This document shows, piece by piece, positions 1 through 46,574 of a stretch of DNA of 46,574 nt. The DNA is from a bacterium. GTDB taxonomy: Bacteria > Patescibacteriota > Microgenomatia > Daviesbacterales > UBA10151. Below the pieces are notes generated by a model. That model made no database searches. It worked only from the letters and a program-made list of their open reading frames with translations, and was not told the origin of the DNA. The translations under genes and the position numbers were made by a program. Positions within the stretch are counted from its first letter, which is position 1; each line of letters begins with the position of its first letter. Location: positions 1 through 46,574 of the forward strand of contig JAJYIE010000007.1 of NCBI GenBank assembly GCA_021790255.1, read 5' to 3'.

Positions 1-131
1 GCAGTTGACACCTCCTAACTGGAGCTTCCGTCTGTTTATTAGTTTGTAGCTACATATTCAGACTAGTCAGCTGCTTTTTTATTGTTAAATCAACTTAAAT
101 GTAGTTTTGCACTAAACTCAATTTTGTCAAG

Positions 132-161
132 TTGACAAAAAAGACTCATTCTGTGTATATT
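132..161 (+). promoter_or_regulatory. Sigma70-type promoter, near-leaderless
   Basis: TTGACA at 132-137, an 18-base spacer and TATATT at 156-161. The predicted transcription start lies about 5 bases before the ATG at 173 and no Shine-Dalgarno is present, so the mRNA should be almost leaderless. Bases 1-131 hold nothing else I can recognise. Confidence 0.6.
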
Positions 162-172
162 ACACGCACCCC

Positions 173-718
173 ATGTCGAACTCCCGCCGTGGCGACAATT
201 TTGCTCTGAAATGCTTCTTTGATGATTTGTTTGTGATAAACATTAAGCAGCGCAGAACGCATACGGAAATTACTCTTCAGCTTCTTACCGATGATGTTTT
301 AACAGAAAAATTGCCGCAGGTTTCCTCTTTGCTGGAACAATTTATCCCGCAGATTTTTGAGCACAACTGTTTTAACGGCGCCCAGCTCTCCTTTGCCCAG
401 GAGGTTAAGAATACGGAGATAGGCCACCTTTTTGAACATGTTCTTTTGGAGTATATTTCACAAATTAAATTTACCAGGGAGAAAAAGCAGACTGGTTTAA
501 AAGGCGAGACTTACTGGGACTGGAACAGTGAACCCAGGGGAACTTTTCATATCGTCCTCTCTTTAAGTCGGGAAGAATCAGATGTCCTGCTGGAAGCCTT
601 GGGCAAAGGCGTGCATCTTTTAAAGATAATTTTGAACAGTCAAACAGCGCAGCCAGCGCCAAAAAAGGAACTTATCGATACCCTTAAGCGGAATAAGCCT
701 CCTCTTAACGTATTCTAG
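173..718 (+). CDS. Solo domain resembling cyanophycin synthetase N-terminal region
   Basis: A 181-residue soluble protein. Around residues 80-130 it has an IGHLFEHVLLEYI segment followed by a GETYWDWNSEPRGTFHI segment. This order (a His-containing helix of the type GHxxEHxxLE, then a beta strand) resembles the N-terminal domain of cyanophycin synthetase CphA, but no ATP-grasp or Mur-ligase domain follows. The protein stops where the ATP-grasp domain would start. It therefore cannot be a polymer synthetase on its own and may bind a partner or ligand. The start is set by the promoter just upstream. The family assignment comes from motif memory and is moderate; the role is unknown. It precedes an export operon with no clear functional tie. 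Confidence 0.55.
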   Translation: MSNSRRGDNFALKCFFDDLFVINIKQRRTHTEITLQLLTDDVLTEKLPQVSSLLEQFIPQIFEHNCFNGAQLSFAQEVKNTEIGHLFEHVLLEYISQIKFTREKKQTGLKGETYWDWNSEPRGTFHIVLSLSREESDVLLEALGKGVHLLKIILNSQTAQPAPKKELIDTLKRNKPPLNVF

Positions 719-752
719 ATAATTTTGGCTTTCGGTGGTAATCTATGGAGGT

Positions 753-1835
753 ATGAAAAAGATCAGCCTGTTGTTCGGGTTTGTTAAGGCGCATAAGAAA
801 ATTGCGGCGGCGGTTGTCCTGCTGACACTAGTGGTAATTTTTAAACCTTTCGGAATATTGGGTGGAGCAAAAGCTGCATCAAGTTATAAAACGGAAACAG
901 CCAGCAGAAAAGATTTATCAACGGTAATCAATGCCTCAGGCCAGGTGGAAGCAAGTGACAGTGCCACCATGAGTTTTTTAACCACCGGTCGTGTAGTAGC
1001 GCTTAATTTTCAGGAGGGCGATAAGGTAAAAGAGGGGCAGGTAATTGCAGCGTTGGATGAAACTTCGGCCCTGGCGGAAGTGGCTAAGGCGCAGGCTACC
1101 TACCAAAGTGCCCAGGCTGCCTTAAACAAAGTTTTGGATGATATTCATCTTTCTCAATACGGCGCCGGCGGCTTTGCCAATGTCGGATCGGCAAATGAAA
1201 CAGCCACTCAAAAGGCTGACCGGGAGGAAGCAGAAATGACCCGTGATGAGGATTACCAGGCTTTGGTGCAGGCACAAAAAGTGCTTGATTCAGTGACAAT
1301 TATGGCACCATTTGACGGAGTGGTCTCTAACGTTACAGGAATTGCGGTGGGCCAAAATATAAGTGCCATGTCCGGGGCATCAGTGACTGTCATAAACCCC
1401 GATGTCTTAAAGTTTGTCGCCAACGTTGATGAAACCGACTTTGGCCAGCTATCCTCGGGGATGGAAGGCGACGTTTCACTTGATGCTTACCCGGACGAAA
1501 CTTTCAAAGGGACAATCAGCAGAATTGGGGTAGCGGCTGTAAAAATGGATACCGGAGGTTCAGTGGTACCGGTGGATTTGAGCTTACCGTCAGACAGCCG
1601 GATTAAAGATAATCTGACCGGAGAAGCGGACTTTAATGTGACGGCCAAAAAAGGGGTGATCGTTATTTCCCGCTCCACCATCCATAAAAACAACGGCAGC
1701 TTTGTGTACCTTTTAGTAAACGGTAAACCGGTTAGGCGTGAAATAACTGTCGGGGAGACTTTAGGCTCCCAGGCGGAAATAACCGGCGGCTTAAGTGTCG
1801 GTGATCAGGTGATTCTGGGTGATGTAGCGCAATGA
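753..1835 (+). CDS. HlyD/MacA-family efflux adaptor (YknX-like)
   Basis: The membrane-anchored adaptor of a MacAB/YknXYZ-type exporter. Residues about 15-35 form one transmembrane anchor. A biotinyl-lipoyl-like half motif (GRVVALNFQEGDKVKEGQ) follows, then a short coiled-coil hairpin rich in Ala and Gln, the second lipoyl half (MAPFDGVVSNVTG), and a beta-barrel/membrane-proximal part ending in [11 protein letters not shown]. The hairpin is short compared with TolC-dependent MacA, which suits a cell without an outer membrane. It overlaps the ATPase gene by 4 bases (ATGA). An in-frame GTG at 735 is an alternative start: a GATAAT -10 at 718-723 would make it near-leaderless, whereas the GGAGG before the ATG at 753 is only 1 base away. 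The substrate is unknown. Confidence 0.85.
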   Translation: MKKISLLFGFVKAHKKIAAAVVLLTLVVIFKPFGILGGAKAASSYKTETASRKDLSTVINASGQVEASDSATMSFLTTGRVVALNFQEGDKVKEGQVIAALDETSALAEVAKAQATYQSAQAALNKVLDDIHLSQYGAGGFANVGSANETATQKADREEAEMTRDEDYQALVQAQKVLDSVTIMAPFDGVVSNVTGIAVGQNISAMSGASVTVINPDVLKFVANVDETDFGQLSSGMEGDVSLDAYPDETFKGTISRIGVAAVKMDTGGSVVPVDLSLPSDSRIKDNLTGEADFNVTAKKGVIVISRSTIHKNNGSFVYLLVNGKPVRREITVGETLGSQAEITGGLSVGDQVILGDVAQ

Positions 1836-2497
1836 TTTTGTCCGTCCAACATGTCAGCAAAGTCTACAGCTTAGGGGAGGAAGAAGTCCGGGCACTGGAT
1901 GATGTTTCCCTGGAGATTAAAAAGAGTGAATTTGTTTCCATTGTCGGGCCTTCCGGATCCGGCAAGTCAACCCTCATGCATATCATCGGCCTGCTGGATA
2001 GTCCGACTTCAGGTAGGGTGGTTTTGGAAGACCGGGACGTAACAACTCTATCTGAGCAAAAACTGGCCAGGCTGCGCAATGAATATATCGGGTTTGTTTT
2101 TCAGCAGTTTAACCTTCTTTCTAAAACTTCAGCCATCGAAAATGTGGAACTGCCGATGATATACGGAGGAGTGAGTACAAATGAGCGAGAGAAGAGAGCG
2201 GTTGAGATGCTGGAGCTGGTCGGGTTGGGAGAAAGGTTACAGAGCCACCCCAACCAGCTTTCCGGAGGTCAGCAGCAGCGGGTGGCAATTGCCCGGGCGC
2301 TGGTGATGAACCCGGCTATTGTTCTGGCTGACGAGCCGACCGGTAATCTTGACTCTAAAACTGGCGAAGATATTATGGCCTTGTTTCATAAGCTAAACGA
2401 CTCCGGCCACACAATTATTTTGGTAACTCATAACCATGCAGTTGCGGCCCAAGCTCACCGGCAAATTCATATCCAGGACGGAAAGGTGGTGCACTGA
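1832..2497 (+). CDS. MacB/LolD-type ABC transporter ATP-binding protein
   Basis: A 221-residue ABC ATPase of the MacB/LolD/YknY class. Walker A is GPSGSGKST near residue 40, the Q-loop lies in [10 protein letters not shown], the signature is [15 protein letters not shown], Walker B is [13 protein letters not shown], and the switch His is in ILVTHNHAV. The GNLDS ending of Walker B and the [10 protein letters not shown]-loop are typical of this class. It overlaps the adaptor by 4 bases and the permease by 1 base (TGATG), so the three genes are translationally coupled. It should power conformational changes in the FtsX-like permease encoded next. Confidence 0.93.
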
Positions 2498-3705
2498 TGC
2501 CATTAACACAGATTATAAAAGTCGCCATTCAAGCTTTGCGGACCAACAAAACCCGCTCGCTTTTAACGATGCTCGGGGTAATTATCGGAGTTTCCTCAGT
2601 CATTCTCCTGGTTTCGGTAGGCTCAGGCCTGCAAAAATACATTACTGATCAGCTGGAAGGGGTGGGGTCAAATTTACTGATTATTATGCCCGGCAAACTG
2701 GATTTAAAGACCATGGGCAGCAGCGGGGGAAAAGATATAGCAAGCAGTATGCTGAATTCCAAGCTGGAACTGAAGGATGCACAAAATCTGCAAAGCGGTT
2801 CTGAATATATCAAGGCGGTTGTGCCGGGGGTAGCAGGGCAGGCGATATTAAAATACAACGAGCAGAAAGTCTCCTCTGAGGCGGTGGGGTTGACGGCTAA
2901 TTTTTCAGATGTTGTGAACTCGCCTCTTGCCGCGGGCGATTATTTTACGGACGGGGATGATAAGATCGGTAAAAAAGTAGTTATTTTAGGTTCAGATGTG
3001 GCTAAAAATCTATTTGGTTTTGATGACCCGATTGGTCAGAAAGTGGTTTTATCGGATGAGAGGTTTACAGTCGTGGGGGTTTTAAAAAATAAAGGCGTCG
3101 GTTCTACCAGCACGAGTGATCAGGTTGTAATTCCCCTGACTACCGCTGAGCGGCTTTTTAACCAGACAAAAATGAGCGCAATTTATGCCCAGGCGACCAG
3201 TTCCGATAAGATGGACCTGGCAATTTCAGAGGCTCAAATGATCCTGGAAAACAGGCTGCAGCCGGATGATTTTACAATTTTGACTCAAAAAGAGATCCTG
3301 AGTACCGTTTCTTCAATTCTGGGAGTTTTGACGGCAGCACTGGGAGGCATTGCCGCCATTTCCCTTTTAGTGGGTGGTATCGGGATTATGAACATTATGT
3401 TAGTTTCGGTGACGGAGCGCACCCGCGAGATCGGGCTGCGTAAAGCTTTGGGGGCAACACCGAATATTATCCTGACCCAATTTTTAATTGAATCAGTCAT
3501 TTTGTCCGTCGGCGGAGGCTTAATTGGTATTTTAATCGGCGGGGCAGGTTCGCTGGCGCTGTCAAAAGCCATCCCTAGCGCCGTCACACCATGGTCTGTT
3601 CTTTTAGCCTTTGGTGTTTCTGTGGGGGTGGGGATTGTCTTCGGCGTCATGCCGGCAAGGCGGGCAGCTAAATTAAATCCCATCGAGGCGCTGCGTTATG
3701 AATAG
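2497..3705 (+). CDS. MacB-like FtsX-domain ABC permease
   Basis: A 402-residue permease. It has one transmembrane helix near residues 20-45, an extracytoplasmic MacB periplasmic core (about residues 50-265), then three helices in the C-terminal FtsX domain. The GGIGIMNIMLVSVTERTREI segment, the LRKALGA segment and the final MPARRAAKLNPIEALRYE segment are hallmark MacB/YknZ signatures. With the adaptor and ATPase it forms a complete tripartite exporter, probably for peptides, lipids or toxic compounds. The actual substrate cannot be read from sequence. Confidence 0.92.
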   Translation: MPLTQIIKVAIQALRTNKTRSLLTMLGVIIGVSSVILLVSVGSGLQKYITDQLEGVGSNLLIIMPGKLDLKTMGSSGGKDIASSMLNSKLELKDAQNLQSGSEYIKAVVPGVAGQAILKYNEQKVSSEAVGLTANFSDVVNSPLAAGDYFTDGDDKIGKKVVILGSDVAKNLFGFDDPIGQKVVLSDERFTVVGVLKNKGVGSTSTSDQVVIPLTTAERLFNQTKMSAIYAQATSSDKMDLAISEAQMILENRLQPDDFTILTQKEILSTVSSILGVLTAALGGIAAISLLVGGIGIMNIMLVSVTERTREIGLRKALGATPNIILTQFLIESVILSVGGGLIGILIGGAGSLALSKAIPSAVTPWSVLLAFGVSVGVGIVFGVMPARRAAKLNPIEALRYE

Positions 3706-3724
3706 CACTTTTGAACCGGTTTGC

Positions 3725-3753
3725 TTGCCGTCATCTAACTGGTGTGGTTTAAT
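3725..3753 (+). promoter_or_regulatory. Extended -10 promoter, near-leaderless
   Basis: TTGCCG at 3725-3730, a 17-base spacer and TTTAAT at 3748-3753 preceded by TGG (extended -10). The -10 ends 9 bases before the ATG at 3763. Confidence 0.5.
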
Positions 3754-3762
3754 TGATTTAGG

Positions 3763-4284
3763 ATGCAGAAGTTCTGGATTCAAACTGCCGGTTTAATTTT
3801 GATAGCTTTTGCCGCCCTTTATTTAACCAAAAACCCGGGTATCATCGGTCCGGTTTTACCCATAGCACCCCAAACTGCCCCCAAAACTGCCGAAGTCAGC
3901 ATAAACGGCGCTGTTGTGAATGCAGAGGTGGCTGATACTCCGCAGACCCGGGCTACGGGACTGAGTGGGCGTGTGTCCTTACCGCAGGATTCAGGAATGC
4001 TGTTTGTCTTTCAACAACCGGGTAAATACCAGTTCTGGATGAAGGGAATGCAGCTTTCCCTGGACTTTATTTTTATAAAAAAAGGCCAGGTTGTCGATTT
4101 GATGCAAAATATTCCACCTCAGCCGGCGAATACGCCTGACTCTCAGCTGCCGGTTTACGAACCGATGTCGGAAATTGATTCAATGCTTGAAGTAAACGGT
4201 GGTTTTGCAGCCAGCCATAATATAGCTGTCGGTGATCAGGTCAGTGTAACCTACAATGCAAGTACTACCACCGGAGTTAATTAG
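3763..4284 (+). CDS. DUF192 family protein, membrane anchored
   Basis: A 173-residue protein with an N-terminal hydrophobic segment (residues 7-22) that acts as a signal or anchor, then a DUF192 domain. Family features visible are ARATGLSGR-like text (TRATGLSGRVSLPQ), an FVFQQPGKYQFWMKGM segment that replaces the usual FxxxxxxxFWMKNT, the LDFIFIKKGQVVDL strand and a final LEVNGGFAASHNIAVGD segment. DUF192 proteins are small beta-barrels of unknown biochemical role, often exported. The 3' end overlaps the next gene by 29 bases in another frame. A second, cytoplasmic-looking DUF192 protein lies at 15988-16341. Confidence 0.85.
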   Translation: MQKFWIQTAGLILIAFAALYLTKNPGIIGPVLPIAPQTAPKTAEVSINGAVVNAEVADTPQTRATGLSGRVSLPQDSGMLFVFQQPGKYQFWMKGMQLSLDFIFIKKGQVVDLMQNIPPQPANTPDSQLPVYEPMSEIDSMLEVNGGFAASHNIAVGDQVSVTYNASTTTGVN

Positions 4285-5725
4285 TGAAGAAGAACAACCT
4301 ATCTTTGGCGTGCCGGGTTATAACCTGGGGTGCCTGAAGCGGGCAGGTTTGCCGGTGATGAACGGGTTGGTGGTCACTGCACCGGAAATTTTCTTCCGGA
4401 CGCTGCTTATACATTTGGCTGCCGCCAGAGCCGATTTGTTTGAGCAGCAGCTGGAAATTGCCCGCGCTCAGGTTAACAGGATTCCTTCTCCCGACGACTG
4501 GCAGGCGGAAACTCGTAAACACAAGCTTTTTTATATTGACGGCAGATATTATAAAAAGCCGCCGGAGGTTTGGAAGAAGCTGTTGGATATATGGATGGCA
4601 CAGGTAAAAAACCGTTTGTGGCGGGAGGGGTTTGCCAGGAAACTTTCTTCTGCCATAAAACCTCATGTGGTACTACTGCCGACCGGGGAGTTTAAGATAG
4701 CCAACGCCCATTTTGATCCGGAGCTCGAGGAAGTGATTATTGACTGGGAGAGAAAAAGGAGTGATGACCGGGTTGCCCCGTGGGCTTTAAAGGAAATTGC
4801 CGATTTAGTAAAGCGCGCGGATAACAAGCTGGTAATTACGCAGGTTTATCGGTTTGCCGTGTTTAAAAATAAGGTAGAAATTATCGGCATGTCACCTTTC
4901 ACACAAACCCTGCCTCTTTCCCAAACCCCGGAAATTTTTATCCGGGCCAGGCAAGAAAAAAAGCTGGTAAAATCTTCCGTGAAGATTTTTCATGATTTAT
5001 CTTCGGGTTTTGACAGAGACAATCAGGCGGACGGAGTTTTTATTGCCGGAGAAAAGTTACTGGATTTTGAGAAAGCAGTTTTTAAAATGAGCTATGCCGC
5101 TTTGGTTGCAGTGGGTAAGCCGGTTATATACCGGCTGCCGGACATCTCGGTTGACGGCATAAACGGCACAGCTGCGCTTTTGGCCAGTCCGAAGCGGCTG
5201 GATCAAGCGTCAGAACTCTTAGTTTTTTTGCGGGAGAAGAAAAACTTTAATAATATTGAGCCGGCCCTCCCGCTCTTGCGAAGCCGGGAGGAATTAGGAG
5301 AGATTAAAAAAGGGCTGGCGCAGCGTGGCCTGGCCCGCAGTAGTACCCTGAAAATATGGGCCCAGCTTTCCATCCCGGAAAACTTTATAAATCTGACGGA
5401 TTACCTGGAAGCGGGTATTGACGGGATTATCATCGACCTGGATTTGCTGCAGGGACTTTTAGATGGATACTTCGGTGAACCTGGCGAAATTTATAGAAAA
5501 TATGTCCGGACCTTGATTAAATTTTTACGGCCGTCCCTTAAAATTATTTCCGGTTTGCAATTACCAGTGCTGGTAATAGGTGAGACGGTTATGCACCCCG
5601 ATATGCTGGATTTCCTGATTGAGTCAAGATCTTTCGGGGTGGTGGCAAATACCGCTTACCAGACGCAAAATATGCCGGAATATTTAGCCTGGTCGGAGGA
5701 GCGTTTTTTTGCTAAGTTACCCTAA
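4256..5725 (+). CDS. Degenerate PEP synthase-like protein (probable pseudoenzyme)
   Basis: 489 residues with the ends of a phosphoenolpyruvate synthase/pyruvate-phosphate dikinase but not its middle. Residues about 17-45 match the ATP-grasp N-terminus (GYNLGCLKRAGLPVMNGLVV). The C-terminal half follows the PEP-binding barrel: LPLLRSREEL, then IPENF where the enzyme has a catalytic EIPSN-type strand, IIIDLDLLQGLL where it has SIGSNDLTQ, and VIGETVMHPD where it has the CGE/CGQ strand. The phosphohistidine swivelling domain is missing or unrecognisable, and the key acidic and Cys residues appear substituted. The full enzyme is near 790 residues. I infer a non-catalytic relative. It overlaps the upstream gene by 29 bases and the convergent rsmI by 4. 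Confidence 0.65.
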   Translation: MQVLPPELISEEEQPIFGVPGYNLGCLKRAGLPVMNGLVVTAPEIFFRTLLIHLAAARADLFEQQLEIARAQVNRIPSPDDWQAETRKHKLFYIDGRYYKKPPEVWKKLLDIWMAQVKNRLWREGFARKLSSAIKPHVVLLPTGEFKIANAHFDPELEEVIIDWERKRSDDRVAPWALKEIADLVKRADNKLVITQVYRFAVFKNKVEIIGMSPFTQTLPLSQTPEIFIRARQEKKLVKSSVKIFHDLSSGFDRDNQADGVFIAGEKLLDFEKAVFKMSYAALVAVGKPVIYRLPDISVDGINGTAALLASPKRLDQASELLVFLREKKNFNNIEPALPLLRSREELGEIKKGLAQRGLARSSTLKIWAQLSIPENFINLTDYLEAGIDGIIIDLDLLQGLLDGYFGEPGEIYRKYVRTLIKFLRPSLKIISGLQLPVLVIGETVMHPDMLDFLIESRSFGVVANTAYQTQNMPEYLAWSEERFFAKLP

Positions 5726-6405
5726 ATTGTTTTCAGGATCAGGTGAAAAAGCATGATGTACTCTCCCTTAGGTGGTTGTTTGGCAAATTGTTTCAGCCAG
5801 ACGGAGATGTTTTTTTGCTCTACAGATTGATAAATCTTGGTTAATTCATGGGCTAAAACAATAGGAATGTCACCGAAAGTTTTCTGCATCTCTGTTAAGG
5901 TTTTAATAAGTTTGTGAGGGGCAACAAAAAGTACGTATGTGGTAGGTTGCAGACTGTGAATTTGGGAAAGTTTTTTCAGTATTTCAGTCCGCTTGCCTGG
6001 TTTTTCCGGAAGGTATCCCAAAAAGAAAAATTTGTCAGGCGGCAGACCGGATAGGGTAAGTGCTGGTACAAAAGATGTTGGGCCTGGGAGAGAGTCAACC
6101 TCAATATGCTGCACTAAACATTCCCTGACCAATTTGTAACCCGGATCAGAGACCAGAGGTGTTCCGGCATCAGAAACCAGTACCAGATTTGAAATTTTTA
6201 ACTTTTCAATAAGCCCCGGAATTTCCCGGTTTTCGTTAAAATCATTTAAAACCAGCAGTGGTTTTGTGATCTGATAATGCTTAAGTAATTGGCCTGTTCT
6301 TCTGGTATCTTCGCAGATGACACCGTCACATGAATGCAACACGTCAATGGCCCGCAAAGTTATGTCTTTTAAATTACCGATAGGAGTTGGTACAATGTAC
6401 AGCAT
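5722..6405 (-). CDS. rsmI: 16S rRNA (cytidine1402-2'-O)-methyltransferase RsmI
   Basis: 227 residues. It starts with MLYIVPTPIGNLKDITLRA, the family signature, and contains CEDTRRTGQLL, LVSDAGTPLVSDPGYKLV and SLPGPTSFVPAL (SAM-binding tetrapyrrole-methylase fold). RsmI methylates the ribose of C1402 of 16S rRNA using SAM and tunes decoding fidelity. The length is slightly shorter than the E. coli protein because the variable C-terminal domain is small. A TATACT hexamer 7 bases before the ATG suggests a leaderless transcript. It converges with and overlaps the preceding gene by 4 bases. Confidence 0.95.
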   Translation of the reverse strand: MLYIVPTPIGNLKDITLRAIDVLHSCDGVICEDTRRTGQLLKHYQITKPLLVLNDFNENREIPGLIEKLKISNLVLVSDAGTPLVSDPGYKLVRECLVQHIEVDSLPGPTSFVPALTLSGLPPDKFFFLGYLPEKPGKRTEILKKLSQIHSLQPTTYVLFVAPHKLIKTLTEMQKTFGDIPIVLAHELTKIYQSVEQKNISVWLKQFAKQPPKGEYIMLFHLILKTI

Positions 6406-6412
6406 GGTATGT

Positions 6413-6418
6413 AGTATA
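6413..6418 (-). promoter_or_regulatory. -10 element of rsmI
   Basis: TATACT on the minus strand, ending 7 bases before the rsmI ATG; no Shine-Dalgarno and no clear -35. Confidence 0.4.
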
Positions 6419-6470
6419 CAGTATTGAAGGGGAAAGGCCTCATATCCCCTACATACTCTAGACTGAACTT

Positions 6471-7082
6471 ATGCTTGAATCAGTTGCATCCTGGATTATT
6501 CATGTTATCTCTACCTTGGGATATCCCGGGATAATTTTTACCATGGCCATTGAGTCAGCCCTGATCCCCTTGCCTTCTGAGGTAATTATGCCCTTTTCAG
6601 GATACCTGGTTTCGACCGGCCGCTTTGATCTGGGGCTGGTGGCACTGTCAGGAGCAGTGGGCAATGTACTGGGCTCACTGGCAGCTTATGCCGTGGGCTA
6701 TTTTGGCCACGAAAAATTAATCCGTAGGTTTGTCCGCCGCTTCGGGAAATGGTTTCTGGTTTCCGAACATGAACTGGACCAGGCGGAATCCCTTATTAAT
6801 AAGTATAAAGACCTGATGGTTTTGGTCAGCAGGGTGGTTCCCGGTATCAGGACAGTTATTTCCCTGCCTGCCGGTTTTGCCAAACTGCCGATTTACAGGT
6901 TTGTGGTGCTGACGTTCCTGGGCTCGCTGACCTGGTCATATATCCTAGCCTGGATGGGAATGACCCTGGGCCAAAACTGGCAGACAATTGGTCCCTACTT
7001 TCATAAAGCGGATAGTGCTGTAGCGGTTCTGGTGGCGGGAACGATAGCGTTTTATATTTATTACAAATTGAAGAAGCGTTAA
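6471..7082 (+). CDS. DedA family membrane protein
   Basis: A 203-residue integral membrane protein. The N-terminal half has the DedA signature IESALIPLPSEVIMPFSGYL and a Gly-rich GAVGNVLGSLAAYAVGYFG; the middle has FGKWFLVSEHEL and the Arg-containing SRVVPGIRTVISLPAGFA motif. DedA proteins help flip or transport phospholipids and support envelope homeostasis. About four to five hydrophobic helices are visible and the C-terminus ends in a basic YYKLKKR. It converges with lexA with only 8 bases between. A DedA role in lipid-carrier scrambling is known for the family; the substrate here is inferred. Confidence 0.93.
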   Translation: MLESVASWIIHVISTLGYPGIIFTMAIESALIPLPSEVIMPFSGYLVSTGRFDLGLVALSGAVGNVLGSLAAYAVGYFGHEKLIRRFVRRFGKWFLVSEHELDQAESLINKYKDLMVLVSRVVPGIRTVISLPAGFAKLPIYRFVVLTFLGSLTWSYILAWMGMTLGQNWQTIGPYFHKADSAVAVLVAGTIAFYIYYKLKKR

Positions 7083-7090
7083 GTTTGTGC

Positions 7091-7705
7091 TCAGAAGCGG
7101 CGGATTACACCGACACATTTACCCTGGATCTTTACATCAGTAGCATAAATCGGTTCCATAGCAGCGTTAGCCGGTTCCAGGCGGATGCGGTTTGGCTCCT
7201 TGAAAAATCTTTTTAAGGTAGCTAGTCCGTTATCCAACAGGGCAACCACGATATCGCCGTTGTTGGCTATATTTTGCTCTTCAATTATGACGTAGTCGCC
7301 GTTTAAAATCCCATCCTCAATCATGGAATCTCCCCTAACCTGCAGGACAAAGGAGCGTTTCTTGCCAGAAAGCATACCTGCCGGCACATTGACCGTGGCG
7401 TTCGGATCGGTGAAAGTCATAATGGGTTGTCCGGCAGCAATAAACCCCAGAACTGGCAGTTCAATGCCTTTGAGGGTGGCTGAAATTTTCTGGTCCACCA
7501 CTTCAATGCCTCTTACTGCCCCTTCAAACTTTTTAATCACACCTTTTTGCACCAGGGCCTGGAGGTGTTCGTGGACGGTTGCCAGGGAAGAAACGCCGAT
7601 ACTCTCGGCAATTTCACCCAGGGTGGGGGAGTAGCCATACTTTTCAATGTATTGCTTAATGAAATCAAGGATTTGTTTTTGGCGTTTGTAAAGTGTTATT
7701 GGCAT
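7091..7705 (-). CDS. lexA: LexA repressor (SOS regulator, self-cleaving)
   Basis: 204 residues from the ATG at 7705, chosen because AGGAGAAGG lies about 9 bases upstream on the minus strand; a start 30 bases earlier would include this Shine-Dalgarno. Residues 1-70 are the winged-helix DNA-binding domain (KRQKQILDFIKQYIEKYGYS, TLGEIAESIGVSSLATVHEH). The cleavage bond Ala91-Gly92 lies in GFIAAGQPI. Ser127 (GDSMIEDG) and Lys165 (LATLKRFF) form the catalytic dyad. LexA represses DNA-damage genes until RecA filaments trigger self-cleavage. uvrA, uvrB and uvrC lie 6-14 kb away, but I see no shared operator in front of them. Promoter-like TTGACG-17-TAGTAT lies upstream. Confidence 0.95.
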   Translation of the reverse strand: MPITLYKRQKQILDFIKQYIEKYGYSPTLGEIAESIGVSSLATVHEHLQALVQKGVIKKFEGAVRGIEVVDQKISATLKGIELPVLGFIAAGQPIMTFTDPNATVNVPAGMLSGKKRSFVLQVRGDSMIEDGILNGDYVIIEEQNIANNGDIVVALLDNGLATLKRFFKEPNRIRLEPANAAMEPIYATDVKIQGKCVGVIRRF

Positions 7706-7753
7706 TGTTTTATAACCTTCTCCTGGGTCTCTCAAAAGTGTTCAAGACAGACT

Positions 7754-7764
7754 CGAAGGATTCG
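7754..7764. promoter_or_regulatory. Dyad CGAA-N3-TTCG upstream of lexA
   Basis: An 11-base imperfect palindrome, CGAA-GGA-TTCG, between the presumed lexA promoter and its start codon. A GTATATATAC palindrome at 7775-7784 overlaps the promoter. Either is a candidate autoregulatory LexA operator. Neither matches the Bacillus (CGAAC-N4-GTTCG) or E. coli (CTGT-N8-ACAG) consensus. Confidence 0.3.
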
Positions 7765-7804
7765 GTTTTTATTTGTATATATACTACCAAAGACAACCCG
7801 AAAC

Positions 7805-7840
7805 GTCAACCCTGTCAAAACGAAGTCAACTATGTCAAAG
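7805..7840. repeat. Two 20-base direct repeats with four GTCAA boxes
   Basis: GTCAA occurs at 7805, 7814, 7825 and 7834, so two similar 20-base units lie head to tail: GTCAAC-NN-TGTCAAA in each. On the minus strand they read TTTGACA-NN-GTTGAC and end at the lexA promoter -35 region. They overlap the 3' end of the methyltransferase gene. The regular spacing suggests a multi-site protein-binding region. Confidence 0.5.
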
Positions 7841-8341
7841 TGTATCATTAAATGGATAGTTTGCTCCAGTTCTAGGAATCTTCTTTATATAGCTGCAGAA
7901 TAATGATTTTAGTGTTTCCGTTGTTTTGTTTTTCTGAATAGAACACGTAATTTTTTTGTGAATTCTTGTCTTTTCGTACATATAAATCAATGCTCGACCA
8001 CCTGGTTTTAAAACGCAGGAGATTTCAAAGAAACTTTTCGCCAAATTAGTGCTGTGAAGAACAGGTTTTGAATAAACACCATCAAATACTGCATCCGGCA
8101 AAGCCAAAGCTTCAATGTCCCCCAGCCGAAGCTCCAATTCTCCGGACTGCAATTCCTGCCTACTGCTTATTTTGGCCAGCTTAATCGTTCCTGGCTTAAT
8201 ATCCAATCCGACGACGTTGTTGCCTCTTTGAATAAAATACTTGCAGTCGCATCCGTTCCCGATACCGACTTCTAAGGTTTGATTCCCGGAGCCATGCTCT
8301 AACTGTTTATGCAACTCTTCTACTAGAGGCGAAGGGGTCAT
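7835..8341 (-). CDS. Class I SAM-dependent methyltransferase
   Basis: A 168-residue protein with the Rossmann methyltransferase core. Motif I is LEVGIGNGCDCKYF (about residues 22-35), VVGLDIKPG carries the acidic SAM-ribose residue, LRLGDIEALALPDAVFDGV is the motif II/III region and VLKPGGRALIYMY is post-motif III. It matches the UbiE/Methyltransf_11 type and its substrate is unknown. The C-terminus is short and basic. The last codons overlap the direct repeats in front of lexA, which lies downstream on the same strand. The 250 bases between this gene and 8601 hold no gene I can support. Confidence 0.8.
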   Translation of the reverse strand: MTPSPLVEELHKQLEHGSGNQTLEVGIGNGCDCKYFIQRGNNVVGLDIKPGTIKLAKISSRQELQSGELELRLGDIEALALPDAVFDGVYSKPVLHSTNLAKSFFEISCVLKPGGRALIYMYEKTRIHKKITCSIQKNKTTETLKSLFCSYIKKIPRTGANYPFNDTL

Positions 8342-8600
8342 TTGTGTAGTCCAGTGGGGAGGCTGAAGTTATTCTTAGCTATTAATCCGGTCACGAAGAG
8401 TCATAAAAACTGGTAGCTTTTCTGGACTGTGTTCATCATGCTCCTGTTCGCTATAGAACATTATAATCAATCTTCCCAGATCGTGTATTTTGGCACATTC
8501 CTTCTGGAGCATCAGTTTGTTTTTTGCTTGCCACATAAGGATTTTTTAATAATTTCCCTATTGCAAAAGGAAGAGATTTGTAGGCAAAATAAAATTGAGC

Positions 8601-9806
8601 ATGAAAGTTTTGATGTTTGGGTGGGAACTCCCGCCTTATAACAGTGGAGGTCTGGGTACTGCGTGTCTGGGATTAACAAAAGCCATGGCTACCCAGAATG
8701 TAGAAGTAACTTTTGTGGTCCCCTATAAAGTTGACGTGCATCTTCCTCACATGAAAGTTATTTTTGCCGGGATGCCGGTGAAAATCAAGGGTGTGAAATC
8801 TTTGCTTTATCCTTATGTTACCAAGGAGGGATATTATTCCGCATTAAGCCGGGAAAAATCCCCCTTTTACGGATGTGATTTAATGGCTGAAGTCAGGCGC
8901 TACAGCATGTTGGCGGCAGAGATTGCCTTGTCCGAGGATTTTGATGTGATTCACGCCCATGATTGGTTGTCATTCGGGGCGGGCATTGAAGCTAAAAAGG
9001 TAAGCGGAAAACCTTTGGTGGTGCATGTCCACGCAACTGAGTTTGACCGCAGCTGTGACCACATAAATCAGGAAATATACAACCTGGAAAAACAGGGCAT
9101 GGAAGCAGCAGATAAAATAATTGCCGTCAGCCAGTTTACCAAATCAACAATTGTTAACCATTATGGAATTAGCCCCGACAAAATCGAGGTTGTGTGGAAC
9201 GGAATCAACGCTGATGAATTCCGCCATGAGGATGGAGAAAATGCCGTGAGTGTCCTCAAAAAAGGCGGCTATAAAATAGTTCTTTTTGTCGGTCGGATTA
9301 CTATGCAGAAAGGGCCGGATTATTTCTTGCTGGCTGCCAAAAAGGTTTTACAATTTAACCCGAAAGTATACTTCGTAATTGTCGGGTCCGGAGATATGGA
9401 ACAACAAATTATGCAGCAGGCAGCTTTCCTGGGCATATCAGACAAGGTGGTTTTCCCGGGGTTTTTGCGGGGTGAAGAGTTAAACCAGGTTTACAGGGCG
9501 GCTGATTTATTTGTCCTGCCGTCAGTTTCTGAACCCTTTGGAATTACGCCGCTGGAATCAATTGTCAATGGGACGCCAGCCTTGGTGTCTTACCAGTCTG
9601 GGGTGGCGGAAGCTTTAAAACATGCTTTAAAGGTGGATTTTTGGGATACTGACGAGATGGCCAATAAAATTTTGGCGGTTTTGGATAATCCCTCGCTGAT
9701 CCAAACACTGCAAAATAACGGCCACGAAGAGATCAAGAATTTTACCTGGCACTCCGCAGCCTCAAAATGCCTGAATATTTATCAAAGGCTTTTCAAACGC
9801 CATTGA
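8601..9806 (+). CDS. Glycosyltransferase family 4/5-like (glycogen synthase-like)
   Basis: 401 residues with a GT-B fold. The N-terminus VLMFGWELPPYNSGGLGTAC holds the Gly-rich loop of starch/glycogen synthases and GT4 enzymes. HAHDWLSFGAG and VVHVHATEFDR follow. The C-terminal half has FVGRITMQKGPDYFLLAA and the nucleotide-sugar E-x7-E motif in EPFGITPLES (about residue 310). It sits directly before a GH57 and a GH15 enzyme, so synthesis or remodelling of an alpha-glucan is the likely role. The ATG at 8601 is preferred over the TTG at 8595. CAAAAT at 8585-8590 with TTGCAA at 8561 is a possible near-leaderless promoter. Confidence 0.88.
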   Translation: MKVLMFGWELPPYNSGGLGTACLGLTKAMATQNVEVTFVVPYKVDVHLPHMKVIFAGMPVKIKGVKSLLYPYVTKEGYYSALSREKSPFYGCDLMAEVRRYSMLAAEIALSEDFDVIHAHDWLSFGAGIEAKKVSGKPLVVHVHATEFDRSCDHINQEIYNLEKQGMEAADKIIAVSQFTKSTIVNHYGISPDKIEVVWNGINADEFRHEDGENAVSVLKKGGYKIVLFVGRITMQKGPDYFLLAAKKVLQFNPKVYFVIVGSGDMEQQIMQQAAFLGISDKVVFPGFLRGEELNQVYRAADLFVLPSVSEPFGITPLESIVNGTPALVSYQSGVAEALKHALKVDFWDTDEMANKILAVLDNPSLIQTLQNNGHEEIKNFTWHSAASKCLNIYQRLFKRH

Positions 9807-9831
9807 TTTTCCTCTCAGGTTGTACTAGTTT
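9803..9831 (+). promoter_or_regulatory. Promoter of GH57 gene
   Basis: TTGATT at 9803-9808, a 17-base spacer and TAGTTT at 9826-9831, 8 bases before the ATG at 9840. The -35 overlaps the end of the glycosyltransferase gene. Confidence 0.4.
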
Positions 9832-9839
9832 AATAAAAG

Positions 9840-11090
9840 ATGGCAGCAGTCTGCTTGTATTTCCAGGTTCATCAACCGCGCCGGGTAAAACGTTACCGGA
9901 TTTTTGATATCGGGTCTGACCACCACTATTTTAATGATGATTCAGATGGCAACTTAAACAACAGGAAAATTCTAGAAAAGGTGACGAAAAAGTGCTACCT
10001 GCCTACTAATGCTATTCTGACGGAGCTTCTGGAAAAAAACCCTGATTTTAAGGTCAGTTTCTCTTTTTCTGGAATATTTTTAGAGCAGTTGGAAGAATAT
10101 TTGCCGGATGTACTCAGCTCTTTTCAGAAGCTGATAAAAGCCGGGGGCAAAGGTGAGTTTCCCCGCGTTGAGATATTAAGTGAAACTTATTACCACTCGT
10201 TGTCGTTTCTTTATTCTAAGGAAGAATTCCGTAGCCAGGTCAAGCTTCACCGGGAAAGAATAAAGTCCCTGTTCGGCAGAGAGCCGGTTAGCTTTCGCAA
10301 TACCGAGCTGATTTACAACAACGACATTGGCAAAGAGGTAGAGGCTATGGGTTACAGGACCGTTTTAACGGAAGGGGTGGACAATATTTTGGGCTGGCGG
10401 AGCCCGAATTTTATTTACCAGGCAGCAGGCACAAAGCACTTAAGGCTGCTTCTTAAGAATTACCGCCTCTCAGATGACATCGCTTTCAGGTTTTCCTCTA
10501 AGGAGTGGTCAGACTATCCGCTGACCGCCCCGAAGTTTGCCCAATGGATTTCTTCCGTGAACGGAAACGGAGAGGTTGTAAATTTGTTTATGGATTATGA
10601 AACTTTCGGTGAGCACCAGTGGGAAGACACCGGGATTTTTGAATTTTTAAAAAGTATGCCGCGGGAGATTTTAAGTCACCCGGATAACCGCTTTGTCACC
10701 CCGGATGAGGCGGTGACTTTATTTCCGGCACGGGACACTCTTGATATTCCGGGGTATATTTCCTGGGCGGATATCGAAAGAGACCTTTCTGCGTGGCGCT
10801 CAAATCCGATCCAGCATGATGCTCTGCGCAGTCTATACGCGCTGGAAAAGCGGATCCTTCAAAGCGGCGATAAAAACTTAATTGAAGACTGGCGTAGACT
10901 GCAAACTTCCGACCATTTTTATTATATGTGCACCAAATGGTGGAATGACGGGGATGTTCATAAGTATTTTAACCCCTACTCCTCGCCGTATGAGGCTTTT
11001 ATTTCGTACATGAATGTTTTAAAGGACCTGGAGCTCCGTCTGAAACAAAAATCTAATAGAAATAGAACTAGGAAATCAGTTTCTGGTTAA
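9840..11090 (+). CDS. Glycoside hydrolase family 57 alpha-amylase/glucanotransferase-like
   Basis: 416 residues. The GH57 conserved regions are visible: YFQVHQPRR near residue 8 (region 1 HQP), SFSFSG near 75, FRNTELIYNN with candidate nucleophile Glu156, and MDYETFGEHQW with candidate acid Asp252. It resembles the small archaeal/CPR GH57 group rather than the long branching enzymes. The likely role is hydrolysis or transfer on alpha-1,4-glucans inside the cell, since no signal peptide is present. It lies between the glycosyltransferase and the glucoamylase-like gene, and its 3' end overlaps a convergent coiled-coil gene by 15 bases. Confidence 0.9.
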   Translation: MAAVCLYFQVHQPRRVKRYRIFDIGSDHHYFNDDSDGNLNNRKILEKVTKKCYLPTNAILTELLEKNPDFKVSFSFSGIFLEQLEEYLPDVLSSFQKLIKAGGKGEFPRVEILSETYYHSLSFLYSKEEFRSQVKLHRERIKSLFGREPVSFRNTELIYNNDIGKEVEAMGYRTVLTEGVDNILGWRSPNFIYQAAGTKHLRLLLKNYRLSDDIAFRFSSKEWSDYPLTAPKFAQWISSVNGNGEVVNLFMDYETFGEHQWEDTGIFEFLKSMPREILSHPDNRFVTPDEAVTLFPARDTLDIPGYISWADIERDLSAWRSNPIQHDALRSLYALEKRILQSGDKNLIEDWRRLQTSDHFYYMCTKWWNDGDVHKYFNPYSSPYEAFISYMNVLKDLELRLKQKSNRNRTRKSVSG

Positions 11091-11362
11091 AGACGGCAGA
11101 CCAATATGCTTTCCGACTTCATTTATATCTTCTGATTGATGTTCCCTGATAGTTTTAACGTCGTCTTTAATGGCTCCTAGTTCATCCTGGACTTGTTTCA
11201 CATGAGCGGTCAGCGCGTCTATCTTATCAGTATGTTCATCAAGATTTTTCATGACAGATTTGACGTCATGTTTCAAGGAGTCAAGATCTTCGTAAACAGG
11301 GCCCAAAACCCGGATCCTCTCATGGCCGATTTTTTGATATCCTTATCTGTCGTGGCCAACAA
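11076..11362 (-). pseudogene. Coiled-coil protein with a homopolymer frameshift
   Basis: Bases 11306-11076 encode a clear coiled coil with heptads (LKHDVKSVMKNLDEHTDKID, then VKQVQDELGAIKDDVKTI). The open frame upstream lacks an ATG, but a second frame from the tandem TTG codons at 11362/11359 reads LATTDKDIKK and joins perfectly to IGHERIRVLGPVYEDL if the six-T run at 11330-11335 had seven bases. The joined text matches small coiled-coil proteins frequent in CPR genomes (a T-x-x-DIxxI start and a PVxxDL core). Either the gene is broken by one base or the run was mis-sequenced; a TTG start at 11306 is the intact alternative. Function unknown, perhaps a scaffold. Confidence 0.55.
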
Positions 11363-11445
11363 TATTAGATCTAAAAGTGAGAAAAGACAATAATTCGGAT
11401 GTATATAAATGTAGCTAATACCCCGTAAAACAACAATCTAAAATA

Positions 11446-11454
11446 TGCTAAGAT
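11446..11454 (+). promoter_or_regulatory. Extended -10 promoter of GH15 gene
   Basis: TGC-TAAGAT at 11446-11454 upstream of the ATG at 11479, giving a leader of about 18 bases without a Shine-Dalgarno. Confidence 0.35.
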
Positions 11455-11478
11455 GAGATTAATAGTACCAGATTAATT

Positions 11479-13461
11479 ATGCCCAAATCCTTAAGCCTTG
11501 GTAACGGAAATCTATTAGTCCAGCTTGATAAATTTGCCCAGGTTGGTGATTTTTATTTTCCCATGGTGGGCATGGAAAACCAGATAGGGCGGGCGCAGGT
11601 TCATAAAATTGGCGTTTGGGCTGATAACAGATTCAGCTGGCTCGATGACGGCAGCTGGAAAATAGCCATAGACTACAGGCCTCAAACTTTGGCGGGAGAT
11701 ATTATTGCCAAAAATGAGGTGCTGGGTTTGCAGTTGGAGTTTTTGGATGCTGTCTACAATGAAAAAGATATTTTCCTTCGCAAAGTAACTGTTCAGAGCT
11801 TAAACGGAGTAAACCGTCAGATTAAGATCTTCTTTGATCAGCAGTTTGATATTGCCGGAAGCAACGTGGGAAATACTGCCTACTTTGAGCCGGTTACCCA
11901 AACAGTTATCCATTATAAAGGCCGCCGGATAGTGATTATCGGAGGCAAATATAATGATAAAAGTTTTGATGATTACTGCATCGGCCTGCACAATATTGAA
12001 GGGAAAGAGGGAACATTCAAAGATGCCGAAGATGGCAGCCTGAGTAAAAACCCGGTTGAACACGGCTGTGTTGATTCGGTAGTCGGTTTTACACTTGATT
12101 TAAAAGGCTCGAAGTCTGAGACTTTTTATTACTGGATCTGTGCGGCTAGGGAATATAAAGAAGCGCTTGCTCTGCATTACTATGTGCTCGAAAGATCTCC
12201 CGAACATCTGCTGTCAACAACGGAGTCTTTTTGGAAGGCGTGGGTTAACAAATATGACTTTTGTTTTGACGCGCTGCCGGACTCAGTGTCAGACCTTTTT
12301 AAAAAATCTCTGCTTATAATGCGGACACATGCTGATAACCGGGGGGCAATTATTGCCTCAGGGGACTCAGATATTTTGCAGTACGGCCGGGATACGTATG
12401 GTTATATGTGGCCAAGGGACGGAGCTTACGGCGCGCTGGCTTTGGCTCGGGCCGGGTATTTTGATGTCAGCGAGAGGTTTTTGAACTTTTGTTTAGGTGT
12501 TTTGTCGGAGGAAGGCTACCTGCTGCAAAAGTATGTATCGGACAAATCTTTGGGCAGCTCGTGGCTTCCCTGGGTGAGGGATGGAAGAAGAGAGTTGGCC
12601 ATCCAGGAAGACGAAACTGGGATTTGTGTATTTGCGCTGTGGGAGCATTACCGTCTAACTAAGGATCTGGAATTTGTTGAGTCAATTTACAATTTCTTTA
12701 TAAAGAAGGCCGCTGATTTTATGGTCAATTACCGGGATGAAAAGAGCAAGCTGCCTTTGCCAAGTTATGACCTTTGGGAGCAATATTTTTGCGTTTCAAC
12801 CTATACTGCGGCCGTGGTTTACGGGGGGCTTAAAGCTGCTGCAAACTTTGCCGAGCTTTTGGAAAAGAAAGATGACCAGTCGCGTTACATTAACGTGGCT
12901 GGAGAAATTAAAGAGGCGATCCTGCAGCAGCTCTACAATAAGGAGAACGGCTCTTTTTATAAAAAATTGGATCTCAAGGACGAGAAGCTGGTTGCTGACC
13001 CGACTATTGATATAAGCGCTCCTGCCGGCCTGTTTCGCTTTGACGTCCTGGGTAAGGATGACCCGAAGATGGTCCAGGCTTTTAAAGTTGCACAGGAAAA
13101 GCTAACCTGTCATACTCCCGTCGGCGGAATTGCAAGATTTGAAGGCGATATTTATAACCAGGTTAGCAATGAAACACCCGGGAACCCCTGGATAATTACC
13201 ACTCTCTGGCTAGCCCAGTACCAGATTGCCCGGGCAGCAGACCAAAAAGAGCTGAATAAAATTGTTAACAGCCTAAACTGGGTAGTGGGGCTGGCCTCAT
13301 CTGCCGGGATTTTGTCAGAGCAGGTCGACCCTTATTCGGGCCGCCAGCTGTCTGTTGCTCCCTTAACCTGGAGCCATGCTGAGTATGTGCTGACGATAAT
13401 TGCTTATCTTAATAAGCTGGAGGAGTTGGGAGCAGGAAAAGCTTGTAACCCCGTAAAATAA
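11479..13461 (+). CDS. Glycoside hydrolase family 15 glucoamylase / glucodextranase-like
   Basis: 660 residues. An N-terminal beta-sandwich domain (about residues 1-260) is followed by the (alpha/alpha)6 barrel. Barrel hallmarks are GRDTYGYMWPRDGAYGALAL near residue 308, SYDLWEQYF with candidate general acid Glu434, GNPWIITTLWLAQY, and SEQVDPYSGR with candidate base Glu614 followed by PLTWSHAEYV. It releases glucose from non-reducing ends of alpha-glucans or acts on trehalose-like or isomaltosyl links. No signal peptide is seen, so the substrate is probably the intracellular glucan made and trimmed by the two genes before it. The length is normal for bacterial and archaeal members. Confidence 0.92.
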   Translation: MPKSLSLGNGNLLVQLDKFAQVGDFYFPMVGMENQIGRAQVHKIGVWADNRFSWLDDGSWKIAIDYRPQTLAGDIIAKNEVLGLQLEFLDAVYNEKDIFLRKVTVQSLNGVNRQIKIFFDQQFDIAGSNVGNTAYFEPVTQTVIHYKGRRIVIIGGKYNDKSFDDYCIGLHNIEGKEGTFKDAEDGSLSKNPVEHGCVDSVVGFTLDLKGSKSETFYYWICAAREYKEALALHYYVLERSPEHLLSTTESFWKAWVNKYDFCFDALPDSVSDLFKKSLLIMRTHADNRGAIIASGDSDILQYGRDTYGYMWPRDGAYGALALARAGYFDVSERFLNFCLGVLSEEGYLLQKYVSDKSLGSSWLPWVRDGRRELAIQEDETGICVFALWEHYRLTKDLEFVESIYNFFIKKAADFMVNYRDEKSKLPLPSYDLWEQYFCVSTYTAAVVYGGLKAAANFAELLEKKDDQSRYINVAGEIKEAILQQLYNKENGSFYKKLDLKDEKLVADPTIDISAPAGLFRFDVLGKDDPKMVQAFKVAQEKLTCHTPVGGIARFEGDIYNQVSNETPGNPWIITTLWLAQYQIARAADQKELNKIVNSLNWVVGLASSAGILSEQVDPYSGRQLSVAPLTWSHAEYVLTIIAYLNKLEELGAGKACNPVK

Positions 13462-13498
13462 TTCATCTATTATGTGCCTATCCTTCGGGTATTCTAAG

Positions 13499-13507
13499 TG
13501 TTATAAT
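13499..13507 (+). promoter_or_regulatory. Extended -10 promoter of uvrB (leaderless)
   Basis: TGT-TATAAT at 13499-13507 is a perfect extended -10. It ends 7 bases before the ATG at 13515, so transcription should start at or next to the start codon. An upstream in-frame ATG at 13506 lies inside the -10 and cannot be translated from this promoter. Confidence 0.65.
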
Positions 13508-13514
13508 GACTTTT

Positions 13515-15479
13515 ATGGCAAAGTTTCAAATCGTTTCCGATTTCAAGCCCACGGGGGATCAGCCGCAAGCTATTGCCCAGCTGGTTAAAGGTCTTGGCCA
13601 AGGTAAAAAACATCAGGTTTTGCTAGGAGTAACCGGTTCGGGAAAAACTTTTACAGTGGCCAATATTATCGAGAAAGTACAACGCCCAACCCTGGTTATT
13701 TCCCACAATAAAACCCTGGCCGGCCAGCTGGCGCAGGAATTCCGTTCTCTCTTCCCACAAAACGCCGTGGAATACTTTGTTTCATATTATGACTATTACC
13801 AGCCTGAGGCTTATATCCCGCAATCGGATACTTATATTGAAAAGGAAACGGAAATAAACGAGGAGATTGAAAAACTGCGCCTCTCAACAACAGCATCCTT
13901 GATGACCCGGCGTGACGTAGTGGTTGTCGCCTCCGTTTCTGCTATTTATAACCTTGGTTCACCTGTTGAATACGGCCAGGCAATTCTGGAGGTTAAGGCA
14001 GGAATGAAAACCCGGTTTGACCAGGTTTTAAAAATCCTCACCAAAATGTATTACGAACGAAATGATGTGGATTTTCACCGCTCGACTTTCCGGGTCAAAG
14101 GCGACACTGTGGATATTTTTCCCTCCTATAAAGAGACTGCCGTGCGCGTGGAATTTTTGGGAGATAAAGTGGAGCGTGTTTCCTTTTTGGACCCCTTGAC
14201 AGGAGAAATGACTCCCACCGAGGAAACCCAGGTAATTTACCCGGCCAAACATTACATTGCTCCCGATCAGCGGATGGAACCGGCTCTGAAGCAGATCCAG
14301 GTTGATTTGACCGATAGAATTAATGAGTTGCGGGCTGCTGGGAAACTGCTTGAGGCGCAAAGGATTGAGCAGCGGACTTATTACGACCTGGAGATGATTA
14401 AGGAGTTTGGATATTGCAACGGCATTGAAAATTACTCCCGCTATTTTGACGGACGTGAGCCCGGAGAACCGCCGTATGCACTTCTAAATTACTTTCCGGA
14501 AGATTTTCTGGTAATAATTGACGAATCACACATCAGCCTACCACAGATCCGGGGTATGTATAACGGCGACCGCTCTCGCAAGGAAACCTTAATTGACTTC
14601 GGATTCCGCCTGCCTTCAGCACTGGATAACCGGCCGCTTAGATTTGATGAATTTATGCGCAGTGTTAACCAGATAATTTATACCTCCGCTACCCCTGATG
14701 AGTATGAAATATCGCTTGCAGGATCTGATGGATTGGCACAGCAGCTGTTGCGTCCGACAGGGATTTTAGACCCGGAAATTGATGTCCGTCCGACTGTGGG
14801 CCAAATTGATGACCTGATCAGGGAAATTGAGGCTCGGGTGAAAAAAGGAGAGAGGTGCCTCGTGATAACTTTGACCAAACGGATGGCGGAGGACCTGACT
14901 GAATATCTGCAGGAAAAAGATGTGAAAGTCAATTATCTACACTCGGATGTAGAAACTCTGAAACGCAGCGATATTTTGCAGTCTTTAAGATTGGGGGAAT
15001 ACGACGTGATTGTTGGGATCAACTTATTGCGAGAGGGACTGGATTTACCTGAGGTGTCTTTGGTGGCAATTTTGGATGCCGACAAGGAAGGATTTTTGCG
15101 CTCAAAAACATCGCTGATTCAAACCATGGGCCGAGCGGCCCGCCATATCAGAGGAAAGGTTATTATGTATGCAGATACTGTAACCGGCTCGATGCGGGAG
15201 GCAATCGAAGAGGTGGAGCGCCGGAGAAAATATCAGGATGAGTATAATAAAAAGCACGGGAAAAATCCTACGGCTATTACCAAGCCGCTGCGGGAACGGC
15301 TGATTGAGAAAGTGGAGGAGGAAACCGGGGAGAAGGTTTTAACCATTGACGATATCCCTGTTTCCGAACGCGAGAAGATGATCAAACTCCTGGAAGCACA
15401 AATGCAGGAAGCAGCTAAACTGCTCGATTTTGAAGAAGCCGCCAGGATGCGTGATCAGATTAAACAGCTGCGGGATTAG
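13515..15479 (+). CDS. uvrB: UvrABC system protein B
   Basis: 654 residues. The canonical UvrB start (MAKFQIVSDFKPTGDQPQAI) follows the leaderless promoter. Walker A GVTGSGKT is at residues 38-45, the beta-hairpin region YYDYYQPEAYIPQSDTYIEK follows, the DEAD-like box is IIDESH, helicase motifs V/VI are in VGINLLREGLDLPEV and QTMGRAARH, and the UVR motif closes the protein (LLDFEEAARMRDQIKQL). UvrB verifies damage after loading by UvrA and recruits UvrC. uvrA and uvrC are downstream on the same strand. Confidence 0.98.
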   Translation: MAKFQIVSDFKPTGDQPQAIAQLVKGLGQGKKHQVLLGVTGSGKTFTVANIIEKVQRPTLVISHNKTLAGQLAQEFRSLFPQNAVEYFVSYYDYYQPEAYIPQSDTYIEKETEINEEIEKLRLSTTASLMTRRDVVVVASVSAIYNLGSPVEYGQAILEVKAGMKTRFDQVLKILTKMYYERNDVDFHRSTFRVKGDTVDIFPSYKETAVRVEFLGDKVERVSFLDPLTGEMTPTEETQVIYPAKHYIAPDQRMEPALKQIQVDLTDRINELRAAGKLLEAQRIEQRTYYDLEMIKEFGYCNGIENYSRYFDGREPGEPPYALLNYFPEDFLVIIDESHISLPQIRGMYNGDRSRKETLIDFGFRLPSALDNRPLRFDEFMRSVNQIIYTSATPDEYEISLAGSDGLAQQLLRPTGILDPEIDVRPTVGQIDDLIREIEARVKKGERCLVITLTKRMAEDLTEYLQEKDVKVNYLHSDVETLKRSDILQSLRLGEYDVIVGINLLREGLDLPEVSLVAILDADKEGFLRSKTSLIQTMGRAARHIRGKVIMYADTVTGSMREAIEEVERRRKYQDEYNKKHGKNPTAITKPLRERLIEKVEEETGEKVLTIDDIPVSEREKMIKLLEAQMQEAAKLLDFEEAARMRDQIKQLRD

Positions 15480-15496
15480 GGATCAGTGTTTAGAAG

Positions 15497-15502
15497 TATA
15501 AT
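15497..15502 (+). promoter_or_regulatory. TATAAT abutting the NUDIX gene start
   Basis: A perfect TATAAT ends exactly at the base before the ATG at 15503. If it is a -10, transcription would begin inside the annotated gene near 15509, which conflicts with the ATG. Confidence 0.35.
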
Positions 15503-15991
15503 ATGTTAAATATTTTACCACCGGATGAGTATTTTAAGAGTTTGCCCAGAAAGGTGGTGAGTTCGGCGGTCTTGTTCACTGATAAGCATAGCAGATTGAT
15601 GATTGTTAACCTGACGTATAAAAACCACTGGGGCGTGCCGGGTGGGATAGTTGATGAAAACGAATCCCCAAAACAGGCAGCTATTCGGGAAATCAAAGAA
15701 GAACTGGGGCTGGATTTAAAAAATCTCAGACTGCTGGCAGTTGATTACGTTAGCGGAGAAGCGGAAAAAAGAGAAAGAATCCAATTTGTTTTTGGGGGCG
15801 GGGTGCTGGACAAAACTGAAATTTCTAAAGTAAAACTACAGGAGGAAGAGTTGAGCGAATATCAGTTTGCCGATACAAAAGGTCTGGAAAAATTATTGAG
15901 TCGGGTAACAGCTAAAAGGGTACTAGCGTGTTTGAGAAATCAGGACAAAGGAGTGCTTTATCTGGAAAACGGTGAGATTGCTTTGCCATGA
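15503..15991 (+). CDS. NUDIX hydrolase
   Basis: 162 residues. The complete NUDIX box G-x5-E-x7-REUxEExGU occupies about residues 51-73 (GIVDENESP, then REIKEELGL). This places the protein among pyrophosphohydrolases that clean NDP-X substrates such as damaged nucleotides or nucleotide sugars. An MIVNLTYKNHWGVPGG strand precedes the box, as in MutT/NudF-like members. It lies 23 bases after uvrB and overlaps the DUF192 gene by 4 bases. The start is uncertain because of the TATAAT at 15497-15502; no alternative ATG occurs before the conserved domain. Confidence 0.9.
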   Translation: MLNILPPDEYFKSLPRKVVSSAVLFTDKHSRLMIVNLTYKNHWGVPGGIVDENESPKQAAIREIKEELGLDLKNLRLLAVDYVSGEAEKRERIQFVFGGGVLDKTEISKVKLQEEELSEYQFADTKGLEKLLSRVTAKRVLACLRNQDKGVLYLENGEIALP

Positions 15992-16341
15992 TACTTAAAA
16001 ATATCACTCGTAAAACAGTCATTGCAGTAGATTTGCAATATCTTAATTCTTTTTGGGGGAAAGCTGTGGGCTTGCTTTGTAAAAAACACTCACACAGTTT
16101 GTATTTTCAGACCCGCTTCGGAATACATACTTTTGGCCTAAAATCTCCCATAGATGTGCTGGTACTAGATGACCGGTTAAATGTTGTAAAATCAGAGGAA
16201 GTTGCGCCAAACAGGCTTTTCTTCTGGGATCCACGATACAAGGGAGTCGTAGAGTTGCCGTGTGGATCAATTACCAAATCCAAAACGGCGCGGGGTGATC
16301 AGATCATAATTCTTGAATCATTCCTGCCTTTACCCCTTTAA
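15988..16341 (+). CDS. DUF192 family protein, cytoplasmic type
   Basis: 117 residues without a signal peptide. The DUF192 pattern is visible: KAVGLLCKK (family RxxGLMFR), SLYFQTRFGIHTFGLKSPIDV (family gIhTfgM..pIDV), VLDDRLNVVKSEEV and the VVELPCGSI strand (family vLELPaG). It is coupled to the NUDIX gene by a 4-base overlap. Its membrane-anchored relative is at 3763-4284. The role is unknown; the position inside a uvr cluster is probably a compact-genome effect. Confidence 0.8.
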   Translation: MILKNITRKTVIAVDLQYLNSFWGKAVGLLCKKHSHSLYFQTRFGIHTFGLKSPIDVLVLDDRLNVVKSEEVAPNRLFFWDPRYKGVVELPCGSITKSKTARGDQIIILESFLPLPL

Positions 16342-16356
16342 AAGTCTTGCGAAATA

Positions 16357-16411
16357 GGTTAGAATAGGACGTTTCTTTGGCTACTTGATTCGGGTCATAT
16401 TTGGTTAGAAT
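16357..16411. repeat. GGTTAGAAT direct repeat before uvrA
   Basis: The nonamer GGTTAGAAT occurs at 16357-16365 and 16403-16411, 46 bases apart, in the uvrA upstream region. Both contain TAGAAT and may be alternative -10 elements or protein-binding half sites. Confidence 0.3.
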
Positions 16412-16419
16412 GTTATCAT
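16411..16419 (+). promoter_or_regulatory. Extended -10 promoter of uvrA
   Basis: TGT-TATCAT ends 12 bases before the uvrA ATG at 16432; no Shine-Dalgarno follows. Confidence 0.4.
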
Positions 16420-16431
16420 GAACGAAACGAT

Positions 16432-19335
16432 ATGAGTAACGATAAAATAGTTATCCGCGGGGCGCGTGAGCATAATCTAAAAGACATTGACCTGGAAATT
16501 CCTAAGAATAAGTTAGTTGTTCTGACAGGCATTTCTGGTTCCGGAAAATCTTCTCTGGCTTTTGACACCCTTTATGCTGAAGGGCAACGGCGCTACGTGG
16601 AATCACTTTCTTCTTATGCCAGACAGTTTCTGGGAGTAATGGACAAGCCGGATGTGGATTTAATTGAAGGGCTTTCTCCTGCTATATCCATTGACCAAAA
16701 GAGCGCTTCCCACAATCCACGCTCTACTGTGGGAACCACGACGGAGATCTACGATTACCTGCGTCTGCTTTACGCCCGGATTGGCCATCCTCATTGCCCA
16801 ATTTGCGGCGGAGAAGTGGCTAGGCTTAGCGTGGACCAAATCGTGGATAAGGTCAAAGGTCAAAGGTCAAAGGTCAAAAGCAACGAAGGAAGAATTATGA
16901 TTTTGGCGCCGGTCGTAAAAGACAGGAAAGGTGAGTATTCCAGCTTGTTTGAAGATCTGCGCAGAAAAGGCTTTTCCAAGGTCCGGGTTGATAAGCAGGT
17001 TAGGGATTTAAGTGAAGATTTGGTGCTGATTAAAACCAATAAGCACACAATTGATGTGGTGGTGGATAGGTTGGTTCTGGATAAAAAAAGCCTAGCAGAT
17101 GAAAAAATACTTTCCCGGCTGCACCAAAGTATCGAGACAGCTTTGAAGATGGGTGAGGGGATGGTTATCGTCAGTGACGTTTTGGACAAATCCCTTGAGT
17201 TCCCGCCAACTCCTAAAAAAACGGAAGATCACCTTTATTCAGAAAGGTTTGCCTGTCCTGTGGACAACATTTCTTTGCCGGAAATTGAGCCGCGGACATT
17301 TTCATTTAATTCACCGCACGGCGCCTGTCCTAATTGTACCGGGCTTGGAGTTTTGCTCAAAATCGATGCCGAGGCAATCATAAACCCGATTCTTTCCATC
17401 GCGGAAGGCGGAATTTTACCTTGGTCAGGTTTGGGGGAGTCAGATACATGGTTTAAGCGGCTGATTGAAGCTGTGGGGAAAGAGAAAGGTTTTGATATAA
17501 ATACCCGTTTGGGCCAGTTGTCTCCGGAAGCAAAGAATCTCCTCCTTTACGGCGCAGATAATGAGCAGTTTCGGGTGGAAGGAAGAAACCGGGAGGGGCA
17601 CTGGACGCATTTTTATACTACATTTGAAGGGCTGGTGCCCGGTTTGGAGAAAAGATACAAGGAAACCGAATCTGAATATGTCAAAAAGGAAATTGAAAAA
17701 TATATGACGGAAGAAATCTGCCCGGTTTGCCACGGGGCCAGATTAAAACCGGAAGCGCTTTCGGTAAGTGTTGAGGGAGTTAACATCTCTGAGGCCACCA
17801 GCCAGTCGATCAGAGCCGCCCTGGAGTGGTTAAAGACGCTGGTGAAACCTGTTTTATCACAGCGGGAGGAAATAATAGCTGCGCCGATTTTGAAAGAGAT
17901 TAAAGCCAGGCTGCAATTTTTGGTTGACGTGGGGTTGGATTACCTAACGCTGGACCGAGCATCGGCAACACTGGCTGGCGGAGAAGCCCAACGGATTCGC
18001 CTTGCTTCCCAGATCGGCTCAGGGTTGTCCGGTGTTCTTTACGTATTGGATGAGCCGTCAATCGGCCTGCATCAGCGGGATAACAGCCGGCTTATTGAAA
18101 CCTTAAAGAGGCTGCGGGATTTGGGTAATACCGTGGTGGTGGTGGAACATGACCAGGAAACAATGGAAAGCGCTGACTGGATCGTTGATTTTGGCCCCGG
18201 AGCCGGAGAGCATGGCGGGAATGTGGTAGCTTCAGGCAGCCTGGAGGATATTATTAATAACCCAAATTCTTTGACCGGAAAGTACTTGTCAGGCAAAAGA
18301 CAGGTGCAGTCTGATGGACAACTTCGCAGGCCGTATGTTAATGTCGGCACCCTGAAAGTAGTTGGCGCCGCCGAGCATAACCTGAAGAATATTGATGTGG
18401 AGTTTCCTTTGGGCCAGTTTATCGCCGTTACCGGAGTTTCTGGTTCCGGTAAATCTACTTTAATTAATGATATTTTATACCGCGCTCTGGCCCAAAAAAT
18501 TTATCGGACGCGGGAAAAACCGGGGCGTTTTAAGGATCTGGAAGGGCTGCAATACGTCGATAAGGTGGTGCTGGTTGACCAGTCACCGATCGGACGGACT
18601 CCCCGATCAAACCCGGCCACTTACACCGGAGCATTTACTTTTATCCGTGACTTGTTTGCCAGTTCACCGGATGCTAAAGTGCGCGGATACGGGCCGGGGC
18701 GGTTTAGTTTTAACGTCAAAGGCGGACGTTGTGAAGTTTGCGAGGGTGAAGGCCAAATTAAAATTGAAATGCAGTTTTTGCCGGATGTATACGTGACATG
18801 TGAAGCCTGCAGCGGGAAAAGATATAACCGGGAAGCTTTGGAGATACATTTTAAAGATAAAAACATCGCCGAAGTTTTGGAAATGACGGTGGAGGAGTCG
18901 TTGGAATTTTTCAGCAACATCCCACAGATAAAAAGGAAGCTTGAGGTTTTGAATGAAGTCGGCCTGGGCTATATCCGGCTTGGCCAACCGGCCCCTACCT
19001 TATCGGGCGGAGAAGCCCAGCGCATTAAGCTGGCCTCTGAGCTGTCCAAGCGCCCAACTGGCCACACTTTCTACATTCTTGACGAGCCAACTACCGGTTT
19101 GCACTTTGCCGACATCGAAAGGCTGCTGACTATTTTGCGAAAGCTTGTCAACTTCGGCAATACAGTGGTTATAATTGAGCACAACCTGGACGTGATTAAA
19201 AACACGGATTGGATTATCGACCTGGGGCCTGAGGGAGGGGAAGGCGGTGGAAAAGTTGTTGCAACCGGCACACCGAAGGACCTGGTTGCTAATAAATCTT
19301 CAGTAACGGGCCAGTACCTGGCTAAAGTGTTATAA
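16432..19335 (+). CDS. uvrA: UvrABC system protein A
   Basis: 967 residues, normal length. There are two ABC modules: the first Walker A is GISGSGKS (residues 33-40), the second GVSGSGKST near 665. Signatures [18 protein letters not shown] and [18 protein letters not shown] and Walker [16 protein letters not shown] and [15 protein letters not shown] are intact. The C-terminal zinc hook (CEVCEGEG, then [10 protein letters not shown]) has four Cys. In the first zinc module the usual CPxC pair reads CPVD, so one Cys is replaced, while CPNC is kept. Four GGTCAAA units sit in the reading frame near residues 140-149. UvrA is the damage sensor that loads UvrB. Confidence 0.98.
16851..16878 (+). repeat. 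4x GGTCAAA tandem repeat inside uvrA
   Basis: Four perfect copies of the heptamer GGTCAAA followed by AG. The unit is not a multiple of three, so the repeat is read in three frames and encodes a basic Lys/Gly/Gln/Arg/Ser stretch in the insertion between the first zinc Cys pair and the UvrB-binding region. Gain or loss of one unit would frameshift uvrA. Confidence 0.9.
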
Positions 19336-19469
19336 TCTGATCAGAATGGTTGAAAAAGCAGGCCTTCCCGGGGATATTTGATATTAAAGTATTCGGTACA
19401 TTCCCGATTTGCAAGTACACCTTAGGGGCGGCAGGCTAATATTATCCGGCAAATATCTTTCAAAAGTTC

Positions 19470-19478
19470 TGCTACAAT
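19470..19478 (+). promoter_or_regulatory. Extended -10 promoter of transglutaminase gene
   Basis: TGC-TACAAT ends 8 bases before the ATG at 19487, giving a leaderless transcript and excluding the in-frame start at 19409. Confidence 0.55.
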
Positions 19479-19486
19479 TAAAAAGT

Positions 19487-21355
19487 ATGCTGATCAGGGC
19501 AAAATTGGGGTTTATCATTCTTGTCCTTCTGGCAGGATTTTTCCCTTTGTCAGTTAGAGCTTTCGCAGATAACGAATTCGAGTCTTCCTACACAGTAACT
19601 TATGATGTAGACAAAACCGGCATTACTACTGTGGCCCAAAAGGTGGTCCTGAAAAACCTTACCAGCCAATACTATGCCTCCGATTTTACCCTGACGATAG
19701 GATCAACCACAATTTCAGGAATTACGGCATCAGATGATGCCGGCCCGATGGAAACAAAGGTAAACAAAGAGGACGGAAAAACAGCTATTACTGTTAAGTT
19801 TAACCAGCAGGTTGTAGGTCTTGATAAGCAGCAGGATTTTACGTTGAAATTTCAGACCAGAGATTTTGCCGAAAGGGTTGGAAAAACATGGGAAGTAAAC
19901 CTGCCGCGGGCCCCCGAAGGAACGGATGTGGCCGGATATTCCATGGTGTTATCGGTACCCGGTGATTTTGGCGATCCGACGTCGATTTCACCGCAACCTC
20001 AGTCAAAATCACAATCCTTTGGGCGGCTGTTTTTTTCCTTTGATAAAAGCCAACTGAAAGAAAGCGGTGTTTCAGTTAACTTCGGCAGTTCCCAGATTTT
20101 TGATTTTAACTTAAAATATCACCTTAGCAACGACCAGATATTTCCGGAAAGGACTTTTGTCGCGCTGCCGCCGGATACAAACTTTCAGGATGTAGCGATC
20201 AACAGGATCCAGCCGCAGCCGCTGAATGTAACCATTGATGGGGACGGGAATTACCTTGCCTGGTATGAACTTCCGAGGCGCTCCAATTTAGATGTAACCA
20301 TTGTCGGCTCCGCAAAACTTTATATTAACCCCAAAAATACCAGCGTACCGGTTCTAAGTTCTCAGGAGATCGGCCAATGGACAAAAAATGACCAATACTG
20401 GCAAAAAAACGACCCGCTGATAAAAAACACTCTGGCAGATATTTTTAATGGTAAAACGGCAACCACAACAACCCAAAAAGCAGAACTTATCTACCGGTAT
20501 ATAGTCAATACTTTAAGTTATGATACCGGCCGTCTATCGGGCAATAATATTGAACGGCTGGGTGCGGTTACTGCGCTGCACAATCCTCATTTGGCGATTT
20601 GTATGGAGTTTACCGACGTATTTATTGCCCTGGCCAGGGCTGAAGGGATTCCTGCACGCGAGCTTGACGGGTTTGCCTACAGTCAAAATAATGACCTTCG
20701 CCCGTTAGGTTTATCTCACGATTTGCTGCATGCGTGGCCGGAGTACTTTGATGAAGAAAAGGGCTGGGTGATGGTGGATCCGACCTGGGAAAATACTACC
20801 GGAGGGGTAGACTATTTTAATAAGTTTGATTTAAACCATGTGGTTTTTACAGTACGCGGGTTATCTTCCGAAAGTCCTTATTCCACCAGTGACGTTTCGG
20901 TGATGGTTTCACCAAATGATTTTATCGGCAAGCCAAGCCCGGATGTCCAGATAAGCGGGCAGGATACAATATGGTCCGGATTCCCCGCTGCTTTGACAGT
21001 AAAAATAACCAACCAGGGCAACTCAGTGCAGCAGCCAACAACTCTGACAGCCGCCACTAACAGGCTCATTATTTTAGATAATAAATCCATCGCCTTACCG
21101 GCAATCCCCCCCTACGGCTTCGTTATCTATGATTTAAATTTGCGCACTCCTGATATCTGGCGAAGCTTCCTTGATACTTTAAAGATAACCGTAGGCGGTC
21201 AGACTTTTAACAAAAATTTGCATGTGAAACCGATATTTTTATTCAAGCCTTTCCCTTATGTTTTTCTGGGACTGGTTGGTTTGGTTTTTCTCGGATATCT
21301 GGCAGTTTTATTAATTCATCTTCTCAGGGTAAACAGGCATCCCGCTAAAAAGTAG
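19487..21355 (+). CDS. Secreted, membrane-anchored transglutaminase-like protein
   Basis: 622 residues from ATG 19487, chosen because a leaderless promoter precedes it and the signal peptide (ILVLLAGFFPLSVRAFA) then begins near the N-terminus. An extracellular beta-rich region (residues 30-330) resembles N-terminal domains of transglutaminase-like proteins. The transglutaminase-core papain-like fold has Cys372 (AICMEFTDVF), His415 (LLHAWPEYF) and Asp431 (MVDPTW). A further beta domain and one C-terminal helix (PYVFLGLVGLVFLGYLAVLL) follow, ending with a basic tail. Family members act as peptidases or crosslinkers on the cell surface. It lies between uvrA and uvrC without an apparent link to repair. 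Confidence 0.88.
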   Translation: MLIRAKLGFIILVLLAGFFPLSVRAFADNEFESSYTVTYDVDKTGITTVAQKVVLKNLTSQYYASDFTLTIGSTTISGITASDDAGPMETKVNKEDGKTAITVKFNQQVVGLDKQQDFTLKFQTRDFAERVGKTWEVNLPRAPEGTDVAGYSMVLSVPGDFGDPTSISPQPQSKSQSFGRLFFSFDKSQLKESGVSVNFGSSQIFDFNLKYHLSNDQIFPERTFVALPPDTNFQDVAINRIQPQPLNVTIDGDGNYLAWYELPRRSNLDVTIVGSAKLYINPKNTSVPVLSSQEIGQWTKNDQYWQKNDPLIKNTLADIFNGKTATTTTQKAELIYRYIVNTLSYDTGRLSGNNIERLGAVTALHNPHLAICMEFTDVFIALARAEGIPARELDGFAYSQNNDLRPLGLSHDLLHAWPEYFDEEKGWVMVDPTWENTTGGVDYFNKFDLNHVVFTVRGLSSESPYSTSDVSVMVSPNDFIGKPSPDVQISGQDTIWSGFPAALTVKITNQGNSVQQPTTLTAATNRLIILDNKSIALPAIPPYGFVIYDLNLRTPDIWRSFLDTLKITVGGQTFNKNLHVKPIFLFKPFPYVFLGLVGLVFLGYLAVLLIHLLRVNRHPAKK

Positions 21356-21375
21356 TTTCCAGGCACCAGTTGCAG

Positions 21376-21381
21376 TATAAT
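21376..21381 (+). promoter_or_regulatory. -10 element of uvrC
   Basis: A perfect TATAAT ends 9 bases before the ATG at 21391, so the in-frame TTG at 21370 lies upstream of transcription and is unlikely to be the start. Confidence 0.55.
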
Positions 21382-21390
21382 TCACCCGTC

Positions 21391-22749
21391 ATGAAATCTG
21401 TCTTTTTGAAGAAAAAATCCCCCTTACCGGAGGTGATTAAGCTTAAACCGCGTCATGACTTCTGGCTAAGTATTAGGGAAGAAATTCCACACAAACCCGG
21501 TGTTTATATTTATTCTGATCTTGGGGGCAAAATACTCTATGTTGGCAAGGCCATAGATCTTTACCACCGGGTGGGGTCATATTTTGCCGGCAGGCCTGAC
21601 AGCCCGAAAACAGCCGCTTTGGTGGAAAGAATTGCCGGCTGCAGGACGATTGTTGTGGCCTCCGAACTGGAAGCGCTGATTCTGGAAGCTAACCTGATTA
21701 AAAAATACCGCCCTCCTTACAATATTAAGCTGACTGATGACAAGGACTATTTATACATTAAAATTACCCGGGCGCCATTCCCGCAGATCCTTACAGCCAG
21801 GAAAAAAGAGTTGATTGATGCTAAAGAGTACTTCGGGCCGTTTCCCTCTTCCCGTGTGGTGCGGACAACTTTAAAAAAGCTGCGCTGTGTTTTTCCATGG
21901 TGCAGCAACCCACCGAAAGAGGCGGCGAACAACAGGCAGCAGACAGGCAATAGACCGTGTTTTTTTTACCATATTAAGTTGTGTCCCGGGGCTTGTGCGG
22001 GGAAAATCAGCAGGCAGGAATACGCTAAAATTATCCACCGGTTTTCCCGCTTTATGAGTGGTGAGAAGAATGAGCTAATAGGTGACTTGACCGAGGAGAT
22101 GGAAGAAGCTGCGGAAAAATTGCAGTTTGAAAAGGCCCAGCAGCTGAAAAAGATTATCTTTGATCTGCAATACTTAACAAGTACGAACAATGCCCAGGCT
22201 TATCTGGAAAACCCGAATTTTTTGCAGGATCAAAACAACCAGTCTTTATCCCAGCTGAAAGAGCAGCTGGATTTAAAAGCCTGGCCGGGGCGAATTGAAG
22301 CATATGATATCTCCAATCTGCTTGGAGCTCAGGCGGTGGGTTCACTGGTAGTTTTAAGCGAAGGAGATATTGATAAAAAATGGTACCGGAAATTCCGTAT
22401 CCGGGCGGAAGGTAGGCCGAATGATGTGGCAATGATGCGGGAGGTGATCCGCCGGCGGGCCAGACACAAAGAGTGGCCAACCCCGGATTTAATTTTAGTT
22501 GACGGAGGCCGGGGGCAGGTCCGGGGTGTAAAAGAGGAGTTGGAGAGCTCCGGCTGGAATGTCCCTGTTTTTGGGCTTGCCAAAAGGTTGGAATGGCTTT
22601 ATGGGCCGGATACAGAAATTATCCGCCTGCCGAAAAAAGATTTATCTCTGCGGCTTTTGCAAAAGATCCGTGATGAAGCACATCGCTTTGCTGTTAATTA
22701 CCACCGGAAATTGCGGGAAAATAGTTCATTTTCAATAATTAAAGGTTAG
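21391..22749 (+). CDS. uvrC: UvrABC system protein C, short form lacking HhH
   Basis: 452 residues against about 600 for typical UvrC. The GIY-YIG nuclease (residues 28-110) has GVYIYSD and YVGKAIDLYHRVGSYF. A CPGAC cluster follows in the Cys-rich linker, then the UVR motif (AAEKLQFEKAQQLKKII). The RNase-H-like 5' nuclease core has EAYDISNLLGAQAVGSLVV, LILVDGGRGQV and RDEAHRFAVNYHRKLR. The protein ends a few residues after that motif, where others continue with two helix-hairpin-helix repeats (normally IPGIGPKRxxxLL). The 3' incision domain is thus present, the 5' active site is present, and the DNA-binding tail is absent. Confidence 0.96.
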   Translation: MKSVFLKKKSPLPEVIKLKPRHDFWLSIREEIPHKPGVYIYSDLGGKILYVGKAIDLYHRVGSYFAGRPDSPKTAALVERIAGCRTIVVASELEALILEANLIKKYRPPYNIKLTDDKDYLYIKITRAPFPQILTARKKELIDAKEYFGPFPSSRVVRTTLKKLRCVFPWCSNPPKEAANNRQQTGNRPCFFYHIKLCPGACAGKISRQEYAKIIHRFSRFMSGEKNELIGDLTEEMEEAAEKLQFEKAQQLKKIIFDLQYLTSTNNAQAYLENPNFLQDQNNQSLSQLKEQLDLKAWPGRIEAYDISNLLGAQAVGSLVVLSEGDIDKKWYRKFRIRAEGRPNDVAMMREVIRRRARHKEWPTPDLILVDGGRGQVRGVKEELESSGWNVPVFGLAKRLEWLYGPDTEIIRLPKKDLSLRLLQKIRDEAHRFAVNYHRKLRENSSFSIIKG

Positions 22750-22803
22750 AATTTCGTGTCAATGCCCCTACTTGGTATGGCTGCAATGATGAAAGCGTCT
22801 TTG

Positions 22804-22812
22804 TGATACTAT
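22804..22812 (+). promoter_or_regulatory. Extended -10 promoter, leaderless GTG gene
   Basis: TGA-TACTAT ends 6 bases before the GTG start at 22819. Confidence 0.5.
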
Positions 22813-22818
22813 ATTAAG

Positions 22819-23220
22819 GTGAAATCTCTCCTTCGAAGCTACCTGATTATTGTCGGCACCCTGGCTACCACATCCCAGCTTTTACCTTCGCTGATCATTA
22901 AGGGAGGAGTTAAAGGATACCTGATCGGCGGTTTGGCTTTCATGGTTGCTAATTTATTGCTGGTTCCTCTGCTCAAACTCCTGCTTTTGCCGCTGAATCT
23001 TTTGACGTTAGGTCTATTTGCCTGGGTGAGTAATGTCCTGGCTTTGTACATTCTGGTCAGCCTGATACCTTACTTCATGGTCCTGCCCTATCAATTTCCC
23101 GGGTATAGTACGGATGGGATTGTTATTCCGGCTGTAAATTTGTCAGCTTTTCAGTTTGTTATTTTGGCATCATTTGTGATAGGATTTCTAATCCATTTTA
23201 TTCACTGGATTATTAAGTAA
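22819..23220 (+). CDS. Phage holin family 4 / PF04020-type membrane protein
   Basis: 133 residues with four hydrophobic helices. The central PLNLLTLGLFAWVSNVLALYIL segment matches the conserved PLxLLTLGLFxxxxNxxxL block of the PF04020 family, annotated as phage holin family 4. These are chromosomal membrane proteins in most bacteria and are not part of a prophage here. The start is GTG, fixed by the extended -10 six bases upstream. It is followed 30 bases later by secG. The function is unknown; envelope maintenance is a guess. Confidence 0.82.
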   Translation: MKSLLRSYLIIVGTLATTSQLLPSLIIKGGVKGYLIGGLAFMVANLLLVPLLKLLLLPLNLLTLGLFAWVSNVLALYILVSLIPYFMVLPYQFPGYSTDGIVIPAVNLSAFQFVILASFVIGFLIHFIHWIIK

Positions 23221-23237
23221 GGGGTTGAGCTTTCAGG

Positions 23238-23243
23238 TATAAT
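23238..23243 (+). promoter_or_regulatory. -10 element of secG
   Basis: A perfect TATAAT ends 7 bases before the ATG at 23251, with no Shine-Dalgarno in between. Confidence 0.55.
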
Positions 23244-23250
23244 ATAGTTT

Positions 23251-23466
23251 ATGAATACAGTACTGGAGATTACTCAGATTATTTTAGCAATACTTTTGAT
23301 AGTCTTGATCCTGATGCAGTCTAAAGGGACAGGACTGGGAACGGCTTTCGGAGGGGAGATCGGTTTTTACTCTACTAAACGCGGATTTGAGAAGATTCTT
23401 TTCGATCTGACGATCCTCATTTCTGCCCTGTTTATTGTACTTTCAGCACTAAGGCTGATTTTGTGA
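23251..23466 (+). CDS. secG: Protein translocase subunit SecG
   Basis: 71 residues with two transmembrane helices (residues 5-20 and 52-70). The loop LMQSKGTGLGTAFGGEIGFYSTKRGFEKIL carries the SecG hallmark (Q-x-x-KGxGLGxxFGG, then a basic segment). SecG is the small accessory subunit of the SecYEG channel. Its last codons overlap the next gene's GTG start by 4 bases, which suggests coupling to the solute-binding protein gene. Confidence 0.93.
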   Translation: MNTVLEITQIILAILLIVLILMQSKGTGLGTAFGGEIGFYSTKRGFEKILFDLTILISALFIVLSALRLIL

Positions 23467-24959
23467 AAAAAGCTCTTTTTATAATTCTTTTATTATCCAA
23501 GATTACCAGCCGCTACTTTTCGCGGCTTAAAGATACGCTGCTGTTTAATTCCGGCCGCTCTCTCTCGGGACTTACTGCGGCTGGGAAGGAGCAAAAAAAT
23601 GTGATGTTTCCCCATGCTGCTGTAAAAATTGGCCTTACAGCTTTTGTGCTTATTGTCGCCGGAGTGTTTCTTTGGCGCACTACAATTAAATTTAAGGAGT
23701 CAACTTTATCCGAAGGGATAGTTGGTCTTTATGACCGGGATAATCTTAATCCTGCCGCCTTGCCTGCTCCCGTAACCCGCCTGATTTCCAGGCCCCTCGT
23801 CAGCCTGGATAAGAGTGGTTTACCCCAACCAGATCTGGTTAGCGGCTGGGATGAGGATAACAACGCCACTACGTATATTTTTCACCTCAAAGATAATCTT
23901 TACTGGAATGATGGCTCAAAGGTTCTTTCATCGGATATTAAGTTTAATATACCTGATGTAACTATTTCGTACCCTGACGAGAAAACAATAGCTTTCAAAC
24001 TTCCGGAGCCATTTGCCCCGTTGCCGACGTTTTTAACTACACCAGTATTTAAAAATGGGGGCTGGGTGGGTGTGGGTGACTACAGGGTTTCAGGGATGGC
24101 CTACAGTAACGGTTTTTTGGCAAAACTGAATTTAGCGCCTAAAGCCGTCGGGAAAACAGCTTTGCCCAACCTGGTCATTCGTTTTTATCAAGATGAGCCA
24201 ACACTCAAAACCGCTTTTACACTGGGTGAAGTGTCAACGATGTTGGGACTCTCTGATGATGAAGGTGTGAAGAGTGCGGGTAATACTAAAGAGTCCCAAT
24301 TTACGGATTTTAACAGGGTCCTGGCGGTTTTTTACAACACTAAGGATGATACTTTAAAAGATAAAAATCTGCGTAAGGCACTTACCGCTGCAATGCCTTC
24401 TTTTCCCGGTGCGCAGCAGGCCAAGGGGCCGATCCCTTCCTTCTCCTGGGCTTTTTCTGAACCGCCTCTGGAACTAAACAACAACCTCAATTTAGCCAAG
24501 TCTTACCTGGATAAGGCGGGAGGCGGGAAAGATACAAAAGTTGTTCTGATGACAACTTCAGACTTTCAGTCTGCCGGCGGACAAATCGTAAATTCATGGA
24601 AAAACCTAGGCCTTCAGGCAACATTAAAAATAGAAAGCGGCATGCCGCAAAGCTTCCAGGCCTTGCTTGTGGCCGAACCGATTCCGGCTGACCCTGACCA
24701 GTATACACTTTGGCATTCCACGCAAACTCAAACCAACCTGTCAAAATACTCCGGACCGCGGGTGGATAAGGATTTGGAAGACGGCCGGAAAACCAAAGAT
24801 ATAAAACAGCGGAAAGAAAGCTATGCCGATTTCCAAAAAACTTTATCGGAAGATTGTCCGGCTGCTTTTCTTTATTATCCGAAAACTTTAACCGTCTACC
24901 GCAGCAACGTGGAAAGTGATCTGCAGAAAGTCCTCCCCTTGCAGCTTCCGGCAAGCTAA
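23463..24959 (+). CDS. ABC transporter substrate-binding protein, family 5 (peptide-type)
   Basis: 498 residues. An N-terminal cytoplasmic segment (about 55 residues) precedes a single helix (VKIGLTAFVLIVAGVFLW). The extracytoplasmic part follows the SBP_bac_5 pattern: an early LISRPLVSLDKSGLPQPDL segment, YIFHLKDNLYWNDGSKVLSSDI, and a late NLRKALTAAM segment. Typical members are lipoproteins; this one is anchored by a helix and is shorter. No permease or ATPase genes are adjacent, so the partner transporter is elsewhere or absent. Peptide or nucleotide-precursor scavenging is an inference. Confidence 0.85.
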   Translation: MKKALFIILLLSKITSRYFSRLKDTLLFNSGRSLSGLTAAGKEQKNVMFPHAAVKIGLTAFVLIVAGVFLWRTTIKFKESTLSEGIVGLYDRDNLNPAALPAPVTRLISRPLVSLDKSGLPQPDLVSGWDEDNNATTYIFHLKDNLYWNDGSKVLSSDIKFNIPDVTISYPDEKTIAFKLPEPFAPLPTFLTTPVFKNGGWVGVGDYRVSGMAYSNGFLAKLNLAPKAVGKTALPNLVIRFYQDEPTLKTAFTLGEVSTMLGLSDDEGVKSAGNTKESQFTDFNRVLAVFYNTKDDTLKDKNLRKALTAAMPSFPGAQQAKGPIPSFSWAFSEPPLELNNNLNLAKSYLDKAGGGKDTKVVLMTTSDFQSAGGQIVNSWKNLGLQATLKIESGMPQSFQALLVAEPIPADPDQYTLWHSTQTQTNLSKYSGPRVDKDLEDGRKTKDIKQRKESYADFQKTLSEDCPAAFLYYPKTLTVYRSNVESDLQKVLPLQLPAS

Positions 24960-24967
24960 CAAGTCCC

Positions 24968-24979
24968 CTGCTTAAGCAG
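24968..24979. repeat. Perfect 12-base palindrome CTGCTTAAGCAG
   Basis: Perfect dyad just after the stop of the substrate-binding protein, followed by an AAGCTT palindrome. It could be a short terminator-like hairpin or a binding site upstream of the PrkA promoter; no T-run follows. Confidence 0.4.
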
Positions 24980-25015
24980 TATTAAGCTTTAAGTAAGAAA
25001 TTTGTAAATTCCCCA

Positions 25016-25045
25016 TTGACATGATACAGCATCATGTAGTATGTT
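25016..25045 (+). promoter_or_regulatory. PrkA operon promoter with dyad operator
   Basis: TTGACA at 25016-25021, an 18-base spacer and TATGTT at 25040-25045. A perfect inverted repeat ACATGAT-N5-ATCATGT spans 25019-25037, overlapping the -35 and filling the spacer, the classic position of a repressor operator. The leader to the ATG at 25079 is about 27 bases and has no Shine-Dalgarno. Confidence 0.6.
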
Positions 25046-25078
25046 CAATAAAATTAAATTTTGCCTACCCGAACAAAT

Positions 25079-27073
25079 ATGGCAGAAAAAAAAGATTTAT
25101 CGGGTTTATTGCAGAATGCTGAGGCTGCGGCCATTCAGGGGCAAGAAATGGCCCAGCAGAAACCTTTCTCCTTCAGTGAGTATTTAAATATTGTCGGCCA
25201 AAATCCTCTGGTAGCAAGCACTGCTCATGCCCGTGTCTATAACATGATCCTTCGTGAGGGTATCCAGCAAGGCCAGGACGGCCAGCCGAACCGATACCAA
25301 TTCTTTAGCAAAGAACTGTTTGGTTTAGAGAAAGTATTTCAGCAGCTTACTGAGGAATATTACTTACCGGCTGCCAGAAGGTTGGATGTCCGCAAAAGAA
25401 TCCTCATGCTGGTTGGCCCCGTCGGAGGCGGAAAATCCACTATAGCTACTTTGTTAAAAAGGGGCCTTGAGCAATACAGCCGGACGCAAGAGGGTGCAAT
25501 GTATGCTATTGACGGCTGTCCTATGTTTGAAGAGCCCTTGCATTTGATTCCTGAGGTAAACCGCCCGGATTTTCAAAGGGTACTCGGTGTACCGATTGAA
25601 GGGGATCTGTGTCCTTCATGTGAGTGGCGGATGGAACATGAATGGAGGGGAAATATTAGTGAGGTTGCGGTCAGACGGATGCTTTTCTCCGAAAAAAACC
25701 GGGTGGGAATTGGCACTTTTAAGCCAGCTGACCCCAAATCCCAGGATGTGGCTGAGTTAACAGGCCATGTTAACTTAAGCGCACTGGTTGATCAAAAATT
25801 TAACGGTGAATCTGATCCCCGGGCTTACCGCTTTGACGGAGAGCTTAATGTGGCCAACCGGGGGCTGATTGAATTTATTGAGATGCTGAAAATGGAGCCT
25901 CGGTTTCTTTATGAATTAAATACTGTAGCGGGTGAACGGAAAATTAAAGTTCCCTCCTTTGCACTGGTTGATGTTGATTTGTCGGTGCTTTCCCATACGA
26001 ACGAGTTTGAATACAAAAAATATTTTGCCGATCCGGCTAATGAGGCAATGGTAGACCGGATTTTTGTAGTCAAGGTCCCCTACAATATGCGGGTGAGTGA
26101 TGAAGTGAGAATTTACCGAAAACTGATTGACCAGGCCAGGCTCGGATCGTCCGGAGCGGATAGCCCGGTAAAAGACCTGGGCAATGTCCATATTGCCCCA
26201 CAAACTTTAGAGGTAGCCAGTCAGCTGGCTGTCCTCTCACGTATTAAGCCATCTGCCCGTCCCAACCTCAGCCCAATTGCCAAATTAAAGCTTTATGACG
26301 GTGAGCAAAAGGTGGGGGAATGGGAGCAGAAACATTTGAAGGAAATTGAGGAGGAAGGGGTGGCGAATCATGAGGGAATGGAAGGACTTTCCCCGCGCTT
26401 TATCATGAACCGCCTTGCCCAGGCACTGGCTTCAGGAAGAGATTGCGTTAATCCGCTGGATACTATAAGGTCGCTGCGGGATGGTATTAAAGAGCAGCAC
26501 GGCGGTGATCCAAAAGAAGCGGAAAGGATGCTCAGCTTGCTGGATCAGGTGCGCCTGGAATATGACGGAGATGTCAAGAAACGGGTTCAGCGGGCTTTTG
26601 TTTATGCATATGACGAATCAACAAGAACACTCCTGGACAATTATTTGAAAAACGCCGACGCTTTTTGCAACAAGAATAAAATTAATGACCCGATTACCGG
26701 TGACGAGGTTGATCCCGATGAGAGGTTGATGTGCTCTATTGAGGAGCAGATGGGTGTGGCAGGAGATTCACGAAAAAAGGAATTTCGGGAAGGTGTTATG
26801 CGCTCAGTAGCAAGCTGCGCCATGCGCGGGCAGCCGTTTACCCTTTCTTCTAACAACTCACTGCAGGAAGCAATCGAAAAGAAGTTGTTTTCTGACTTAA
26901 AGGATGTGGTCAAGGTAACTACTACCACTAGAACTCCTGATGCTGAGCAGCAAAAAAGAATTGACGCGGTCCGGGCTACCTTAACTGATCCGGGACTACC
27001 GGACAATGAGCGGTATTGCGACCATTGCGCTGGAGAGTTGCTCAAATACGCTGGGCAACTTATTAACCGGTAA
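25079..27073 (+). CDS. PrkA/YeaG-type serine protein kinase
   Basis: 664 residues from ATG 25079; an in-frame TTG at 25061 is less likely. The AAA-like PrkA N-terminal domain has Walker A GPVGGGKST at residues 113-121. A CPMFEEPLHLIPE segment, a Cys pair in GDLCPSCEW and the YRFDGELNVANRGLIEFIEM segment are all family signatures. The C-terminal half carries the PrkA kinase-like domain. The E. coli homologue YeaG (644 residues) is a Ser/Thr kinase induced in stationary phase and nitrogen stress. It is the first gene of a three-gene operon with DUF444 and SpoVR genes. In CPR cells with few signalling proteins, this operon is likely a central stress switch. Confidence 0.95.
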   Translation: MAEKKDLSGLLQNAEAAAIQGQEMAQQKPFSFSEYLNIVGQNPLVASTAHARVYNMILREGIQQGQDGQPNRYQFFSKELFGLEKVFQQLTEEYYLPAARRLDVRKRILMLVGPVGGGKSTIATLLKRGLEQYSRTQEGAMYAIDGCPMFEEPLHLIPEVNRPDFQRVLGVPIEGDLCPSCEWRMEHEWRGNISEVAVRRMLFSEKNRVGIGTFKPADPKSQDVAELTGHVNLSALVDQKFNGESDPRAYRFDGELNVANRGLIEFIEMLKMEPRFLYELNTVAGERKIKVPSFALVDVDLSVLSHTNEFEYKKYFADPANEAMVDRIFVVKVPYNMRVSDEVRIYRKLIDQARLGSSGADSPVKDLGNVHIAPQTLEVASQLAVLSRIKPSARPNLSPIAKLKLYDGEQKVGEWEQKHLKEIEEEGVANHEGMEGLSPRFIMNRLAQALASGRDCVNPLDTIRSLRDGIKEQHGGDPKEAERMLSLLDQVRLEYDGDVKKRVQRAFVYAYDESTRTLLDNYLKNADAFCNKNKINDPITGDEVDPDERLMCSIEEQMGVAGDSRKKEFREGVMRSVASCAMRGQPFTLSSNNSLQEAIEKKLFSDLKDVVKVTTTTRTPDAEQQKRIDAVRATLTDPGLPDNERYCDHCAGELLKYAGQLINR

Positions 27074-27082
27074 AGCCGCTCT

Positions 27083-28300
27083 ATGAATGAAAAAGATACG
27101 ACTTTTAGATTTTTTATAAACGCAGAGCCGTGGGATTTGCACAGCGGTCGGGCTCGGCGGGATATCGCCCGGCACGATCAAAGGGTCCGGGAAACTCTCA
27201 GAGGCAACCTTTCGGATATAGTAAGCAACGAAGATATCGTGACCTCCGACGGCCAGAAAATAATCAGAGTTCCCATCAGGGGATTAGAGTTGCCTCGTTT
27301 CCGGTTTGATCCCTACGATGAGAAGCATTACGGTCAGGGTAATGAAGGTACCAAGGATAACGGGCAAACCCAGCCGGGAACAATCTTGGGTAAGACGGGT
27401 GAAGGATCGGGTAATCAGGCCGGACACGAGCCGGGAACGGATGTGTATGAGGCTGAATTTACAGTTGACGATATTTTAGAGATGATGTTTGAAGACCTGG
27501 CTCTCCCTGATATAGAGGAGAGAGGCAGGGATCAGCTGGTTAAGTCATCCCTGGAGTATACAACTGTCCGTAAAACCGGCCCCTGGGCAAACTTAGATTC
27601 CAGGCGAACCTTAATAGAGGCTTATAAACGAAACGCCAAGATGGGTAAACCCGGTTGGGATATTGACGAGACACAAGACCTCCGTTTTAAAAGCTGGGAA
27701 GAGAAGCTGGATCCTCAAACTAACGCCGTGATTTTCGCCATGCGTGATGTTTCCGGTAGTATGGGCGACCACGAAGCCTACCTGGCACGGACCTTTTTTA
27801 CTTGGATGGTTCGCTTTCTGAGGAAGCAATATTCGGGTGTGGATATTGCTTTTATCACCTGTCACACTGAGGCTCAGGAGGTTGATGAGCAAACTTTTTT
27901 CCATCTCTCAGGGTCAGGCGGAACAAGGATGGGTTCTGCGTACCAAAAAGCGCTGGAAATCATAGATAACAGATACAATCCTTCTTCATGGAATATTTAT
28001 CCCTACCTTTTTTCCGACGGCTATAACTGGGATGATGAGGCTTGTGTTCTGTTAGTAAAGAAGCTTTTGGATGTCAGCAACCAGGTGGGTTACGGAGAGG
28101 TCAACCATTACGGCCACTGGGATGGCGATCATTCCTTCGGCCAAGACGGACAAAGCTGGGCTCCACTCGGGGCTTTATACGACCGCACTTTCCGGTCCGA
28201 TGAACGTTTTGTGATGTCGCAGTTTGGTGCAAAAGAAGATGTTTGGCCCGGCCTTAAACAATTTTTAAGAAAGCGCCATGAGGTGTTGGCAACGGCATGA
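27083..28300 (+). CDS. DUF444 / YeaH-family von Willebrand factor A protein
   Basis: 405 residues. The N-terminus FINAEPWDLHSGRARRDIARHD resembles the YeaH start. A low-complexity Gly/Thr linker (residues 84-120) precedes VDDILEMMFEDLALPD, another family block. The VWA domain carries the MIDAS motif DVSGSM at residue 222 and the downstream SGSGGTRMGSAY loop. YeaH is the conserved partner of the kinase YeaG. The gene starts 10 bases after prkA and overlaps spoVR by 4 bases. It probably bridges the kinase and its targets through metal-dependent binding; this is inferred from VWA biology. Confidence 0.94.
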   Translation: MNEKDTTFRFFINAEPWDLHSGRARRDIARHDQRVRETLRGNLSDIVSNEDIVTSDGQKIIRVPIRGLELPRFRFDPYDEKHYGQGNEGTKDNGQTQPGTILGKTGEGSGNQAGHEPGTDVYEAEFTVDDILEMMFEDLALPDIEERGRDQLVKSSLEYTTVRKTGPWANLDSRRTLIEAYKRNAKMGKPGWDIDETQDLRFKSWEEKLDPQTNAVIFAMRDVSGSMGDHEAYLARTFFTWMVRFLRKQYSGVDIAFITCHTEAQEVDEQTFFHLSGSGGTRMGSAYQKALEIIDNRYNPSSWNIYPYLFSDGYNWDDEACVLLVKKLLDVSNQVGYGEVNHYGHWDGDHSFGQDGQSWAPLGALYDRTFRSDERFVMSQFGAKEDVWPGLKQFLRKRHEVLATA

Positions 28301-29754
28301 GAGCAGAAGATAAAGCCCAACTAGAAGATGTTGCCGGGGTAATGGGCGAGGTAGCCGGACAATTAGGTCTGCAGCCTCCGGCGGTCAGTTTCGATGTTGT
28401 CCCGGCAGAGGTTATGTATGAAATAGCAGCTTATCATTTTCCTGACCGTTTTCCCCACTGGACCCACGGGCAGTCCTATCATCGCCAGAAGACCGGATAT
28501 GACCACGGTTTGCAGAGAATTTACGAATTGGTAGTCAACACCGAGCCTTGCCATGCGTATTTGATGGAAACAAACAGCCTGACTTCCCAAAAGTTGGTTA
28601 TCGCCCATGTTTTAGGTCACGCAGATTTTTTCCGGCGTAATGTTTTTTTCAGTAAGAGCAACCGGTTCATGCACACCGCTGCCGCAGCGCACGCAGAGGC
28701 AATCAATAAAATAGAAAAAGAGCACGGGTTGGAAAAAGTAGAACAAACGCTTGATGCAGCCCTGGCCCTGGCTATGCATGTTGATCCGGCCCGGGAATTT
28801 TTCCGGCAAAAATCCATGGCTGAGTACGAAGAAGAGCGCCTGCGGCCACCTGATGAGCCGACTATGGACTATGATGATATATGGTTTATGCAGGGTAAGC
28901 CACGCAAAACCCCCGACCGCCGGCGAAAAATCCCGCCAGAACCTGAAAGGGATTTACTGAGATTTTTAGGCGAGTCTTCTTCTATATTGGATGAATGGCA
29001 GCGGGATGTTTTGGCTATGGTGGGGGAAGAATACCGTTATTTTTATCCGAATATGCGCACAAAAATTATGAATGAGGGATATGCCGCTTTTTGGCATGAA
29101 AGGATTATGGAACATCCAAACACCAGGCTTTCCCCGGATGAGCTTATTGAATTCCAGCAAATGCATTCTTCCGTGATCAGCCAGGGTCACACATTTGCCC
29201 TAAATCCCTACGGAGTTGGTTATAAAGTTTGGAAGGATATTGAAAAGCGCTGGGAGGAGCCGGAGGAAGAAAAAACATGGTATGGCGAAAGTACTAAAAG
29301 GGCAGGAGGTGAGGGATTAAAAAAGGTTTTTGAGGTTGCAGCAGATTACCGGGATAGCGAATTTTTGCGCTTATTTTTAACGGAGCCATTGGTAGAAGAA
29401 CTGGATCTTTATGAGTACAAATTTGAAGGTGATAAACAAAAGAGGCAGGGAAACTGGGTAGTACAACAGGCGCCCTGGGAGGAGCTTCGTGATGGTTTGG
29501 CTAACCATCTGATGGGGTTGGAAGTGCCGGCTATCGCTGTGGTGGACGGGGATTTTGAGGGAAGAAACGAGTTACTTTTATCCCATGATGCGGGAAGTGA
29601 CCTTGTCCCATTGGATTTTGACTACGCCAGAAGGACGCTGGGGTTGATCCACAGTCTGTGGGGCAAGCCCGTGCATCTGGACACAATTAAAGATGATAAA
29701 CACCTCAGGCTGACTTGTAACGACGGTAAAGCAGTAGATGTAAAACCCTTCTAA
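28297..29754 (+). CDS. SpoVR / YcgB family protein
   Basis: 485 residues, close to E. coli YcgB (510). The family blocks are clear: DVVPAEVMYEIAAYHFPDRF, HWTHGQSYHRQK, NSLTSQKLVIAHVLGHADFF, FYPNMRTKIMNEGYAAFWHE and INPYGVG-type text (FALNPYGVGYKVWKDIEKRW). The conserved His and Glu residues suggest metal binding, but no activity is established. SpoVR is needed for spore cortex formation in Bacillus and is a stress gene in enterics. It is translationally coupled to DUF444 by an ATGA overlap, completing the kinase/VWA/SpoVR triad. Confidence 0.95.
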   Translation: MRAEDKAQLEDVAGVMGEVAGQLGLQPPAVSFDVVPAEVMYEIAAYHFPDRFPHWTHGQSYHRQKTGYDHGLQRIYELVVNTEPCHAYLMETNSLTSQKLVIAHVLGHADFFRRNVFFSKSNRFMHTAAAAHAEAINKIEKEHGLEKVEQTLDAALALAMHVDPAREFFRQKSMAEYEEERLRPPDEPTMDYDDIWFMQGKPRKTPDRRRKIPPEPERDLLRFLGESSSILDEWQRDVLAMVGEEYRYFYPNMRTKIMNEGYAAFWHERIMEHPNTRLSPDELIEFQQMHSSVISQGHTFALNPYGVGYKVWKDIEKRWEEPEEEKTWYGESTKRAGGEGLKKVFEVAADYRDSEFLRLFLTEPLVEELDLYEYKFEGDKQKRQGNWVVQQAPWEELRDGLANHLMGLEVPAIAVVDGDFEGRNELLLSHDAGSDLVPLDFDYARRTLGLIHSLWGKPVHLDTIKDDKHLRLTCNDGKAVDVKPF

Positions 29755-29824
29755 GGAAGAGAATCTCGCGCGGTTAATCGAAAAATCCCTGAAAAGGCAG
29801 TATAATATATAGGTTATTTTGTCC

Positions 29825-29896
29825 GGCCCCGTAGCTCAGTGGTAGAGCAGGTGCCTCTTAAGCACTTGGTCGAGCGTTCGAATCGCTCCGGGGTCA
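29825..29896 (+). tRNA. tRNA-Lys(CTT)
   Basis: A full cloverleaf: acceptor GGCCCCG/CGGGGTC with one G-T pair, D-stem GCTC/GAGC, anticodon stem GGTGC/GCACT with loop CTCTTAA (anticodon CTT at 29857-29859), T-arm GAGCG-TTCGAAT-CGCTC, discriminator A. CCA is not encoded. Confidence 0.93.
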
Positions 29897-29906
29897 CAAG
29901 ATAAAT

Positions 29907-30182
29907 TTAGCTTTCCTCTTCCTCCTCAATATCCTCCTCTTCAGTTTCAGCCAAACCTAGCTCACCCTGCCTGTCCTCCGTTTGATGCTGGTACAACCTA
30001 GCGTCATGGGCCATGTCCAGGGTATCCCGAGGTTCATTTTCATCGGCTCCGGTGATGTGCTCCGAATCGGGGTCAGAGCCGCTTTCCAGCTGCTCTCCTT
30101 CCTCATCCAGAGTTTCTGCAGCATCATGCTTTTTTTGATCCGGCCACTCACCTAAGGGTTTCTTCATATAAGATTGCGGCAT
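29907..30182 (-). CDS. Small highly acidic hypothetical protein
   Basis: 91 residues, very rich in Asp and Glu and ending in a run of nine acidic residues broken only by Ile (EEEDIEEEEE). The N-terminus MPQSYMKKPLGEWP is mildly basic. A textbook Shine-Dalgarno AGGAGGTGG lies 7 bases before the ATG, one of the strongest in the window and in contrast to the leaderless neighbours. It sits between two tRNA genes. No domain is recognisable; disorder is expected. It could be a charge-mimic or DNA/RNA-mimic protein, but this is speculation. Confidence 0.7.
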   Translation of the reverse strand: MPQSYMKKPLGEWPDQKKHDAAETLDEEGEQLESGSDPDSEHITGADENEPRDTLDMAHDARLYQHQTEDRQGELGLAETEEEDIEEEEES

Positions 30183-30256
30183 ACGTTACCACCTCCTATT
30201 CAAAATTATAGTTGAATATTATAAATTTTTTCTGTGAAGTTGCTTAATTTAATTAG

Positions 30257-30329
30257 TGCGCCTGGAGTGAGTCGAACACTCAGTCGCTTGTTCCGAAGAC
30301 AAGTGCTCTATCCATTGAGCTACAGGCGC
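30257..30329 (-). tRNA. tRNA-Arg(TCG)
   Basis: A full cloverleaf on the minus strand: acceptor GCGCCTG/CAGGCGC, D-arm GCTC-AATGGATA-GAGC, anticodon stem CTTGT/ACAAG with loop CTTCGGA (anticodon TCG), T-arm with TTCGACT, discriminator A. CCA is not encoded. Confidence 0.92.
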
Positions 30330-30384
30330 ATACACCCAGTAAATTTTACCAAGTTAAGAACTATTTTACCAATTGCCACCGGAA

Positions 30385-30393
30385 TGGTAAAAT
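30385..30393 (+). promoter_or_regulatory. Extended -10 promoter of yvcK-like gene
   Basis: TGG-TAAAAT ends 10 bases before the ATG at 30404; no Shine-Dalgarno. Confidence 0.45.
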
Positions 30394-30403
30394 TGTTTTC
30401 ACA

Positions 30404-31498
30404 ATGAATGCTGAGATTCCTAAATTTGTAATTATCGGTGGGGGAAAGGGCCCCAGTGCTGTTAGGAGAGGCTTGAAAGAGCTCCCTATCCATATCACCT
30501 CGATTGTACCATCCGCTGATTCAGGGGGTAGCACAGGTAAACTCAGACGAGACTATGACGTTTTGAGTATGGGGGACCTGACGCAGGCTTGGGGAGATCA
30601 CGCCATAGACCCGGACGATGGTGAATTCTTGCATTTTCGTTTTCCGAAAGGGGAGGGCATAAACGGACACCGTAATTCCAACTTGGGGTTTTTAGTGGCG
30701 ATGGAAGTATTCCGCGATAAAGCTCTCAAAGAAAACTGGCCAGTCGATCAAATTAATAATGATCATCTGGTGGCAAAAGTTCTTGACTACCACCGCAGGA
30801 AATATCCAATTACCGGGAATGTTGTACCGAGTACTGCTGAGAATAATCTTGACCTGATTACAATTTTAACTGACGGAACCAGATTAGCGCAGGAACATTT
30901 ACTTGATTTTCGAGACGGAGGGGTGCCTATTTCCAAAGTTGAGCTATCCAAAGAAGCCATCATTTACCCGGAAGCAAAAATTGAACTGGAAGGGACCGAT
31001 GCCTGCATTTACGGCTCAAGCAGCCTCAGAGGAAGCATAGAAGCAGTTTTAGCTGTCCAGGGTGTCCCGGAGGCTATCCGAAGGGGAAGGTCGCTTCAGA
31101 TTATGGTCCAAAATATCGCAAACTGGAAAGGGGATACGGCGGGTTTTAAAACTTCCGATTATGCCCGGGTTATCACCGATTGGACTGGAATTCCAATTGA
31201 TTACCTGGTTTATTTTAAAGATAGCCAGACCAATATTGATCCGGAGATTATTAAAGACTACGAAAAGGAAGGACAGGAAATTGTTGAGCTGGACGATAAA
31301 ACCCTACTGTATGTCAGGCAGGTCCGGTGCTTTGATTTAATTAAAGTGGTTGAGGAAGGTAACAACGGTGAAAGAAAATTTGTGCTTCGCCATGATCCCC
31401 AAAAAGTCGGCCGGGCTTTAATGTCGGTCTGGGAAGAACACCTGGCTAAAATAGATTTAAGCAGACTCCGGATTACTCCCTCTGAAATTTATAGTTAA
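30404..31498 (+). CDS. YvcK/CofD-like gluconeogenesis factor (UPF0052)
   Basis: 364 residues. The YvcK/CofD signature is present: IIGGGKGPSAVRRGLKELP, then IVPSADSGGSTGKLRRDYDVLSMGDL, and a GSSSLRGSIEAVLAVQGVPEAI segment that matches the GxSSLxTSxxPxLLxxGI block. YvcK binds UDP-sugars and coordinates carbon metabolism with peptidoglycan synthesis and cell shape. Its 3' end overlaps the convergent PAP2 gene by 42 bases. Confidence 0.9.
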   Translation: MNAEIPKFVIIGGGKGPSAVRRGLKELPIHITSIVPSADSGGSTGKLRRDYDVLSMGDLTQAWGDHAIDPDDGEFLHFRFPKGEGINGHRNSNLGFLVAMEVFRDKALKENWPVDQINNDHLVAKVLDYHRRKYPITGNVVPSTAENNLDLITILTDGTRLAQEHLLDFRDGGVPISKVELSKEAIIYPEAKIELEGTDACIYGSSSLRGSIEAVLAVQGVPEAIRRGRSLQIMVQNIANWKGDTAGFKTSDYARVITDWTGIPIDYLVYFKDSQTNIDPEIIKDYEKEGQEIVELDDKTLLYVRQVRCFDLIKVVEEGNNGERKFVLRHDPQKVGRALMSVWEEHLAKIDLSRLRITPSEIYS

Positions 31499-32128
31499 GG
31501 CGGGCAGGAGTCCTAAGGATATTCCAAGAAGTAGTCCGCCCAAGACATCCGACGCCCAATGCTCCCCCAGATAAATCCTGGAAATTAAAGTCAGCAGTAA
31601 TACTACCACCAGAATAATTTGGCAAAAGGTTCTATGTAAGATGTTTTTTGCCGAAATGTAAGAAAGTAAAAAAGTGATCAAAAATGAAGCCCGGAAAACG
31701 TGACCGGAAGGATAAGAGGATGTTGTTTGCACAAAGCTGCTGGGCAGGTCAAAATGGATAACACCGCGGTATAAAAGATGCGGAGGTGCAGGGTGGTAAA
31801 TGAACAGCTTACCAAAGAATTCCGCCAGAGTCCCGGCAAAATAAAGAAATAAGCAAAGAGCCGTCAGGTAAAGTTTTTGCCGGGCAAGCAGCAGGACAAT
31901 AACCAGCCAGAAAAATCCCGCCATTTCCGCGGATGCCAGGATGGAGAACATGGAAAAAGGCAAATCTACCAGATGCGGCAGGTGATTTTGCAGTCGGACC
32001 GTAGTATCAAAATCGATATTCGTAAAGTAGTGCTCGGCAACAAAAAGCGAAAAAACGAGGAAAGAGAGCAGCAAGAGTGCCGAAGCCAGTAATATTTTTA
32101 AATTTGGAGAAAATTTTCGTTGGAGCAT
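31457..32128 (-). CDS. PAP2-family membrane phosphatase
   Basis: 223 residues with six hydrophobic helices. The PAP2 catalytic motifs are KLFIYHPAP (motif 1, with HP in place of the usual RP), YPSGH (residues 139-143, catalytic His143) and SRIYLGEHWASDVLGG (residues 183-198, nucleophile His190). It dephosphorylates lipid phosphates such as undecaprenyl pyrophosphate or phosphatidate at the outer face of the membrane. The start is supported by TGG-TAGAGT on the minus strand ending 11 bases before the ATG. Confidence 0.9.
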   Translation of the reverse strand: MLQRKFSPNLKILLASALLLLSFLVFSLFVAEHYFTNIDFDTTVRLQNHLPHLVDLPFSMFSILASAEMAGFFWLVIVLLLARQKLYLTALCLFLYFAGTLAEFFGKLFIYHPAPPHLLYRGVIHFDLPSSFVQTTSSYPSGHVFRASFLITFLLSYISAKNILHRTFCQIILVVVLLLTLISRIYLGEHWASDVLGGLLLGISLGLLPALTINFRGSNPESA

Positions 32129-32139
32129 TAAGCAACTCT

Positions 32140-32148
32140 ACTCTACCA
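32140..32148 (-). promoter_or_regulatory. Extended -10 promoter of PAP2 gene
   Basis: Minus-strand TGG-TAGAGT, 11 bases before the ATG at 32128. Confidence 0.4.
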
Positions 32149-32258
32149 TTTATTTTAACACACAGGAGAAGTGAGCCTCTCATTACAGTTTTCTTGCTTT
32201 CTTATGATTGATTTTTATTGCATCCAACGTAATATGCGGAAGGGGAAATATTTCTGCC

Positions 32259-32600
32259 ATGAATTCTGACAAAGCCCGACAATTACTTCTTGCAAAGCAG
32301 CAACAAGTTAAAGAACAGCTAAAATCTATTGAAAGTAATGACCCCGTTTTAAGTTTTGCTGACCTGGCAAATGAGGCCCAGGAAAGCGGCACGGAGGTTT
32401 GGCAATCAGATGTGCATTTCAAAAGCCTGGTTTTGATAGACAGCTTAAATGATTTATCTTCTCAAATTGACAAGGCCTTGCTAAATGTAAAAGACGGCAG
32501 CTACGGTAAATGCGAAAAGTGCCATGTTTCTATTCCGAAAGAGAGGCTTGTTGCCCTGCCTTCCGCCAGCTTTTGCGCCAAGTGCGCTCAGGATTTCTGA
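32259..32600 (+). CDS. DksA/TraR-type C4 zinc-finger protein
   Basis: 113 residues from the ATG at 32259, which follows AAGGGGA and a TTGATT-16-TAATAT promoter. Residues about 3-70 form the DksA-like coiled coil (LLLAKQQQVKEQLKSIE, then DSLNDLSSQIDKALLNVKDG). The zinc finger CEKC-x17-CAKC follows after the YGKCEKCHVSIPKERL segment. Such proteins enter the RNA polymerase secondary channel and tune transcription with ppGpp. The acidic coiled-coil tip differs from E. coli DksA, so effects on initiation are uncertain. Confidence 0.88.
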   Translation: MNSDKARQLLLAKQQQVKEQLKSIESNDPVLSFADLANEAQESGTEVWQSDVHFKSLVLIDSLNDLSSQIDKALLNVKDGSYGKCEKCHVSIPKERLVALPSASFCAKCAQDF

Positions 32601-32678
32601 TTTTTTTGACAAAACGTTTACACATCTTTCATTTTTATCTTAAATAACAGTGGTAATATCTGCATATAAATCCAATTT

Positions 32679-32831
32679 ATGTTTTTATTCCGCTATCGTC
32701 AAAAGCCATTTTTTAACAAAAGAAACTCTTCTGTACAGGGGCTCTCAGCGGGAGTGCTCTCCAATCTAATAGTCATGCAGGCTAGTCACAAAGACGGACA
32801 GTTGCAGGTTTTATCAAAGCCGGGTGAGTGA
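32679..32831 (+). CDS. Small hypothetical protein (50 aa)
   Basis: An open frame of 50 residues starting MFLFRYRQKPFFNKR and ending LSKPGE. Its TGA stop abuts the ATG of the next small gene, and that gene in turn overlaps the Rad52-like remnant, so the three look like one operon. TGG-TAATAT at 32651-32659 is a possible extended -10. There is no recognisable domain and it may be a decayed fragment. Confidence 0.35.
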   Translation: MFLFRYRQKPFFNKRNSSVQGLSAGVLSNLIVMQASHKDGQLQVLSKPGE

Positions 32832-33011
32832 ATGAAGAAAGGCGTTAAGGATTACTTCGCACATTCAGGCAGGATTTATGAAGTAGGTTTTATAATTGGG
32901 CTTTTGTTGATACTGTTACTGCAACTCGTATTTTTTTACATTGGTTTACCCCGGCTGGTTAGCCATAACTCGTTAGTACCTTCTTTCGGAAGGATTCTAA
33001 TGCTTCCATGA
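32832..33011 (+). CDS. Small single-pass membrane protein (59 aa)
   Basis: 59 residues, beginning MKKGVKDYFAHSGRIYEVGF with one strong transmembrane helix (IIGLLLILLLQLVFFYIGL, residues 21-39). It starts directly after the upstream stop and ends with an ATGA overlap onto the Rad52-like remnant. A weak GGGTGAG lies before the ATG. The function is unknown; the tight packing is the main evidence for a real gene. Confidence 0.5.
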   Translation: MKKGVKDYFAHSGRIYEVGFIIGLLLILLLQLVFFYIGLPRLVSHNSLVPSFGRILMLP

Positions 33012-33469
33012 ATAATGCAAATGATAACAGCACCGCTAAAAATGAAGTGGGGCGGGCTGATTTACCGCAGGATCTTAACACCTCCTAATTAAATGTTATT
33101 TCCCAAAAAACTCCTTCCCAATCTGTTAAGAAGCTGCCCGGCCCTGACGGTCAGATGGTCTCTTATGTTGAGGTTGGCTACGTTATTAATACCTTAAACC
33201 AGGTCTTCGGTTGGGATTGAGATTTTCGTATACATGAGCAGCAGGTGGGCAAAAAAACAGGTTTGGGTAAGGGGCGAGTGTCAGTCAGACTAAAAGGGCA
33301 TATGATTATCAAAGCGCAATATGGTGGAGCGGACATTAAATTTAACAGGCAAAACGGCGAGCCGATCAGTATCGCTTTTGTTTATTGGCCATCTATGAAC
33401 TGCAATCACTTTTTTCATGAAGTCACCGGATTCCCGCGGCACAGGCATAGACTTCTCGTCATCTTTTGA
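33008..33469 (+). pseudogene. Decayed Rad52/22-family single-strand annealing protein
   Basis: One frame reads from ATG 33008 to TGA 33469 but is cut by TAA at 33086-33088 and TGA at 33218-33220. The text between resembles the Rad52_Rad22 domain of phages and plasmids: MVSYVEVGYVINTLNQVFGW, then (stop) DFRIHEQ, VSVRLKGHMIIKAQYGG and FNRQNGEPISI. The TGA stands where a Trp is expected (GWD-W-DF), a single TGG-to-TGA change. After GEPISI at about 33380 the similarity ends, as if truncated or rearranged. Such proteins anneal DNA strands in recombination systems of mobile elements, so this is probably a relic of one. Confidence 0.62.
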
Positions 33470-33552
33470 TATACCCCGAGAATTTGCTTCTAACATAACT
33501 TGGAAAGACTCTAAATCAACCCATAAGTTCTGTAAACTATGTAAAATTGGTC

Positions 33553-33581
33553 TTGACGGCGCACCTTAACTATTTTAACCT
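33553..33581 (+). promoter_or_regulatory. Promoter of NRAMP gene
   Basis: TTGACG at 33553-33558, a 17-base spacer and TAACCT at 33576-33581; AAAGGA then precedes the ATG at 33597. Confidence 0.5.
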
Positions 33582-33596
33582 GAATTAAAGGAAAAT

Positions 33597-34967
33597 ATGG
33601 GCGAACAGATTTTGGAGAAGGTGGTTGGGGCGCCGGCTGCGGCTTTGGATAAAACCCTGACTACCTCTCAGGAAATTACTACGGCAATTTCCAACAAAGC
33701 AGAGCTGGGAAAAGCCCGCAGCTACTGGCAAACACTGGGACCGGGGCTAACCACCGGAGCAGCCGATGATGACCCGTCCGGTGTCGGAACATATTCTCAG
33801 GCGGGAGCCCAATATGGGCTGCAGCTTTTGTGGTTGGCAAGTTGCACCTTTCCGCTGATGGCAGTTGTACAGGAAATGTGCGCCCGTATCGGCTTGGTTA
33901 CCGGGCGCGGTCTTGCTGGCAATATTCGCCTTTATTTTCCGCGCTGGGTGATCCATCTTTGCACTATACTGCTTTTCGCTGCCAATACCTTTAATATCGG
34001 AGCAGACCTGGGGGCAATGGCTAAGGCTGCCCAACTGCTCATGCCTGAGTTAAATTTTACCCTGGCCGTAGTAGGCTTTACCGTCCTTTCTCTAACACTG
34101 CAAATTTTCGTTCCTTATGCAAAATATGCCCGTTACCTGAAATGGCTGGCGCTGATCCTTCTTTCTTATGTTTTTGCAATGGTGACCATTGATTTGAACT
34201 GGTCAAACGTCTTACGGCACAGCTTCCTGCCGACTTTTAATTTTACGAGAGATAAGCTGATGATTATTACCGGAGTGCTGGGGACAACAATCTCACCGTA
34301 TTTGTTTTTCTGGCAGACTTCACAGGAAGTAGAAGTGCAGATAATGGAGGGGAAAACAACAATCGAATCTCGCCAGGAAGAGACCAGCAAATCTGAAGTT
34401 ACATCCATGCGCACTGATGTCTGGTCAGGCATGTTTTTATCAAACCTGGTCATGTTTGCCATTATCGCTACCTGCGCCGCGGCCTTAAATTCCGTCGGCG
34501 TTACAAATATTCAAAGCGCTGCTGATGCCGCTATGGCACTAAAACCAATTGCAGGCAACGAAGCTTACCTGTTGTTTACGCTGGGTATTGTCGGAACAGG
34601 GCTTTTGGCTGTGCCGATTCTGGCTGGTTCTGCATCATATGCTATCTCCGAAAGCTTTGGGTGGAGGTACGGCCTGAGCCGCAAACTAGGTGAAGCGTAT
34701 TCTTTTTACGGAGTTATTATGATTTCTACCCTGATCGGGCTGGCGGTGAATTTCATCGGGCTGGACCCCATTAAGGCCTTGATTTATTCAGCAGTGGGCA
34801 ACGGATTGATAGCTCCGGTTATCCTGGTGCTGATTGTCCTCATCAGCCGGGATAGGAAAGTTATGGGGAAATGGGCCAATGGGCTGCTCACCAACATTTT
34901 AGGCTGGCTCATCACCGGCCTGATGGTCGTTTCGGGAGTAGCAACAATTATTTCGCTGATGAGCTAG
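33597..34967 (+). CDS. NRAMP-family divalent metal transporter, divergent TM6
   Basis: 456 residues with about eleven helices after a 40-residue cytoplasmic N-terminus. Helix 1 has GPGLTTGAADDDPSGVGTYS, with the DP metal-binding pair at residues 59-60 but Ser-Gly where classical Mn/Fe transporters have Gly-Asn. Helix 6 reads GTTISPYLFFWQTSQEVE, so the metal-selective Met of the usual MPH motif is missing. This composition points to the NRAMP-related branch, some of which move Mg2+ rather than Mn2+, but specificity is inferred. A TTGACG/TAACCT promoter and AAAGGA lie upstream. The 3' end overlaps the convergent small gene by 20 bases. Confidence 0.88.
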   Translation: MGEQILEKVVGAPAAALDKTLTTSQEITTAISNKAELGKARSYWQTLGPGLTTGAADDDPSGVGTYSQAGAQYGLQLLWLASCTFPLMAVVQEMCARIGLVTGRGLAGNIRLYFPRWVIHLCTILLFAANTFNIGADLGAMAKAAQLLMPELNFTLAVVGFTVLSLTLQIFVPYAKYARYLKWLALILLSYVFAMVTIDLNWSNVLRHSFLPTFNFTRDKLMIITGVLGTTISPYLFFWQTSQEVEVQIMEGKTTIESRQEETSKSEVTSMRTDVWSGMFLSNLVMFAIIATCAAALNSVGVTNIQSAADAAMALKPIAGNEAYLLFTLGIVGTGLLAVPILAGSASYAISESFGWRYGLSRKLGEAYSFYGVIMISTLIGLAVNFIGLDPIKALIYSAVGNGLIAPVILVLIVLISRDRKVMGKWANGLLTNILGWLITGLMVVSGVATIISLMS

Positions 34968-35184
34968 GCGGTTTTGCAGATTGAGCAGGCTGGGAGCCAG
35001 AACCATCGTTAATATTTACATTTATCCTGTCCGGAATATTTACTACCGTGCTCCTGGGTATACCACGAAGCAGAGGAACCACGTAGTAGAGAATGATGAT
35101 GACAATAATTAGAAATAAGATCAACCCGACCAGGAAATTTATTCGGCTTTTAGGTTGAGGCTCCTGCGGCGGCGGATTGTTCAC
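34948..35184 (-). CDS. Small proline-rich membrane protein
   Basis: 78 residues from a GTG start. A Pro/Gln-rich N-terminus, one helix (FLVGLILFLIIVIIILYYVV) and an outside tail with IPDRINVNINDGSGS. A good AAAGGAGG lies about 21 bases before the GTG, too far for ideal spacing, so initiation at another codon (ATA or ATT) in between is possible. It overlaps the NRAMP 3' end by 20 bases. No family recognised. Confidence 0.5.
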   Translation of the reverse strand: MNNPPPQEPQPKSRINFLVGLILFLIIVIIILYYVVPLLRGIPRSTVVNIPDRINVNINDGSGSQPAQSAKPPSSSAK

Positions 35185-35342
35185 AATGACCGCTATGGCA
35201 ACTCGCCTCCTTTAACTTGGATTTTAAGGGGGTCAAAGTGAAAATAGAAAAATGATATTAGCGTTTAGTAAGAACCCAGAGAAGCTTTTTTCCCAAAAAC
35301 TTGAAATTTTTGAAAATTATGGGATAATATGCGGAGTTTGCC

Positions 35343-35822
35343 ATGCCTAGACAAAGGAAAAAGCAGCCCGTCCGGGATACTACCTATCCGATCAAACAGC
35401 TTACCCGCTCACAGCGTGACCGGGTTATTGCCGGAGTAGCGGGCGGTTTGGGTGAATACTTTGATATTGATCCGACCCTTATACGGATGGTTTTCATACT
35501 TATTACAATCTTCGGTGGCTCAGGGGTTATTATCTACCTTGCTCTTTGGCTTATTATACCTCCATACCGCCAGGCCAGGTTTAGTGAAAATGGCCTGGAG
35601 GGCGATATCCAAAAGGTGCGCGATAAAACAATGCGGATCAGAAACGAAATTCGTTTCTCCTCACATCGTCCGAGTGCCAGAATTTGGTGGGGAATTCTGA
35701 TTACAGTTGCCGGTTTTCTATTCCTGTTTAATAACTTCGGCTTTTTTACGATCTTTGATTTTACAAAGATCTGGCCTCTGATTTTGATAATTTTTGGAGT
35801 AATAATTTTACTGAGGAAGTAA
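35343..35822 (+). CDS. PspC-domain envelope stress protein
   Basis: 159 residues. The PspC domain (residues 17-75) has LTRSQRDRVIAGVAGGLGEYFDIDPTLIRMVFI, a defining signature, with one helix. A basic linker is followed by two helices (IWWGILITVAGFLFLFNNFGFF and FTKIWPLILIIFGVIILL) of the LiaI/LiaF-TM type. Members sense or respond to membrane stress. It lies 3 bases before the toastrack gene, forming a two-gene operon. TTGAAA at 35301 and GATAAT at 35323-35328 give a short leader of about 8 bases. Confidence 0.9.
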   Translation: MPRQRKKQPVRDTTYPIKQLTRSQRDRVIAGVAGGLGEYFDIDPTLIRMVFILITIFGGSGVIIYLALWLIIPPYRQARFSENGLEGDIQKVRDKTMRIRNEIRFSSHRPSARIWWGILITVAGFLFLFNNFGFFTIFDFTKIWPLILIIFGVIILLRK

Positions 35823-35825
35823 ACG

Positions 35826-36881
35826 ATGGAAGGAAGGTCCCACGTCAAATTACCCAAATCGGGAAAAAAACAGTATCAGCAGGAAAAGACCGCTAAATTT
35901 ACTTTGCTGCCTTTTGACCGTCCCAACTTGCTCTGGGCGGCTGTTCTGATTTTATCCGGAGCAGTATTTTTGATGAATAACTTCGGCTTGCTTCCGTGGA
36001 GCCTGTGGGGATTTCTCTGGCGATTCTGGCCATTATTTCTTGTTTTCGGCGGTTTGCAGGTGGTGTTTGGCAGCACGCCTTACCGTCGGGTTTTGCTGAT
36101 TCAAACTGGTCTGATTCTTCTGCTTTTCATTTTTCTGCTCGGGTTATCCCTCCAGGTTTCATCTTTTAAAAACTGGTTTGCCGATCAGTTTTCCGGTGTC
36201 CAGCTTGAAAATATCAACAGGTATGCTGATGTTGCCCAAACAAAAGAAATTACCTTAGGAGAGAACAGACTGCAGAAGGTGACATCCCGCAAGATAAACC
36301 TGAATCTGCCTGGCGGAGAAATGAAAGTTGTTGACAGTGCCAACAGCTATTATTTAAAGCTTGACTCTTCTTTTTATAAAGGTCTGGGTGAGCCGAATGT
36401 CAGCAGCGACCTCCGGCAGGGGATTTTAAATATTAACTTTGATACTGATCCGAACGTCAGGCTACCGCTGGGTCCCTTAAACCAGATAAAATATGACTTT
36501 GATCTGGGTGAGCCTATCGTCAACTCAGATCTCGCTATCAAAGTCGGAGCAGGAAGAGCAACCGTAGAACTGGAAAGAATGACCCTCAATAAGTTTGTTT
36601 TAAATATGGGGGCCGGAACGGCCGATGTAGTCATTAAAGGGAATGCTGTCCCCACTGGAGGTATGAATGTGAGGGTGGGAGCAGGGTCCGTCTATATTCA
36701 GATCCCGTCTGATGTGACTGTAAAGATTACGCACAATGTCGGTATGGGGACTTTATGGTTCAACCAAACAAACGTCAGCGGCAAAGGAGTACTACAGCCT
36801 GCTAATTTTAGCTCTTCAGGCAGGTCCCTGGAGATGAACGTAGAGGTTGGGGCAGGTGTGGTAAATATTGAGACTGATTAA
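35826..36881 (+). CDS. LiaF/toastrack-domain cell-envelope stress protein
   Basis: 351 residues. An N-terminal basic segment precedes two pairs of helices (NLLWAAVLILSGAVFLMNNF, then FWPLFLVFGGLQVVFG and LLIQTGLILLLFIFLLG). The outer part (residues 130-350) is a beta-helical toastrack domain with repeating VGAGRATVEL, MGAGTADVVI, VGAGSVYIQI, VGMGTLWF and VGAGVVNIE strands. Toastrack domains partner with PspC and Lia systems. The adjacent PspC protein shares the same LiaI-like helix text (LFNNFGFF versus LMNNFGLL), so the two likely arose by domain sharing and act in one membrane complex. Confidence 0.88.
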   Translation: MEGRSHVKLPKSGKKQYQQEKTAKFTLLPFDRPNLLWAAVLILSGAVFLMNNFGLLPWSLWGFLWRFWPLFLVFGGLQVVFGSTPYRRVLLIQTGLILLLFIFLLGLSLQVSSFKNWFADQFSGVQLENINRYADVAQTKEITLGENRLQKVTSRKINLNLPGGEMKVVDSANSYYLKLDSSFYKGLGEPNVSSDLRQGILNINFDTDPNVRLPLGPLNQIKYDFDLGEPIVNSDLAIKVGAGRATVELERMTLNKFVLNMGAGTADVVIKGNAVPTGGMNVRVGAGSVYIQIPSDVTVKITHNVGMGTLWFNQTNVSGKGVLQPANFSSSGRSLEMNVEVGAGVVNIETD

Positions 36882-36882
36882 A

Positions 36883-36906
36883 AATCCGGCGGATTCTTCT
36901 TTTATC
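36883..36906 (+). terminator. Weak intrinsic terminator
   Basis: AATCC-GGC-GGATT hairpin at 36883-36895 directly after the toastrack stop, then a T-rich tail (CTTCTTTTATC). The stem is short, so activity is uncertain. Confidence 0.4.
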
Positions 36907-36979
36907 TTACTCTACTGTGATTTTCCCTTAACCTGATTAGGCTAAAAGCGGCTGTGATAACGATTACTTTGGGATTATT

Positions 36980-37231
36980 ATGCATGCTTTGGATAAGCAG
37001 GAGATTAGAGGAGGAATGCTTGCAACCATTTTTTCCGGGATGATCGGTGCGCTTTTGGGTAGATTTTCGGCGCGGATTTTACTGGGTATTACCAGGCTGG
37101 GTATAAGCCTTTTTCCGACCGACGTTTCTCTTGGAGAGGGTCTCGTCATCTCTTTTTTCTATCGTATCTTTGCCCGGGGAGTTGCTGATTTAACCGGCAG
37201 TAAGGGCGGAGAAAGCAATGTTTGTCCGTAA
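36980..37231 (+). CDS. Small hypothetical membrane-associated protein
   Basis: 83 residues, MHALDKQEIRGGMLATIF at the start with hydrophobic stretches near residues 13-30 and 48-64. AGAGGAGG lies inside the frame just before an internal ATG at 37016 with only 1-base spacing, so the start is unclear. The last 70 bases run antisense to the tail of the decayed L,D-transpeptidase. No family is recognisable. Confidence 0.35.
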   Translation: MHALDKQEIRGGMLATIFSGMIGALLGRFSARILLGITRLGISLFPTDVSLGEGLVISFFYRIFARGVADLTGSKGGESNVCP

Positions 37232-37510
37232 ATTGTAATCGTGGTAGAGAAGTCAATCCAGTTATAAAGTAATGTAGCATCAGGTGTCGGCAAGTTAACA
37301 CAGCCGTGGCTCATCGGGTGGCCGAAATTGTGATGCCAGTAAGTACCGTAGAGACATTATGTAAATCATAAGCTGGTCGGTCAGATCAACTTCCACTTTT
37401 TTCCCTGATGGCGACCGGGCTAAAACATGGTTGGAAGGTGATGTAAAGAAAGGTGGGGGCATGAAAATAATTATCAGCGCAGCAATAATTCGGCACCAAA
37501 AAGCTATCAT
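37159..37510 (-). pseudogene. Decayed L,D-transpeptidase (YkuD)
   Basis: On the minus strand the 5' part encodes a signal-like helix and SGKKVEVDLTDQLMIY, the start of a YkuD domain. After about 10 bases the other frame resumes with YGTYWHHNFGHPMSHGCVNL, the catalytic block with the Cys of SHGCVNL, and DATLLYNWIDF. The roughly 80 residues that normally separate these parts are gone and the frames differ, so one internal deletion inactivated the gene. L,D-transpeptidases crosslink peptidoglycan (3-3 links). Confidence 0.72.
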
Positions 37511-37594
37511 GGTGGCAGATGTAACACTTAAAGTTTAGAAGACGGCATAAGTTTGTAAGGCTATAGCAAGGGTTTACGGAGGCTGAATTTGAAG

Positions 37595-37600
37595 TATAAT
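37595..37600 (+). promoter_or_regulatory. -10 element of ABC exporter operon
   Basis: A perfect TATAAT ends 6 bases before the ATG at 37607, again predicting a leaderless mRNA; the in-frame TTG at 37589 lies upstream of the start of transcription. Confidence 0.55.
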
Positions 37601-37606
37601 AATTTG

Positions 37607-38410
37607 ATGGATAGTAATATTGTTGCAGTCACTGATCTTGTAAAAAAATATGGTGATCTTTTGGCGGTAAACAATATCTCCTTTGATGTTAAAAAGGGAG
37701 AAATATTTGCGTTCCTCGGCCCCAATGGCGCCGGTAAAACTACGACCATTAAAATGTTGACCACACTGCTGCAGCCGACCGACGGTCGCATCCTTTTGAA
37801 TGGAATTGACCCGGTGGTTGATTCCCATAAAGCCCGTCAAACATTTGGTATTGTTTTTCAGGACCCTAGCCTGGACGATGAGTTGACAGCCTGGGAAAAT
37901 CTGGAATTTCATGGTGTTTTATACGGAGTTCCTGCCTCTGTACGCCACTCACGGATTGAGGAACTGCTGAAATTTGTGGAATTGTGGGAGCGCAAAGACC
38001 ACCTGGTTAAAACTTTTTCCGGGGGGATGAAAAGAAGATTGGAAATTGCCCGGGGGCTGCTGCACCATCCGAAAATTTTCTTCCTGGATGAGCCGACCCA
38101 GGGGCTAGATCCACAAACCCGCAACGGCATCTGGAATTACATTAAAAATTTGAATAAAGAAGAGGGGATAACGATCTTTTTTACCACACATTATATGGAG
38201 GAAGCGGAAAAGGTGGCACAGCGGGTGGCGGTTATTGACCACGGCCGGATTGTTGCAAAAGGCAGCCCTGAGGAGCTAAAAAAACAAACCGGCAAAGATT
38301 CATTGGAAGATGCCTTTTTGTCTTTGACCGGACATGCAATCAGGGATGAGGAGGCGGGTGCAATCGACAGAATGAGAATGCACCGCGGTATGTGGGGAGG
38401 AAGACACTGA
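37607..38410 (+). CDS. ABC-2 type transporter ATP-binding protein (DrrA-like)
   Basis: 267 residues. Walker A is GPNGAGKTT, the Q-loop lies in GIVFQDPSLDDELTAWENL, the signature is TFSGGMKRRLEIARGLLHHP, Walker B is IFFLDEPTQGLDPQTR and the switch region is FFTTHYMEEAE. The SGGMKRRLEIAR form and the DPSLDDELT text are typical of DrrA/NodI-type exporters. It overlaps the permease by 1 base (TGATG). The cargo could be a drug, lipid or polysaccharide. Confidence 0.93.
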   Translation: MDSNIVAVTDLVKKYGDLLAVNNISFDVKKGEIFAFLGPNGAGKTTTIKMLTTLLQPTDGRILLNGIDPVVDSHKARQTFGIVFQDPSLDDELTAWENLEFHGVLYGVPASVRHSRIEELLKFVELWERKDHLVKTFSGGMKRRLEIARGLLHHPKIFFLDEPTQGLDPQTRNGIWNYIKNLNKEEGITIFFTTHYMEEAEKVAQRVAVIDHGRIVAKGSPEELKKQTGKDSLEDAFLSLTGHAIRDEEAGAIDRMRMHRGMWGGRH

Positions 38411-39153
38411 TGGCCATTTACATTATGTGGCTGAGGCAGTTGAAGAGGTATTTTCGTAACCGCTCGCGGATCGTGGGTTCGCTTGGCCAGCCGCTGCTTT
38501 TTCTGGTCGCTCTGGGGTTTGGCCTGGGCCCGGTTTTCAAGCGGGCCGGCCAGGGAAATTACCTGGAATTTTTGGCTCCTGGGATTATCGCCATGGGGGT
38601 TTTATTTACAGCCATTTTCTCCGGAGTGGAAATTATCTGGGATAGACAGTTCGGATTTTTGAAGGAAACTTTGGTTGCTCCGGTTTCGCGCCTGGAAATT
38701 ATGGTTGGACGAACCCTGGGCGGGGCCACCGTGGCGGCTTTGCAGGGGGTAATTGTTTTGCTGCTGTCGCTTTTAATAGGATTTCGACCGGGTGAGTGGT
38801 CGATGTTGCCACTGGCTTTTGTCTTTATGTTTTTAATTGCCCTGCTTTTTACGGCACTAGGTACAGCCATTGCTTCGCTTTTGGAGGATATGCAGGGCTT
38901 TCAGCTGATTATGAACTTTCTGGTTATGCCCTTTTTCTTTTTGTCCGGGGCGCTTTTTCCATTAAACGGTCTGCCGTCCACATTTAATATGATAATAAGC
39001 ATTGACCCTCTTTCTTATGGGGTTGACGGTTTACGGGCAACCCTGGACGGAACATCCCATTTCGGATTGTCAGTGGATTTTGCCGTGCTGGCAGTACTTA
39101 CAGGTATTATTTTAGTCATCGGCAGCTATTTGTTTTCCAAAATACAAATCTAG
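38410..39153 (+). CDS. ABC-2 type permease (DrrB-like)
   Basis: 247 residues from ATG 38410, which follows GGAGGAAG and overlaps the ATPase stop. There are six helices. The start MAIYIMWLRQLKRYFRNRSRI and the FLAPGIIAMGVLFTAIFSGVEIIWDRQFG and FFFLSGALFPLNGLP blocks are hallmarks of the ABC2_membrane family (DrrB, NodJ). It forms the membrane part of the exporter encoded with the ATPase; no periplasmic adaptor is needed. Confidence 0.93.
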   Translation: MAIYIMWLRQLKRYFRNRSRIVGSLGQPLLFLVALGFGLGPVFKRAGQGNYLEFLAPGIIAMGVLFTAIFSGVEIIWDRQFGFLKETLVAPVSRLEIMVGRTLGGATVAALQGVIVLLLSLLIGFRPGEWSMLPLAFVFMFLIALLFTALGTAIASLLEDMQGFQLIMNFLVMPFFFLSGALFPLNGLPSTFNMIISIDPLSYGVDGLRATLDGTSHFGLSVDFAVLAVLTGIILVIGSYLFSKIQI

Positions 39154-39387
39154 CAGGGAATATTCTCATTATATGCTTCTATTTCCACCAGTTCTAAACC
39201 AAGGATTAAGGCAATTGAAATTACCAGGCCTGACGTTAAGGATATTGACCTGGCCGGTATGGCTGCCTTTGTCTGGGGTAAGAGATAAGATGATAAAGAA
39301 AGAATAGATCTGCATCAGGAGACAGTAAAGGCCTTAAAAGAGTACTTGAAGATCAACAAAAAACCGGAGGCGAATTCTTGTGATTAA
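39154..39387 (+). pseudogene. Tyrosine recombinase (integrase) fragment
   Basis: In one frame the translation reads KAIEITRPDVKDIDLAGMAAFVWGK, a stop (TAA at 39286-39288), then DDKERIDLHQETVKALKEYL. This matches the part of XerC/D-type recombinases from the L-R-x-E-L helix region to the GKGxKER-x-x-PLH-x-x-x-xxALxxYL block. The N-terminal domain and the C-terminal HxxR/Tyr box are absent. It lies right at the border between ordinary chromosomal genes and the accessory region and is best read as an old integration scar. Confidence 0.6.
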
Positions 39388-39484
39388 GCGTTAGCGAATA
39401 TCCTAAACATTAAGACTTAGGGTTTTTAATGAAAAAATTTTATGATTTTGGACTGATTAAAAAAGAAAAAAGAAAGGAAAAAAT

Positions 39485-39739
39485 TTAAGAAAATTTTTTA
39501 TTTAGATGAAGGATAACTTTTTTCTGAATGACATGAAAGTTTTTCAGGAAAAGATAAGCAAGGAAAATAGAAAAGAAATAAACAACATACATCGCTGTGT
39601 TGTCACCTATAGGTTCTAAAGGACCTCGTAAATGGGTAGCACGTAAAAAAATGATTAAAACAATTGAAATGGCATAGAAGGGAATATATCCCAAAATTAA
39701 GGAAATTATGACGAAAAACAGAGTTTTAAGAAAAGACAT
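39485..39739 (-). CDS. Small two- or three-helix membrane protein
   Basis: 84 residues with helices near residues 4-32 and 48-66 and a basic C-terminus (KKVILHLNKKFS). It has a perfect extended -10 (TGG-TATAAT) ending 6 bases before the ATG, so it is a real, leaderless gene even in the accessory zone. It is divergent from the gene at 39779. No domain is recognised. Confidence 0.6.
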   Translation of the reverse strand: MSFLKTLFFVIISLILGYIPFYAISIVLIIFLRATHLRGPLEPIGDNTAMYVVYFFSIFLAYLFLKNFHVIQKKVILHLNKKFS

Positions 39740-39745
39740 AGACGA

Positions 39746-39754
39746 ATTATACCA
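39746..39754 (-). promoter_or_regulatory. Extended -10 promoter, leaderless
   Basis: Minus-strand TGG-TATAAT, 6 bases before the ATG at 39739. Confidence 0.55.
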
Positions 39755-39778
39755 CTCTCATAAAGGAAGGACTGTACA

Positions 39779-40237
39779 ATGTTACCCAGCTTAAATTCAA
39801 CTGAAAATGCAGGAAGTGCCCAATTAACTCCCCAAGCTCAGGCACAGGCTAACCAGAATTGGAATAATTTTGTGAATATGGTTGTTAGTGATCTCCCACG
39901 AAATATGTGGTCAGGAACACCCTTAAGAAACTTTTTCGGAGTTACGCCAGCTTACGCAACTGATTACACGCCTCCATCTACCAATACTGGTGGTTCGACT
40001 GGTAGCTCTATGCGTGACCAGTTTAACCCCGCCTTAAATGCCGGAACATATAAAGGAAGGGGCCCTAACTCTGCTTGGGTAGACCTTCAGGCCAAATGTG
40101 GTATTTTGACAACACCTTTAAAACCACCTATAGCGATAAAAGTGGTGGTGAAGAAACCTAAAATTGATAGAAGCCAAACAGTTCCGGCCATAACGGTAAA
40201 TCTAGTTAATATATTATTATCCATTTTAATTTTCTGA
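39779..40237 (+). CDS. Hypothetical protein with Gln/Asn- and Ser/Thr-rich N-terminus
   Basis: 152 residues. AAAGGAAGG lies 6 bases before the ATG. The N-terminal half is rich in Gln, Asn and Ala (LTPQAQAQANQNWNNF), then a Thr/Ser/Gly linker (YTPPSTNTGGSTGSS) and a C-terminal hydrophobic stretch (VNLVNILLSILIF). No signal peptide is seen. It may be a truncated or relict surface protein. The 3' end overlaps the convergent receiver-domain gene by 12 bases. Confidence 0.5.
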   Translation: MLPSLNSTENAGSAQLTPQAQAQANQNWNNFVNMVVSDLPRNMWSGTPLRNFFGVTPAYATDYTPPSTNTGGSTGSSMRDQFNPALNAGTYKGRGPNSAWVDLQAKCGILTTPLKPPIAIKVVVKKPKIDRSQTVPAITVNLVNILLSILIF

Positions 40238-40642
40238 GAGAGGCATCTCCCTAATCATTCCCTCAATTGTTCTAGTCACTTCCTCAGCAAACTCATCAAG
40301 ATACATGAAGTCCTTTAATACTGATTTTTTAACGCCTCGTTTACTAACCTCCTCGTTGAATTTGGGAACAGAAGAGATTGCTATAACTTTTTCAGCCCCA
40401 AACTTTTCTATATCCAAAACATGGAAAGACCCGCCTAACTTGCAATCCCTATCAAGCAGGATAATATCAAACTTAGCCTTGGGATTATGATTAACAAAAT
40501 TTTCTACTTGTAGGTAGTCTGTTAGGACAACCAAAGAGAAGTAATAAGGTTGATCTTCTTCTAATTTTGCTAAGTGACCAATAATCTTAGAAAGAGTTTT
40601 CAGGTCGTCTTCTAGAATTAAGATTGTTTTTGTAATTATCAT
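40226..40642 (-). CDS. Stand-alone response-regulator receiver domain
   Basis: 138 residues made of one REC domain. The acidic pocket is E11-D12-D13 (ILILEDD), the phospho-acceptor is Asp64 in DIILLDRDCKLGG, the switch Ser is at residue 90 (VIAISSV) and the conserved Lys is Lys110 (SVLKDF). No output domain follows. Its ATG overlaps the stop of the decayed nuclease gene upstream (ATGA), so both were once one operon. Single-REC proteins next to helicase/nuclease genes occur in defence or mobile islands; the function here is unproven. Confidence 0.75.
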   Translation of the reverse strand: MIITKTILILEDDLKTLSKIIGHLAKLEEDQPYYFSLVVLTDYLQVENFVNHNPKAKFDIILLDRDCKLGGSFHVLDIEKFGAEKVIAISSVPKFNEEVSKRGVKKSVLKDFMYLDEFAEEVTRTIEGMIREMPLSEN

Positions 40643-40990
40643 CCTTGAAGTAGAGAATTAAGCCTTCGCCTCCATTCATCCTCGAATATAATCTCAAACG
40701 GATACTTTTATTCTTAAAAGCTAATTTTAGTTCTTCCCATTTTTTCTCGGCAACCATAGTGTTGCAGATATTAAAGACTGCTTTCTTATAGGCTGTATCT
40801 TCGTTTTTAAGATGTAAACCCTTTGCTTCGGCAATAAATACTCTTCATACTCAGTCCCTTTTGTGTATCAGCTTCAGTAAAGATAAAATCAGGATAGATT
40901 TTTTGCTTCCTCCAGCCCTGAATAGCATAATCTCTTCTTGGAATATTCCTATACCAGAAAAAGACTGTTATAGCAGGCCAATCGTACTAT
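40639..40990 (-). pseudogene. C-terminal remnant of type III restriction/helicase-type nuclease
   Basis: On the minus strand three frames must be joined: VFFWYRNIPRRDYAIQGW with KIYPDFIF, then TEYEE, then VFIAEAKGLHLKNEDTAYKK, and finally FEIIFEDEWRRRLNSLLQG ending in the TGA that overlaps the receiver gene. The PDF and EAKG pair is the PD-(D/E)XK nuclease signature, and the WYRN, GW, KGxHLxxxDTxYKK text resembles the C-terminus of type III restriction (Res) subunits. At least three frameshifts separate the parts and no helicase domain is upstream, so it is a dead fragment unless the sequence has errors. Confidence 0.6.
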
Positions 40991-41153
40991 TTTAATCCTC
41001 AAAATCCCGTTTGGGGTGGCTGGATAGACGCAGTTCGAACCCAGCTTCAGGAATTTGTGCCTCTTTATATAATACCAAACTACGGTGATAAATACGGAGA
41101 AGAGTATAACCAAATTTAGACAAAATATTATTTTAAGCCTAATGATTATTAAC

Positions 41154-41167
41154 AATTATTAATAATT
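41154..41167. repeat. 14-base AT-only perfect palindrome
   Basis: AATTATTAATAATT lies between the nuclease remnant and the zinc-ribbon gene start at 41180; candidate operator or chance in AT-rich DNA. Confidence 0.3.
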
Positions 41168-41179
41168 AAGGTAAAAAAT

Positions 41180-41626
41180 ATGTTTAAGTATTATTTTAAT
41201 AAAAGGCCAGTAGTCGAAAACTCACAAGTAAATAATGTGAGTGTATTTGTTAGGCATAATTATTTACTTATAAAAGAAAAACTAAAAGAAAAGGGAGAAG
41301 ACCTTGATCTTAATAAAGAGGAAGATGTGAAACTCTTTGTTAAGATAGTAGAGCAAGGCGTAACAGTAAACCTCAAACAGGAGAAAAATGGAGAAGTATC
41401 TACCACAGAGTACATGAATCCAATGAAACTTACTTACACTAAGTCAAATCTCAACAAGGGCTTTATCTTTTGGTTTGTATGCAACCTTTGCGGCAGGAAG
41501 GTCAGGTATTTATACTTTCCACCAAACTCTGAAGTAATGGCCTGCAGAAGATGCCACCGTTTAGCTTACAAAAAACAAAATGAGAATGATTCCAAGATAT
41601 TGAGAAAATTAATGAGGGGACTGTAA
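41180..41626 (+). CDS. C-terminal zinc-ribbon protein
   Basis: 148 residues. A charged N-terminal part with an LKEKGEDLDLNKEEDV stretch is followed by a zinc ribbon with Cys101-x2-Cys104 (FVCNLCGRKVRYLYFPP) and Cys122-x2-Cys125 (ACRRCHRLAYKKQ). The CGRxVRxLYxPP and CRRCHxLxYxxQ pattern recurs in small proteins of phages and plasmids, probably nucleic-acid binders. The gene converges on the cysteine-rich membrane protein with 5 bases between. Confidence 0.7.
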   Translation: MFKYYFNKRPVVENSQVNNVSVFVRHNYLLIKEKLKEKGEDLDLNKEEDVKLFVKIVEQGVTVNLKQEKNGEVSTTEYMNPMKLTYTKSNLNKGFIFWFVCNLCGRKVRYLYFPPNSEVMACRRCHRLAYKKQNENDSKILRKLMRGL

Positions 41627-41631
41627 TATTG

Positions 41632-42348
41632 TTATTCCGTTTTCTTTGTATTATTTGTTATTTTACTAATCAACCAGCCGGCCAAAGGGATTCCCATTAT
41701 GAGCAAAATGGCTATCCATCCTGAATTTGGTTGTTCCGTCTGAGTAAAAGTAGGTGTTGGTGTAGTGGTTGGTAAAGGGGCAGTCCAAGGGGGTACATCT
41801 ACTTCCCAGTAAATTACATTTGACCAAACATGGTTAATGCCAACCTTCATGTCCATATACCATGTCCCAGGTTCAACATTATAAAAAGTAAAGGAATTAG
41901 TCATCGTGTCGGTTAAAGGTCCAGGATCACCCCCAGGATTTTTGTGTAAGGATAAGCTAAAACCAGTATTCGTTACATTGGTCCAAGATGTATGCACAGT
42001 GTATGTTTCTCCATCTGGATTAGGATCAAATGAAAAACTGGCGTTTATTTTTGGAGCCTGTGGGGTTTGGGGAACATACACTGGAGGGTAATAACCTCCT
42101 CCGTAACATTCAGGATAGTATGGGGCACAAGTAGATGAAAGCGGGGTTCCATCACAACAACCACATCCACAAACGCCCCCATGCCAAGAGCAACAACCTG
42201 ATCTTGCAAATACAGGACTATAAAGAAGGAAGGTTGTTAGAAGAAGTATCTCGAATGCAACCCCACTGAGTACTCCGTAATGTAAAAGATTTTTGCTTAT
42301 ATTTTTTCTATGAATATCATTTTTGTTCACAACTAATTTTAGTTGCAC
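41632..42348 (-). CDS. Surface protein with Cys-rich GCCSWHGGVCGC module
   Basis: 238 residues. An N-terminal helix (residues 27-47) leads to an exported stretch with eight Cys: GCCSWHGGVCGCGCCDGTPL, TCAPYYPEC. A Gly/Tyr/Pro hinge and a beta-sandwich part (FDPNPDGETYTVHTSWTNVT, fibronectin-like) follow, then a Thr/Pro stalk and a C-terminal helix (WIAILLIMGIPLAGWLIS) with basic tail. The Cys/His/Trp module resembles a short extracellular motif seen in scattered hypothetical proteins. It overlaps the preceding Cys-rich gene by 10 bases, so both are co-transcribed. Confidence 0.65.
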   Translation of the reverse strand: MQLKLVVNKNDIHRKNISKNLLHYGVLSGVAFEILLLTTFLLYSPVFARSGCCSWHGGVCGCGCCDGTPLSSTCAPYYPECYGGGYYPPVYVPQTPQAPKINASFSFDPNPDGETYTVHTSWTNVTNTGFSLSLHKNPGGDPGPLTDTMTNSFTFYNVEPGTWYMDMKVGINHVWSNVIYWEVDVPPWTAPLPTTTPTPTFTQTEQPNSGWIAILLIMGIPLAGWLISKITNNTKKTE

Positions 42349-43199
42349 AAGTTCTCAATCTGAGAGTCTAGATCATTTTGCTCTGCGGAAACCACACTAC
42401 ATGCTTGCGTTTGATCGGATGCGGGACATTTAGCAATACAGTTACCATAGTCATTTGTGGCTTGGTTATTGCAGACTTCGTACTCACTCACACTCACGGA
42501 TGGATTGGCAGGATTGGGACAGGAACTCAGCTCGTTAGATTCACTATTTTTACAAGTAGTGTAGCAGCTATTAGTATTCTGAAAATTAGAGATACAATTA
42601 TTATAATCTGATTGCCACTGGCTCTTTTTACTCTCTATGGTTGAGTTAATACTTTGAACTGCTCCTACATTTTGGGGAGGGCAATAGAGAACATAACCAA
42701 AGGATGATAGAAAAACTGGAACTTTACTGGGTGTATTGCCAGAGGAAGGGTTTGAAACTCCTGAAGTAGATGGATTAGACTGGCTGTTTTTATAATAACA
42801 GTCCCAATCTCCCTGAGTCATGTCATATTTCTTTCCATCAATAGTAGAAACTTTTGTCAAAATCTCATTTTCATAAACCTTAATAGTCTTATTGGTACAA
42901 TATTCACGGTAATCAACTATTGGTCCTGTTCTCGAGCCATCATGAGTAATTGCTACTTGGGTATTTTGTACTTGCTGGTAAGCCCTAGGGGATGGTTGGG
43001 AATAGGGAGTGGGGGTTGGAGTTTTATCAAAAGCTTGCATTTCCGAGAGTACCTGCCGTGATTTCTCTACTGAAGGTTGGTTTTGAAATTGAGTTGTCCT
43101 AGTAAATTCAGTATTTTTTGTTACCACTCCACCAACCACTACAGATGTAAAAAGAGTAAATAAGACAGCGACAATATGTTTGGACAAAAAGGCAAGCAT
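42339..43199 (-). CDS. Cysteine-rich exported hypothetical protein
   Basis: 286 residues. An N-terminal helix (IVAVLFTLFTSVVVGGVV) is a signal or anchor. A Thr/Pro/Ser linker (residues 55-80) precedes an extracellular part with twelve Cys, many in the last 90 residues (NNCISN, NSCYTTCKN, LSSCPNP, YEVCNN, GNCIAKCP, QACSVV, ENLCN). The spacing suggests several disulphides. No known domain is recognised. It is the first gene of a two-gene unit with the surface protein at 41632-42348. A role in attachment or adhesion is inferred from exported, disulphide-rich, stalk-like architecture. Confidence 0.65.
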   Translation of the reverse strand: MLAFLSKHIVAVLFTLFTSVVVGGVVTKNTEFTRTTQFQNQPSVEKSRQVLSEMQAFDKTPTPTPYSQPSPRAYQQVQNTQVAITHDGSRTGPIVDYREYCTNKTIKVYENEILTKVSTIDGKKYDMTQGDWDCYYKNSQSNPSTSGVSNPSSGNTPSKVPVFLSSFGYVLYCPPQNVGAVQSINSTIESKKSQWQSDYNNCISNFQNTNSCYTTCKNSESNELSSCPNPANPSVSVSEYEVCNNQATNDYGNCIAKCPASDQTQACSVVSAEQNDLDSQIENLCN

Positions 43200-43330
43200 T
43201 GATTTAAATCTTAATCCCTATCCTCATATCTGTTTTGGCAAAATAATAGTCTATATCCTTATATTCCACAATATACTACTATGAATCTTGAAATGCTAGT
43301 TATTGTCTGTAGAGCTATTGTCTTCATTTA

Positions 43331-43347
43331 GCTACCCTTTTGGTAGT
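43331..43347 (+). promoter_or_regulatory. Hairpin abutting the XRE start codon
   Basis: CTACC at 43332-43336 pairs with GGTAG at 43342-43346 across a 5-base loop, extended by a G-T pair; the ATG at 43348 follows at once. It could hide the start from ribosomes or be a repressor half-site dyad. Confidence 0.35.
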
Positions 43348-43560
43348 ATGAAGGCTACACCTACTAGAAAACAACTCGGTAAGAAATTAAGAGAATTAAG
43401 AAAAAAGTCAAATTTATCCCAAGAGGAATTAGGATTCAGAGCAGGAATACACAGAACTTATATTGGAGCTATTGAACGTGGTGAACAAAATATTTCCGTT
43501 GATAATATTCATAAACTGGCCAAAGCATTAAAGGTTTCGGTAAGCGAACTTTTTAAATAA
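43348..43560 (+). CDS. XRE-family helix-turn-helix regulator
   Basis: 70 residues; the in-frame start at 43303 is longer by 15 residues of low similarity. The whole protein is one HTH_3 domain: KLRELRKKSNLSQEELGFRAG, then the recognition helix HRTYIGAIERGEQ, then VDNIHKLAKALKVSVSELF. Small XRE proteins of this size control restriction-modification or prophage/ICE operons. Its gene is divergent from the Cys-rich pair and upstream of the element's hypothetical and ATPase genes, so it may control both directions. Confidence 0.88.
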   Translation: MKATPTRKQLGKKLRELRKKSNLSQEELGFRAGIHRTYIGAIERGEQNISVDNIHKLAKALKVSVSELFK

Positions 43561-43626
43561 TGTGATTATTTAATACCCTCCCTTGATATTTCTTGGTACT
43601 GATCTACAATAAGCTTAAAACAATTT

Positions 43627-43653
43627 CTCTACAACCTGTGAAATAGGGTAGAG
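43627..43653. promoter_or_regulatory. Inverted repeat CTCTAC-N15-GTAGAG with -10
   Basis: Arms at 43627-43632 and 43648-43653. TAGAGT at 43649-43654 may serve as the -10 of the gene at 43665, so the right arm overlaps the promoter. Confidence 0.35.
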
Positions 43654-43664
43654 TTTGAATAAAT

Positions 43665-44399
43665 ATGAAAATAAAGATTGTGACCGAACACCCAAACTTG
43701 AAAAATATCCCAGGGACTTTTACAGAGGATGAACTTAAGTATATAAAAATCCTTGAAGAGGACGAAAATTTAGAAAGAGATTTGAGGTCTGCTAGGGAAA
43801 GATGTAATTTACCGCCTGAGGGGTGCAATATAGATAAGCCGATTTCTAAATACAACAGACAAGAAGTATTTAACAAAATTGATTGGAATCAGCTTATTTA
43901 TAACTCGTACCGCTTTAGCTTAATGTTCGGCTTGCCGACACCATTACCAGAGTATTGGCGGCAGTTCTTTTCAAATCTTATTTTATTCAATATCGCCCTG
44001 CCAATGGATAAATCGCAGTATCTTCCGGTTGAAATCAAAGCTAATGAGAAAGAAGTGACCATTATTATAAGAGAAAAGACTTCAAAACGAGCGCTAAAAA
44101 AATACATTGACGATTCTGATACATTAGATCATTTGCTAACTACTTTACCCGTAACTCCCACAATTGGTATATCTTTGAAGGGTCTAGGAATAAAGAAACG
44201 AATAATGGAATTAAAGGAGGTAGGGAAGACTGACCGGGAAATAGGAGAGATACTCTCTGAAGAGTATGAGGATTTACCTTTCAATCCAGATTACGAGATT
44301 ATAGCGGTTGAACGGACACGCTATAAAAACTGTTTAGATAGGCTCCTGAGTTCAAGAAGAACATTACTTGATGCTATTGGAAAAAGTATGCTCAGGTGA
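43665..44399 (+). CDS. Hypothetical protein of the mobile element
   Basis: 244 residues, soluble and charged. I recognise no domain. Residues 28-60 contain DENLERDLRSARERC and a Cys pair (ERCNLPPEGCNID). The C-terminal third is predicted helical with KKRIMELKEVGKTDREIGEILSEEY, which could be a helix-turn-helix of the resolvase/Hin type (GKTDREIGEIL). If so the protein might bind DNA at the element end. There is no close Shine-Dalgarno; TAGAGT lies 10 bases before the ATG. Confidence 0.55.
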   Translation: MKIKIVTEHPNLKNIPGTFTEDELKYIKILEEDENLERDLRSARERCNLPPEGCNIDKPISKYNRQEVFNKIDWNQLIYNSYRFSLMFGLPTPLPEYWRQFFSNLILFNIALPMDKSQYLPVEIKANEKEVTIIIREKTSKRALKKYIDDSDTLDHLLTTLPVTPTIGISLKGLGIKKRIMELKEVGKTDREIGEILSEEYEDLPFNPDYEIIAVERTRYKNCLDRLLSSRRTLLDAIGKSMLR

Positions 44400-44452
44400 A
44401 AATTCTTCCAAAAACACCTGTATTATGACTATGGGTATAACACTCCTTGATA

Positions 44453-44480
44453 TTAACAACTGTTAAGACCAGCAACTGTT
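44453..44480. promoter_or_regulatory. TTAACA-AC-TGTTAA palindrome with AACTGTT repeat
   Basis: A perfect 14-base dyad at 44453-44466 and a second AACTGTT at 44474-44480, 15 bases from the first copy at 44459-44465, upstream of the DUF5659/ATPase/recombinase operon. Candidate operator for the XRE regulator or a replication-protein site. Confidence 0.4.
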
Positions 44481-44519
44481 TTATACATATAGCCTTTGTT
44501 GTGGTTTGATACGGGTAAT

Positions 44520-44789
44520 ATGTATTCGAATAAAGATTTCCGTTACTTTCGTCTTGCCAACTTTTATACTGCTGCCTTTTTGTTTGCAAAAGGCCTTGAG
44601 CTTGTAAACATAGACCGAACCGACCCAAAACACTCCCAGTTCGTTTTTAAAGATTGCCCAGAAAGAGAGTTACTGGTGCGTAGGTTCAATTTTGCCCCGG
44701 AAGATTCTCCGGAAGTACTTATTGATGTCCGCAAATTCGTAATGGCAATCAAAATGCTCAAGGACAAGCTTTATCAAGGAGGAATATGA
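44520..44789 (+). CDS. DUF5659-type small protein
   Basis: 89 residues from ATG 44520; the longer in-frame start at 44496 has no signal. The pattern FRYFRLANFYTAAFLFAKGLELV, FVFKDCPERELLVRRF and VDVRKFVMAIKMLKDKL-like text (IDVRKFVMAIKMLKDKLY) fits DUF5659, a family found in phage- and ICE-like loci of CPR and Firmicutes. It overlaps the ATPase by 4 bases and is the first gene of that operon. Its role in the element is unknown. Confidence 0.7.
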   Translation: MYSNKDFRYFRLANFYTAAFLFAKGLELVNIDRTDPKHSQFVFKDCPERELLVRRFNFAPEDSPEVLIDVRKFVMAIKMLKDKLYQGGI

Positions 44790-46312
44790 CAGGCGAAGAG
44801 TACAAGGAGTTTGATGAACGGTTTAACCGTGAGCAGGAGGAGAAGTCACAAAAAAGGTTAGCTGAACTTGATGCTGGATTTCCTTTACAGGAAAGAATAT
44901 TACGGTTAGAGCAGGCAAGGACAGAAGAGAAATTAGCAAAAGAAAAAGCTGAGCTGGAAGCATTTGAAGCAGAAGAGCCTTTTGTTGATACCTCCCAATT
45001 CAAACCGCTGGCGACGGGGGAATTAACCGAAACCCTAGGTTTAACCATTAAAAGGGATGAATTAAATAAACTGGTAACCTTTCTGGCTCAACTTTCAGCC
45101 TATACAGAAAGCTGTCAGCTAAACGTATCCTTCAATGCCCCAAGTTCCAGTGGAAAATCTTTTATTCCTTTGGAGATTTCCTATTTGTTTCCTGAAAAAG
45201 ATGTAATTAAGCTGGGGGGAGCTTCCCCAACAGCCTTTTTCCACGACCAAGGTGTTTATGACAAAGAGACCAATACCATTAGAGTTGACCTGGCCAGGAA
45301 AATCATCATCTTTTTAGATCAGCCTAACGGTTTATTATTAGAGAAACTTAGATCTTTTTTATCCCATGATGAAAAAGAGATCCATATCAAAATCACCGAT
45401 AAAAATAAAGGTGGTGGCAATAGGACTAAAAATGTAATTTTAATTGGCTTTCCAGTTGTTATTTTCTGTACTGCTGGGTTAAACCTTGATGAACAAGAAG
45501 CAACTAGATTTTTACTGTTATCCCCTGAGGTAAATCAGGAAAAACTAAGGGAAGCAATTCAAGAGAAAATTAAAAAAGAAGCAGACAGTTTAAGTTATAA
45601 GAATTGGCTAGAATCAGATCCGGATAGGCGGTTATTAAAAGATAGGATACTCGCCATCAGGCAGGCAGGGGTTGCCTCAATTAAGATTTCTAACCCAGAG
45701 CTAGTTACAAAGTTATTTTTTGAAAAGATTAAAACCCCTAAACCGAGACACCAAAGGGATATTGGTAGGATTTTAAGCTTGATTAAGGTATTTGCATTAG
45801 TCAACTTGTGGTTTAGGGAGAAAAACGGTACTACCCTTCTAGCCAACGAAGAGGATATTGCCGAAGCGTTCAAAATTTGGGATATTCTTGCCGAAAGCCA
45901 GGAGTTAAACTTACCACCCTATGTTCTTAATCTTTACAAAGAGGTAATTTTACCGGCATTTTTAGAGAAGAATAACGGAGCCGTTGAAGGTCTTATCGGA
46001 CTGACAAAACAAAATATTGTCCAGAAACATTTTGAAGTATACGGAAGATTTATCCCGGACTGGATGTTGAGGCAGCAGATTATACCTTTGTTGGAAACTG
46101 CCGGATTAATTACCCAAGAGACTGACCCGGATGACAAAAGACGGACATTAATTTATCCCACTAACCAGCTCAATATATCTCAAAAGGTAAACTATATAGA
46201 GAAGGATGGTGGGATAGAGGCGGGAAAGTCAATTGACCAGCTAACCGAAGATGAACAATCAGAGCTTGGCAAATCTATTTTTGGGGAAGAAACTAAATGG
46301 GCTGAGGAATAG
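44786..46312 (+). CDS. Mobile-element P-loop ATPase (primase/helicase-like)
   Basis: 508 residues. Residues 5-65 are a highly charged coiled coil. The ATPase core has Walker A NAPSSSGKS at residues 117-125 and Walker B KIIIFLDQPN at 172-181, then KLRSFLSHDEKEIHIKITDK and a FPVVIFCTAGL segment as in the helicase domain of plasmid/ICE replication proteins with RSxAGKS-type P-loops. The C-terminal half looks winged-helix-like (QQIIPLLETAGLITQETDPDD). A perfect AAGGAGG lies 6 bases before the ATG. It probably drives replication or maintenance of the excised element. Confidence 0.72.
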   Translation: MTGEEYKEFDERFNREQEEKSQKRLAELDAGFPLQERILRLEQARTEEKLAKEKAELEAFEAEEPFVDTSQFKPLATGELTETLGLTIKRDELNKLVTFLAQLSAYTESCQLNVSFNAPSSSGKSFIPLEISYLFPEKDVIKLGGASPTAFFHDQGVYDKETNTIRVDLARKIIIFLDQPNGLLLEKLRSFLSHDEKEIHIKITDKNKGGGNRTKNVILIGFPVVIFCTAGLNLDEQEATRFLLLSPEVNQEKLREAIQEKIKKEADSLSYKNWLESDPDRRLLKDRILAIRQAGVASIKISNPELVTKLFFEKIKTPKPRHQRDIGRILSLIKVFALVNLWFREKNGTTLLANEEDIAEAFKIWDILAESQELNLPPYVLNLYKEVILPAFLEKNNGAVEGLIGLTKQNIVQKHFEVYGRFIPDWMLRQQIIPLLETAGLITQETDPDDKRRTLIYPTNQLNISQKVNYIEKDGGIEAGKSIDQLTEDEQSELGKSIFGEETKWAEE

Positions 46313-46314
46313 GT

Positions 46315-46503
46315 ATGAATATAGGACAGACGGCTTTAGAGGAGTTTAAACAGATATATTTAAATCATTATGGTATCTTGTTAACAGACCAACAAGATTT
46401 AGAACTGGGAATAAGGTTAGTAGAACTTTTTAAGGTGATAGCCAGACCGATACCGGAAGTTGACAGCAAAAAGGAAAAGATAAACAATGACAACAATGAG
46501 TGA
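46315..46503 (+). CDS. Small conserved protein before serine recombinase
   Basis: 62 residues. ALEEFKQIYLNHYGILLTDQQDLELGIRLVELFKVI resembles a short helical family often encoded immediately before serine recombinases in CPR elements (pattern FKxIYxxxxGIxLxDxxxxxxxxxLxxLF). It begins 2 bases after the ATPase stop and overlaps the recombinase start by 8 bases. Function unknown. Confidence 0.65.
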   Translation: MNIGQTALEEFKQIYLNHYGILLTDQQDLELGIRLVELFKVIARPIPEVDSKKEKINNDNNE

Positions 46504-46574
46504 AAAATACATCTTTTATAAAAGAAAATCTATAGATTCAGAAGATAAACAGATTTTAAGTTTGGATTCCCAAG
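46496..46574 (+). CDS. Serine site-specific recombinase, N-terminus (partial)
   Basis: Only the first 26 residues from ATG 46496 are in the window (an in-frame ATG at 46487 is possible). KYIFYKRKSIDSEDKQILSL resembles the catalytic N-terminus of large serine recombinases (YxRKSxxxEDxQxxSLxxQ), where the Ser in RKS is the nucleophile. It runs off the right edge, so length and C-terminal zinc domain cannot be seen. Large serine recombinases integrate and excise elements, so this is the likely integrase of the region. Confidence 0.75.
   Translation, partial: MSEKYIFYKRKSIDSEDKQILSLDSQ

Follow-up and report, generated by a model that had tools for sequence, protein, structure and literature searches.

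Introduction

Leaderless initiation is a known, less common route by which protein synthesis starts in bacteria. Zheng et al. 2011 (PMC3160421) surveyed 953 bacterial genomes with a -10-like TANNNT signature and dinucleotide shuffles. Most of the leaderless genes they detected were in Actinobacteria and Deinococcus-Thermus; further groups included Aquificae, Chloroflexi, Firmicutes and Proteobacteria. For GeneMarkS-2 (Lomsadze et al. 2018), the account given in PMC9581028 states that leaderless transcription was predicted in 21.6% of bacterial species and for up to 40% of transcripts. In Mycobacterium, bacterial leaderless mRNAs have been demonstrated experimentally, according to PMC4633059. 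The table of Nakagawa et al. 2017 (PMC5397173) contains no candidate phylum. Our literature search for leaderless genes in Patescibacteria (CPR), which covered a minority of subscription journals and no bioRxiv preprints, found no paper; this silence is weak evidence that such genes are new.

A very large part of bacterial diversity belongs to the Patescibacteria, of which few members are cultivated. What is assumed about their gene starts, promoters and operons rests largely on software tuned to Shine-Dalgarno (SD) sites. Here, we analyse a stretch of 46,574 bp from a probable member of this phylum (the window), together with its genome and its relatives.

The genes described below resemble the TA-led genes of PMC3160421, in which a -10-like TANNNT lies about 10–12 bp upstream of the start: a -10-like box lies some 6–9 bases upstream of the start codon (about 12 when counted from its first T), more often than expected from shuffled DNA. 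Unlike in TA-led genes, the hexamer is a near-full TATAAT accompanied by TGN and a -35 element, and the groups treated in PMC3160421 include no Patescibacteria. As in the bacterial leaderless class of GeneMarkS-2 outlined in PMC9581028, leaderless and SD genes are mixed within one genome. The Mycobacterium work reported in PMC4633059 draws on RNA and ribosome data, whereas the leaderless genes described here are predicted from sequence. They represent an unusually broad case of the already known bacterial leaderless genes.

Materials and Methods

The window comprises bases 1–46574 of one contig. The whole genome has 941 kb in 45 contigs and is estimated to be 91.6% complete; about 0.5 Mb of it was used for the genome-wide test. 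Genes were called with a 3-periodic coding model that is blind to upstream signals. A gene was considered a first gene if it was divergent or if over 80 bp separated it from a co-directional gene upstream. The gap is the number of bases between the last base of the -10 hexamer and the start codon, and a TATAAT-like box was allowed at most one mismatch, with A2 and T6 retained. Dinucleotide shuffles of the upstream DNA served as the null set, and 1925 internal in-frame ATGs as decoys. For control, 200 kb of E. coli K-12 were subjected to the identical procedure.

An EM model that distinguished three classes of start was initialised from a weak -10 seed, a weak SD seed and flat distances, and contained no -35 element. 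Its mixture fractions were rejected as estimates of leaderless use: the model assigned 61% to the leaderless class in genome G000, yet also 31% in E. coli. Because a free mixture absorbs noise, the shuffle-corrected excess was used instead; for each genome it was determined with a box model trained elsewhere, on a different genome, while the shuffles were made from the upstream DNA under test, and five genomes were pooled. Spread was measured by counting TGNTATAAT followed by ATG after 5–8 bases, with a distance of 15–18 bases as control. A plain TATAAT-to-ATG count, compared with the reversed pattern, was too noisy since the genomes are A/T-rich, and was replaced by this extended -10 count with its shifted-distance control. 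The phylum is represented in the genome collection by 380 genomes of 0.4–2.0 Mb from more than 150 families, a profile that in our judgement fits Patescibacteria and no other phylum.

Results and Discussion

-10 boxes in the window

All twelve -10 hexamers that the preliminary description had listed, and their spacings to the start codon, are present in the window as claimed, and no obvious SD site was seen upstream of the twelve genes. Nine of the boxes are good -10 matches with gaps of 6–10. On the plus strand, these are TGT-TATAAT (gap 7; 13499–13517) before uvrB, which starts at 13515; TGC-TACAAT (gap 8; 19470–19489) before a transglutaminase-like secreted protein with start 19487 rather than TTG 19409; TATAAT (gap 9; 21376–21393) before uvrC, start 21391; TGA-TACTAT (gap 6; 22804–22821) before the GTG start 22819; TATAAT (gap 7; 23238–23253) before a short gene, start 23251; TGG-TAAAAT (gap 10; 30385–30406) before the start at 30404; and TATAAT (gap 6; 37595–37609) before an ABC transporter ATPase with start 37607 rather than TTG 37589. 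On the minus strand, TATACT (gap 7) precedes an rsmI-like gene with start 6405, and TGG-TATAAT (gap 6; 39737–39754) precedes an 84-residue ORF with start 39739, which the coding model does not call as a gene.

The remaining three boxes are weak. TGG-TTTAAT before the start at 3763 (gap 9; 3739–3765, plus strand) has no key A2, and TGG-TAGAGT before the start at 32128 (minus strand; 32126–32148) has a gap of 11. In the case of uvrA (start 16432), TGT-TATCAT (16411–16434, plus strand) has a gap of 12, which is too long for a strictly leaderless start, so that a leader of several bases would remain.

Two further boxes had been overlooked. The plus-strand gene at 6471 is preceded by TAGACT (gap 6), which shares the 65-bp divergent intergenic region 6405–6470 with the box of the rsmI-like gene, so that this region carries two opposed predicted leaderless promoters, one on each strand. 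The plus-strand gene at 173 has a TTGACA -35 at 132–137 and a TATATT -10 with a gap of 11 (132–175); a very short leader or a leaderless start is probable here. The designation of all these genes as first genes is loose: uvrC lies 14–35 bp, and the genes at 3763, 22819 and 23251 lie 30–69 bp, behind a co-directional gene. Elsewhere in the window, three adjacent genes at 25061–29754, judging by their translations, appear to resemble the group formed by PrkA kinase, YeaH and SpoVR.

Distance between box and start codon

The genome-wide histogram of -10-to-start distances has a peak at gaps of 6–9, in excess of the shuffles, which is the outcome that the preliminary description had named as confirming. 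First genes carry 19, 9, 8 and 11 boxes at gaps of 6, 7, 8 and 9, respectively, and 1–5 at each of the other gaps up to 24. A box at a gap of 5–12 is found in 60 of 219 first genes, while shuffles yield 14.8 ± 3.6 with a maximum of 26 (z = 12.6). For gaps of 6–9 the numbers are 47 versus 7.5 (z = 14.9), and for boxes at this distance that also have the TGN extension, 23 versus 0.9. Where only one start is plausible, the box precedes 16 of 44 genes, compared to 47 of the 1925 internal in-frame ATGs (2.4%; p = 3e-14). In E. coli K-12, 4 of 97 first genes have it (4.1%), which is not above the upstream background of that genome.

It is very likely that in many genes a sigma70-type promoter places the start of transcription on the start codon, and that the resulting leaderless mRNA is translated as such. 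The promoter would consist of a TTGACA-like -35, a spacer of 17–18 bp, often an extended TGN, and a TATAAT-like -10. RNA polymerase would begin at the first base of the start codon, an A (or G), and produce an mRNA having neither a 5' untranslated region nor an SD site, whose 5'-terminal AUG would be recognised by the ribosome and the initiator tRNA. SD sites would serve a minority of genes, most of them in downstream operon positions.

It is very unlikely that the mRNAs generally have very short leaders of 2–8 bases instead of being strictly leaderless, a distinction to which the ribosome would be largely indifferent, as it handles both much alike. Gaps of 9–12 do exist, for example at 16432 and 32128, and could correspond to leaders of 1–6 bases; however, the modal gap in the EM model is 6–7, in agreement with the usual distance between -10 and +1.

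Promoter elements

In the window genome, the EM model converged on TGnTAaAAT (consensus TGnTAnAAT) at gaps of 6–9. Similar boxes were obtained for the family member G214 and for the phylum members G041 and G032. With E. coli, the -10 seed was lost during the fit and the distances were dispersed. The signal in the class member G402, a weaker and more diffuse box at gaps of 5–9 plus gap 0, weighs against the leaderless reading.

When upstream DNA was aligned on the boxes, a TTG(A) hexamer, which is a TTGACA-like -35, appeared at a spacer of 17–18 in the tested genomes, most weakly in G402. As the EM model never examined the position of this hexamer, the -35 is the result that is most independent of the choice of start. 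A pyrimidine precedes 71% of the leaderless-class starts and 50% of the SD-class starts (p = 3e-7), and TTG is very rare among leaderless-class starts (4/474 versus 14/312), which would follow from transcription initiating there on a purine; since the start classes were assigned by the same EM model, both results are supportive and not independent of start choice. With a -35 at 17 ± 1 and an initiator signature both found, the boxes are best described as putative promoters of the sigma70 type, with transcription predicted to start at the A of the ATG.

The same elements bear on the idea that the TATAAT-like sequence is a translational signal, namely an A/U-rich enhancer or a non-canonical ribosome site as in Bacteroidetes, and not a promoter. 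Its fixed distance to the start codon and its occurrence before closely packed downstream genes are consistent with such a role. In contrast, a -35 at a spacer of 17–18 and an extended TGN are hallmarks of sigma70 promoters, and the pyrimidine at -1 is in keeping with an initiator of transcription; a translational signal is therefore highly unlikely. For the promoter reading, the identity of the elements, their fixed spacing, the excess over chance, the conservation and the phylum-wide spread are apparent at the level of sequence; the precise position of the transcription start, and translation by the leaderless route, would follow by analogy with work on other bacteria.

Conservation in orthologous genes

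For uvrB, 26 readable orthologs from the family and the class, including the copy in the window, were compared. In a similarity search with uvrB, the best 80 matches came from other phyla, apart from one Kerfeldbacteria record. A box with at most one mismatch lies at a gap of 6–9 before the homologous start in 21 of them, whereas uvrB loci from mostly unrelated bacteria have a box at a gap of 5–12 in 5 of 44 cases (the Fisher test for this contrast entered 20 of 26 and is slightly conservative). The -10 box includes the alternative ATG at 13506, which favours 13515 as start, and the orthologs begin at the same residue as the protein started at 13515. Of the start codons that the preliminary description had relocated, that of uvrB is thus supported (13515, not 13506); for 19487, 21391 and 37607 the relocation is likely.

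Conservation is less complete for rsmI, in which part of the orthologs retain the box. Most uvrC orthologs start 21 codons further in, and about half of these have a -10 box at a gap of 6–10 at that position. The window copy uses an earlier ATG with TATAAT at a gap of 9, and the copy of a relative (L241) uses a third start position with its own box at a gap of 6. The box of uvrC shifts together with the start codon, which indicates that the promoter follows the start codon.

Compared with the start of most relatives, the segment 21391–21453 of uvrC adds about 21 residues at the N-terminus. The motif TTCGGGTNNTNTTTGG occurs upstream of lexA at 7802 (minus strand), uvrB at about 13475 (plus strand, partial) and uvrA at 16389 (plus strand); within the family, many uvrB orthologs have a similar sequence upstream. 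It is a candidate LexA/SOS operator, which would overlap the predicted leaderless promoters.

Spread through class and phylum

The extended -10 is found at the leaderless distance 1009 times in the class, compared to 223 times at the shifted distance, and the excess is observed in 55 of 58 genomes. For the phylum the numbers are 2260 and 583, with an excess in 128 of 143 genomes. Counts vary widely from family to family: two genomes of the same genus (g119) have 147 and 124 matches, and some genomes have 0 or 1.

The shuffles, the decoys, these shifted-distance controls and E. coli exclude for the set as a whole that chance matches in A/T-rich upstream DNA were picked by eye, a reading of negligible probability. 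In its favour are the frequency of -10-like hexamers upstream of first genes (about 7% per 8 positions) and the weakness of three boxes among the twelve listed. Single genes such as the one at 32128 may represent a chance match.

Extent of predicted leaderless and Shine-Dalgarno use

The excess of boxes over shuffles amounts to 26–35% of first genes, 31–48% of genes 26–80 bp behind a co-directional neighbour, and 14–23% of genes within 25 bp of their upstream neighbour, all of which are lower bounds, as the T/A content of the boxes themselves survives shuffling; the same estimate yields about 1% for E. coli. Leaderless architecture hence extends beyond first genes into apparent operons. The preliminary description had regarded leaderless initiation as the default for first genes. 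That such an architecture is widespread has strong support from the distance histogram, the comparisons with shuffles, decoys and E. coli, the -35 and initiator elements, ortholog conservation and the enrichment across the phylum; to call it the default is too strong, as the excess accounts for about one quarter to one third of first genes as a lower bound.

It had further been stated that genes inside operons keep strong SD sites, which is true in part. SD-like pentamers show a modest enrichment in closely packed genes: 18% of those within 25 bp of the upstream neighbour contain one, compared to 8% of the decoys (p = 0.001). Of these closely packed genes, 14% have their own -10 box at leaderless distance (z = 6.7). 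Among all first genes pooled, leaderless or otherwise, SD-like pentamers occur in 12%, versus 8% of the decoys. In genome G032 (L154–L163, L232), the EM start model found no SD-like motif, SD-like pentamers of closely packed genes are at the decoy level, and the 16S tail carries CCTCC.

It is conceivable, and we propose it tentatively, that leaderless initiation is ancestral, phylum-wide and quantitatively major in Patescibacteria, that it is used in co-directional runs as well as in first genes, and that SD use is nearly gone in some lineages (G032) despite an intact 16S anti-SD. A phylum-wide leaderless signature, if true, would correct start positions, as for uvrB here, would break up many apparent operons into independently transcribed units, and would bear on the question which initiation mode is older in bacteria. 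The analysis also yields a promoter model that is testable in a cultivated member of the Patescibacteria.

The 16S gene is absent from the assembly of the window genome. In the relatives examined, the anti-SD is intact, which rules out its loss as the cause of leaderless use and means that the SD route is still usable. In the relatives G176 and G214 (L235, L236), the matches to 16S rRNA span 1.8 and 2.2 kb, respectively, probably as a result of insertions within the gene.

Follow-up and report, generated by a model that had tools for sequence, protein, structure and literature searches.

A candidate integrative element of about 7.1 kb at the tRNA-His gene of an ultra-small Patescibacteriota bacterium

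Four closely packed genes at a contig end

We analysed a window of 46,574 nt, which is the whole of contig C5 in a metagenome-style assembly (45 contigs) of an ultra-small bacterium. An initial annotation had described four genes at its end, encoding a DUF5659 protein, a P-loop ATPase with a coiled coil, a 62-aa protein (p62) and a serine recombinase, as what seemed to be a minimal self-mobilising unit. The four genes are real, lie where they had been placed and overlap or almost touch: the ATPase start overlaps the end of DUF5659 by 4 nt, p62 begins 2 nt past the ATPase end, and the recombinase, starting at 46487 (or 46496), overlaps p62. Since the window is the entire contig, the recombinase is cut at 46574. 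These genes and the further features of the element are as follows.

40954..41018, no strand: left attachment site, a perfect 65-bp direct repeat whose other copy is C21 1519-1583 (identity 100% across all 65 bp, E = 2e-32)
41180..41626, + strand: zinc-ribbon-like protein, 148 aa, a recurrent element gene (CxxC motifs; no Pfam family)
41632..42348, - strand: Cys-rich secreted or membrane-anchored cargo protein, 238 aa (ORF with hydrophobic segments; no family)
42339..43199, - strand: Cys-rich secreted cargo protein, 286 aa (ORF; 48%-identical homologue in L028; no family)
43303..43560, + strand: Cro/CI-type HTH regulator (HTH_3, E = 6.7e-19)
43665..44399, + strand: 244-aa protein upstream of the cassette (ORF; no Pfam, NCBIfam or PHROGs family)
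44520..44789, + strand: DUF5659 small protein, 89 aa (PF18903, E = 1.1e-10, above the Pfam cut-off; near 37 of 74 ATPase loci)
44786..46312, + strand: AAA+ ATPase, 508 aa, primase-associated and replication helicase-like, with a C-terminal winged-helix-like region (motifs, MCM-like fold matches, Toprim fusion or CHC2 neighbour in homologues)
46315..46503, + strand: p62, an LSR-linked small helical protein (family members in 76 of the 280 relatives; precedes 49 of 59 LSRs of one clade)
46487..46574, + strand: predicted large serine recombinase (LSR), first 29 codons with the RKS motif of the catalytic serine (remainder in C21 1-1588)

A second contig completes the recombinase and defines the element ends

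With a full recombinase as query, the same genome yielded contig C21, whose first codons continue the truncated gene in frame; 13 of the 14 nt at which the contig ends overlap are identical (window 46561-46574, C21 1-14). The joined protein matches an LSR model with E = 2.5e-207 and aligns without gaps at the junction with full-length relatives. A truncation beyond the window, which the initial annotation had named as counting against its proposal, was not found, as the joined gene is complete at 553 aa. From its predicted domain order, a Resolvase N-terminal domain followed by a Recombinase domain (PF00239, E = 1.7e-11, and PF07508, E = 2.8e-5; C21 part), the enzyme appears to be a large serine recombinase.

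The recombinase stop lies inside a tRNA-His gene (C21 1577-1651, minus strand), and the C21 copy of the repeat (1519-1583) covers the last 7 nt of this tRNA together with the recombinase 3' end. With the 65-bp repeat at both ends, the C5-C21 link is independently supported and the element measures about 7.1 kb; the join is based on the 14-nt overlap with one mismatch and on this shared att repeat. The element begins at window position 40954, runs through the contig end and takes in about 1.57 kb of C21; it holds at least nine genes. We therefore rejected the minimal four-gene (2-kb) unit, because the att repeats enclose at least five further genes. Among these, the zinc-ribbon-like gene is 82% identical at the nucleotide level over 478 nt to a copy on contig C3, and homologues occur in L028, L031 and L032. 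Searches of the element gave no convincing iterons or origin repeat, no RNA families and no excess of promoter-like sites over shuffles. The contig break falls inside the recombinase gene at a G/T difference (window 46561-46574, C21 1-14), which suggests strain variation in the element.

Serine integrases have a 2-bp core. Thirteen other tRNA-linked loci yielded only short, weak direct-repeat matches, with C45 as the sole exception, and we rejected long direct repeats as a general mark of such elements; their general lack is expected because these are serine integrases. As 65 bp exceeds the 2-bp core and the other loci match weakly, the repeat described here may be the scar of repeated or tandem insertion. 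On C45, at tRNA-Pro, the LSR 3' end is repeated (L018 1058-1212 and 5705-5859; 91% over 155 bp, 4.6 kb apart) in a tandem-like arrangement, with an ABC transporter between the repeats and a frameshifted LSR.

The tRNA-His site in relatives and further copies in the same genome

The initial annotation had also named a lack of excision evidence in every relative as counting against its proposal, and this was not what the relatives showed. The tRNA-His site is occupied in one genome (G000), carries a recombinase remnant in another (G005, locus L196) and has no recombinase in G007 and others; these relatives are represented by one genome per species, so that the LSR-free site comes from another species. 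Together with the 65-bp repeat and the tRNA-His end, the occupied, remnant and LSR-free sites mark site-specific integration.

A second element lies on contig C3 of the same genome, with an ATPase 67% identical to that of the window, a p62-like protein and a recombinase running into tRNA-Gln. Its gene order (small ORF, ATPase, p62-like, recombinase) is that of the window, and with its recurrence in distant genomes the order proposed initially proves non-random. The two recombinases share only 23% identity, whereas the ATPases share 67%, which indicates that the integration module was exchanged and the replication module kept.

Three further recombinase genes of this genome adjoin tRNA-Leu, tRNA-Asn and tRNA-Pro. 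Frameshifts in other LSRs of the genome (C41, C45), LSR remnants in relatives and the polymorphism at the contig break would all be expected of a decayed remnant fixed in the chromosome. Such a remnant is nevertheless quite unlikely: no cassette ORF is broken, the recombinase has its full length, the att repeats show 100% identity and the C3 copy is undamaged as well.

The ATPase resembles a primase-associated replication motor

The ATPase has no Pfam family. It carries a Walker A motif (APSSSGKS), FLDQP (Walker B) and an ATRF arginine, and APSS-GK, FLDQP and TRF-type residues are invariant across nine homologues; we infer that the conserved TRF-type arginine is an arginine finger. Many homologues have a primase domain, either fused to them or next to them, which the window copy lacks. 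In L031 the homologue is fused to a Toprim domain, and in L030 it overlaps a gene for a CHC2 zinc finger.

The AlphaFold model (mean pLDDT 73.6) has two long N-terminal helices, consistent with the coiled coil noted initially, and matches MCM and other AAA+ motors with E values around 1e-7 at a low whole-chain TM-score (0.38-0.42); it also resembles viral primase-helicases. We read the ATPase as the motor of a primase-helicase that lost, or never had, its primase half. It looks like a primase-linked AAA+ replication protein, not a recombination accessory. As the window copy has no primase domain, autonomous replication is not assured.

The cassette recurs in other bacterial phyla and in archaea

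We detected the ATPase in 8 of the 280 genomes searched, a count that includes the window's own genome, and its distribution among relatives is patchy. Two-sequence profile scans of the genome_contigs and viral_contigs collections returned nothing because of poor peptide patterns; a nine-sequence profile succeeded, recovering 73 loci from genome_contigs. The hosts include many CPR lineages, Omnitrophota, Melainabacteria, Planctomycetota, Alphaproteobacteria and archaea. One IMG/VR contig holds a distant ATPase with no LSR nearby; this viral contig and the 73 loci make up a set of 74, in which an LSR lies near 56, DUF5659 near 37 and p62 near 33, and a primase is fused in roughly 30. Beyond the window, the cassette DUF5659/p62/(primase-)AAA+/LSR thus recurs in CPR, other bacterial phyla and archaea; the four genes first noted form a mobile cassette conserved within and beyond CPR.

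Combinations other than this cassette were also observed. At L033 (7454-9862), the genes after the ATPase encode a ribbon-helix-helix-like protein and a tyrosine recombinase; the type of integrase is swapped at this locus. Six loci in archaeal MAGs (L267, L268, L271, L274, L275 and L277) have ATPase homologues with no LSR, DUF5659 or p62 nearby, and two of them have a tyrosine recombinase.

The cargo beside relatives' cassettes is varied, with methyltransferases and RM- or RT-type defence genes among the neighbours, some of which may belong to the host as most element ends are unmapped. A rival reading is a phage satellite (P4/PICI/PLE-like), which would combine an integrase, a regulator and a primase-helicase and be packaged by a helper phage. 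We consider this rather unlikely for the window element. Its functional set is the same as that of P4-type satellites, and its compact size, regulator and tRNA target, the defence-type cargo of relatives and two of 118 neighbour proteins matching a terminase small subunit PHROG speak for it; yet the ATPase had no match in 50,697 phage records, no helper phage is known, and Pfam and PHROGs revealed no gene for capsid remodelling or packaging in the window element, several of whose genes have no family. In place of a P4-like tyrosine integrase, the element carries a serine recombinase.

p62 accompanies one clade of large serine recombinases

The small proteins are, as the initial annotation stated, without a described role. 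p62 has no Pfam, NCBIfam or PHROGs family and no sequence match in the PDB; its model is a helical hairpin (pLDDT 82) with no fold match in the PDB. The p62 family is found in 76 of 280 genomes. Within one LSR clade, whose 59 members were picked by LSR sequence alone regardless of p62, it lies upstream on the same strand in 49, and in 26 of these 49 within 200 bp. At the genome level, p62 and this clade are associated with an odds ratio of 30 (p = 1e-19, indicative only because species are not independent). On the LSR tree, the p62 label needs 9 changes compared with 26 in shuffles, a biased figure, as loci were partly chosen by p62. In a sample drawn by PF07508, p62 lies upstream of only 3 of 57 LSRs, which rules it out as a universal LSR partner.

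As a hypothesis, the most economical role for p62 is that of a directionality factor or recombinase cofactor. Whether alone or with DUF5659, p62 may possibly act in this way, a suggestion that we offer tentatively and at less than even odds.

Recombinase genes run into the 3' ends of tRNA genes

Integration by serine recombinases into tRNA genes has been called rare, with phiRSM1 in tRNA-Ser and mycobacterial AICEs in tRNA-Leu as examples (PMC3218068). We found a convergent tRNA 3' end no more than 200 bp from the LSR stop in 33 of 62 LSRs, which were sampled by PF07508 alone without regard to tRNAs, and a same-strand tRNA in none. At cassette loci, a convergent tRNA 3' end adjoins the LSR 3' end in 36 of 49, again with none on the same strand, and tRNA-His is the commonest target. 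Counting all sets together, 88 of 91 tRNA-associated LSR genes end within the tRNA or past it, which implies that the target supplies the final codons of the recombinase. In two relatives (L028 9654-12321 and L029 3537-6324), a cassette LSR of another clade overlaps ychF in place of a tRNA gene.

For the window element, the LSR reading frame of the circular form is predicted to be about 32 residues longer than that of the chromosomal form (window 40954-41018, C21 1519-1588). The LSR gene would lack a stop codon ahead of the crossover, and the target tRNA would supply its final codons together with the stop. If this is true, the LSR C-terminus differs between circle and chromosome. A more far-reaching proposal is that these loci form an undescribed, widespread class of tRNA-targeting serine-integrase elements of CPR bacteria and other phyla, in which p62 (with DUF5659) is a compact directionality factor and integration rewrites the integrase C-terminus as a possible latch against re-excision; we regard this proposal as speculative and, as a whole, unlikely.

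A probable self-integrating element without recognised transfer genes

The best reading of the locus is a self-integrating, self-replicating element of about 7.1 kb without recognised transfer genes, to which we assign a probability of roughly 0.8. Its own LSR would integrate and excise it at the tRNA-His 3' end, and the AAA+ helicase, of a CHC2/Toprim primase-associated family, would let the excised circle replicate, while the HTH repressor, DUF5659 and p62 may regulate or assist. Because insertion leaves the tRNA gene whole, the tRNA stays functional.

Pfam and PHROGs gave no match to a relaxase or to T4SS/FtsK-type transfer genes in the element genes scanned. The earlier label "self-mobilising" is not supported, as no cell-to-cell transfer gene was recognised in the element; to move between cells, it probably depends on a helper or takes the route of DNA uptake. 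Borrowing a conjugation machine, as an integrative and mobilizable element (IME) does, would suit an integrase and a replication gene in the absence of transfer genes, and several IMEs use serine recombinases (PMC5704250). We nonetheless judge an IME very unlikely, with no relaxase in the annotated element genes or in the 25 most frequent families of the 118 neighbour proteins. The element also does not appear to be a prophage, which would carry virion structural genes: five element proteins scanned had no significant PHROGs match to such genes, and there was no Pfam match in the element.

The mobile elements of CPR bacteria have been poorly described so far, and the element presented here is a defined one with mapped ends. 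A search of the open-access literature found nothing matching the cassette, and naming it provides a handle for finding kin elements. The link of p62 to one LSR clade makes the directionality-factor role directly testable. With serine integrases in this lineage mostly using tRNA 3' ends, a target type called rare (PMC3218068), many natural integrase/att pairs become available.

Comparison with known systems

The P4 alpha protein combines primase and helicase functions and ends in a winged helix that binds the origin. Fused ATPase homologues share with P4 alpha-type primase-helicases the order of zinc finger/Toprim primase, AAA+-type motor and C-terminal winged-helix-like region. In contrast to P4 alpha, the ATPase has no SF3 family match, its window copy is without the primase half, and it pairs with a serine instead of a tyrosine integrase. 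The ATPase is also distantly related to CHC2 zinc-finger proteins of Leptospira plasmids (25-27% identity across half of the ATPase), too distantly for them to be one family.

Actinobacterial AICEs and serine-recombinase IMEs are likewise small integrated elements with a recombinase, a replication gene and specific sites (PMC3218068, PMC5704250), whereas the element described here has no recognised FtsK/Tra-type translocase, relaxase or T4SS gene. With known large serine recombinases and serine integrases, the LSRs analysed here share the Resolvase and Recombinase domains, the catalytic-serine motif and a gene position at the element end by the att site; they differ in mostly targeting tRNA 3' ends, with a reading frame that runs into the tRNA (88 of 91).
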